Program-made: the position numbers and the translations under genes
Source: an uncultured Bacteroidales bacterium
GTDB taxonomy: Bacteria; Bacteroidota; Bacteroidia; Bacteroidales; P3
Assembly (NCBI GenBank): GCA_946401725.1
Contig: CAMIVE010000015.1
Location: 1-36,238 of the forward strand
Reading direction: 5' to 3'
DNA length: 36,238 nt
Notes under the pieces: generated by a model
Seen by the model: the letters and a program-made list of their open reading frames with translations, nothing else
Told to the model about the DNA's origin: nothing
The model's database searches: none
In this document: one piece after another, positions 1-36,238 of the stretch
How positions within the stretch are numbered: position 1 is the first letter of the stretch
How the letters are laid out: every line of letters begins with the position of its first letter

Positions 1-246
1 CTCGACAACGACATCACGGCTATGACCGGCGGTCAGCCCTCCAGCGCCAACCAGAAGCTCTTCAATATCTGCAAGGGCCTCGGTGTCGACCCCGACCACA
101 TCCGCACCATCGTCCCCCTCAAGAAAAACCACGACGAATTCGTCAAGATCCTTGAAGAGGAGATCGCCTATAACGGCGTCAGCGTGATCATCCCGCAGCG
201 TGTCTGCATCGTCGAGAACAAAAAACGTATCGCAGCAAACAAATAA
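1..246 (+). CDS. iorA: Indolepyruvate:ferredoxin oxidoreductase alpha subunit, C-terminal fragment
   Basis: The gene enters from the left edge in frame 1, and only its last 81 codons are visible. The fragment reads DNDITAMTGGQPSS and then VDPDHIRTIVPLKKN, which matches the end of the thiamine-diphosphate-binding alpha subunit of indolepyruvate ferredoxin oxidoreductase. In the family, this enzyme oxidatively decarboxylates aryl pyruvates from aromatic amino acids to aryl-acetyl-CoA and reduces ferredoxin. The usual C-terminal ferredoxin-type cysteine cluster is not visible here; only one Cys (in PQRVCIVENK) appears near the end. iorB follows 58 nt downstream on the same strand, so the two probably form one operon. 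The spacer holds a 9-nt CTAG repeat. The identification rests mainly on the neighbouring beta subunit plus this tail. Confidence 0.85.
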   Translation, partial: LDNDITAMTGGQPSSANQKLFNICKGLGVDPDHIRTIVPLKKNHDEFVKILEEEIAYNGVSVIIPQRVCIVENKKRIAANK

Positions 247-252
247 AATAAT

Positions 253-288
253 CTAGTACGACTAGCAAGACTAGTACTACTAGTTAAC
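253..288. repeat. 9-nt tandem repeat, CTAG family (copy 1)
   Basis: Four units begin with CTAG at 253, 262, 271 and 280, exactly 9 nt apart: CTAGTACGA, CTAGCAAGA, CTAGTACTA, CTAGTTAAC. The array starts 6 nt after the iorA stop codon. Arrays with the same period and core lie at 6488-6524 and 7679-7718. Function unknown. Confidence 0.8.
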
Positions 289-304
289 CCAAATAATTAA
301 GAAA

Positions 305-868
305 ATGAAAAAAGACATCATACTTTGTGGCGTAGGCGGCGATGGTATCGTCTCCGTAGCCAAGATTATCAGCGACGCAGCCCTCAATTTGGGCTTGAAC
401 GTCAAACAGAGTGAAATCCACGGTATGTCGCAGCGCGGCGGCTCGGTGTTCAGCCACCTTCGCGTCAGCAGCGACCCCATCTTCGCCGACGTCATCCCCG
501 AAGGCAAGGCGGACATCATCCTCAGCTCTGAGCCTATGGAAGCCCTCCGTTACCTGCCCTTCCTCGCCCCCGACGGCGTGGTCATCACCAACAGCGACCC
601 CTTCATCAATATCACCAACTATCCTGATATGGAGAAGGTCAACGCTGAACTGGCCAAGCTGCCCAAATGCGTCAGCTTCAACGCCAACGCTATCGCCAAG
701 GAACTCAACGCCCGTGGTAACATGGTGCTCCTCGGCGCTGCCGCTCCCTACCTTGAGATCGCTTTCGAGGAACTCGAAAAGGCTATCAAGGCTATCTTCG
801 GACGCAAGGGCGATGCTGTGGTTGAGACCAATATCAAAGCCATCCGCGCCGGTCGCGAGGCCAAATAA
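305..868 (+). CDS. iorB: Indolepyruvate:ferredoxin oxidoreductase beta subunit
   Basis: A 187-residue protein matching the gamma-type 2-oxoacid:acceptor oxidoreductase domain. GVGGDGIVS at residues 9-17 is the glycine-rich start of the domain, and HGMSQRGGSV at 39-48 is a hallmark of IorB. It pairs with IorA to oxidise indolepyruvate and phenylpyruvate with CoA, passing electrons to ferredoxin in the cytoplasm. The length is close to that of stand-alone IorB proteins (about 190 aa). It follows iorA on the same strand, and a strong hairpin terminator lies 30 nt after its stop, so iorA-iorB appears to be a complete operon end. The ATG at 305 follows an AT-rich leader with no clear Shine-Dalgarno, as is common in Bacteroidota. 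Confidence 0.93.
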   Translation: MKKDIILCGVGGDGIVSVAKIISDAALNLGLNVKQSEIHGMSQRGGSVFSHLRVSSDPIFADVIPEGKADIILSSEPMEALRYLPFLAPDGVVITNSDPFINITNYPDMEKVNAELAKLPKCVSFNANAIAKELNARGNMVLLGAAAPYLEIAFEELEKAIKAIFGRKGDAVVETNIKAIRAGREAK

Positions 869-898
869 GGTGGATGGATGTTTATAGATTTCCCTACT

Positions 899-925
899 GA
901 GGGTGTTCCTCGGAACACCCTCTTT
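899..925 (+). terminator. Rho-independent terminator of iorAB
   Basis: Perfect inverted repeat GAGGGTGTTC / GAACACCCTC around the tetraloop CTCG (arms 899-908 and 913-922), followed by TTT. It lies 30 nt after the iorB stop and before the start of the next gene. Confidence 0.8.
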
Positions 926-986
926 CTACATAAATCCTCCGATCCCCATATCAACATCCCAACGTAACCCTTATCAACGTAATCCC

Positions 987-2816
987 ATGACAAAAAGAAT
1001 TGCCCTCTTTCTCTGCCTTCTGCTTCCGTTGGCACTCCAGGCGCAGAAGAAAACAGTCCGTACCGATAAATTCCAAGTGACCTACCAGGCTGACTGGGAG
1101 CCCACTTTCGAGGGTACCTACCATTATTATGTCGACGAAGACGATAATACGCTCTGGCACGGTAAAGCGACGGTCAACCAGACCAAGACTTATAAGGATG
1201 ACGTATACATCTATGGCGACTATGTCGACACCTATACCGACAGCCGTACGCTCAAGGTGAACGCCAACTACAAGGACGGCAAACTCGACGGCCTCTTTAC
1301 GCTCAACAACAACTTCTCGATAACTTTCAAGTACAATACAGAGTACAACACCAAAGCTTCGATTTCTTTGACAACCAACAACTCGAACGGAATTCTCAAC
1401 GGGGCTTGCAAAATGATTGCAGATGTCCTGACGCAGGGTACTAAGGCCAAAGTCACTTCCGATTTCATGTTTAAAGAGGGAAGGGTGACCAAGTTCGACG
1501 AGGTGGAACTATTCGAGGGTAACAAAAAAATGGAGTGTCACCTCACTTTTGACGATAAGGACGCCGTGAGCGGCTCGTTTGTCAACGAGGAGTATAATAT
1601 CAAGTTCAAGAATGGCTATGCCACCGACCGCTATATGGATTATTCAGGCAGTACCTATGCCCCGGGTGAAGAGGAGCGCGACATCCTTCAGAAACTGGCC
1701 GACGGAATCCTCTCTCCCGACTCCCTTAGCGATTTGGGCTATGCGCTTCTTACGCAGACAATCTACAAGGTCAACGAGAACTTTCTGAGTGTGGTCAACG
1801 ATGACAGCTTCACCAAATACGATTGGTGGAACAGCGGCGAGACGCCTTTCAGCTCGTTCGATGTGGAATATCTCCTCCTGAAGGAAATCAAGCTGACTTC
1901 CTATAGCGAGTTCTATGCTGTGATCAAGGATATGGGAATTGAACAGCTGGACAATCTGCAGGAGCTCCTGACAAAAGGGGAGTCCTATCAGAATTACTAT
2001 ATCACCTCGCAAACGCGCAGCATGATTCTGAGGGATATCCCTACCCTCAGGCTGCAGGCAAGAGAACAGCTCCGTAATGCGACACGCCAGAGGGTGTCGG
2101 ATAGACTGGCAGCGTCTATCTCTGGCAAGAGATTCGACAATCTGGAGGTCTCCTTCACCGACAAAGACCTTCTGGATGCCATTGCCTTCGATGTATACAC
2201 TGACTATAAAAACGGTCTGGGATATAAGACGACCCACTGCGTTATCACGAATCTGAACGATTATCTCCCTTCCGCTTCCCAGGTGAAGGAGGCCATAACC
2301 AATGGGAAAGAAATACCCAACGGGTGGGAAGACGTGCAGAGTTATTACGCAAGGGTTACCAATCGTCACAGCTCTACGGAAAGTGTAATTGCCAACGCAT
2401 CGTTCGACGATATCAAGAGTGGCTACAGGAGCTATTATGAATCCCATATCAAGAATATCAATAACAACAACCCTACCGCTGCAAAGGCCGATCTTGAAGC
2501 TATTAATGAAATGCAGGATAAGTATCTTCGTATGGTGGAACTCAAACGCATCATCGTCGCCAACGATGGGATTATCATCAATATGGATATCAAACATTGC
2601 GACTATATCATCGAGGCCTATCAGTTTTATAATAGGGGTGTGAACCACAACTTCACTAACCCTTCCCAAATCAGCGAGATGCAGAAAATTATCGATATCC
2701 AGTCGCAGTTTATTGCTGCCCTTCGTAGCGACAATGTGAAAAAAATCAATAAGAAAGTCAAGAAATCCGATGACAAGAGGATCGAAGTCATTCTGCCGCT
2801 CCTCTCTTCGGAATAA
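987..2816 (+). CDS. Secreted protein of unknown function, paralogue of 30427-31437
   Basis: The frame is open from 903, but the ATG at 987 gives a clear signal peptide (MTKRIALFLCLLLPLALQAQ), so that start is preferred; the mature protein is about 590 aa. Family not recognised. The N-terminal part has MORN-like features: aromatic/glycine strands such as YYVDEDDNTLWHGKATV near mature residue 40 and NYKDGKLDGLFTL further on, as in repetitive beta-hairpin proteins. The second half is rich in Asp, Asn and helix-forming residues and has no recognisable catalytic motif. No lipobox and no T9SS C-terminal domain are seen, so a periplasmic location is likely. A protein encoded at 30427-31437 shares the N-terminal pattern YYxDxDDNxxxHGxxTV and a later ILxxL...LSxxxLxxL segment, which suggests a local paralogous family. 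Confidence 0.8.
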   Translation: MTKRIALFLCLLLPLALQAQKKTVRTDKFQVTYQADWEPTFEGTYHYYVDEDDNTLWHGKATVNQTKTYKDDVYIYGDYVDTYTDSRTLKVNANYKDGKLDGLFTLNNNFSITFKYNTEYNTKASISLTTNNSNGILNGACKMIADVLTQGTKAKVTSDFMFKEGRVTKFDEVELFEGNKKMECHLTFDDKDAVSGSFVNEEYNIKFKNGYATDRYMDYSGSTYAPGEEERDILQKLADGILSPDSLSDLGYALLTQTIYKVNENFLSVVNDDSFTKYDWWNSGETPFSSFDVEYLLLKEIKLTSYSEFYAVIKDMGIEQLDNLQELLTKGESYQNYYITSQTRSMILRDIPTLRLQAREQLRNATRQRVSDRLAASISGKRFDNLEVSFTDKDLLDAIAFDVYTDYKNGLGYKTTHCVITNLNDYLPSASQVKEAITNGKEIPNGWEDVQSYYARVTNRHSSTESVIANASFDDIKSGYRSYYESHIKNINNNNPTAAKADLEAINEMQDKYLRMVELKRIIVANDGIIINMDIKHCDYIIEAYQFYNRGVNHNFTNPSQISEMQKIIDIQSQFIAALRSDNVKKINKKVKKSDDKRIEVILPLLSSE

Positions 2817-2830
2817 ACCTCTGAAAACAG

Positions 2831-2860
2831 TAACTGCCAACCGACACCGGTTGGCAGTTA
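2831..2860. terminator. Bidirectional terminator-like hairpin between convergent genes
   Basis: Perfect 12-bp stem TAACTGCCAACC / GGTTGGCAGTTA (2831-2842 and 2849-2860) with a 6-nt loop. It lies between the plus-strand gene ending at 2816 and prmC. The right arm contains the prmC stop codon. On the minus strand, TTTT follows shortly after the stem. Confidence 0.7.
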
Positions 2861-3742
2861 TCGTTTGATCCACGCCATTCGGGCGTTTCCTCTGAAATCT
2901 TTCTCGATGTTTCCCGTGAAACGCAGGTCACGGAATACCGTTAGGGTCTCATCCCCCAACTGTTCGTTTATCTCTACCACGACGTTCCCCTCCTTGCTTA
3001 GGCAAGCCGCTGCGGTATCGGCAATGGCATGGTAGAACACCAGTGCGTCATTGTCTGGCACGAATAGCGCCTCTGCGGGTTCCCAATCCAGCACATTGCG
3101 TTGCATTACGCGCTTTTCTTGTTCCATCACATAAGGGGGGTTGCTGACAATAAGATCGACAGGGTAGGGGAGTTTCTCCCTCCATGCGGCTTCTTTCAGT
3201 ATGTCGGCTTGCAAGAACTGTACCTTCACGTGGTTCCCTGCTGCATTTTTCTGTGCTTTCTGCAGCGCTGGTTCGGATACATCCACGCCCCATACCTCCG
3301 CTTCGGGCCATTTTTTTGCCAGCGCGATGGCAATACAGCCACTGCCGGTGCATAAGTCCACGATCCGCCGCGGAGCCTTGTTCGAAAAATGGTCGATGAT
3401 GCGTGTCACCATCTCTTCGGTCTCGGGACGGGGGATGAGCGTCGTTTCGTCCACCTCAATGCGGCAGCCGCAGAATTCACATGACCCTACGATATGTTGG
3501 ATGGGCCGGAACCGTTTCAGATCTTCTGCCGCCCAGTGGAAGCGCAGCAGGTCGGACTGGTTTATCGTCTCGTCTCGTCGCGACAGCAGCTCGGCATGGC
3601 TCCATCCTAAAAACGCTTCGAACAGCATCCGCACGAACATCCGCACCTCTCCCTCTGGATACAAGCCTTCCAGCGTATCCAAAAAGTAGCGCTCAATATC
3701 GCGCACCCGATTCGACGCAAACCGCAATTCCGTAGTGTTCAT
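2858..3742 (-). CDS. prmC: Peptide chain release factor N5-glutamine methyltransferase
   Basis: PrmC methylates the glutamine of the GGQ motif of release factors RF1 and RF2 using S-adenosylmethionine, and so tunes translation termination. The 294-residue protein shows an N-terminal helical domain (about 1-90), IPRPETE at 103-109, the SAM-binding motif DLCTGSGCIAI at 129-139 and the catalytic NPPYV at 201-205, all standard for HemK/PrmC. The start was placed at the ATG at 3742; a GTG one codon upstream is also possible. It begins 3 nt after the stop of the RNase HI fusion gene, so the two are almost certainly co-transcribed. The stop codon lies inside the terminator hairpin at 2831-2860. Confidence 0.95.
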   Translation of the reverse strand: MNTTELRFASNRVRDIERYFLDTLEGLYPEGEVRMFVRMLFEAFLGWSHAELLSRRDETINQSDLLRFHWAAEDLKRFRPIQHIVGSCEFCGCRIEVDETTLIPRPETEEMVTRIIDHFSNKAPRRIVDLCTGSGCIAIALAKKWPEAEVWGVDVSEPALQKAQKNAAGNHVKVQFLQADILKEAAWREKLPYPVDLIVSNPPYVMEQEKRVMQRNVLDWEPAEALFVPDNDALVFYHAIADTAAACLSKEGNVVVEINEQLGDETLTVFRDLRFTGNIEKDFRGNARMAWIKR

Positions 3743-3745
3743 CAC

Positions 3746-4414
3746 TTACTTCCTTCCAAAATCCGCTGGAATCTCCCCCCAGTGGTCGGTGTCCCATTTC
3801 TGGATCTCTGTGGTGTAGCTGTTGTTGTGCAGCCAAGCCTCCGCCCGCCGTATCACTTCATACAGCGGTGCTGTCTCGGGTGTCAGTGCCAGCTTGGTGC
3901 GGCACTGTTTGGCCCGTACCCAGTTGATGGCATTCACCGAGTCGGAGTAGAGCACCTGTTTCAGGTTGTTCTTTTTTAGGTAGGCTAGCCCATGGACAAT
4001 CGCCAGGAATTCTCCGATGTTGTTGGTCCCTACGGCTGCTTTGTAGTGGAATAGCTGGGTGCGGCTGGCGACATACACCCCTTGGTACTCCATCACCCCG
4101 GGGTTGCCGCTGCAGGCAGCGTCCACTGCGATGGCATCCAACTCCGGTTTCGGTCCTTGCACGTCGGTGCGCACCACCGTCATCCCTTCGTCGTCGACGC
4201 CAAGGAGACATGCTCCTTTGGTCTGCCGCTCCACAACCGATGCCGCCAGTTCGGGACCGATACGGAAGGCCTGCTCTGCAAGGGTGCGGCTCTCATACGA
4301 TTTGTACTTCGCGCCGGCCACCCCTTTTATCTGCTTCTCGCATTCCGCCCAACTGTCGTATATCCCTGGCTGGTTTCCCTGCCACACAACATAATATTTC
4401 TGTTTCTTCGCCAT
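3746..4414 (-). CDS. Viroplasmin-domain ribonuclease HI
   Basis: This 222-residue protein has two parts. Residues 1-52 (KYYVVWQGNQPGIYDSW, then SRTLAEQAF) form a caulimovirus viroplasmin/hybrid-binding domain, which in RNase H1 proteins binds RNA:DNA duplexes. Residues 92-222 form a ribonuclease HI domain that cleaves the RNA strand of hybrids. The carboxylate set is visible as D98 (VDAACSGNPG), E135 (NNIGEF), D158 (YSDSVN) and D218 (EIPADFGRK). This fusion is common in Bacteroidota. A linker of about 40 residues separates the domains. It is the first gene of a two-gene unit with prmC. No clear TAnnTTTG promoter was found upstream; the spacer carries a TGCC-family repeat. Confidence 0.92.
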   Translation of the reverse strand: MAKKQKYYVVWQGNQPGIYDSWAECEKQIKGVAGAKYKSYESRTLAEQAFRIGPELAASVVERQTKGACLLGVDDEGMTVVRTDVQGPKPELDAIAVDAACSGNPGVMEYQGVYVASRTQLFHYKAAVGTNNIGEFLAIVHGLAYLKKNNLKQVLYSDSVNAINWVRAKQCRTKLALTPETAPLYEVIRRAEAWLHNNSYTTEIQKWDTDHWGEIPADFGRK

Positions 4415-4431
4415 AAACTATTTTGCGTAAA

Positions 4432-4458
4432 ATGCCTAACCTGCCAAATTTGCCTAAC
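4432..4458. repeat. 9-nt tandem repeat, TGCC family (copy 1)
   Basis: Three units in exact 9-nt register: ATGCCTAAC, CTGCCAAAT, TTGCCTAAC. They lie upstream of the RNase HI gene and just beyond the tsf terminator. Related arrays occur at 9848-9874 and 13773-13826. Confidence 0.7.
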
Positions 4459-4462
4459 TTAT

Positions 4463-4495
4463 AAAAAAACGGTTGCGCGATTTCTCGCGCAACCG
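4463..4495 (-). terminator. Terminator of the rplM-rpsI-rpsB-tsf operon
   Basis: 11-bp perfect stem CGGTTGCGCGA / TCGCGCAACCG (4470-4480 and 4485-4495) with loop TTTC. On the minus strand it is followed by a run of seven U. It lies 28 nt after the tsf stop codon. Confidence 0.92.
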
Positions 4496-4523
4496 CCTAA
4501 TTTCGAATCAGGAAAGCCTCTCC

Positions 4524-5513
4524 TTAGGCACCCAGCTCCAAACGTTTGAATCCGGTGCATTTGAGCTCTTTGTCCGTGCGGGCGATGAAGTCCTTCACGC
4601 TGACTTTGCTCTCCATGATGTATTCCTGGTTCATCAGGGTGTTCTCCTGGAAGAATTTGTTCAAGCGGCCTTTGGCGATGCCTTCAATCTTGGCTTCGGG
4701 AAGGGTACCGGCGGTCTCGGCGGCAACTTTCTCCTTGATTTCGCGGGCCATATTGCCTTGCTCTTCGGTGATCCAGCCCTTGGCCATATTCGAGTTGATA
4801 TGGTCTTCGCTGTCCACGTGGGCGGGGTTGATGCCGGCTTTCTTCAAAGCGGCGTCAACGGCCTTGCCGATAAGCTCTTCCTTGGTCTTCTCGCGGTAGA
4901 CGTTCAGCTCGCTGTCGATGACATTCTGCGGAACGCTCTGCTCGTCGAGGGCCACGGGACGCATGGCGACAACCTGCATGGCGACGTTGTGTCCAACCTC
5001 GTCGTAACCGGTTTTGTTCAAGCCGACGATACTGGCCATGCGGTTACCCGGATGGATGTAGGCGTATACTGCCTCGGCTTCGATGGCTTCGAAGTGGGCC
5101 AGCTCGATCTTCTCGCCAATCTTGGCAATCTGGTCGGTGATGCTGTCGCTCACTTTGCGGCCGTTCAGATCCATTTCCATTACCTCGTCCTTGGTGGTCA
5201 GGTGCTTGGCCATGGCATTCTCGATAATGCTGCTGGTGAAGGCGACAAAGTCGGCGTTAGTGGCGACAAAGTCGGTCTCGCAGCTCAGCATGATGATGGC
5301 ACCGTAGTTGCCGTTGCTCTTTGCCAGCACGCAACCTTCGTTGGCGTCACGGTCGGCACGTTTGGCGGCCATCTTCTGGCCTTTCTGGCGAAGCAGTTCG
5401 ATAGCTTTCTGCACGTCGCCGTCGCATTCCACGAGGGCTTTCTTGCAGTCCATCATTCCTACGCCCGTCAGCTGGCGCAGCTCGTTAACCTGTTTTGCGG
5501 TGATATTTGCCAT
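4524..5513 (-). CDS. tsf: Translation elongation factor Ts
   Basis: EF-Ts is the guanine nucleotide exchange factor that recycles EF-Tu-GDP to EF-Tu-GTP. The 329-residue protein starts MANITAKQVNELRQLTGVGM, the conserved UBA-like N-terminal domain, followed by MDCKKALVECDGD and KRADRDANEG. Its length fits the roughly 330-residue form of Bacteroidales, which is longer than the E. coli protein. It lies 15 nt downstream of rpsB in the usual rpsB-tsf order and is the last gene of the ribosomal operon, with a strong terminator following. Start and end are unambiguous. Confidence 0.97.
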   Translation of the reverse strand: MANITAKQVNELRQLTGVGMMDCKKALVECDGDVQKAIELLRQKGQKMAAKRADRDANEGCVLAKSNGNYGAIIMLSCETDFVATNADFVAFTSSIIENAMAKHLTTKDEVMEMDLNGRKVSDSITDQIAKIGEKIELAHFEAIEAEAVYAYIHPGNRMASIVGLNKTGYDEVGHNVAMQVVAMRPVALDEQSVPQNVIDSELNVYREKTKEELIGKAVDAALKKAGINPAHVDSEDHINSNMAKGWITEEQGNMAREIKEKVAAETAGTLPEAKIEGIAKGRLNKFFQENTLMNQEYIMESKVSVKDFIARTDKELKCTGFKRLELGA

Positions 5514-5528
5514 TGTCTTTTCTCCTTA

Positions 5529-6353
5529 TTATTGGTTGTTGCTGGTTGTGGTCTTTCTTCTCGGACGACGCGGACGACCGTCTTCGCGGGTTTCGCTCTT
5601 GGTCTCTTCGTTGTTCTCAACGACTTCTTCTGCCTTCTCCTCTTCCACGTTGTTCTCTTTGTCGAGCATGCGCTCGTTGAGTCCTTCCTGGATGGCCTCC
5701 ACCATCAGTTTCAGGATGGCGGCAATCGATTTCGAAGCATCATCGTTTGCGGGAATCGGGAAATCGATCAGGTCGGGGTTGCAGTTGGTGTCAACCAGTG
5801 CGAAAGTGGGGATGTTCAGTCTGCGGGCCTCTGCCACGGCAATGTGCTCCTTGTTGATGTCGATGACAAACAGGGCGCTGGGCAGACGGGTCAGGTCGGC
5901 GATGCTGCCAAGGTTCTTGTCCAACTTGGCACGTTCACGCTGCACCTGCAGACGCTCGCGTTTCGAGATGTTGTTGAAGTCCTTGTCGTGCATCATCTGA
6001 TCCAGCGAGTTCATCTTCTTGACGGCCTTGCGGATGGTGGTGAAGTTGGTCAGCATACCGCCGGGCCAACGTTCGGTCACGAAAGGCATGTCAACGGTCT
6101 TCACCATCTCGGCGACGACGTCCTTGGCCTGTTTCTTCGTGGCAACGAAAAGCACTTTCTTGCCGGATTTGGCGATCTGCTTCAGAGCGGCTGCGGCTTC
6201 TTCAGCCTTGGCAATGGTCTTCTGAAGGTCAATAACATGAATGCCGTTGTGCTCCTTGAAGATGTAGGGAGCCATTTTCGGATTCCATTTTCTTTTGAGG
6301 TGGCCAAAGTGGCAACCAGCCTCAAGCAATTCTTCGAATTTTAATTCTGTCAT
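5529..6353 (-). CDS. rpsB: 30S ribosomal protein uS2
   Basis: Protein S2 of the small ribosomal subunit, 274 residues. It starts MTELKFEELLEAGCHFGHLKRKWNPKM, typical of bacterial S2, with the conserved LFVATKKQAKD and RWPGGMLTN segments in the middle. The last 45 or so residues are an acidic then basic low-complexity tail (many E, then RPRRPRRKTTT), an extension often seen in Bacteroidota and probably disordered. Third gene of the rplM-rpsI-rpsB-tsf unit. The 173-nt spacer before it is much longer than the other gaps in the operon and contains a compact RNA fold (6405-6449), which suggests independent translational control of rpsB-tsf. Confidence 0.97.
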   Translation of the reverse strand: MTELKFEELLEAGCHFGHLKRKWNPKMAPYIFKEHNGIHVIDLQKTIAKAEEAAAALKQIAKSGKKVLFVATKKQAKDVVAEMVKTVDMPFVTERWPGGMLTNFTTIRKAVKKMNSLDQMMHDKDFNNISKRERLQVQRERAKLDKNLGSIADLTRLPSALFVIDINKEHIAVAEARRLNIPTFALVDTNCNPDLIDFPIPANDDASKSIAAILKLMVEAIQEGLNERMLDKENNVEEEKAEEVVENNEETKSETREDGRPRRPRRKTTTSNNQ

Positions 6354-6404
6354 TTTTTTATTTGTTTACGTTCCTTGATTACCAATCGCAAGGTAGTCCT
6401 TCGG

Positions 6405-6449
6405 GTCCGGTTTTCCGGCAGTCCTATGCCGCCAGACTGGCAACCGGAC
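6405..6449 (-). promoter_or_regulatory. Candidate structured leader of rpsB (three-way junction)
   Basis: On the minus strand, P1 is GTCCGGTT paired with AACCGGAC (6442-6449 with 6405-6412). Inside it are hairpin P2, GCCA-GTC-TGGC (6431-6441), and hairpin P3, GGCA-TAGGAC-TGCC (6417-6430). The P2 loop GTC can pair with GAC in the P3 loop. The fold ends 51 nt before the rpsB ATG and has no following U-run, so it is not a simple terminator. An S2 autoregulatory site is the natural interpretation, but this is inferred from position. Confidence 0.55.
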
Positions 6450-6487
6450 AGAGTCCCTGCAATTTGGATACTAAACTTGTTTTATTT

Positions 6488-6524
6488 CTAGTGATGCTAG
6501 CCAGACTAGTGATACGAGTTCCAG
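6488..6524. repeat. 9-nt tandem repeat, CTAG family (copy 2)
   Basis: Units start at 6488, 6497, 6506 and 6515: CTAGTGATG, CTAGCCAGA, CTAGTGATA, CGAGTTCCA. The last has a degenerate core. The array begins immediately downstream of the rpsI stop codon (6527) in gene orientation. Confidence 0.75.
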
Positions 6525-6526
6525 TC

Positions 6527-6916
6527 TTAACGTTTGCTGAACTGGAAGCGTTTACGGGCCTTCGGCTGACCGGGTTTCTTACGCTCAACCATACGCGGGT
6601 CGCGCATCAGAAGGCTCTTGCTCTTCAGTGCAGGACGGTCTTCGGCGTTGTTCTCGCACAGTGCGCGGGCAATGGCCATACGCAGTGCTTCGGCCTGTCC
6701 GGTGATTCCACCGCCGTCAAGGTTGGCCTTCACATCCCACTTGCCTTCTGCATCGACAATCTGGAATGCCTGGTTCACGATGAACTGCAGCGGACCGGTC
6801 GGGAAATATTCCTTATAATCTCTGTTGTTGACGGTGATCTTACCGCTACCCGGGGTCATGTAAATACGGGCAACAGCGGTTTTTCTTCTACCTATGGTGT
6901 TGATTACTTGCTCCAT
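6527..6916 (-). CDS. rpsI: 30S ribosomal protein uS9
   Basis: Protein S9 of the small subunit, 129 residues. The start MEQVINTIGRRKTAVARIYM and the C-terminus ending RKRFQFSKR are diagnostic; in the family the basic tail reaches the P-site tRNA. The conserved GGGITGQAEALRMAIARAL segment lies in the middle. It lies 5 nt downstream of rplM, the standard L13-S9 pair, and is followed by the unusually long spacer before rpsB. Length and both ends agree with the family. Confidence 0.97.
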   Translation of the reverse strand: MEQVINTIGRRKTAVARIYMTPGSGKITVNNRDYKEYFPTGPLQFIVNQAFQIVDAEGKWDVKANLDGGGITGQAEALRMAIARALCENNAEDRPALKSKSLLMRDPRMVERKKPGQPKARKRFQFSKR

Positions 6917-6921
6917 TGCTA

Positions 6922-7377
6922 TTATCTTATATCGTTAATATTGATGACTTTGGGGTTCTGTGCCTGGTGCGGATGCTCGCTGCCTGCATAAACATACAGG
7001 TTGCGGTACAGGGCGGCTCCCAGTCTGTTCTTCGGAAGCATGCCGCGGATGGCGTGCTCCAGGATGCGCTCGGGGTGGGTGGCCAACACCTTGGCAGGTG
7101 TAGTCTCACGCTGTCCGCCGGGATATCCGGTATAGCGCTGGTAAATCTTGTCAGTCATCTTCTTGCCGGTGAAGACAATCTTCTCAGCATTGATAATGAT
7201 AACGTTGTCGCCGCAATCAACGTGCGGGGTGAAGCAGGGTTTGGTCTTGCCTCTCAGGATGTTGGCTACGCGGGTGGCCAAGCGTCCGACGGTCTGGCCT
7301 TCTGCATCTACAAGAACCCACTCTTTCTGGACGGTGTTCTTGTTGGCCGATACTGTCTTGTAACTTAATGTATTCAT
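6922..7377 (-). CDS. rplM: 50S ribosomal protein uL13
   Basis: Protein L13 of the large subunit, 151 residues, an early assembly protein. Recognisable segments are [20 protein letters not shown] near residue 20, [16 protein letters not shown] around 52-67, and [20 protein letters not shown] near 100. It is the first gene of the rplM-rpsI-rpsB-tsf operon. A good Bacteroidota promoter lies about 220 nt upstream, leaving a long structured 5' leader that could carry autoregulation. Confidence 0.97.
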
Positions 7378-7595
7378 TTTATTTTACGATGATGTTCTTA
7401 ACTTTTGGGTCTTCGTTTATAACATTTCGAAACGGTTCGCCTTTTCTTCCCGGTTTCTCCATGCTCGATTCCCTTTTTTCTCTTGATTTCAAGGACTATC
7501 TTACGGCTGACGGATAACCGTAACATATTCCTATCCCTCTGACACAGAAGATATTGAACGGGTAATCATCTCTTCTGATGCCATTTTAAGAGGGT
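7378..7595 (-). promoter_or_regulatory. Long 5' leader of rplM
   Basis: About 210 nt of untranslated leader lies between the predicted promoter and the rplM ATG. It holds small inverted repeats: TTACGG / CCGTAA (7501-7506 with 7518-7523) and CATC / GATG (7567-7570 with 7577-7580). No reading frame was seen. Leaders of ribosomal protein operons often bind a product of the operon; whether this one does was not testable here. With the promoter, this accounts for most of the 337-nt gap between rplM and the next gene. Confidence 0.45.
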
Positions 7596-7628
7596 GCAAA
7601 ATTACATACATTTTTGAAACTGACCAAA
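7596..7628 (-). promoter_or_regulatory. Promoter of the rplM operon
   Basis: On the minus strand, TTTG (7625-7628) is followed after 20 nt by TAATTTTGC (7596-7604). This matches the Bacteroidota sigma-ABfr consensus of a TTTG-like -33 box and a TAnnTTTG -7 box. Confidence 0.75.
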
Positions 7629-7678
7629 TTTATTTGTTAATTTCTTCCTAAAAATGTTGATAATTTTCCGGAAAATAA

Positions 7679-7718
7679 CCAGAAAGACTAGTAAGACTAG
7701 AAAGACTAGTAAGACTAT
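7679..7718. repeat. 9-nt tandem repeat, CTAG family (copy 3)
   Basis: Units start at 7688, 7697, 7706 and 7715: CTAGTAAGA, CTAGAAAGA, CTAGTAAGA, then degenerate CTATAAAAA. The last unit overlaps the stop codon (TAG) of the minus-strand methyltransferase gene, so the array begins at its 3' end. A half-degenerate unit, CAGAAAGA, precedes the first full one. Confidence 0.8.
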
Positions 7719-8929
7719 AAAAATTTCCTGCAAACAAATCCGGTCTTTAGGGTTCCTACGGTAGTGGCTATAACATAATCGTCACCTCCTTCTTTCAGTC
7801 CTAACTGGCGCTGCAGCTCTTCGGCGTGTGCTGGATAATTCCTGACTATCACGTGCGCTTTGCCGTTGGGAATGGCGGCGGCGAGGTTTTTTTTGTTGAG
7901 AGACACCTCTTTCAAGACGCTGAATATGCGGCCGGGGAAATGTTGCACAAAGCTGTCGCTTGTGTAGAGGTGTGTGTGCTGCGCCAGTTTCTCCAGACCT
8001 TCCCGCTGGCTCAGCAATTTGAAGGGTCCTGCTTTCATCAGTGCGGCATGGGGCTCATAAAGGTATTTCTTTACCTCAGTGGCGTAGGCAACCTGCGTCT
8101 GTGCCTCCTCTTGACGGGTGAAGACAAAGTCGTCCACCACGCCATGATGCAGGTGGTGGCAGTGTATGCGTGGCTCACTGCCATCGGACGGTCGGCAGAG
8201 GAACAGCACCTCCTTGCATTCGCCTTGGACGGCTATGACGTAGATGTCGCTGACGTTGTGCAGCTGTGCGGATCCTAAGGTGATGTCGATCATCGGCGAG
8301 GCCTTCACCATAACCTCGCTGCTTTTTGAAAACAATAGTGCTTGATGTGCCACGATGTCGGGGGTGCAGTTCTCGAAGGCTGTCACCTTGTGCCCCTGTT
8401 TGTCGCGGCGGGCAGGGTCGACAAAGAGTAGGTCGAAGTGTCTGTCTTGTTGCTGAAGCCACTCCAGGCTGTCGCAGCAATGGAAACGGATGTTGCTTAG
8501 CCCCAACGCCGCTGCGTTGTGTTTGGCCAGTTCGCAGAGGCTGCGGTCTTGTTCCACATAGTCCACCTCCACCTGCACCTGTCTCTCCGCGCCCCATCCG
8601 GCAAGGGCGAAGGTGTCGATGCCCATGCCTCCGGTGAGGTCGGCGATACGGAACACCGAATGGCTTTCGGCCGTTCCCGAGAGGCAGAGGGATGCTTTGT
8701 GTACCGCCGTCTTTTCCGATGAGGCCTGCTCGCGGTTCAGCCGGGGAGGGTAGAGGAATTCCCCGCACTCCAGCAGCCCCGGCCACTTCTCCTGTGCTGT
8801 CCGCAACCCCTCGATCTGCTGCACCGCAGCCGCCATATCAATAGCAGGATACCGCGCGGCACTCAACAGCAACCTCGCGGTATCCTCGTCCTTATGGGCG
8901 TTTACGAAATCAATAAACTCCCTGGTCAT
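7715..8929 (-). CDS. Class I SAM-dependent methyltransferase with THUMP-like C-terminal domain
   Basis: A 404-residue protein of a Bacteroidota family typified by P. gingivalis PG_1098: a helical N-terminal region (1-90), a Rossmann-type methyltransferase core, and a C-terminal ferredoxin-like/THUMP-like part. Visible motifs are IADLTGGMGIDTFALA at 95-110 (SAM binding), VDYVEQD near 122-128, and FVDPARRDKQG at 169-179. DPARR in place of a classical NPPY/DPPY suggests a variant active site; the substrate is unknown but probably RNA. Its start overlaps the end of the nucleotidyltransferase gene by 20 nt, so translational coupling is likely. The stop codon sits in the CTAG repeat. Confidence 0.85.
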   Translation of the reverse strand: MTREFIDFVNAHKDEDTARLLLSAARYPAIDMAAAVQQIEGLRTAQEKWPGLLECGEFLYPPRLNREQASSEKTAVHKASLCLSGTAESHSVFRIADLTGGMGIDTFALAGWGAERQVQVEVDYVEQDRSLCELAKHNAAALGLSNIRFHCCDSLEWLQQQDRHFDLLFVDPARRDKQGHKVTAFENCTPDIVAHQALLFSKSSEVMVKASPMIDITLGSAQLHNVSDIYVIAVQGECKEVLFLCRPSDGSEPRIHCHHLHHGVVDDFVFTRQEEAQTQVAYATEVKKYLYEPHAALMKAGPFKLLSQREGLEKLAQHTHLYTSDSFVQHFPGRIFSVLKEVSLNKKNLAAAIPNGKAHVIVRNYPAHAEELQRQLGLKEGGDDYVIATTVGTLKTGFVCRKFL

Positions 8930-9800
8930 GCAGTTTCTTCAGGCGATCCACCACCATCGGGCGGTCTTCCTTGTAGGTCACGCCGAACCACTGTGCAGTG
9001 GTCTTGAGCACGCGCATCGTGGCGTAGCCGTTGGCGAGGAAGGTGTTGACAGCAAAGGGGATGTAGTATTCCGATTTCATCTCGGTACCGCGCGCTTTGA
9101 GGAAGTCGACGAACAGTTTCTCGCTCTCCACAAAGTAGTCGGGGGTGAAGCCGAACAGGTTCATCGACACCGTGGCGTCGGCCGACAGGGGATGCATCGA
9201 ACCGTCGTCGTCTTTGTATTCGATGCCGTTGGCGGTACGTCCGATACTGGTGCGCTCGGTCATGCCGACCAGGTAGCCGTTGGCATCGACGTTGCATACG
9301 CCGCGGCTTACGGTGCCGTTCTCCGACAGGGTGTTCTCCAGTTGGTAGCCTACCATGCAGTAGTCACCTTTCTTGCCTTCCAGTCCGCGCAGGTAGTCGC
9401 CCATCACCTGGAAGGCGTCGGCGCCGTAGAAATCGTCGGCATTGATGACGGCGAAAGGTTCCTTGATAGCCTCTTTGGCCATCAGGATGGCATGGTTGGT
9501 GCCCCAGGGTTTCTCACGCCCTTCGGGAACGCTGAATCCGGCCGGCAGGTTGTCCAGCTCTTGGAACACATACTCCACGGCGATTTTGTTGCCGAAATGC
9601 TCCGCGTTGATTTTGGCTTTGAATTCCTGTTCAAAGCTGTGGCGGATGACGAAGACCACCTTGCCGAATCCGGCTCGGATAGCGTCGGTAATGGAATAGT
9701 CCATGATGATTTCACCATTGGGACCGACTCCGTCCATCTGCTTCAGTCCACCATAGCGGCTTCCCATTCCCGCCGCCAAAACTAACAATGTAGGTTTCAT
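8910..9800 (-). CDS. Sugar-phosphate nucleotidyltransferase family protein
   Basis: A 296-residue protein of the nucleotidyltransferase (NTP_transferase) fold. The N-terminal LVLAAGMGSRYGGLKQMDGVGP (6-27) is the nucleotide-binding signature with the G-x-G-x-R and K residues. NADDFYGADAF near 119-129 carries the metal-binding aspartates. In the family, such enzymes join a sugar 1-phosphate to an NTP to make an NDP-sugar; the sugar cannot be read from sequence. The length is shorter than mannose-1-phosphate guanylyltransferase and lacks a C-terminal left-handed helix, so it resembles compact Bacteroidales homologues. It overlaps the methyltransferase gene by 20 nt. No sugar pathway genes are adjacent. 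Confidence 0.85.
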   Translation of the reverse strand: MKPTLLVLAAGMGSRYGGLKQMDGVGPNGEIIMDYSITDAIRAGFGKVVFVIRHSFEQEFKAKINAEHFGNKIAVEYVFQELDNLPAGFSVPEGREKPWGTNHAILMAKEAIKEPFAVINADDFYGADAFQVMGDYLRGLEGKKGDYCMVGYQLENTLSENGTVSRGVCNVDANGYLVGMTERTSIGRTANGIEYKDDDGSMHPLSADATVSMNLFGFTPDYFVESEKLFVDFLKARGTEMKSEYYIPFAVNTFLANGYATMRVLKTTAQWFGVTYKEDRPMVVDRLKKLHDQGVY

Positions 9801-9847
9801 AGTATGAATGTATTAATCAGTTATTCTTTAGTTTGAATCACCTTAAT

Positions 9848-9874
9848 TTGCCTAAAATGCCTCATCTGCCTAAT
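9848..9874. repeat. 9-nt tandem repeat, TGCC family (copy 2)
   Basis: Three units in register: TTGCCTAAA, ATGCCTCAT, CTGCCTAAT. They lie between the tadA stop and the start of the nucleotidyltransferase gene. Confidence 0.7.
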
Positions 9875-9892
9875 GGACTCCTCCCGTCATTC

Positions 9893-10339
9893 TCATCTCC
9901 TCCCTTTGAAAAACTCTTTCATCAGCTCCGCACATTCCTCTTCCAGCACGCCGGAAGTCACCACTGTCTTGGGATGCAGCATCCCGCGGCCCAACTTCTC
10001 GAATCCGCGTTTCTCGTCGCGTGCACCGTACACGATTCTTCCTATCTGCACCCATCCCGCTGCTCCGGCGCACATGGGACAGGGCTCCACGGTGACATAC
10101 AGGGTGCATTCAGGCAGGTATTTGCTCCCCAAGGTGTTGGCCGCTGCAGTGAAAGCCACCATCTCGGCATGGGCGGTGACGTCGTGCAGCCGTTCGGTGT
10201 TGTTGTGTGCCCGGGCGATAATCTGTCCGTCGCACACAATCACCGCGCCGATAGGTATCTCCTCCTCGTCGCGGGCCGCACGGGCTTCACGTAGCGCCTG
10301 CTGCATGTAGAATTCGTCTTCGTTGTCAAAGATACTCAT
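9893..10339 (-). CDS. tadA: tRNA adenosine(34) deaminase-type nucleoside deaminase
   Basis: A 148-residue zinc deaminase. The motif HAEM at 57-60 (catalytic Glu 59) and PCPMC at 86-90 (zinc Cys 87 and 90) define the cytidine/deoxycytidylate deaminase fold, and AHNNTER plus the position of the zinc ligands fit TadA. TadA converts adenosine to inosine at the wobble position of tRNA-Arg(ACG). The related guanine deaminases have a similar signature, so tRNA specificity is by family resemblance. It starts 12 nt after the stop of the upstream LolA-like gene on the minus strand, so the two may be co-transcribed. Confidence 0.88.
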   Translation of the reverse strand: MSIFDNEDEFYMQQALREARAARDEEEIPIGAVIVCDGQIIARAHNNTERLHDVTAHAEMVAFTAAANTLGSKYLPECTLYVTVEPCPMCAGAAGWVQIGRIVYGARDEKRGFEKLGRGMLHPKTVVTSGVLEEECAELMKEFFKGRR

Positions 10340-10351
10340 CGCCTCGCTCTC

Positions 10352-11095
10352 CTAGTCTTCTGTGAATATGTCGTAGTCAAACTTGATATAGCGGTATATG
10401 TGGTAAATCATAACGATATTACCATCCATCTGGTAGCTTTCGATGGTGGGGAAGAGACACTTCCCTAACGGTGTGTATTCCAGGTAGGCACGCCATTCTA
10501 CATGGTTGGTGACGTCCCGCTCCATCTCCATATAGGAGTCGAGTTCGTCGTACATGAACAGCAAACCGCTCTCCTTCTCGAACATGTAGTAGCGGTCGAA
10601 TATTTCCGCCTGCTTGATGAAGATGCGGTAGGCCTGCTGCCCGTTGAAATTCCAGAGTCCGTCATAGCGGAAGCTGATAGGGTGGAGTCCCCAGTGGAAC
10701 AGGGGACCGTGGAAATTGTAGAAATCCAACATTTCGTAGTATTTCCCCACGTCGGTTTTAAACCACGTCTTGTGTTTTTTCTTATACTGCCGGAAGGTGT
10801 CGTAGCCGTTCGAGTAGAGACCGAACTCCAGCGTGTCGCCATTCCAGAGCTCGACGCGGTAGTTGGCCTCGGGATAGAACCACCGTTTCATGATAATGGT
10901 GTCCGTCGCTTTGTTGCGCGAAAAGATATGGCTCTCGATATATAGGATGCTGTCGGTCCGTATCGAGTCGTAGTTCAGCAGCGACAGGTAACGGTCCACT
11001 ATCAGCTGTGCCGAGTCAACCGCTGCTTCCGTCTCTTGACCGCGCACGCCTAAGCCGACCAGCAACAATAGGATACATAAGATATGTCGTTTCAT
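10352..11095 (-). CDS. Exported protein, probably LolA-like fold
   Basis: A 247-residue protein with a signal peptide (MKRHILCILLLLVGLGVRGQ); the ATG at 11095 is preferred over one 18 nt upstream because the signal peptide then starts at once. No lipobox, so it is periplasmic or outer-membrane associated. The body is rich in aromatic beta strands (MKRWFYPEANYRVELWNGDTLEF, split by turns; RIFIKQAEIFDRYYMFEKE), in the style of LolA/LolB-like proteins of Bacteroidota that handle lipoproteins or lipids. The family name is not certain. It lies downstream of a DUF4292 lipoprotein, itself a LolA-like fold, which supports an envelope role. Confidence 0.65.
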   Translation of the reverse strand: MKRHILCILLLLVGLGVRGQETEAAVDSAQLIVDRYLSLLNYDSIRTDSILYIESHIFSRNKATDTIIMKRWFYPEANYRVELWNGDTLEFGLYSNGYDTFRQYKKKHKTWFKTDVGKYYEMLDFYNFHGPLFHWGLHPISFRYDGLWNFNGQQAYRIFIKQAEIFDRYYMFEKESGLLFMYDELDSYMEMERDVTNHVEWRAYLEYTPLGKCLFPTIESYQMDGNIVMIYHIYRYIKFDYDIFTED

Positions 11096-11216
11096 AGGAT
11101 TCATCCTTCTCATTAGTAACGATAAATTAATAAGTTGTAGCGATAGAATAATTACCTGTTTTTTCTGTAAGAGTGCCTATTAAACCTTTTAAGCGTAGCG
11201 ATCCCTTAAAACCTTT

Positions 11217-12026
11217 TCAGAATTTTTTATACCGCTTCGGAATGCTGAACGGCATCGGCTGACGTTTGTTCAATGCGATTTTTTCCAGTTTCAGCTGGGT
11301 GGTGCCGTCGAAAACCCTGCTCCGCACCGTCAGGTCGATGAGGGTCGGCAGGGTCTGCCCCTCAACGGTCTGTGTCTTGGCATAGCTGCACACCGTTCGC
11401 TGCTGTGAGGGACAGCTCATCTCAATCCGCTGGATTTTCTTGGTCTTGAAATGTTTCAGCAGTGTCAGTTGCCGCTGTTGGGCGGTGGTCGGACTTTTCT
11501 GATGGAACTGCAGCGTCACCTGGTCGCCGTTGCGGGTGGGCTCTTCCCGTTTCACGCAGTGGGGAGGGCAGTTGCCGGTCAACATCGCTTCCAGCGTGGC
11601 GAAGTCGAGGTCAAGCCCCCACCGTTTGGCAATGCCGGCGAAATCGCCGTCATAGCATTTGCTGAGCAGTTTCACATACCCTTGAACCTTGGTCGGTGTG
11701 ATCAGTACGCGCCCAACCTCGATGATTTTGTTGACGCTGATCCAGATGGCACTGTCGTGGACGATGCGAATCTGACCGGTCACGGCGATGCCGTCCACTT
11801 CGCAGCTGAAATTGGCGCTGTAGTATTTGTAGTAGGCGTTCTGGATGGTGTCCAACAGCACAGCGGGCTGTGCGGGAGGAGCCGGCGGGATGTCGACAAC
11901 GACAGTGCTGTCACTGTTGCTTTGCTGCAGGTGTTTGTGCCCGCGGCACGAAACACTCAGCATCGTCACTGCCGCCAGCACGGTGATGGAAACAACCAAA
12001 CGTATGTATTTTCGTGATTTGATCAT
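11217..12026 (-). CDS. DUF4292 lipoprotein
   Basis: A 269-residue lipoprotein: the signal sequence ends LSVSC with the lipidated Cys at 27. The body (YKYYSANFSCEVDG, then VTGQIRIVHDSAIWISVNK and VGRVLITPTKVQGYVK) matches DUF4292, a Bacteroidota family with a LolA/LolB-like fold thought to act in the envelope. The usual neighbour in many Bacteroidota, a TPR lipoprotein, lies directly upstream (12090-13760). The M23 peptidase that often completes the cluster is here elsewhere, at 27945. The exact role of the family is unproven. Confidence 0.88.
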   Translation of the reverse strand: MIKSRKYIRLVVSITVLAAVTMLSVSCRGHKHLQQSNSDSTVVVDIPPAPPAQPAVLLDTIQNAYYKYYSANFSCEVDGIAVTGQIRIVHDSAIWISVNKIIEVGRVLITPTKVQGYVKLLSKCYDGDFAGIAKRWGLDLDFATLEAMLTGNCPPHCVKREEPTRNGDQVTLQFHQKSPTTAQQRQLTLLKHFKTKKIQRIEMSCPSQQRTVCSYAKTQTVEGQTLPTLIDLTVRSRVFDGTTQLKLEKIALNKRQPMPFSIPKRYKKF

Positions 12027-12060
12027 AGTCAGTTCCTTATTTTACGTTTCTTACGTAATG

Positions 12061-12096
12061 TCCATTTTAACTTCCATTTTAACTTCCAATTATTTT
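12061..12096. repeat. 12-nt tandem repeat, TCCATTTTAACT family (copy 1)
   Basis: Two identical units TCCATTTTAACT (12061-12072 and 12073-12084), then TCCAATTATTTT (12085-12096), which runs into the stop codon of the TPR gene. The same unit recurs at 22807-22910 and 33499-33522. Confidence 0.8.
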
Positions 12097-13760
12097 TTTA
12101 TCTCCTCGTAATGCCGCATTATCTCCTCGTCCGCCGGCTGCATCAGCCGGATCGCTTTCTCAATATACGGCAACGCTTCTTTGTCACGGCCCTGCAGGTG
12201 CAGAATCCATGCGTAGGTGTCCAGGAAGTAGGGGTTGTCGGGTTGTGCCTTCAAAGTGCTTTTGGAGATATCTTCGGCAGTCCCCAAAGCTTTGCCGGCA
12301 AGCGCCAGCTGGTAAGCGTAGCTGTTCATGGCATTGATGTCGGTGGGCATCAGCTTCAAATACTTCTCAAAGTAGTCGAGGCTCCGGTTGTCTTTCATCC
12401 GGGTATAGCATTCGGCCAGCAGCATGTAGGTCTCCGCCTCTAAGTACCCTTTGTCGAATCCCATCTGTTCACATCGCGTGGCAAGGGTGATGGCTTTGTT
12501 GTAGTCCTTTGCGTCGTAGGCGTTTACTGCTTGGATATAGTAGGGCAGTGGGTGAAGCGGGAACAGCTTGGCGGCGCGTTCGGCGTCTCTCTGCAGAAGG
12601 CTGCTGTCGGCATTGCTTTGCAACTCGCTGATGAGCAGGGCTTCCCATATCTCGTATTTGGCACTGTCTTTGGTCAGCGCCAACGCAAATTGATGACGGG
12701 CGGCATCGTATTTTTTCTGCCGCATCAGCACGTCACCGTAAAAGGCTGCAAAGGTAATGCTGTCGTCGCTCCGTTTCATGATGATATCCAGCAACTCGAA
12801 GGCATAAGGGGCATGGATGCCGTAGAATTCGTCGCTGGTATAGAAGTTGGTCAGTATCTGTAACTGGTTGGTGGACGAAAGGGTGCTGGTTTCGAATCCG
12901 TTCTTCAGCTCTTCGAAGGCTTTGCGCTGCTGTCCTTTTGCCTTATAGTATTCCGCCAGCGAGAAATGGATGTAGTCGTCGTTGGGATTGGATGCCAGCA
13001 CACGGTCGTAGTATTCCTTGGCTTTGTCATATTCTTTGTTGGCCATATACGACTCTGCCAGCATCCCGTTGTACTGGCCTTCGTGGGGCATGGCGTCGGC
13101 CAGTTTTTTTATCTCCTCCGTCGCTTTGTCCTCCCGTCCGAGGGCCCGCCAGATCTTGATTTTCTGCACCGATACCTCCTCGGTTACCCCGATGCACTTC
13201 TCCAACCGGTTCAACGTCGACAGCGCTCCCTTGGCATCGTTGCTGTGCAGGTAGTCGTTGGCGAGTTCGTAGTAGTAGTCGGGATTGTCGGGTCGGCACT
13301 TGAGGATCGACTCCCAGATTTTGATGCTTTGGTCGTATTGGTTGGTGTATCGGTAGAGATTCGCCAAATATAAGGAATACCACACGTTATCGCCTCCGTT
13401 GGCTACTGCCTGTCGGGCATAGACGATGGCGCTGTCGCTCATGCCGCGGTTGGCCAACAGCCGGCTCAGTTCGTAAGAGGCTGCACTGTGGTCGGGCCGC
13501 TGCTTCAGGATCATGCGATAGATCGCCATCGCCGACTCCTCCAGATCCAACTCTTGTTTCATCTTGGCGTCGATCATCATGGTCTCCAGCTTCAGCGTCT
13601 CCTCGCTGGTCTCTTTGATGGGCGCGCGCTGGTAGCGTTTCCCGCCATCGCGCACGGTCTCTTTGCTGCCGCTGCATCCCGTCAGCAACACCGCCATGCC
13701 GAGAAAAGCCAGCATCGCCGCGCTGGATAGCACCCTGTTCTTTATAATTGTATATCTCAT
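12090..13760 (-). CDS. Tetratricopeptide repeat lipoprotein
   Basis: A 556-residue lipoprotein; the ATG at 13760 gives a signal peptide ending LLTGC with the lipidated Cys at about 29. The rest is an almost unbroken array of TPR helices, for example AIYRMILKQRPDHSAASYEL, AIVYARQAVANGG, SIKIWESILKCRPDNPDYYYE (split here by its own helix turn) and AKEYYDRVLASNPNDDYIHF, ending with ALPYIEKAIRLMQPADEE. TPR arrays are protein-binding scaffolds, and the family member beside DUF4292 is conserved in Bacteroidota, but its partner is unknown. A 64-nt spacer separates it from DUF4292, likely one operon. Confidence 0.88.
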   Translation of the reverse strand: MRYTIIKNRVLSSAAMLAFLGMAVLLTGCSGSKETVRDGGKRYQRAPIKETSEETLKLETMMIDAKMKQELDLEESAMAIYRMILKQRPDHSAASYELSRLLANRGMSDSAIVYARQAVANGGDNVWYSLYLANLYRYTNQYDQSIKIWESILKCRPDNPDYYYELANDYLHSNDAKGALSTLNRLEKCIGVTEEVSVQKIKIWRALGREDKATEEIKKLADAMPHEGQYNGMLAESYMANKEYDKAKEYYDRVLASNPNDDYIHFSLAEYYKAKGQQRKAFEELKNGFETSTLSSTNQLQILTNFYTSDEFYGIHAPYAFELLDIIMKRSDDSITFAAFYGDVLMRQKKYDAARHQFALALTKDSAKYEIWEALLISELQSNADSSLLQRDAERAAKLFPLHPLPYYIQAVNAYDAKDYNKAITLATRCEQMGFDKGYLEAETYMLLAECYTRMKDNRSLDYFEKYLKLMPTDINAMNSYAYQLALAGKALGTAEDISKSTLKAQPDNPYFLDTYAWILHLQGRDKEALPYIEKAIRLMQPADEEIMRHYEEIKK

Positions 13761-13772
13761 ATTAACTATTAT

Positions 13773-13826
13773 TTGTCTCATCTGCCGAACGGCCTTCGCT
13801 TCTCCTCCCTGCCATTTTTGCCGCGT
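13773..13826. repeat. 9-nt tandem repeat, TGCC family (copy 3)
   Basis: TTGTCTCAT, CTGCCGAAC (13773-13790), two degenerate units, then CTGCCATTT, TTGCCGCGT (13809-13826). The second pair is exactly 18 nt further on, so the 9-nt register holds over 54 nt. Upstream of the TPR lipoprotein gene. With the promoter at 13923, this is what the 305-nt gap 13761-14065 contains. Confidence 0.5.
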
Positions 13827-13922
13827 CCAATCGTCACCCCCGCTGTTTTCACTTTCTTTAACTCTTAAGTTTTTTCTTTAGTATGTCCTATTTCTAAAAA
13901 AAATAAAAAAACGATAAAATAT

Positions 13923-13954
13923 TTTGTCGGTAATGGAATTTGTGCTATATTTGC
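13923..13954 (+). promoter_or_regulatory. Promoter of the 852-residue T9SS gene
   Basis: TTTG (13923-13926), a 19-nt spacer, then TATATTTGC (13946-13954). This is a near-perfect Bacteroidota promoter and predicts a 5' untranslated region of about 105 nt. Confidence 0.85.
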
Positions 13955-14065
13955 ATCCAAATAATAACCGTGCAAAACCACAGCAATAGGGTATTTTTAT
14001 ACTGTATTTGAGGGTTTTGTATGCTTTTGTGAATGAAATTTTTTATTAATTAAAATTCAATTACA

Positions 14066-16624
14066 ATGAAAAAAACATTAATGGTTCTTAGCTTCGCCCT
14101 GTGCGCAACTTTTGGTTTCGCTCAGACGAAGAATTCGGTCAAAGCTACTGCTATGGACCGTGCCGCTGCAGTCAAGCCTGTTGTCGTTAACGAGCAGCAA
14201 GCTGGCTTCAACGGTTCCATTTTCACCAAGGATGGTGAACTCTACTACAACGACTTCAGCGATGTTACGAATTTCACTCGCGGTACCGTTGGTCAAAACG
14301 AGACAATCGGTGGTGTTGTTGCCCCTGCTCATGCTCAAACAGAGTATCACTCCACTTGGCAGCAGTGGGCTGACACATCGGCTGCTACCAACACTGCAAT
14401 GGCACAGACAGGTCACTATCCTGTGTTCTGCTATCAGAGAGGTGAGAATGACTATGTGCACCGCACGCGTAACTTCGCCTCCACCACCGCCAACAACGGT
14501 ATCATGGTGATGACGATGTGGGATCAGCGTACCCTTGGCGCTACCGGCGCTTTCGATGCCTACATGGCTTTCCCCGCTTTCGCTACTACCGGTTACTCCT
14601 TGGTTGATGTCCGCTTCTATCAGTATTTTATGAAATTCAATGCTGACCAGTGCTTCATCGACTATAGCACCAATGGTGGCACTACTTGGAATGCCCTCGA
14701 AATCAACGTCCGTAACGTTGATATCAACTCCAACGACCAGATCCGTGGTTGGAAACGCGTCACTCTCCCCGCTGCTTGCGGTAACCAGGCTTCTCTCAGC
14801 CTCCGTCTCCGTTGGACCAGCGCCAGCAATGGTGGTGGTGTCTACGGCTACTTCTGGGTTGTTGACGACTTCACAGTCGCTGCTGCTCCCGCTAACCGTT
14901 TGACCGTTAAGGCTAACGAGCATTTCGAAGGTTTCTATCATCAGATTCCTCAGGGCCTCAACCTGCCCCTCGTTTGGCACAACGACTTCATCAACGATGG
15001 TTTGAGCGGCCAGACCAATGTTACCGGTTGGGTTAAAGGTTGGATGGACGGTGGCGAAGTCACCAGCTATGTCAGCAAGAACATCGGTGATGCTCCTTCT
15101 GCTCCTACGACGACCAAATCGATCATCATCGACCCCACTGGCTGGTATGACAGCGTTGGATACGGCCAATACCTCGACCATGGTGAAGGTTTCACCGGCA
15201 CCCCGACTGGCAATATGGGCTATCTCCCCACCGCTAACACTGGCGTGGGCCACTTCTTCACCGATATCACCAGCAGCGCTATGCAGCACCTCTATGGCGA
15301 TACCGCTACCCTCGATACCTTCCGCTTCGAGGTCAACTACGACAACACCTACCACAATGGTAAAGCTACCTGGGGCCGTGACAACAGCCTCATTGGCGGT
15401 AACTCCTACTTTGCTCCTGGTATCGCCTCTATCGACGCTGAGGGTAACGGTTACTGGAGCGACGATTGGGAGCAAACCCACTGGGATGAAGCCGGTTACG
15501 GTGCTTTCGCTTCCTACATCACCGGTCCTCAGGTTCCTGCAGGCTGGAGAGTCCTCGGTGTCGAGATGGTCGCCGCTACTGTTGACGGTATGACCGCTCC
15601 TGGTGCCAAACTGGTTCCCTATCTCTTCCGCGATAGTATCGATGCTGAAGATGGTGACCTCAACTTCTACTATATGAACACCGGTGCCAGCACCTACACT
15701 GTTACTGCTAACGACCTCATCTCCTCTGATCCCGATTTCGAGGATATGACTTACATGACCCCCGCTGACAACTACGCTACGGTCTTTATCCCCTTCCCCA
15801 ACCAGCCCGAACTGCTTCCGAGCTCCAGCTACCGTATTGGTTATCGTCTGGCTCAGGAAGGTAACTTCGCTGTTGCTTCCTCCTCCAATGGTTACTACGA
15901 TCCCAGTGGCTCCTGGCACTACTACTACTATGAGCCCGGTATGAAGGCTTACGGCCACGCTCTTACTGTGGACAGCCGTTTCACCACGATGACCTACTGC
16001 CCCTACGGTGGTGGTTACTACCTCTTCCCGGTTGACGAGTTCCCGATGATCCGTATGATCGTTGGTCCCGCTTTCTATGTACCTCACTTCGCTATCACCT
16101 TCGAGTGCGACAACGAGGACTATGGTTACTTCGCTAACGGCCGTAACGAATCGCTCTGCGGCATCACCGATAGCGCTGCCCAGGGTTCTTCTGTGGGTGC
16201 TTACATCTATCCTGCTGAAGGCTACACCGTTGATAAGGTTTGGATCGATGGCGTTGAAGTTACCGACTACGAATGGGATGAAGCTGAAGGCTATGGCTAC
16301 ATCGAAATCGAAGATGTCCAGGCTGCTCATACTTTCCGTTGCAGCTTCAAAGAAAAACCAGTTGGTTTCGATCCCGTTGCTGCTGGTGTCTCTATGAAAC
16401 TCCAGCCCAACCCGGCTACCTCCAATGTCAATGTCTCGCTCAAGGGCGTCAGTGGCAATGTGAACATGTCCCTCATCGATATGAGCGGCCGTGTCATCAC
16501 CACCTCGACCTTCAATGCTGAGAATGGTACCAACATCAACGTCTCCAACTTGGCTAAGGGTGCTTACTTCGTTCGCATCACCAACGACAAGTTCAGCAAA
16601 GTTGAAAAACTGATCGTTCGCTAA
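14066..16624 (+). CDS. T9SS-secreted surface protein with jelly-roll-like and InlB-type domains
   Basis: An 852-residue secreted protein. It begins with a signal peptide (MKKTLMVLSFALCATFGFAQ) and ends with a type A T9SS sorting domain from about 777: LQPNPATSNVNVSL, IDMSGRVI, GAYFVRI, KVEKLIVR. An early region (YMAFPAF, then IDYSTNGGTTWNAL) resembles the jelly-roll adhesin modules found in gingipains and similar proteins. Residues 675-764 (GYTVDKVWIDGVEV...HTFRCSFKE) resemble a divergent InlB B-repeat. No catalytic motif was recognised, so a surface adhesin or structural role is a guess. Codons are strongly restricted (GCT, GGT, GTT, CGT, AAC, TTC), unlike neighbours, which points to very high expression. 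It has its own promoter and terminator. Confidence 0.9.
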   Translation: MKKTLMVLSFALCATFGFAQTKNSVKATAMDRAAAVKPVVVNEQQAGFNGSIFTKDGELYYNDFSDVTNFTRGTVGQNETIGGVVAPAHAQTEYHSTWQQWADTSAATNTAMAQTGHYPVFCYQRGENDYVHRTRNFASTTANNGIMVMTMWDQRTLGATGAFDAYMAFPAFATTGYSLVDVRFYQYFMKFNADQCFIDYSTNGGTTWNALEINVRNVDINSNDQIRGWKRVTLPAACGNQASLSLRLRWTSASNGGGVYGYFWVVDDFTVAAAPANRLTVKANEHFEGFYHQIPQGLNLPLVWHNDFINDGLSGQTNVTGWVKGWMDGGEVTSYVSKNIGDAPSAPTTTKSIIIDPTGWYDSVGYGQYLDHGEGFTGTPTGNMGYLPTANTGVGHFFTDITSSAMQHLYGDTATLDTFRFEVNYDNTYHNGKATWGRDNSLIGGNSYFAPGIASIDAEGNGYWSDDWEQTHWDEAGYGAFASYITGPQVPAGWRVLGVEMVAATVDGMTAPGAKLVPYLFRDSIDAEDGDLNFYYMNTGASTYTVTANDLISSDPDFEDMTYMTPADNYATVFIPFPNQPELLPSSSYRIGYRLAQEGNFAVASSSNGYYDPSGSWHYYYYEPGMKAYGHALTVDSRFTTMTYCPYGGGYYLFPVDEFPMIRMIVGPAFYVPHFAITFECDNEDYGYFANGRNESLCGITDSAAQGSSVGAYIYPAEGYTVDKVWIDGVEVTDYEWDEAEGYGYIEIEDVQAAHTFRCSFKEKPVGFDPVAAGVSMKLQPNPATSNVNVSLKGVSGNVNMSLIDMSGRVITTSTFNAENGTNINVSNLAKGAYFVRITNDKFSKVEKLIVR

Positions 16625-16644
16625 TTCTTTTAGCAACATCAAAT

Positions 16645-16679
16645 AAAAAAAAGGCATCCGCGTGCGGATGCCTTTTTTT
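16645..16679 (+). terminator. Terminator of the 852-residue T9SS gene
   Basis: 8-bp stem GGCATCCG / CGGATGCC (16653-16660 and 16665-16672), loop CGTG, with a flanking A-run and T-run extending the stem. About 28 nt after the stop codon. Confidence 0.93.
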
Positions 16680-16786
16680 ATGCAAAATTATTTTCTCAAC
16701 TTTTCTTTTTCAAAAGGCTTCTTCTCAATTTTTCTTTTGCCGGAGGTATTTGCCTCACTTTTCTTTTTCCAAAGCCAAAAATATGA

Positions 16787-16837
16787 GCAAGTCCGGTGGA
16801 CTTGCGAGCCGAAGCCCGAAAAATACCCATTTTTCGG
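16787..16837. repeat. Double-hairpin element, copy 1
   Basis: Hairpin A is GCAAGTCC / GGACTTGC (16787-16794 and 16798-16805) with loop GGT. Hairpin B is CCGAAAAAT / ATTTTTCGG (16816-16824 and 16829-16837) with loop ACCC. They are joined by a 10-nt linker containing GAGCCGA. A second copy at 33827-33878 preserves both folds with paired substitutions. Confidence 0.8.
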
Positions 16838-17400
16838 AAAAGCTGAAGGAGCAAAAGAAAAGGGCTTTAAAAAGAAAACGATGCTAAAATACTCTTTTAT
16901 CATTTCTTCTTTCCGAAGACTTCTCTCAACTTTTCTTTTGCCAGAGCCCAAAAGAAAAGTTGCAAAAGAAAATGGCTCGGTCTGTCGAAGGAATGCCGCT
17001 GACGAAATGGCTAAAATTCCCGCCTCCAGAGCTAAAACGTCAAACTCGCACGTCTGTCGTAACAAACAAACTGAATCGTCAATCCTACCATTTTACCGAA
17101 TCTACAACCGTCAGAAAGTGTCCTTGCTCAGACAGTGACGTTTCTTCACGCTCCTCCAACAGGAATTTCTTCACGCCATTTACGTCAAAGCTGCTTTATC
17201 CGTAAGGATGGACTTTTGAAGTACTATAAAGCTTTTCTTGGTTACAACCCAGCAGTTGACCAGACTGCGTAGCCTCCGGAACTTCTATAGAACGACGAGA
17301 CTGCATAAGAAGCACCTCTTCTCACGTGCATTGACGTAGGGTGAAGAAAGAGCCAGTGGCTCTTTCGATAGCGAAGCGGAGAACAAAAAGGAAATCACAA

Positions 17401-17537
17401 GCGGAGGGCTGTAAAGGACGCAGGGTGTTTGAGCAAGGATTATTTCTTACGGTGATAGATTCTGTAAAACGTTAAACTTACGGAGAAAGTAAAAAGAAGC
17501 GGACAGGCCTGCGAGTTCCTGCGCCACAGCCCTCCGC
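17401..17537. other. Long-range stem enclosing an apical region of about 93 nt
   Basis: GCGGAGGGCTGT (17401-17412) pairs fully with ACAGCCCTCCGC (17526-17537). Just inside, CGCAGG (17419-17424) pairs with CCTGCG (17518-17523). This makes 18 bp separated only by a 6/2-nt internal loop. The apical part contains CAGGCCTG and short A/T-rich repeats. No reading frame is evident; it may be a structured RNA or a relic of one. Confidence 0.5.
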
Positions 17538-17701
17538 GCCGATGATTTCCATCGCCCGGAGTCAGCGGACAAAGTCCTTACGTAGGGAAGCGCTTTTTCT
17601 TTGCCAGCGTTTCTTTTTTCGCTTAGGAAAAAAGAAATGATGAAAGCATCCCTTTGGCAAAAGAAAAGTTGAGCAAGAGGCTTTGGAAAAAGAAAAGTGA
17701 A

Positions 17702-17728
17702 GAAAAGGGTTTTAGAAAAACCCTTTTC
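17702..17728 (-). terminator. Terminator downstream of yicC
   Basis: Perfect 12-bp stem GAAAAGGGTTTT / AAAACCCTTTTC with loop AGA, 7 nt beyond the yicC stop codon on the minus strand. The following minus-strand bases are T-rich but interrupted. Confidence 0.65.
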
Positions 17729-17735
17729 AAACGCT

Positions 17736-18605
17736 TTACAGAATATTCCCTAACTGTTCTTTAATCTTCTCCAATTCATCCTTCATCACCACCACCAACC
17801 GCTGTATCTCCACATGATTGGCCTTTGAGCCGGTGGTGTTGATCTCTCTCCCCATCTCCTGCGCGATAAAATTCAACTTCTTGCCGCTTCCTTCCTCGTG
17901 TTCCATCACTTCGCGGAAGTAATCGATGTGTTTCGCCAGACGGACCTTCTCCTCGGTGATGTCCAACTTCTCCAGATAGTAGATTAATTCCTGCTCAAAG
18001 CGGTTCTCATCCACCTCTTTGATGGCGGCGTCGTTCAGGTAGCTGCGCATACGCTCTTTGGCGGTGGCGATCCGTTCGGCTTCGTAGGCGGGAATCTGAC
18101 TCAGGCAGTGGGCGATCTGTGCCAGATGTTTCTCGAAATCGGCCTTCAGGATCATACCCTCATGTCGTCGGGTCTCGTCGACTCCGTCGATGGCTTGCTC
18201 CACCGCTTCGGCAAGGGCTTTGCTGCCTGCTTCGTCCAAAGCGTCGTCCTCATGACTGCTCCATACATCGTTCTGCTGGAGGATGACGGCGAGCAGCGTA
18301 TGGGGATCTGCCGTCTCGCCGAGAGCAGCGGTCAACTGCTTCAGTTCGTTGTAGCGATTAGTCACCAACTCGCTGTTGAGTTGCAAGGCCTTCTCGTTGC
18401 CGCTCTCCTCGCTGATGATAAAGTCCACCTTTCCGCGCTCCAACCGGTTGAGCAGGCTTCGTATGGGCAGTTCTTGATCTTTCAGGCTGTTGGGCAGCTT
18501 GACATTGGCATCAAGGGCTTTGCTGTTCAGCGTCTTGATTTCTATGGTGTATTTCTTTCCGTTGAGGGTGCATTGCTTCTTCCCGAAGCCCGTCATCGAT
18601 TTCAT
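17736..18605 (-). CDS. yicC: YicC/YloC family endoribonuclease
   Basis: A 289-residue protein of the YicC family. It begins MKSMTGFGKKQ, the hallmark N-terminus, followed by LNSKALDANVKLP and LLNRLERGKVDF. The C-terminal part (HIDYFREVMEHEEGSGKKLNFIAQEMGREINTTGSK, in two segments) is the conserved DUF1732 region with acidic and histidine residues that bind metal in studied homologues. E. coli YicC is reported as an RNA endonuclease acting on the small RNA RyhB; the substrate here is unknown. It follows apbE by 35 nt on the same strand, possibly in one transcript, and a hairpin terminator follows. Confidence 0.93.
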   Translation of the reverse strand: MKSMTGFGKKQCTLNGKKYTIEIKTLNSKALDANVKLPNSLKDQELPIRSLLNRLERGKVDFIISEESGNEKALQLNSELVTNRYNELKQLTAALGETADPHTLLAVILQQNDVWSSHEDDALDEAGSKALAEAVEQAIDGVDETRRHEGMILKADFEKHLAQIAHCLSQIPAYEAERIATAKERMRSYLNDAAIKEVDENRFEQELIYYLEKLDITEEKVRLAKHIDYFREVMEHEEGSGKKLNFIAQEMGREINTTGSKANHVEIQRLVVVMKDELEKIKEQLGNIL

Positions 18606-18640
18606 ATCTTATAGTATTATATATTCTATAAATATAGGGT

Positions 18641-19708
18641 TTAAAAGTCTAAATATTTCTTGAACGCTTCCGTCATATACATCTTGTTCTCACTTGCCTC
18701 GTTGTAGATGAAACAGACCTGCTGGACACCGCTATCCTCGGGGTGTTTCTTAATGAATTCCAGTGACCGTTCCAGCCCCATCACCATAAAGGCGGTGGCT
18801 AATGCGTCAGCACGCCAGGCGCTGCTGTCGACCACTGTAACGCTCAGCAGGGTGTGTCTCACAGGTCGTCCTGTTTGGGGGTCGATCGTGTGGGAGTAGC
18901 GTGCGCCGTTCTCCTCGTAGTATTTGCGGTAGCTGCCCGAGGTGACTATGGCAGCGTCGCGCAAGGCGATGCCTGTCGCCACCTCTCGTTCGCTGTATTT
19001 GGTCTCCGACGGGCGTTCGATGCCGACACTCCAGCTGCTGCTGTCGGGCTTGCATCCCCGTGCGTAGACCTCTCCGCCGATATCGACGAGGAAGTTGGTG
19101 ATGCCTTGTTGCTCCAGATAGCGACTGACCATGTCGGTGGCATACCCTTGTGCGATGGCGTTGAAGTCGATGGCTGTCTCGGGATGGGGTTTGCGGATCA
19201 CCAGGCTGCCGTCGCTTTTTGTGACGAGTGTGGGCTGCTTGCCGGTAAAGGCCAACAGGCTGTCGATCATCCTGTCGTTAACCTCCTCGCGTTTCGAGAA
19301 GCCAAAGCCCCATGCATTGACCAGTTTGCCGACGGTGCAGTCGAAGCAGCCGTCGGTGTAGTGGTTCATCTCCGTCGAATAGCGCAGCAACTGGGCGAAC
19401 AGCTCGTTGACAACACTGTCGTTGTTGTCGTTGACGCGCCGTATCAGCGATTGCGATTCCCACAGCGATGCCGTCAGATCAAAAGCATGCAGTAACGAGT
19501 CGATGGAGGGCTGCAGATCGCGTCCGGCCGAGTCGTAGTAGATAATGGTGTAGTAGGTCCCTTGGGCTTTGCCCTGCAGCTCGACACGGACACCGGAACC
19601 ACTGCCGTTGCCCTGCCGGCACGCCGTCACCGTTAAGCATAGCGCTGCCGTCAGGCACAACAGGGTGCTTCTCCGAATCGTAAGGTATTTCTTTAGTCTC
19701 ACCTGCAT
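18641..19708 (-). CDS. apbE: FAD:protein FMN transferase (ApbE)
   Basis: ApbE covalently attaches FMN from FAD to a Thr/Ser of periplasmic or membrane proteins, such as subunits of the Na+-pumping NADH:quinone oxidoreductase and Rnf. The 355-residue protein is a lipoprotein: the signal sequence ends LTVTAC with Cys 30. Family motifs are DFNAIAQGYATDMVS (flavin binding), FLVDIGGEVYARG, HTIDPQTGRPV, and the metal-binding WRADALATAFMVMG. The ATG at 19708 was chosen over an in-frame ATG at 19747 because the latter leaves no signal peptide at the start and lies close to the previous terminator. No target flavoprotein gene is adjacent. Confidence 0.93.
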   Translation of the reverse strand: MQVRLKKYLTIRRSTLLCLTAALCLTVTACRQGNGSGSGVRVELQGKAQGTYYTIIYYDSAGRDLQPSIDSLLHAFDLTASLWESQSLIRRVNDNNDSVVNELFAQLLRYSTEMNHYTDGCFDCTVGKLVNAWGFGFSKREEVNDRMIDSLLAFTGKQPTLVTKSDGSLVIRKPHPETAIDFNAIAQGYATDMVSRYLEQQGITNFLVDIGGEVYARGCKPDSSSWSVGIERPSETKYSEREVATGIALRDAAIVTSGSYRKYYEENGARYSHTIDPQTGRPVRHTLLSVTVVDSSAWRADALATAFMVMGLERSLEFIKKHPEDSGVQQVCFIYNEASENKMYMTEAFKKYLDF

Positions 19709-19756
19709 GTTTGTTTCATTGGACCCGTAGCATCCAAAAATATCCAAAAGTTACTA

Positions 19757-19791
19757 TAAAAAAAGCGTCCGGCTCACCGAACGCTTTTTTT
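19757..19791 (-). terminator. Terminator of the 468-residue T9SS gene
   Basis: Stem GCGTCCGG / CCGAACGC (19765-19772 and 19777-19784) with one mismatch and loop CTCA, flanked by A- and T-runs. It lies 18 nt after the stop codon at 19809 and separates the gene from apbE. Confidence 0.88.
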
Positions 19792-19808
19792 AGGTATATC
19801 AGTATCGA

Positions 19809-21215
19809 TTATTTCGACAGAACCACAGTGCGGGTTGTGACGGTACCGTTGGCCAGCTCCACGCGAACGACATAGGTGCCGTTGATCAGGCTGCGCATGT
19901 CGATGCTGGTGCTGTTGTTGGCGCTCATGACCTGCTGTCCCATGATGTTGAACACGCTGATGTTCTTGACATCCTCGCTGCTCTTCACGTTGATGATGGC
20001 AGTGGTGGGGTTGGGATAGACAGAGAGGGTCTCAGTGTCCACGTCGCCGATGCCGACATTGGCAAGCACGGTGACGTAGGCGGTGGCCGAGCATCCCGTA
20101 GAGGCGTTGGTGCCGGTTACGTAAACGTCGATATTCTCGTTCACCGGATCAAGGGTGATGCTCGATTCGGTACTGTTGTTGAACCATTTGAAGTTAACCG
20201 TCTGGTTGCTGTTGGCGTAGAGGGTAGCGCTTGAACCAGGAGTGACACGCAGGTCGCCGCTGATGGTGACTTCAGGCGATTTGTAGATGGTTAGATTCAG
20301 GTAGTAGATACTGTCACATCCGTTGACGGCTTTGGGAGCGTAGAGGGTGTCAATGGTAGACGACGTGTAAGTGTAGGTGGCGGTGTCGCTGAGGGTGATG
20401 GAGTAAATGTCACACAGCTGCTCGGTGATGTTGATAACCTGTTTCGATTTGATGTTGAAATGGAAGTTGATGACGCTGTCATAGCATTTCTCCAGCGTAC
20501 GAGGATGGAAGATGTTGCGGATCTCGGTCGTGGAAGTGTCGAAACCGTCGAAAGCAGTGGTGAATTCGGTTCCGTCAACGGTGATGTCAATATAGGTCTT
20601 GTTGTTGTTGCTGGCGAAACGGAACGAGTTGTTGAATTTGAAACGGTATTTGTCGCATGAGGTGATGACAGAGTCTTTCTCTCTGGGAGCACCGGTCGAA
20701 ATAATGGTCAGATCCAGTGTCAGGACAGAGTCGCACTCGCTGTTCGTGGTATCGTTATAGGTGAAAGTGCCGGTGGTGTTGAAGGTCGTTCCTTTCCAAG
20801 CGTAGGAGGCACAGGCGCTCTTGGTATAGGTGCGATAGGCGGTGTCGGCAAGAACCAGATTGATGGTCACCGTGCTGTCACACTGGTAGACGCTTTTGAA
20901 CGTCTGCGTCTGGATACCATCCTGGTTAGAATGGTAGACGCTGTCACCCCAGGTATAGGAGCATCCGCCATGGACGATGCCAGGAACGATGACGTTGTAT
21001 GTCGGATGGATGGTCAAGTCAAGAATGTAAAGCGTGTCACCGGAGAAGTAGGTGTAGGCTCCTGTCGTAGTGTAAGTCTGACCCGTGACATTCCAGGTGT
21101 ACTGTACACAGGCATCGACGGTGGTGTCGATGTGTACCGAGGATTTCACTTGTGCATTCATTGCAAAAGGCATCAGCAATGCAGCCATCAAAAGAAAAAA
21201 TACTCTTTTTTTCAT
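19809..21215 (-). CDS. T9SS-secreted repeat protein
   Basis: A 468-residue secreted protein: signal peptide (MKKRVFFLLMAALLMPFAMNAQ) and a type A T9SS sorting domain from about 397 (LSVYPNPTTAIINVKS, VFNIMGQQVM, GTYVVRVEL, RTVVLSK). Between them is a series of degenerate repeats, each with a Cys followed by a YxW-like core, then a GDT/TGTFTY turn, and ending CDSxxxLxLTI, for example CVQYTWNVTGQTYTTTGAYT and CASYAWKGTTFNTTGTFTYN. At least four units are recognisable. Such modules recur in secreted Bacteroidota proteins, but a function is not assigned. Before the sorting domain, VTPGSSATLYANSNQTVNFKW resembles a PKD/Ig-like domain. Probably cell-surface located. Confidence 0.88.
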   Translation of the reverse strand: MKKRVFFLLMAALLMPFAMNAQVKSSVHIDTTVDACVQYTWNVTGQTYTTTGAYTYFSGDTLYILDLTIHPTYNVIVPGIVHGGCSYTWGDSVYHSNQDGIQTQTFKSVYQCDSTVTINLVLADTAYRTYTKSACASYAWKGTTFNTTGTFTYNDTTNSECDSVLTLDLTIISTGAPREKDSVITSCDKYRFKFNNSFRFASNNNKTYIDITVDGTEFTTAFDGFDTSTTEIRNIFHPRTLEKCYDSVINFHFNIKSKQVINITEQLCDIYSITLSDTATYTYTSSTIDTLYAPKAVNGCDSIYYLNLTIYKSPEVTISGDLRVTPGSSATLYANSNQTVNFKWFNNSTESSITLDPVNENIDVYVTGTNASTGCSATAYVTVLANVGIGDVDTETLSVYPNPTTAIINVKSSEDVKNISVFNIMGQQVMSANNSTSIDMRSLINGTYVVRVELANGTVTTRTVVLSK

Positions 21216-21326
21216 CTGTAGATAGAATTAATATTGTTATACTACTTTATTTATTATTTTCTTATATTGTTGTGTTAAAAACAGATACGTGATAATTGTG
21301 CCCGTTTAATGACACATTACCAACAT

Positions 21327-21335
21327 GCAAAGATA
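21327..21335 (-). promoter_or_regulatory. -7 box of the 468-residue T9SS gene
   Basis: On the minus strand TATCTTTGC matches TAnnTTTG, about 110 nt upstream of the start codon. The -33 region is T-rich but not a clean TTTG. Confidence 0.55.
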
Positions 21336-21366
21336 ATAAATTTTTTTATTGTGACCGAAAAAAGTT

Positions 21367-22791
21367 TTATTTTTCCTCTTTCAGTAGGAGCAACGCTACA
21401 TTCTCTACATGCTGGGTGTGGGGAAACATGTCGACTGGCTGGAGACTCGACACGGCATATTTCTCGCTCAGCAGTTCGAGGTCACGTGCCTGGGTGGCGG
21501 GATTGCAGCTGACATAGACGATTCTTTGGGGACTGACAGCAAGTAGCTGCTGTACGACCTTCTCGTGCATCCCCGCCCGGGGGGGATCGGTGATGACGAC
21601 GTCGGGTCGGCCGTTTTGGCTGACGAATGCTTCGGTGAAGACTTTGGCCATGTCGCCGGCATAGAAAGTGCAGTTCTGCAATCCGTTGTTCGCGGCATTC
21701 TCCCGGGCGTCGGCTATGGCGTCTTCTACATATTCGATGCCGACAACTTTCTTGCAGCTCTCGGCAACAAACTGGGCGATGGTGCCCGTTCCGGTATACA
21801 GGTCGTAGACGGTCTCGTCGCCTTGCAGGTCGGCAAATTCGGCGACGAAGCTATACAACCGGTAGGCTTGCTCGGAGTTGGTCTGGTAGAACGACTTCGG
21901 ATGGATGCGGAAACGCAGCGGGCTTCCGCCACCATAACGGGGCATCTCCTCGGTGATATAGGGCTGGCCGTGGTAGCAGTGCACCTCCAAGTCGTTGTAG
22001 GTGTCGTTGAATTTGCCATTGACGATGTATAGCAGTGAGGTGATCTCGGGGAAGGTCTCCTTCAGGTGCTCCATTAGTGGCATCAGCCATTCGGGACGCT
22101 CTTCGGCGACAATGACGATAACCATCCACTCGCCGGTCGTGGTGCAGCGTATCACGATATTGCGCAGGTAGCCGCTATGGTTACGGATGTCGTAGAGGGG
22201 CAACCCGTGACTGAAGGCATAGTCGCGCACCGCCAGACGGATGCGGTTCGAGGGGTCGCGCTGCAGGGCACAGTGCTCGATGGGGATGGCTTTGTCGAAG
22301 ACGGTGGGCGCATGGAATCCCACGGCGCCGGGATCGTCGTCGGGCAAGGTTTCGCCCTCGTTGCGCCAGCGTTTGTTGCTGCAGGTGAACTCCAGCTTGT
22401 TGCGGTAGTAGTAGATATTGTCCGACCCGCAGATGGGACGCATCCCGCTGGTGTCGACATGTCCGAGCCGCTCCAGATTGTCTTGCACCTGCTGTTGTTT
22501 GTACTGCAATTGCGACTCGTAGCGGAGGGTCTGCCATTTGCATCCGCCGCACAGTCCGAAATGGGGACAGACAGTCTCCACCCGCAGCGGCGACGGCTGC
22601 TTGAGCGCCAGTACACGCCCCTCGGCATAGTTCTTCTTCTTTTTGATGATTTTCAAGTCGATTACATCGCCGGGCACAACGAAGGGGACAAAGATAACCA
22701 TCCCTTCGTGCTTGACAATGGCCATCCCCTCTGCACCGGCATCGCTCACCGTAACATCATTCAGGATAATCTCCTGCTTCGTCTTGCTCAT
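21367..22791 (-). CDS. rlmD: 23S rRNA (uracil-5-)-methyltransferase, RlmD/RumA family
   Basis: A 474-residue enzyme that makes 5-methyluridine in 23S rRNA using SAM (TrmA/RumA family). From the preferred ATG at 22791: a TRAM-like beta domain at 1-60 (GEGMAIVKHEG-type), a [4Fe-4S] cysteine set C75, C81, C84 (CPHFGLCGGC) and C174 (IEHC), a SAM-binding region with YDLYTGTGTIAQF, DPPRAGMH, and the nucleophile C429 in YVSCNPATQARD with PHTQHVE following. The frame remains open 32 codons further upstream, but those codons fall in a 12-nt DNA repeat (KGEVKMEVKGEVK), so the upstream part is judged non-coding. Exact position specificity (U1939 or U747) is not readable. Confidence 0.9.
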   Translation of the reverse strand: MSKTKQEIILNDVTVSDAGAEGMAIVKHEGMVIFVPFVVPGDVIDLKIIKKKKNYAEGRVLALKQPSPLRVETVCPHFGLCGGCKWQTLRYESQLQYKQQQVQDNLERLGHVDTSGMRPICGSDNIYYYRNKLEFTCSNKRWRNEGETLPDDDPGAVGFHAPTVFDKAIPIEHCALQRDPSNRIRLAVRDYAFSHGLPLYDIRNHSGYLRNIVIRCTTTGEWMVIVIVAEERPEWLMPLMEHLKETFPEITSLLYIVNGKFNDTYNDLEVHCYHGQPYITEEMPRYGGGSPLRFRIHPKSFYQTNSEQAYRLYSFVAEFADLQGDETVYDLYTGTGTIAQFVAESCKKVVGIEYVEDAIADARENAANNGLQNCTFYAGDMAKVFTEAFVSQNGRPDVVITDPPRAGMHEKVVQQLLAVSPQRIVYVSCNPATQARDLELLSEKYAVSSLQPVDMFPHTQHVENVALLLLKEEK

Positions 22792-22806
22792 TTTCATTAT
22801 TTTACT

Positions 22807-22910
22807 TCCCCTTTTACTCCCAATTATAGTAACGTCCACTTTAACTTCCCCTTTAACTTCCATTTTTACTTCCCCTTTTACTCCCACTTAAAGAAACGTC
22901 CATTTTAAAC
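22807..22910. repeat. 12-nt tandem repeat, TCCATTTTAACT family (copy 2, largest)
   Basis: Units of 12 nt, most beginning TCC and ending ACT: TCCCCTTTTACT, TCCACTTTAACT, TCCCCTTTAACT, TCCATTTTTACT, TCCCCTTTTACT, TCCATTTTAAAC. Two 16-nt spacers interrupt them at 22819-22834 and 22883-22898, and these resemble each other (CCCA...A-rich...AACG). The whole array lies just upstream of the rlmD start codon and is open in its frame. Confidence 0.82.
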
Positions 22911-22941
22911 AAAAAAAGAAGTATTGACCTCAATACTTCTT
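22911..22941 (-). terminator. Terminator of rpmH
   Basis: 9-bp perfect stem GAAGTATTG / CAATACTTC (22918-22926 and 22931-22939), loop ACCT, followed on the minus strand by a run of seven U. A smaller hairpin, GCTATTC / GAATAGC (22960-22966 and 22972-22978), precedes it. Confidence 0.88.
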
Positions 22942-23010
22942 CCTCTCTTTAGCAATGAAGCTATTCTTCTTGAATAGCCCGCACGTTTCAGGATAATTGC
23001 AAAGCGTTTT

Positions 23011-23157
23011 TTAGCGCTCGTCGGAGACGGTGAGTTTCTTTCTTCCTTTTCTGCGGCGTGCAGCCAACACTTTTCTGCCATTTGCCGTCGACATTCTCTG
23101 ACGGAAACCGTGCTTATTTGCTCTTTTTCTGCGTGATGGTTGGAATGTTCTCTTCAT
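23011..23157 (-). CDS. rpmH: 50S ribosomal protein bL34
   Basis: A 48-residue gene that begins [20 protein letters not shown], continues [20 protein letters not shown] and ends KLTVSDER. This is the canonical L34, including the conserved HGFR and [14 protein letters not shown] pattern with a short Bacteroidota-type tail. It is a small basic protein of the large subunit. It appears to be transcribed alone: a good promoter lies just upstream and a terminator follows. The rnpA gene that accompanies it in many bacteria is not present here. Confidence 0.97.
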
Positions 23158-23177
23158 TTTTACTCAAATTTGGAAGT

Positions 23178-23208
23178 GCAAAAGTACACAAAAAAAACAA
23201 ACCGTCAA
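23178..23208 (-). promoter_or_regulatory. Promoter of rpmH
   Basis: On the minus strand TTG (23206-23208), a 19-nt spacer, then TACTTTTGC (23178-23186). The predicted leader is only about 15 nt. Confidence 0.75.
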
Positions 23209-23310
23209 CAAAAAATGTTTAAAACTTTCTTAATGGAAATATAAAATACTTAAAATAAACGAAATAAAAAATATTATCTGTGATTGTTTTTCCATGTCGA
23301 AAAAAGTCTG

Positions 23311-23318
23311 TACATTTG
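23311..23318 (+). promoter_or_regulatory. -7 box upstream of the TPR-like/secG genes
   Basis: TACATTTG followed by C, matching TAnnTTTG, 33 nt before the ATG at 23351. The -33 region is T-rich without a clear TTTG. Confidence 0.6.
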
Positions 23319-23350
23319 CATTTTGATTTTTTAGGCACGAAAATTACAAA

Positions 23351-24025
23351 ATGATGGATAAATCAGCATTTAATGTCAAGTTGTCAAACCTTTGTCGTTA
23401 CTCCATGATTGACAAGTCGGAAATCCAGCAGGAGAAAAACCGCTTCCCCTACTGCGCACTGCTGCAGATGATGGATATCCTAAGCGACAAGGCTACAGGC
23501 ACTTCGCAGTGGGAGGAACGCTTCCTGCCCCGTGTCGCGCTCTACCTCCCCGACAACTCGAGACTCAATTCCTACCTTTCTCAGGTCTCCCTCACGGAAA
23601 TCCAGACGCCGGCCGACTTGAAAGCCAAGCAGGAGGTGGAACAGGCGAAAAGCCAAGAATACAGCGCTACGGAACCGGAATCATTCGATATCATGAAGGA
23701 AATCAATGCTTATCAGGAGGTTTCTTTCAAAACAGCTCCCAAGAGCGTGATTCTGTCCAAATTTCTCGAAACGGGCAATTACAAACCAGAAGAATTGGGC
23801 GACGTAGATGCGGTTCCTATCGAAGTTTTAGGTAAAAAAAGCATCCAGGCAGACGATTCGTTAGATACTGAAACTCTTGCAATTGTGCTCGAAAAACAGG
23901 GCAAATTCGATATGGCGGTCGCCGTATATGAAAAATTAATTGTAAAATATCCCGAAAAAAGTAGTACTTTTGCACTCCGAATTTCGGAACTGAAAAGCAA
24001 AATCGAAAATAACAAAACTAAATAA
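23351..24025 (+). CDS. TPR-like protein upstream of secG
   Basis: A 224-residue protein with no signal peptide. The C-terminal part (LAIVLEKQGKFDMAVAVYEKL, then IVKYPEKSSTFALRISELK) looks like one or two TPR helices; the middle is charged and probably flexible. A protein of this type upstream of secG is a common arrangement in Bacteroidales, but its role is not established. secG begins 3 nt after its stop codon, so they are surely co-transcribed. The start could also be the second ATG (MM at 23351/23354). No catalytic motif was recognised. Confidence 0.8.
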   Translation: MMDKSAFNVKLSNLCRYSMIDKSEIQQEKNRFPYCALLQMMDILSDKATGTSQWEERFLPRVALYLPDNSRLNSYLSQVSLTEIQTPADLKAKQEVEQAKSQEYSATEPESFDIMKEINAYQEVSFKTAPKSVILSKFLETGNYKPEELGDVDAVPIEVLGKKSIQADDSLDTETLAIVLEKQGKFDMAVAVYEKLIVKYPEKSSTFALRISELKSKIENNKTK

Positions 24026-24028
24026 ACC

Positions 24029-24382
24029 ATGTACAATTTTATCGTAATTCTGATTCTGATTGTCAGCGTGCTTTTGGCTATTGTCGTGTTGGTGCAGAAC
24101 TCCAAGGGGGGTGGCTTGGCTGCCAACTTCTCTGCCCCCAACCAGATTATGGGTGTACGTAAAACTACTGATTTCCTCGAGAAAGCTACTTGGACCCTCG
24201 CCGCTGCTTTGGTTGTACTCAGCCTCATCGCTACGATTTCTATCCATTCGGGTAAGAAAACCGAAGCTCAGAAAAATGTCGTCAGTACCGACAAGGTGGA
24301 GCAGGTTCCTTCTGCAGCCAACGCTATGCAGGGCAATGCGGCTACTCCTAATGCCGCTTCCGATGCCGCTCCGCAGCAATAA
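24029..24382 (+). CDS. secG: Preprotein translocase subunit SecG
   Basis: SecG is the small accessory subunit of the SecYEG channel in the inner membrane and helps SecA-driven export. The 117-residue protein has two membrane segments at about 3-21 and 56-76, separated by the conserved loop VLVQNSKGGGLAANF, with ANQIMG-type residues following (APNQIMGVRKTTDFLEKATW). The C-terminal tail of about 35 residues is Ala/Asn/Gln-rich and probably unstructured. It follows the TPR-like gene closely and is followed by a strong terminator, so this is a two-gene operon. Confidence 0.93.
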   Translation: MYNFIVILILIVSVLLAIVVLVQNSKGGGLAANFSAPNQIMGVRKTTDFLEKATWTLAAALVVLSLIATISIHSGKKTEAQKNVVSTDKVEQVPSAANAMQGNAATPNAASDAAPQQ

Positions 24383-24406
24383 GCATTGTCTGAATCAAAA
24401 CAATAG

Positions 24407-24438
24407 AGAGATTTGCCGCAAGGCAAGTCTCTTTTTTT
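24407..24438 (+). terminator. Terminator of secG operon
   Basis: 11-bp stem AGAGATTTGCC / GGCAAGTCTCT with one G-U pair and a GCAA tetraloop (24407-24417 and 24422-24432), followed by a run of T. Confidence 0.93.
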
Positions 24439-24447
24439 GATTATATA

Positions 24448-25887
24448 ATGAACCGCGTCGAAAAGCTTATATTCTCCTTCTTCCCGCATGAACCTACCGC
24501 TGGACAGCGGGAGGCTTGTGCCGAGATGGTGCAGTTCCTTTTCGACCCTGACCCCCATGCGGCATTCCTCCTCAAAGGGTACGCCGGAACGGGCAAGACA
24601 TCGCTCGTGGCGGCACTTATCAAGGCAGCGCCTCGGCTGAAGATCAGAACACTGCTCCTCGCCCCTACCGGACGTGCGGCCAAGGTGCTGTCGGGCTACG
24701 CCCGCAAGCAGGCGTTCACCATCCATAAGAAAATCTATACCACCGTGACGGACGCACATGGCAATATCCGCTGTGTGCGTGCCCGGAACAAGCACTCTTA
24801 TACGCTGTTCATCGTTGACGAGGCTTCCATGATCAGCGCCAAGGCGGACGACTACAGCCTGCTGGGTCGCCACTCGCTGTTGGAGGACTTGATAGACTAT
24901 GTCAACGACGGCTCCCACTGCCGCTTGATGCTGATCGGCGACGGCGCACAGCTGCCGCCGGTGGGTTCGGCGGAAAGCCCTGCTTTGTCGCCCGCTTACC
25001 TGCAGTCGCTCGCCGAGCTGAGGGTGCGTCAGGTGGAACTGACCGAGGTGGTGCGTCAGGAGCGCCTGTCGGGTATCCTCGCCAACGCGACGAATCTCCG
25101 TAACTGTCTCGCCTCGATGGCGGATTACGACGAGGTGCCGCTGCCGTTGTTCCGTTCCGACGGCTTCAATGACGTGGTACGCCTGTCGGGTGGCGAACTG
25201 GAAGAGACGCTCAACAAAGAGTACGGCTCGGGGGTGCTGGAAGACACGGTCTTTGTCTGTCGTAGCAACAAGCGGGCCAATCTCTTCAACCAGGCCATCC
25301 GCAACCGGGTGCTCTTCCGTGAAGATGAGGTGGGTACAGGGGACTACCTCATGGTGGTCAAGAACAACTACCACTGGCTGGAGGACGACTCGGGCATCGG
25401 CTTCATCGCCAATGGCGATATCGTCGAGGTGCTGGGCGCACGCCACTATGAGGAACTCTACGGATTCCATTTCGTCGATGTCACGCTGCGGTTCATCGAC
25501 TACCCCGACGCGCCGACGCTCGACTGCAAACTGTTGCTCGAAACACTCCATTCGGAGTCGCCGTCGCTGACACGCGAGGAGTCGCAAAAGCTTTTCTCGG
25601 CGGTGATGGAGGACTACGTCGACCTTCCGACGCAGGCGGAACGGCTTAACGCGCTTCGCGCCAACCCCTACTACAACGCCTTGCAAGTCAAATTCGCCTA
25701 TGCCCTTACCTGCCATAAGACGCAGGGCGGCCAGTGGCCCGTGGTTTTTGTAGATCAGGGATACCTCACCGACGATATGCTCGACAAGGAGTATCTCCGA
25801 TGGCTTTATACCGCCCTCACCCGCGCCACCGAGCGTGTCTATCTCCTCAACTTCGACAGCAAGTTCTTCCCCGCACCGTCAGAATAA
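24448..25887 (+). CDS. RecD-like superfamily 1 DNA helicase
   Basis: A 479-residue ATP-dependent helicase. Walker A is GYAGTGKTS at 44-52, Walker B IVDEASM at 122-128, motif III GDGAQLPPVG, and the C-terminal UvrD_C_2-type segment FAYALTCHKTQGGQWPVVFV followed by LRWLYTALTRATERVYLLNF carries motifs V-VI. This is the RecD/Pif1-like arrangement, acting 5' to 3' on DNA in known relatives. It is much shorter than RecD2 and has no partner recB or recC nearby, so it probably works alone in repair or replication. It begins just past the secG terminator, with no obvious own -7 box, so read-through could contribute. Confidence 0.9.
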   Translation: MNRVEKLIFSFFPHEPTAGQREACAEMVQFLFDPDPHAAFLLKGYAGTGKTSLVAALIKAAPRLKIRTLLLAPTGRAAKVLSGYARKQAFTIHKKIYTTVTDAHGNIRCVRARNKHSYTLFIVDEASMISAKADDYSLLGRHSLLEDLIDYVNDGSHCRLMLIGDGAQLPPVGSAESPALSPAYLQSLAELRVRQVELTEVVRQERLSGILANATNLRNCLASMADYDEVPLPLFRSDGFNDVVRLSGGELEETLNKEYGSGVLEDTVFVCRSNKRANLFNQAIRNRVLFREDEVGTGDYLMVVKNNYHWLEDDSGIGFIANGDIVEVLGARHYEELYGFHFVDVTLRFIDYPDAPTLDCKLLLETLHSESPSLTREESQKLFSAVMEDYVDLPTQAERLNALRANPYYNALQVKFAYALTCHKTQGGQWPVVFVDQGYLTDDMLDKEYLRWLYTALTRATERVYLLNFDSKFFPAPSE

Positions 25888-25908
25888 AGTGCGGTGCAGG
25901 TTTTTTTT
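25871..25908 (+). terminator. Terminator overlapping the end of the helicase gene
   Basis: CCGCAC / GTGCGG (25871-25876 and 25889-25894) or alternatively GCACCG / CGGTGC (25873-25878 and 25892-25897), followed by AGG and eight T. The stop codon (25885-25887) lies in the loop. Confidence 0.65.
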
Positions 25909-25995
25909 CAAAAGGCTTCTTCTCAATTTTTCTTTTGTCAAAAGTGAAGCAAGCGCCTCCGGCAAAAGAAAAGTTGAAAGAAACCCTTTGGCAAA
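25904..25995. repeat. Short copy of the T-rich composite repeat, nearly self-inverted
   Basis: 25904-25937 is identical over 34 nt to 16706-16739. A second segment, CAAAAGAAAAGTTG (25963-25976), is the reverse complement of CAATTTTTCTTTTG (25924-25937) with one mismatch. The bases between them match, in inverted orientation, the GCCGGAGG...TTGC...TCACTTTT block at about 16738-16765. It looks like an inverted duplication of the left end of the 16683 element. Confidence 0.7.
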
Positions 25996-26018
25996 AAAGA
26001 ATACCCTTTAGTAATTGC

Positions 26019-26053
26019 AAAAAAAAAAGCATCCCGCAGGGGATGCTTTTTTT
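26019..26053. terminator. Bidirectional terminator between helicase and HU genes
   Basis: 7-bp stem GCATCCC / GGGATGC (26029-26035 and 26040-26046), loop GCAG, with a run of about ten A before it and eight T after it. It can end minus-strand HU transcripts and plus-strand read-through. Confidence 0.88.
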
Positions 26054-26069
26054 TCACTACAGAGATTCC

Positions 26070-26327
26070 TTAGAATTTCTTGCTGGCTTTGAATTTCAAA
26101 ACTTTCTTTGCGGGAATCTTGATGGATTTACCGGTACGCGGGTTTTTACCCTTGCGAGCGGGTCTGTTCTGCATGGCGAAGGTGCCGAAGCCGATCAGAG
26201 CGATTTTGTCACCACCCTTCAGGGTCTCTTTGGTGACTTCGGTAAGAGCGTTGAAAGCTTTTGCGGCGTCAACTTTGGTCATGCCGGCTTTCTTGGCAAC
26301 AGCTGCGATTAATTCTGTTTTGTTCAT
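26070..26327 (-). CDS. HU family DNA-binding protein
   Basis: An 85-residue bacterial histone-like protein of the HU/IHF family. It has the N-terminal helices (MNKTELIAAVAKKAGMTK), the turn LIGFGTF-type segment KIALIGFGTFAMQNRPARKG, and the beta-arm signature GKNPRTGKSIKIPAKKVLKFK. HU bends and compacts DNA. The length is slightly shorter than the typical 90. It is a single-gene unit: a TATATTTG promoter lies about 40 nt upstream, and a bidirectional terminator follows. HU or IHF-type cannot be settled, but the sequence is more HU-like. Confidence 0.95.
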   Translation of the reverse strand: MNKTELIAAVAKKAGMTKVDAAKAFNALTEVTKETLKGGDKIALIGFGTFAMQNRPARKGKNPRTGKSIKIPAKKVLKFKASKKF

Positions 26328-26367
26328 GTTGATGAATTTGAGGGTTAAACAATCAATTTTTGACGAT

Positions 26368-26376
26368 GCAAATATA
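26368..26376 (-). promoter_or_regulatory. -7 box of the HU gene
   Basis: On the minus strand TATATTTGC, about 41 nt upstream of the HU start codon. The -33 region is A-rich with no clear TTG. Confidence 0.7.
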
Positions 26377-26441
26377 AGTAGTTTTTTTTTAATTACATAT
26401 ATTTTTTTGAAAAAAAAATAATAAAATTTTACACAAAAATT

Positions 26442-27389
26442 TTAAAATATTAATTTCCAATTATATACATCGTACCCTCGCAAAAATTCTTCAACAGAAA
26501 TTTTCTTCTTTCCGCTGATTTGCAGGCTTAAAATCTTGATAAATCCGTCACTCACGCCGATTTTTAACTCCTTTTTTTTGTCAGTTTCGAGTCTTCCGGC
26601 GATGCTGTTTTCGGCTTTTTCATAGGCGACATCGAATATTTTCAGGTATATGGGGTTGCCTTGCCCGTCCTGTAGGGTGGTGGTGGCGGCAGGGTAGGGG
26701 GAGAGGCCGCGGACGAAGTTGCGGATATCGTTGCCGTTCCTGTGCCAGTCGATGGCGCAGTCTTGCTTGAAGATCTTCGGGGCGGCTTTCAACGGTTCCT
26801 CCTGTAGTTGTGTCTGGGGGGTGATACGGTGGCTGAACAGTCCGTCGAGGGTCTCCACCACCAACTCGCTGCCCATGGCGGCCAGCCGGTCGTGGAGGCT
26901 TTCGGCGTTGTCGTCGTCGCTGATGGGGGTCTCGCGCTGCAGCAGCAGCTGTCCCTCGTCGATGCGTTCGTTGAGTAGGAACGTGGTCACGCCGCTTTTG
27001 GCTTCGCCGTTGATAAGGGCCCAGTTGATGGGGGCGGCGCCGCGGTACTGGGGCAGTAGCGAGGCGTGCAGGTTGAAAGTGCCCAGGGGAGGCATGGCCC
27101 ACACTTCGCGGGGCAGCATGCGGAACGCCACCACGACAAACAGGTCGGCTTGGAGCGATTGCAGCGTCTCCAGGAATTCGGGATTGCGCAATTTCTCGGG
27201 CTGCAACACGGGGATGCCGTGCTCCAGGGCGTAGCTTTTGACAGGGGAGAAGGTGAGCTTCAGTCCCCGTCCGGTCTGGCGGTCAGGCACGGTGACCACG
27301 GCGGCGACCTCGTAGCCGTGCTGTACGATGGCGTCGAGCGATGCCACCGCAAAATCGGGTGTGCCCATGAAGACAATGCGTCGACTCAT
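26442..27389 (-). CDS. fmt: Methionyl-tRNA formyltransferase
   Basis: Fmt transfers a formyl group from 10-formyltetrahydrofolate to initiator Met-tRNA. The 315-residue protein starts MSRRIVFMGTPDFAVASLDA, has the substrate motif HASLLPQYRGAAPINW at 108-123, and the expected catalytic residues N106, H108 and D144 (ERIDEG). The C-terminal domain (from about 210) is the OB-like anticodon-side domain. It starts 2 nt after the stop of ribH, so it is co-transcribed. No def gene is adjacent, although fmt and def are often paired in bacteria. Confidence 0.96.
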   Translation of the reverse strand: MSRRIVFMGTPDFAVASLDAIVQHGYEVAAVVTVPDRQTGRGLKLTFSPVKSYALEHGIPVLQPEKLRNPEFLETLQSLQADLFVVVAFRMLPREVWAMPPLGTFNLHASLLPQYRGAAPINWALINGEAKSGVTTFLLNERIDEGQLLLQRETPISDDDNAESLHDRLAAMGSELVVETLDGLFSHRITPQTQLQEEPLKAAPKIFKQDCAIDWHRNGNDIRNFVRGLSPYPAATTTLQDGQGNPIYLKIFDVAYEKAENSIAGRLETDKKKELKIGVSDGFIKILSLQISGKKKISVEEFLRGYDVYNWKLIF

Positions 27390-27391
27390 GG

Positions 27392-27889
27392 CTATTCCTC
27401 CAACTTCCGTTGCAGTGCCACCATCTTAAGAGCCGTGACAGCTCCTTCCACGCCTTTGTTGCCGTGTTTGCCGCCGGCACGGTCCAGCGCCTGCTGCATG
27501 TCGTTGGTGGTCAGCAGGCTGAAGATGACGGGACGCTCATGCTTCAGCGCCACATTGGTGATGCCCTGCGACACAGCCTCGCAGATAAAGTCGAAGTGGC
27601 GGGTCTCGCCTTGGATGACACAGCCGATGCAGATGACGGCGTCCAGACGGCTGTCGTTTTTCATCATCAGATCGGCACCGGTAGTGAGTTCGAAGCTGCC
27701 CGGCACATGGACGATGGGGATGTTCTCGGTGGCGACACCGTATTGCAGCAGGGTGTCGAGCGCACCCTGTGCCAGCGCGTTGGTGATTTCGCTGTTCCAT
27801 TCGGCTACAACAATACCTATGCGGAATGCTTCTCCCGAAGGCACCTCCGCCGCATTGTATTCAGATAAGTTCTTTTTCTTGGTGATCAT
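27392..27889 (-). CDS. ribH: 6,7-Dimethyl-8-ribityllumazine synthase
   Basis: RibH condenses 5-amino-6-ribitylaminouracil with 3,4-dihydroxybutanone 4-phosphate in riboflavin synthesis. The 165-residue protein carries IVVAEWNSEIT near 26-36, the PGSFELT phosphate/substrate loop at 63-69, and GCVIQGETRHFDFI at 89-102 with the catalytic His 98. The length matches. It is placed between the M23 peptidase gene (55 nt upstream) and fmt (2 nt downstream). No other rib genes are present in the window, and no FMN riboswitch-like element was recognised in front of it. Confidence 0.96.
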   Translation of the reverse strand: MITKKKNLSEYNAAEVPSGEAFRIGIVVAEWNSEITNALAQGALDTLLQYGVATENIPIVHVPGSFELTTGADLMMKNDSRLDAVICIGCVIQGETRHFDFICEAVSQGITNVALKHERPVIFSLLTTNDMQQALDRAGGKHGNKGVEGAVTALKMVALQRKLEE

Positions 27890-27944
27890 ATTATTTATTG
27901 TTTTTATTCTTGTTTATTATACGCACCATGTGGTAACGGTCTTC

Positions 27945-28850
27945 TCACCGCACCCGAACCTTCATGCCGGCTTTCACTTTCTTGAGGTCGGGGTTCAGCC
28001 GTTTCAGTTCCGCTACGGTGGTGCTGTGCTGCATGGCGATGAGCTCCAGCGTGTCGTCCTTGGTGGCGGTATGGTAAACCTCACGGGGTTGTTGGCGCGT
28101 GGGACGCTCTTTGATGATGCTCTTGTCGGCTTTGAAGACGGGGGGCTTGTTGCCTTTGGGGATGGTGATGCCGAAATAGGTCTTGTCGAGATGCAGCCGC
28201 CGCGTGCGCAGCGTGTAGTTCGAGAAATCCAGCAGCCATTCGGGGTCGAACGGTTCGTATTGGAATCGCACCTCGAAGTGCAGATGCGGCCCGGTGGAGT
28301 TGCCGGTACTGCCGCCCAGTCCGATGACGTCGCCGGCTTTGACTATCTGGCGGGGTTTGACAAGGATTTTCGACATGTGTCCGTAGACGGTCTCCAGTCC
28401 GTTCTCGTGACGGATCACCACCACGTTGCCGTATCCGCCCATGGTGCGGGCAATGCGTACCACGCCGGGGAAACAGGCATGTATGGGGTCGCCGGTGCGC
28501 AGCAGGATGTCTACGCCGCGGTGGGCCCGGTTGAACAAGGCACGCCAGCCGTAGGGCGACGTACGGATGTTCCTCATGGGGAAGCAGAACTCGCTGCTGT
28601 CTTTTATCAGGCGCAGGTTGACCTCGTCGGGCAAAGAGTCCATCGAGAGCTGCCGCAGCTTCACCGCCGCGCCGGAGAAATTGTCGTGGTAGAAAAGTCT
28701 CCACATGAGCACTTCTGAGCCGTCGCCCTGGTAGAATTGGGGCTCCTTCTTGCCGCCGCTATCCTTCTGCGCCTGCAAGGGCATCAGGAGGACCATCATC
28801 GCTGCCAGCGACAGCAACCTCGTCAAGTCTCTATGGAAATTGCTTCTCAT
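27945..28850 (-). CDS. M23 family metallopeptidase with LysM domain
   Basis: A 301-residue exported cell-wall enzyme. The signal peptide (RLLSLAAMMVLLMPLQAQ) covers the first 28 residues. The LytM/M23 core shows H110xxxD114 (HRGVD), GHM around 157-159 and HLHFE at 189-193, the zinc ligands being H110, D114 and H191. It hydrolyses peptidoglycan cross-bridges or regulates an amidase; activity is expected since all ligands are present. A C-terminal LysM-like region at about 258-301 (YHTATKDDTLELIA, then VKAGMKVRV) should bind peptidoglycan. It follows rpoN by 5 nt, probably one operon. Confidence 0.93.
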   Translation of the reverse strand: MRSNFHRDLTRLLSLAAMMVLLMPLQAQKDSGGKKEPQFYQGDGSEVLMWRLFYHDNFSGAAVKLRQLSMDSLPDEVNLRLIKDSSEFCFPMRNIRTSPYGWRALFNRAHRGVDILLRTGDPIHACFPGVVRIARTMGGYGNVVVIRHENGLETVYGHMSKILVKPRQIVKAGDVIGLGGSTGNSTGPHLHFEVRFQYEPFDPEWLLDFSNYTLRTRRLHLDKTYFGITIPKGNKPPVFKADKSIIKERPTRQQPREVYHTATKDDTLELIAMQHSTTVAELKRLNPDLKKVKAGMKVRVR

Positions 28851-28855
28851 TATGA

Positions 28856-30307
28856 TTAACCTACCTCTTTTCTCATTCGTCCTACGGGAATGCCCATACT
28901 TTCACGGTATTTGGTCACCGTGCGCCGCGACAGTTTGAACCCCTGTGCCTGTAGCTGCTGCGTCAAGGCCTCGTCGGTGAGGGGCTTACGCTTGTCCTCG
29001 CCGTCCACGATTTGCTGCAGGGCTTCTTTGATATGCTCTATGGCGAGCACTTCGCCCTCCTCGGTGACAACGGCTTTCGAGAAGAGCTCCTTGAGCAGGA
29101 AGGTGCCGAAATCGGTCTGCACATATTTCTCGTTCACCACCCGCGAGAGGGTCGACTCGTCGTATCCGCTCTCCTTGGCGATGTCTTTCAGCCGCATGGG
29201 TCGCAGGTCGGCGGTGTCGCCGCTCAGGAAATAGTCATACTGGTATTTCATGATGGCTGCCATGGTTCGCTGCAGGGTCTGCTCCCGTTGCTGCAAGGTG
29301 TCGATGAACCCCTGGGCGTCGTCGCTCTTGCTTTTGATGAACTGCAGCGTCTCGCGGTCGCCGCTGCTGAGTTTCTGCTGTGCCGAAAGCTGCTGCATCA
29401 TCTCTGTGTACTCGCTGTTCATGCGCAGCTTCGGACGGTTGCGGTCGTTGAGCGTGAAACTGAGCCGGTCTCCTTCGCGGACCACGATGAAGTCGGGGAT
29501 GACATAATGGGCGCCGCGGTGCTCCTCCCCACGTCCCCAGCCGGGTTTGGGATTCAGGCGTCGGATGACGCCGAGGATCTCCTTCAACGTTTTCTCGTCG
29601 ACTTTCAGCAGGGTCATCAGGGCGGCATAGTGCTTGTTGGACAGCTGGTCGAAGTACTTGTCGACCACCAGCGTGGCTTGCTCGGTCAGCGGGTCGGCCG
29701 ATTCCAGGCGGTGCAACTGCAGCGACAGGCACTCCTGCAGACTGGTGGCGCCGACGCCTGCGGGGTCGAATGACTGGATGACCTGCAGCATTTGCAGCAT
29801 CTCCTGCTCGGAGACCTCTATATTGTGGCGGAAGGCTAGGTCGTTGGCGATAATCTGGATGTCGCGGCCTAAGTAGCCCGAACCGTCAATGCTGCCGATA
29901 ATCTCCATGCCGATACGCTTCTCGCGGTCCGACAGGTTGCGCAGTTCCAGCTGGCGTATCAGCGACTCGGTGAACGACTCCGACTCGGAGACCTCGAACC
30001 GGCGTTCTTCGCGGTTGTAGTCGCGCTCCAGCCGTTCGCGGTAGCTGTAGTCGTCGTCATAGTAGTCGTCCATGTCGATGCCGTGGAAGTCCTCGTTATC
30101 GTCGGTCGTGTCGCTGTAGTCCTCCGTGGCGTCGTTCGGATAGTTCTCTTCTTCGGGTGCTTCTGCATCAAGCAGCGGGTTCTTCTCCACCTCCTCTTTG
30201 ATTTTCTGTTCCAGCTGTGTGACGGGGAGCTGCAGCAGTCGCATCAGAAGCAGCTGCTGAGGGGTCAGCTTCTGCTGCATCTTCATCTTCTGTCTTTGTG
30301 AGTTCAT
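28856..30307 (-). CDS. rpoN: RNA polymerase sigma-54 factor
   Basis: Sigma-54, which directs RNA polymerase to -24/-12 promoters and needs an AAA+ activator. The 483-residue protein has the glutamine-rich region I (QKLTPQQLLLMRLLQLPV), an acidic region II (EEENYPNDATEDYSDTTD), the core-binding domain, and a C-terminal RpoN box, SRRTVTKYRES at about 460-470. It is the first gene of a four-gene unit rpoN-M23-ribH-fmt. No sigma-54 activator is seen in the window. A short spacer before the gene has no clear promoter. The start MNSQRQKMKMQQKL could also be one of two later ATGs. Confidence 0.96.
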   Translation of the reverse strand: MNSQRQKMKMQQKLTPQQLLLMRLLQLPVTQLEQKIKEEVEKNPLLDAEAPEEENYPNDATEDYSDTTDDNEDFHGIDMDDYYDDDYSYRERLERDYNREERRFEVSESESFTESLIRQLELRNLSDREKRIGMEIIGSIDGSGYLGRDIQIIANDLAFRHNIEVSEQEMLQMLQVIQSFDPAGVGATSLQECLSLQLHRLESADPLTEQATLVVDKYFDQLSNKHYAALMTLLKVDEKTLKEILGVIRRLNPKPGWGRGEEHRGAHYVIPDFIVVREGDRLSFTLNDRNRPKLRMNSEYTEMMQQLSAQQKLSSGDRETLQFIKSKSDDAQGFIDTLQQREQTLQRTMAAIMKYQYDYFLSGDTADLRPMRLKDIAKESGYDESTLSRVVNEKYVQTDFGTFLLKELFSKAVVTEEGEVLAIEHIKEALQQIVDGEDKRKPLTDEALTQQLQAQGFKLSRRTVTKYRESMGIPVGRMRKEVG

Positions 30308-30426
30308 GGTAGTTTGTAGGTTTAGGTTTGTCCTAAGGGGACGAATAATAGTTACACGGATGCTTGTCTTTTTATATAAAGAGATAACAGAAAACCTTGG
30401 AAAAAAGTATCCCGACGCTGTTTTTT

Positions 30427-31437
30427 CTACTGTTTGGCACTCTCAAGCCGTTGATTCTCGTATGCTGTTTGATTCTTGTATTCCGGATAGTTGGTGTATC
30501 TCTTGCAGGTGGGGCCTGAAATAATGCATGGACCGTTAGTCGTCTCTTTGTCCATGCGGACGGGCATATAGTAGAATTGCAAAGGGCTGTTTTTGCTCAG
30601 TCGGGAATACATGGAAGAGGATTGGAAGTAAGAGGTGAGGTCGAATTGCGGTACTGTGGACACACACCGCACCAACCCGAACCCGGCTTGGTACAGTGCC
30701 GTAAGGGTCTCCTTGCTCAAGGGGTTCTTCACGGTGGGGAGTATTTTCTTCAACTGGATGTCGTCAATAGGGGAGATGTCGCCGTTCTTGCGTTGGAAAT
30801 AGTTGGTTACAATGCCGTTCCGGATGGTGTATTCGTCGATTTTCCCGGATACCAGGGCAAAAGGCGTCCCAGTCTCGGTATCCACAACGGTAGTGAAGTT
30901 GATACTGACACCTTCGTTGTTTTTGTATCCGGCAAGTACGCCGTTTTTAAATGTCAAAGACGTTGAGATCAGCTTGTTGTGAGATGAGCCTCCAACAGTG
31001 GCTTCTTTGTAGGAATAATAAAAGATCCATACGCCGTCGGGATTCCCCTCTTTGTAGGCACCTGACACGGAGTCGATCGTATTGGTTTTAGTCACCGTCT
31101 TGAGGCGGCCATAGCCCGATGTGTTTTTTTTGTCCGTTTTCTGGGAATACTTGTATTTGCCGTTTTCCTTTCCATGAACATAGTTCACTGATTCGTTGCA
31201 GCGGAACTTGAAGGTGTTGTTAGGGTCCTGGGTGTTGTTTACAGTCCCTTTGACGGTCATCGGGCCGTGCAGTATCTTGTTGTCGTCTTGGTCATAATAA
31301 AATGTCGTGGTCTTCTTGCAGTCGTTGTTGAAAACACTGACAGTCGTTGTTTCTGTCATTGTTTTGACATTCTGGGCCGTAACATGACCTAACCCGAAAA
31401 GCAAAACACTGATTCCGATAAAAATCCTGTGGTTCAT
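30427..31437 (-). CDS. Secreted protein of unknown function, paralogue of 987-2816
   Basis: A 336-residue protein with a signal peptide (MNHRIFIGISVLLFGLGHVTAQ) and no lipobox or sorting domain, so probably periplasmic. Family not recognised. The N-terminal half contains MORN-like beta segments: FYYDQDDNKILHGPMTVKG, SGAYKEGNPDGVWIFYYSYK, STSLTFKNGVLAGYKN. It resembles the first half of the 609-residue protein at 987-2816, sharing YYxDxDDNxxxHGxxTV and a later IxLKKILP...LSKETLTALYQAG segment. This version is much shorter. It is followed by rpoN on the same strand, 120 nt away. Confidence 0.8.
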   Translation of the reverse strand: MNHRIFIGISVLLFGLGHVTAQNVKTMTETTTVSVFNNDCKKTTTFYYDQDDNKILHGPMTVKGTVNNTQDPNNTFKFRCNESVNYVHGKENGKYKYSQKTDKKNTSGYGRLKTVTKTNTIDSVSGAYKEGNPDGVWIFYYSYKEATVGGSSHNKLISTSLTFKNGVLAGYKNNEGVSINFTTVVDTETGTPFALVSGKIDEYTIRNGIVTNYFQRKNGDISPIDDIQLKKILPTVKNPLSKETLTALYQAGFGLVRCVSTVPQFDLTSYFQSSSMYSRLSKNSPLQFYYMPVRMDKETTNGPCIISGPTCKRYTNYPEYKNQTAYENQRLESAKQ

Positions 31438-31491
31438 AATGATAGGTGTTTGAGCGAAACTTCTTGATGCTTAAACTTTTAAAACATCACT

Positions 31492-31526
31492 AAAAAGAGG
31501 GTGTCCCATGATTTAGAGACACCCTC
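31492..31526 (-). terminator. Terminator of the kbl-HdeD unit
   Basis: 9-bp perfect stem GAGGGTGTC / GACACCCTC (31497-31505 and 31518-31526), loop 12 nt, with T-rich minus-strand bases following. It lies 24 nt after the stop of the HdeD-like gene. Confidence 0.85.
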
Positions 31527-31549
31527 AAGGTGTTAAGTAGTGCAGTCCT

Positions 31550-32131
31550 TTACTGCTGGTTGTCGATAGGGGTGGCTTCGGCGCTCTCTTTGAGGTCGCG
31601 CAGACGGCTGTCGATGCGCTTCAGAGCAAAGAACGCCACCAGACGGATGATGCCGTTGGCAAGGATGCCCAGTCCGAGCAGGACGCCGAACAGCGCGCTG
31701 GTGACATCGGGCTTGCGCATAGCCAGGAATCCCAGCACGATGCTGCAGACTCCCAGCAGGAGCATGGTCCACCAGTAGGGGAATCCGGCTTTCTTGTAGT
31801 CGAAAGCCAGCACAGAGAGCGACAGGCCTTCAAACATCACCCACACCGAGAACAGCACAATCAGCGTCTCGGCAGCCAGCAACGCATTGCCCAGGAACAT
31901 CACGCCGATGAAAAGCTGGAAGATGCCCAGGAATATGGTGGTGCTGGTATTGGGCAGCACATTGCGTGCCTTCATGCTGAAAAGCAGCGAGGTGGCTCCG
32001 GCAACCAGGATCAGCAGTCCCACCAGCCAGGCCATCGTCTCAAAGCATTCCTTGGGGTTGACAAGGCAGACAGCACCCAGGACGACGAGCAGCAGGGCGG
32101 TGAGAATCAGAAAAAAGCGCGACTGTTTCAT
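31550..32131 (-). CDS. HdeD/DUF308 family membrane protein
   Basis: A 193-residue inner-membrane protein with about six hydrophobic segments, for example FFLILTALLLVVLGAVCLV, TMAWLVGLLILVAGATSLLF, IFLGIFQLFIGVMFLGNALL and WWTMLLLGVCSIVLGFLAM. This layout and the repeated V-G-L-L/G-I patterns fit the HdeD/DUF308 family, originally linked to acid resistance in E. coli; a role here is not established. The ATG at 32131 was chosen because it overlaps the kbl stop as ATGA, implying translational coupling. A terminator follows. Confidence 0.85.
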   Translation of the reverse strand: MKQSRFFLILTALLLVVLGAVCLVNPKECFETMAWLVGLLILVAGATSLLFSMKARNVLPNTSTTIFLGIFQLFIGVMFLGNALLAAETLIVLFSVWVMFEGLSLSVLAFDYKKAGFPYWWTMLLLGVCSIVLGFLAMRKPDVTSALFGVLLGLGILANGIIRLVAFFALKRIDSRLRDLKESAEATPIDNQQ

Positions 32132-33309
32132 CCCTCGATCTCCTTGCGTACTTTCTTGAAGGCTTCGATGCATTTGTCGAGGTGCTCATGCTCGTGGGCG
32201 GCGCTGATCTGGACGCGGATACGGGCCTGGCCTTTCGGTACGACAGGATAGTAGAAGCCGGTGACGAAGATGCCTTCTTCCTGCATCTTGGCGGCATACT
32301 GCTGGCTCTTGGCAGCGTCGTAAATCATCACGGCGCAGATAGCGCTCTCGCTGGGCTTGCAGTCGAAGCCCTCTTCCTTCATGCGGCGCAGGAAGTAGTC
32401 GGTGTTCTCATGCAGCTTGTCCTGCAGTTCGTTGGTCTCGCTCATCATCTCGAACATGCGGATGCCGGCAGCTACGAGGCCGGGAGCCATCGAGTTGCTG
32501 AACAGGTAGGGACGGCTGCGCTGACGCAGCATGTCGATGATTTCTTTCTTGCCCGTGGTGAAACCGCCCATGGCGCCGCCGAAGGCCTTGCCCAGCGTGC
32601 CGGTGAGGATCTCAATCTTGCCGCGCAGGTTGTAACGCTCGGTGACACCGCGTCCGGTCTTGCCGACCACGCCTGCCGAGTGGCTCTCGTCGACCATCAC
32701 CATGGCGTCGTATTTGTTGGCGAGTTCATAGATCTTGTCCAGCGGGCAGACGTTGCCGTCCATCGAGAAGACACCGTCAGTGACGATGATGCGGAAACGG
32801 TTCTTCTGGGCGGCTTTGAGCTGCTCTTCCAAGTCGGCCATGTCGGCGTTGGCATAGCGGTAGCGCTGGGCCTTGCACAGACGCACGCCGTCGATGATGG
32901 AGGCGTGGTTCAGGGCGTCGCTGATGATGGCGTCTTCTTCGGTCAGCAGGGGTTCGAAAACACCGCCGTTGGCGTCGAAGCAGGCAGCGTAGAGGATGGT
33001 GTCTTCGGTGCCGAAGAACTCGGCGATTTTCTGTTCCAGCTTTTTGTGGAGGTCCTGGCAGCCGCAGATGAAGCGGACACTGGCCATACCGTAGCCGCGG
33101 GCGTCCATGCCCTCTTTGGCGGCCTTGATAAGTTCGGGATTGTCAGCCAATCCGAGGTAGTTATTGGCGCAGAAGTTGAGGCATTTCTTGCCCTTCACCA
33201 GGATTTCAGCGCCCTGGGGGCTCTCAATGATGCGTTCGTGTTTGTACAGACCGGCGGCTTCGATGTCTGCCAGTTCTTTCTGAAGATGCTGTTGGAATTT
33301 AGTGTACAT
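32128..33309 (-). CDS. kbl: Glycine C-acetyltransferase (2-amino-3-ketobutyrate CoA ligase)
   Basis: A PLP-dependent alpha-oxoamine synthase of 393 residues that cleaves 2-amino-3-ketobutyrate with CoA to glycine and acetyl-CoA, completing threonine breakdown. FCANNYLGLADNPEL at 46-60, DESHSAGVVGKTGRG at 207-221, and TGTLGKAFGGAMGG at 236-249 with the PLP lysine K241 identify the family. Close relatives (AONS, ALAS, serine palmitoyltransferase) share these motifs, but the full-length similarity and N-terminus favour Kbl. No threonine dehydrogenase gene (tdh) is nearby. Promoter at 33355-33386; HdeD-like gene overlaps its end. Confidence 0.9.
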   Translation of the reverse strand: MYTKFQQHLQKELADIEAAGLYKHERIIESPQGAEILVKGKKCLNFCANNYLGLADNPELIKAAKEGMDARGYGMASVRFICGCQDLHKKLEQKIAEFFGTEDTILYAACFDANGGVFEPLLTEEDAIISDALNHASIIDGVRLCKAQRYRYANADMADLEEQLKAAQKNRFRIIVTDGVFSMDGNVCPLDKIYELANKYDAMVMVDESHSAGVVGKTGRGVTERYNLRGKIEILTGTLGKAFGGAMGGFTTGKKEIIDMLRQRSRPYLFSNSMAPGLVAAGIRMFEMMSETNELQDKLHENTDYFLRRMKEEGFDCKPSESAICAVMIYDAAKSQQYAAKMQEEGIFVTGFYYPVVPKGQARIRVQISAAHEHEHLDKCIEAFKKVRKEIEG

Positions 33310-33354
33310 AATTACAATATTTTATTAATTTTTAATATTTTGCAAAACAACCCA

Positions 33355-33386
33355 CAAAAATACAAAAAAAACAGGAATGTGCCAAA
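33355..33386 (-). promoter_or_regulatory. Promoter of kbl
   Basis: On the minus strand TTTG (33383-33386), 20-nt spacer, TATTTTTG (33355-33362). About 45 nt upstream of the kbl ATG. Confidence 0.7.
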
Positions 33387-33498
33387 TTTATTTGTCTTCC
33401 GGTACGCGGGCAGACTTGTCTGCACCAGAAAAACAGGCACTCTTTTTAGGTCAGAGGCCAGAATCACCTCCGTATTGTCCTGTGCGCAGCACATAACT

Positions 33499-33522
33499 TC
33501 CATTTTTACATCCATCATAGAC
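33499..33522. repeat. 12-nt repeat, TCCATTTTAACT family (copy 3)
   Basis: TCCATTTTTACA followed by the diverged TCCATCATAGAC. A short relic of the family seen at 12061 and 22807. It lies upstream of kbl, distal to its promoter. Confidence 0.5.
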
Positions 33523-33741
33523 TAATTTTCCCATTGTTTTACTTTGTTATTTAATCGTTACTAAATTGTTAAATTCTGAAAAAACGACGACTGATTCAGA
33601 AAAATATATAACATTGATTTTATGGAAGAAAATACAAAAAAATAAAAAACTGTTGAAAAAAAATGTTAAAAATTTGGCCCAAATGTAACCTTTTGGCAAA
33701 AAAAAGTCTCTTTATATATATAGAAAGTCATATATATCATA

Positions 33742-33968
33742 AGAAACTGTTTAAATTTGATTGATGGATTTTGTTATGGACATAAACGAGCAGATTTTAC
33801 CTGTTTTCGAGGGCGCAATGGTGTGAACAAGTCCTGTGGACTTGTGAGCCGAGCCCCGAAAAGTTCCCACTTTTCGGGAAAGGCGAAGGTAATGTAACTG
33901 AGAAAAGAGGGGAAATATGCCGTTTAGGTTCTTTAAGAAAACCATTGAATTAAGTTTAAACAGTTTCT
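33742..33968. mobile_element. MITE-like element with about 26-nt imperfect terminal inverted repeats
   Basis: Left end AGAAACTGTTTAAATTTGATT... (33742-33767) and right end, read on the other strand, AGAAACTGTTTAAACTTAAT... (33943-33968). Fourteen bases match perfectly at the tip, with scattered mismatches after. The 227-bp unit has no transposase. Its interior carries the double-hairpin at 33827-33878. No clear target-site duplication is visible; the flanks are both A/T-rich. The parent transposon is not in the window. Confidence 0.6.
33827..33878. repeat. Double-hairpin element, copy 2
   Basis: Hairpin A is ACAAGTCC / GGACTTGT (33827-33834 and 33838-33845), loop TGT. Hairpin B is CCCGAAAAGT / ACTTTTCGGG (33855-33864 and 33869-33878), loop TCCC. 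Compared with copy 1 (16787-16837), the outer pair of A changes G-C to A-T and an inner pair of B changes A-T to G-C, both keeping pairing. Confidence 0.8.
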
Positions 33969-34142
33969 AAAAACAAACAAATATCATGTGTTAGAATACA
34001 TGGAAACATTTTCTAAAAAAAATCCAAAAATAAAATACTGAGGAACAGGATGATGCATTGATTGTTGAAATTTTTTTTCGCTTTGTGTGATTTTTTTGGA
34101 TTTTTTTTGACTCTATATAGGAAAAAAATAAAAAGGCAAACC

Positions 34143-34682
34143 ATGTCTAAAAAGCGAGGACAATTTGAGGAATTAATATGTCGTAACAGGAAGGTGATAC
34201 TTCATGTGTGCATGCTGTATTCTCGCAACAGGGAAGTGTACTACGAGGACTTGATTCAGGAGGCGTCGATAGCATTGTGGAAAGAGTTCAAGCGGTTTCG
34301 CTGGACGCGCATACGCAATGAGGCTTCGGAGCCAGCCTGGGTTTACCGTATTGCATGTAACGCTGCGGCACATTATATGTCCAGGCACAAGTTGCAGGAG
34401 GAGTTGATGTCTGACGTGGGAGTATGGAGTGGGAAATGGGTGGAGATGCCGCCGATAGAGGAGGAGACGCTTGTGGAGAATGAGCATCTGCTGCGTCTGA
34501 TTTCGCAGTTGGGGAAGGACGACAGGGAAATGGTGATGCTGTTTCTGAAGGGGCAGAAATATAGTCAGATAGCCCGTCAGATGGGCATAAGCGAGACGGC
34601 AGTGGGTACGCGGATGTCGCGTATTTACAGCAAGTTGCGCGAAAAGAACGAAGAACAAGCAAAGAATAACATAAAAAAATAG
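34143..34682 (+). CDS. ECF-type RNA polymerase sigma factor
   Basis: A 179-residue sigma-70 family factor. The ATG at 34143 (MSKKRGQFEELICRNRKVIL) is preferred to an in-frame ATG at 34062 because the upstream residues are AT-driven and hydrophobic. Region 2 is YYEDLIQEASIALWKEFKRF with a following FRW; region 4 is LISQLGKDDREMVMLFLKGQ, then QIARQMGISETAVGTRMSRI, a helix-turn-helix. Length and lack of regions 1 and 3 mark it as an extracytoplasmic function (ECF) sigma. The next gene, 4 nt downstream, encodes a single-pass membrane protein, fitting an anti-sigma partner. Confidence 0.92.
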   Translation: MSKKRGQFEELICRNRKVILHVCMLYSRNREVYYEDLIQEASIALWKEFKRFRWTRIRNEASEPAWVYRIACNAAAHYMSRHKLQEELMSDVGVWSGKWVEMPPIEEETLVENEHLLRLISQLGKDDREMVMLFLKGQKYSQIARQMGISETAVGTRMSRIYSKLREKNEEQAKNNIKK

Positions 34683-34686
34683 AGAA

Positions 34687-35301
34687 ATGGAAACGACAGA
34701 GAAAAAAGAGTTGGAAAAGGTTCGGGAACTATGGATTCGTGAGAGCGACACGCTTGAGGACTACAAGTATTTTCCGGTAGAGGGCATGCTTGATGCCGTC
34801 GACCGGTATGAGAGAGCACTCGGTGAACGTCGCCGGACGAGGATGAGGAAAATCGGATCGGTCACAGCCGTGATAGTACTCATCGCCGCTGTCTTCCTGT
34901 TCGTGAACATAAAGCGTTTCGATAAAGGGGGGCCTGAGGTAGCGCGTCAAGGATTGTCCTCTGACAGTTGCAGGATGGTTGCGGAGGCCCCATCTGTTGA
35001 GTCAAATAAAACGATTGTTTCTGTGAGGAGACAGGCGACCGTCCCTCCACCGAAAGTCGGGCGTGAAGTGATGCAAAGGGAGGTGAATGGGGGACAGATG
35101 CAGACGGGAACCCGTAGCGACTCCGAGAAAACAGGCCGTGAGGTCGAGGATAGTCCTTCTGATAGGGGAGCAGGGGAGATCAGGGAAAAGGGACATAACC
35201 CGTTTTTTGAGGAATGCTATTGCAGTAGGCAGTGCGACACTGCAGAGGTGTTGATGCGTCTGGTATATTATATTGAGCAAGGACAGAAAGGGGGTGCCTG
35301 A
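34687..35301 (+). CDS. Single-pass membrane protein, putative anti-sigma factor
   Basis: A 204-residue protein. Residues 1-55 are charged and cytoplasm-like; residues 56-75 (IGSVTAVIVLIAAVFLFVNI) form one membrane helix after an Arg-rich stretch (ERRRTRMRK), so the N-terminus should be inside. The remaining 125 residues would be periplasmic, mostly low-complexity with many charged residues and a short Cys-containing end (EECYCSRQCD). There is no ZAS zinc motif in the N-terminal domain, so anti-sigma activity is inferred only from position after the ECF sigma. Its stop codon overlaps the next start by 1 nt (TGATG). Confidence 0.65.
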   Translation: METTEKKELEKVRELWIRESDTLEDYKYFPVEGMLDAVDRYERALGERRRTRMRKIGSVTAVIVLIAAVFLFVNIKRFDKGGPEVARQGLSSDSCRMVAEAPSVESNKTIVSVRRQATVPPPKVGREVMQREVNGGQMQTGTRSDSEKTGREVEDSPSDRGAGEIREKGHNPFFEECYCSRQCDTAEVLMRLVYYIEQGQKGGA

Positions 35302-35798
35302 TGAGAAGCAGGATGGTTATATTGTTGATACTGGAGATGTTGATGGGATCTGTGGTGGCGCAGAGCGATTTGTACCGCCGATATGCATCCCGTACGGATT
35401 TGACAGTGGCGGAGTTGAGAAAATTTCATGTAAACGACACCCTGGACGTGGATATTACCATGATAATGGTGCCTGACATTTCAGACTGGGAGCATTTCCT
35501 TCGGGAGATGAATGTCAATCAAATGACCATTGATAACGGGATGCAGTCCCTAGAGGAGGACAATCCTTTCGGTGTCATGTTTTTTTGCAAGCGATATCAT
35601 CCGGAAATCCATCCAGTGCCAGCGGGAGAAGTGGGAGGAACGGTATTTATCGACTTTCTGACACTCACACTGTATTATATCAATGTGGATTCAATACAGC
35701 AGGGGTTTGTGTTTACGAATTATAAAATAAGTTCCTTGAAAGAATATATAAAAGAACTATCCGAGCATAAGGAGCTTTCATCCCCAGGACAGAATTGA
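35301..35798 (+). CDS. Exported protein of unknown function
   Basis: A 165-residue protein with a signal peptide (MRSRMVILLILEMLMGSVVA). Family not recognised. The mature part is acidic and alternates hydrophobic strands with short helices (VDITMIMVPDISDWEHFLRE, GTVFIDFLTLTLYYINVD); no catalytic motif, no lipobox and no sorting domain. It is translationally coupled to the preceding membrane protein (1-nt overlap), so the three genes sigma, membrane protein and exported protein form one operon, as in envelope-stress or nutrient-sensing modules. Whether it senses anything is unknown. Confidence 0.7.
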   Translation: MRSRMVILLILEMLMGSVVAQSDLYRRYASRTDLTVAELRKFHVNDTLDVDITMIMVPDISDWEHFLREMNVNQMTIDNGMQSLEEDNPFGVMFFCKRYHPEIHPVPAGEVGGTVFIDFLTLTLYYINVDSIQQGFVFTNYKISSLKEYIKELSEHKELSSPGQN

Positions 35799-35874
35799 CG
35801 GAATTAGGTCAAGCATGTTTCAAGCAGGTCTGTTATTACAGCAGAGATTTGAAGGGAAAATATTCAGTATAATA

Positions 35875-35895
35875 GAATTAATAATTCTACATTTG
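35875..35895 (+). promoter_or_regulatory. -7 box with adjacent inverted repeat
   Basis: TACATTTG at 35888-35895 matches TAnnTTTG. Directly before it is the inverted repeat GAATT-AAT-AATTC (35875-35887), positioned like an operator. The -33 box is not clear. It should drive the lipoprotein gene region at the right edge. Confidence 0.55.
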
Positions 35896-35935
35896 CACGG
35901 CCATCAGATAAAGTAACAGAAGTAAATCACCCCCC

Positions 35936-35976
35936 TGCAGTCCACGCGACAGCATTGTTGCTGTAAGTGAACTGCA
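35936..35976 (+). other. Stem-loop leader before the small ORF
   Basis: TGCAGT (35936-35941) can pair with ACTGCA (35971-35976), enclosing hairpin ACAGCA / TGCTGT (35949-35954 and 35959-35964). It lies between the promoter and a strong ribosome binding site. This and the neighbouring features fill the 325-nt gap after the exported-protein gene. Confidence 0.4.
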
Positions 35977-35998
35977 AAAAAAGAAAGGAGGAAACCTT

Positions 35999-36119
35999 AT
36001 GTAAAAAAAAAACAGAAAAAAAGCGGAGTCCTGAAGGTGTAAGGAAGCCCTGGGAGCTGCCGCTCTACATCATCGACTTACAGAAACAAATCAACGAACT
36101 GAAAACAAAAAAACAATGA
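35999..36119 (+). pseudogene. Small ORF interrupted at its start codon (ATG followed at once by TAA)
   Basis: AGGAGG at 35986-35991 is a perfect Shine-Dalgarno, 7 nt before an ATG at 35999, but the next codon is TAA. If the T at 36002 is skipped, the frame reads M-KKKTEKKRSPEGVRK, then PWELPLYIIDLQKQINELKT, to a stop at 36117, a 40-residue basic, helical protein. The same frame is open back to a GTG at 35967, which lacks a ribosome binding site. A frameshift, a sequence error near the run of ten A, or programmed slippage are all possible. The product is unknown. The next gene starts 4 nt later. Confidence 0.4.
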
Positions 36120-36123
36120 GACT

Positions 36124-36238
36124 ATGAAAACAAGAATAATTTTGGCGGCATCCATTCTGCTGACAATATGTGGATGCAAAAAACCGAATCAGTGCGAGCA
36201 GGTGTCGTTGTATGCCCCGTTCGAAATATCGTGGACAG
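36124..36238 (+). CDS. Lipoprotein, N-terminal fragment
   Basis: The gene runs off the right edge; 38 codons are visible. The product starts MKTRIILAASILLTICGCKK, a lipoprotein signal with the predicted lipidated Cys at 18 (box ICGC). Then KPNQCEQVSLYAPFEISWT. Nothing further can be said about its family. It lies 4 nt after the interrupted small ORF and is probably transcribed from the promoter at 35888. In Bacteroidota, most such lipoproteins reach the outer membrane. Confidence 0.7.
   Translation, partial: MKTRIILAASILLTICGCKKPNQCEQVSLYAPFEISWT

Follow-up and report, generated by a model that had tools for sequence, protein, structure and literature searches.

What kind of element is formed by two short stretches of adjacent hairpins in the genome of an uncultured Bacteroidales bacterium, and what keeps their fold intact? 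The stretch of DNA analyzed here, referred to as the window, comprises 36,238 nucleotides (positions 1–36,238 of contig CAMIVE010000015.1, GenBank assembly GCA_946401725.1). A sequence-only reading had described the two copies, taken the base changes between them as compensatory, and proposed a portable module with a fold that is under selection or needed for spread, possibly a REP-like unit, a small RNA, or a processing or termination element. We followed the element through related genomes with two covariance models, R1 built from copies 1 and 2 and R2 built from 34 full-length copies.

The double-hairpin unit and its fold

Both copies lie on the plus strand of the window. Copy 1 (16786–16849) consists of hairpin A at 16787–16805, a GAG linker at 16806–16808, and hairpin B at 16809–16849, and copy 2 (33826–33889) has hairpin A at 33827–33845, GAG at 33846–33848, and hairpin B at 33849–33889; with R2 they score 86.0 and 85.7 bits, respectively. 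The spans originally proposed, 16787–16837 and 33827–33878, are present and take in both hairpins, although the outer part of hairpin B (e.g. CCGCCGC/GCGGCGG) had been missed, and the aligned unit is 64 nt long with 53 of 64 positions identical between the copies. Each is preceded by a similar tetranucleotide on the same strand, TATG at 16782–16785 for copy 1 and TGTG at 33822–33825 for copy 2, the usual form being YRTG. On the plus strand, folding is well separated from that of shuffled sequences (z of −4.33 and −4.34 for copies 1 and 2, with none of 200 shuffles as good for either); on the minus strand the z values are −2.99 for copy 1 (2 of 200 shuffles as good) and −4.98 for copy 2 (0 of 200).

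The two hosts differ. Copy 1 sits in a region of about 1.05 kb (16677–17720, strand not assigned) that is bounded by inverted arms at 16677–16749 and 17648–17720 with 77% complementarity and contains CTTTTCTTTTG/CAAAAGAAAAG palindromes. Copy 2 sits in a MITE-like unit (33742–33968, strand not assigned) with 67-nt inverted arms at 33742–33808 and 33902–33968 that are 70% complementary. A strong terminator-like hairpin is located immediately upstream of the copy 1 host region, at 16646–16679. Elsewhere in the window, tandem 12-nt motifs resembling TTTAACTTCCCC occur at 12056–12110 and 22800–22908.

All three pairing differences reported between the copies are found: the outer pair of hairpin A changes from G-C to A-T, one pair of hairpin B changes from A-T to G-C, and copy 2 has one additional C-G pair. 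A claim of covariation was not justified from these two sequences alone, since 141 of 500 shuffles score as high. The larger family provides the evidence that the pair could not. A first set of 45 rows yielded 38 full-length copies once seven partial or broken ones were discarded; four of these were excluded from the 34-copy alignment and from R2 (L041, a repeat of L022, and the degenerate L026, L033, and L044) and were restored in an alignment of all 78 matches. A second set contributed 35 rows, of which six were discarded, and four of the 67 copies remaining overall were removed before flanks and lengths were counted. The unit measures 62–66 nt in 63 of these 67 copies, the four excluded being three 55-nt partial copies and one cut at a contig end.

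The anatomy is constant. An initial unpaired A (A1) precedes hairpin A, which has 8 bp and an NGT triloop; the GAG linker follows, and hairpin B is made up of an outer stem, a bulge of about 4–5 nt on the 3′ side, and an inner stem of about 9 bp closed by an NCCC loop or one that is a base longer. In the 34-copy alignment the usual ends are A(R)CAAG.. and ..CGAAGG or ..CGAGG, 93.9% of cells are paired, and 18 of 22 pairs have double-sided changes; the 124 double-sided cells compare with 28 expected by shuffling, a value that none of 500 shuffles attains. When the partners are slid by 1–3 columns, only 14–28 double-sided cells remain. This second control is informative in that shuffling ignores relatedness among copies whereas sliding preserves it, and the slid alignments score far lower. 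The same pattern recurs when 33 held-out matches, a few of them incomplete, are aligned (92.6% paired, 14 of 22 pairs, 114 double-sided cells against 30, 0 of 500 shuffles), and again across the full set of 78 (94.0% paired, 18 of 22 pairs, 276 cells against 62.8 expected, 0 of 500); both of these alignments are model-fitted and biased toward structure. In many copies the outer stems are wholly different in sequence and still paired. Unpaired columns are conserved like paired ones (means of 1.30 and 1.14 bits in the 34 copies), the conserved unpaired positions being A1, GT of the triloop, GAG, and CC of loop B.

The family appears to be confined to one genus, as far as it was sampled. The genome that contains the window is a 1.61-Mb assembly, 59.7% complete; R1 finds four matches in it and R2 five, and the further copies have compensatory changes that keep the stems, in line with the original proposal. 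R1 at an E value of 0.01 gives matches in 27 of 148 genomes of a set of relatives (own genome included), all in one genus out of 60. Within that genus, R2 finds 63 matches of at least 40 bits across 29 of 120 genomes, and at an E value of 0.001 it matches 37 of the 120. Copy numbers are low, at 1–7 matches per genome, with the exception of one genome (G172) that has 17 matches of any strength. The expectation that many intergenic copies would be found elsewhere in the Bacteroidales held only in part: copies with intact stems are indeed there, some of them are not intergenic, and a sample of the order (295 genomes from 184 genera; R2, E value of 1e-4) yields matches in the window's own genome alone. 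A pattern search of genome contigs returned 107 stretches, of which ten are family members and the other 97, mostly from Actinobacteria, were taken as chance. There was no match in plasmids to the stretch with copy 1, in phages to the stretch with copy 2, or in viral contigs to the one pattern searched, and the open-licence PubMed Central papers searched contain no description of the double-hairpin element that we could find.

Insertion sites and copies within genes

The structure of the insertion sites bears on whether the unit is portable. Removal of similar flanks leaves 30 contexts, treated here as 30 non-redundant hosts. On the left, the base at −1 is G in 27 of 30, that at −2 is T in 23, and that at −3 is A or G in 29; TG occupies −2/−1 in 21 of 30 and the full YRTG is present in 18. 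The right flank has no strong preference. Comparison with empty relatives was possible for four kinds of host. Among the loci read, the MITE host of copy 2 has 17 empty relatives and two filled ones (the window and G043), the former reading AATGG, 8 nt, and TGTAAC or a close variant, and the latter AATGG-TGTG-element-3 nt-TGTAAC. Fragments of the 5S rRNA 3′ end at five loci (L019, L021, L022, L041, L162) read CTG(C)AT or CTGTAT, the element, and CATGTGTGG, at the place where intact genes read in the same genomes have CTGCACTTGTTTGTGG, with the loop CTTGTT. Intact nifJ copies read CTCATCATCTGC where partial copies bear the element, and empty mntP sites read like TAFREKMSWHRG. The presence of the unit in unrelated hosts, together with these empty counterpart sites, is what is expected of a small non-autonomous mobile repeat and bears out the idea of a portable module.

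At all four kinds of site some junction-adjacent bases differ from those of the empty relatives, and the ends of the element are therefore uncertain by a few nucleotides. These differences may reflect either a small replacement at insertion or later change. No target-site duplication was recognized at the MITE, mntP, nifJ, or 5S sites relative to empty relatives, and in the 34-copy alignment terminal inverted repeats are absent, the two hairpins being unlike each other and the ends lacking mutual complementarity. The element thus has neither of these two hallmarks of a MITE. The 5S, MITE, and mntP sites had suggested insertion into hairpin loops, a candidate that we rejected: complementarity of the flanks is no better than in shuffled pairings of the 30 hosts (p = 0.70; 200 of 1000 in an RNA duplex version), and the empty sites, eight sequences drawn from four types of host, are not unusually palindromic, with fractions of 0.08 to 0.55 of random positions as good. 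In the 5S rRNA fragments that carry the element, a terminator-like hairpin comes after. Other inserts are found near the center of the MITE family that hosts copy 2 (L357, L364, L377, L362).

The clearest case of a copy within a working gene is mntP, which is matched in 106 of the 120 genus genomes, with one match each in G025 and G151. At the insertion site, 20 loci are empty and two (those of G025 and G151) have a 22-residue in-frame insert, as counted in the 22 of 30 fetched loci that the search string matched. The open frame of the insert-bearing MntP runs through 214 codons (Pfam Mntp, E value of 2.5e-39). Outside the insert the two genes, which belong to two species, differ with a dS of 0.56, a dN of 0.034, and a dN/dS of 0.06, while inside it dN/dS is about 1.1 (six nonsynonymous and two synonymous changes, too few for precision) and the frame is kept. 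Given the retained frame and this contrast in dN/dS, the insert is most likely translated, near-neutral in sequence, and tolerated; the kept frame also speaks against splicing or ribosome bypass. In each of the mntP copies no more than 17 of the 22 pairs remain, compared with a median of 95% over 68 matches, and these copies may belong to a subfamily that differed from the model from the outset. For the proposal that the fold is under selection or needed for spread, the two halves fare differently: a role in spread is supported, and selection in place is doubtful in view of mntP copies with few pairs left while the frame was retained.

The case for coding copies outside mntP, namely in Rhs and partial nifJ genes, is weak. 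Eight copies lie in Rhs core regions at nearly one common place, seven antisense and one sense (L163), and seven of the eight are 66 nt as aligned; the NCBIfam Rhs core was found in all four of the Rhs-copy loci tested. As judged by eye, five of the eight have Rhs-like residues on both sides in a single frame (L015, L171, L182, L183, and L163, the last with only ten codons upstream), one has downstream similarity only (L040), one continues in a shifted Rhs frame (L020), and one is closed (L026). All seven nifJ bearers (L016, L017, L018, L012, L014, L156, L170) are partial copies, three of which retain an open frame over 220–352 residues. A functional nifJ that bears the element was considered and rejected, as open frames of 1,184–1,186 residues are found elsewhere on the same contig (G012, G165, G031). 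Partial copies of nifJ, which encodes pyruvate:ferredoxin oxidoreductase, hold several different short inserts, and some are near intact nifJ.

A different arrangement is seen in four genomes (G172, G043, G045, G177), in which one small gene, lipoprotein-like by eye, ends at the element (L172 2121–2389, L009, L010, L191), with the element supplying the A of the TGA stop codon. G172 has hairpin B units arrayed in tandem after this gene.

Probable mode of spread and alternatives

These observations establish an element that is real, conserved in fold, and mobile in the past. We consider it probable that this is a mobile palindromic element, non-autonomous and restricted to one genus, that measures about 64–66 nt, contains no gene, is moved in trans by way of a recognized fold, and is mostly passive once landed. 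The unit has no gene, conserves its fold and its unpaired bases, prefers particular bases at one junction only, and shows no target duplication; together these features point to a trans-acting protein that recognizes it as a folded single strand. Such a protein would most likely recognize the unpaired bases along with the fold and join the left end of the element next to YRTG, with the fold being selected during spread. A landed copy would be mostly passive, tolerated between genes or nested in other repeats, and a working gene would accept one only if whole codons were added without a stop. On this account the element would be selfish rather than useful, although its placement at the stop codon in four genomes and a terminator-like site at copy 1 (see below) could reflect a useful role at those places. 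A search for a mobilizing enzyme found none. Several copies were inherited by descent or multiplied within larger repeats, and for this reason, and because copy number is low, present movement is conjectural.

In one alternative, an IS200/REP-type (Y1, HUH) transposase cuts and pastes the unit in trans as single-stranded DNA, as for a REP/PATE-type element. This would explain two hairpins with one stem bulged, a junction preference confined to the left, and the lack of target duplication. Y1 matches are present in 73 of the 120 genus genomes, many of them amid arrays of other hairpin repeats, and in Bacteroidetes the TnpA genes of subclass 2.6 have atypical structures on their flanks, of which further copies lie at other genomic places, according to the available part of that study (PMC6006769). 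These transposases nonetheless show no link to this particular element. At 50 Y1 places read of 147 listed there is no full-length copy, the sole partial hit (L304) being family II (see below), a negative weakened by fragmented assemblies; four contigs have both a copy and a Y1 gene (tables compared by eye), each time more than 30 kb apart, in assemblies that are fragmented and often broken at repeats. Nor does the presence of Y1 track that of the element, with 18 of 29 genomes that have copies of at least 40 bits containing Y1 compared with 55 of 91 others. No strand preference was seen in a weak test: the G-rich strand has the element in 24 of 41 regions, where the skew is weak and the copies are not all independent. 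Y1 insertion should preserve the bases adjacent to the junction, and at the MITE, nifJ, and 5S sites these differ from the empty relatives. Finally, in the 34-copy alignment GTAG, GTGG, and CGTC tags are absent beside the hairpin feet. We judge mobilization by a Y1 enzyme unlikely on balance.

Two further explanations concern the fold. Any DNA hairpin is open to templated repair, by which quasi-palindromes could acquire paired changes with no selection on the fold, and the two mntP copies with 17 of 22 pairs would fit such a process. Against it, the unpaired linker and loop positions are conserved as well and covariation reaches the outer stem of hairpin B, past the internal bulge; repair could contribute part of the covariation and is quite unlikely to explain it all. 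A functional RNA or terminator module with its fold selected in place would be in keeping with the strong covariation, the conserved loops, and the recurrence, in four genomes, of a copy at one small gene's stop codon; moreover, in a simple scan, hairpin A of copy 1 is terminator-like on the minus strand, where the stem is followed by TCATATTTTT (three sites in the stretch scanned against 0.7 expected). We regard this explanation as very unlikely, since copy 2 has no terminator-like site, copies occur in both orientations in Rhs regions as well as in a MITE and in 5S and nifJ fragments, 83 of the 120 genomes of the genus lack a match at an E value of 0.001, and no Rfam family is found in the window at gathering score. 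A search of ten loci against Rfam at an E value of 0.01 returned only 5S rRNA (two matches) and a riboswitch below threshold (one match). The earlier suggestion of a small RNA or terminator has little evidence in its favor.

Relation to known palindromic repeats

The palindromic elements of Rickettsia (RPE) have equivalents in Wolbachia. Palindromic elements that lie in frame are known above all from Rickettsia, with further cases among REPs and small enterobacterial repeats in the parts of the literature available (PMC2229807, PMC3733652). RPE, as described in the available excerpts, are short, palindromic, dispersed, lineage-restricted, and found in frame in unrelated proteins and in RNA genes (PMC10969869, PMC2229807), and the element resembles them in its in-frame position in MntP in two genomes and, less cleanly, in Rhs core regions. 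It differs in length (about 64–66 nt, 62–66 as counted, versus 105–150 bp in the RPE text seen) and lacks the CGTC given for one end in the available portion of PMC3733652. The two hairpins, the conserved GAG linker, and the Bacteroidales host set it further apart, by description rather than by sequence comparison. The best reading is that the element works like an RPE in a coding gene, without their length or end tag.

The proposed likeness to REPs holds for architecture only: the end tags are absent, and no linked REP transposase was seen at the 50 Y1 places read, in fragmented assemblies. In the available excerpts, GTAG- and CGTC-tagged REPs, the latter occurring also in Bacteroidetes, are likewise small palindromes, some of which lie within coding genes and some of which supply a stop codon, and measure 20–40 bp (PMC3733652); the element is a double hairpin of about 64 nt with neither GTAG nor CGTC at its ends, and a link to a RAYT was not found. 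In place of GTAG/GTGG or a close variant 0–2 nt 5′ of a hairpin, most copies have YRTGA before hairpin A and YGAG before hairpin B. PINSR of Prevotella intermedia is another lineage-restricted Bacteroidales repeat that lacks terminal inverted repeats; unlike the element it is 188 bp long and intergenic, with no double hairpin described in the part of the report available (PMC4755523). What is new, on the best reading, is a genus-restricted double-hairpin element, the general kind, small palindromic mobile elements, being known. Mobile double-hairpin elements occur in fungal mitochondria; these are likewise two-hairpin and mobile, their hosts are fungal organelles, and the likeness is one of description alone. 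A genus of gut Bacteroidales with such an element offers an independent setting for how gene-free hairpin DNA spreads and how proteins absorb inserts, and the MntP pair, with one insert in two species, a long divergence, and a kept frame, makes the question of uptake testable.

The genus contains other hairpin repeats. Y1 (IS200-like) transposase genes lie amid arrays of hairpin units, often a triloop plus a tetraloop hairpin, at L211, L214, L220, L228, L304, and other loci. Several of these arrays are like the element in having both hairpins in each unit, and they are unlike it in sequence, in their units of about 70 nt (L211, L214), and in their placement around the Y1 gene; they are possibly a REP-like system of the genus. 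A second repeat, family II, is the more abundant of the two and has the left TG and a CC-NGT-GG hairpin in common with the double-hairpin element, followed by its own tail CGATAGCGAAGCGGAGAA. Tentatively, the two families might represent a class of single-strand hairpin elements with a mobilizing machinery of its own, in which two or more families combine one head (the left TG plus the triloop hairpin CC-NGT-GG) with tails of their own, a few target bases are replaced at insertion and none duplicated, and coding copies add whole-codon peptides, as in MntP. The family II pattern, allowing up to two mismatches, is present in 47 of 120 genus genomes, with 67 matches in G005, and the reversed control pattern has none in every genome listed. 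The insert at L362, in the MITE family that hosts copy 2, is family II, and one member lies in the window at 17344–17384 on the plus strand, 0.5 kb from copy 1, where the left TG is accompanied by a CC-NGT-GG triloop hairpin that resembles hairpin A and by the differing tail CGATAGCGAAGCGGAGAAC.
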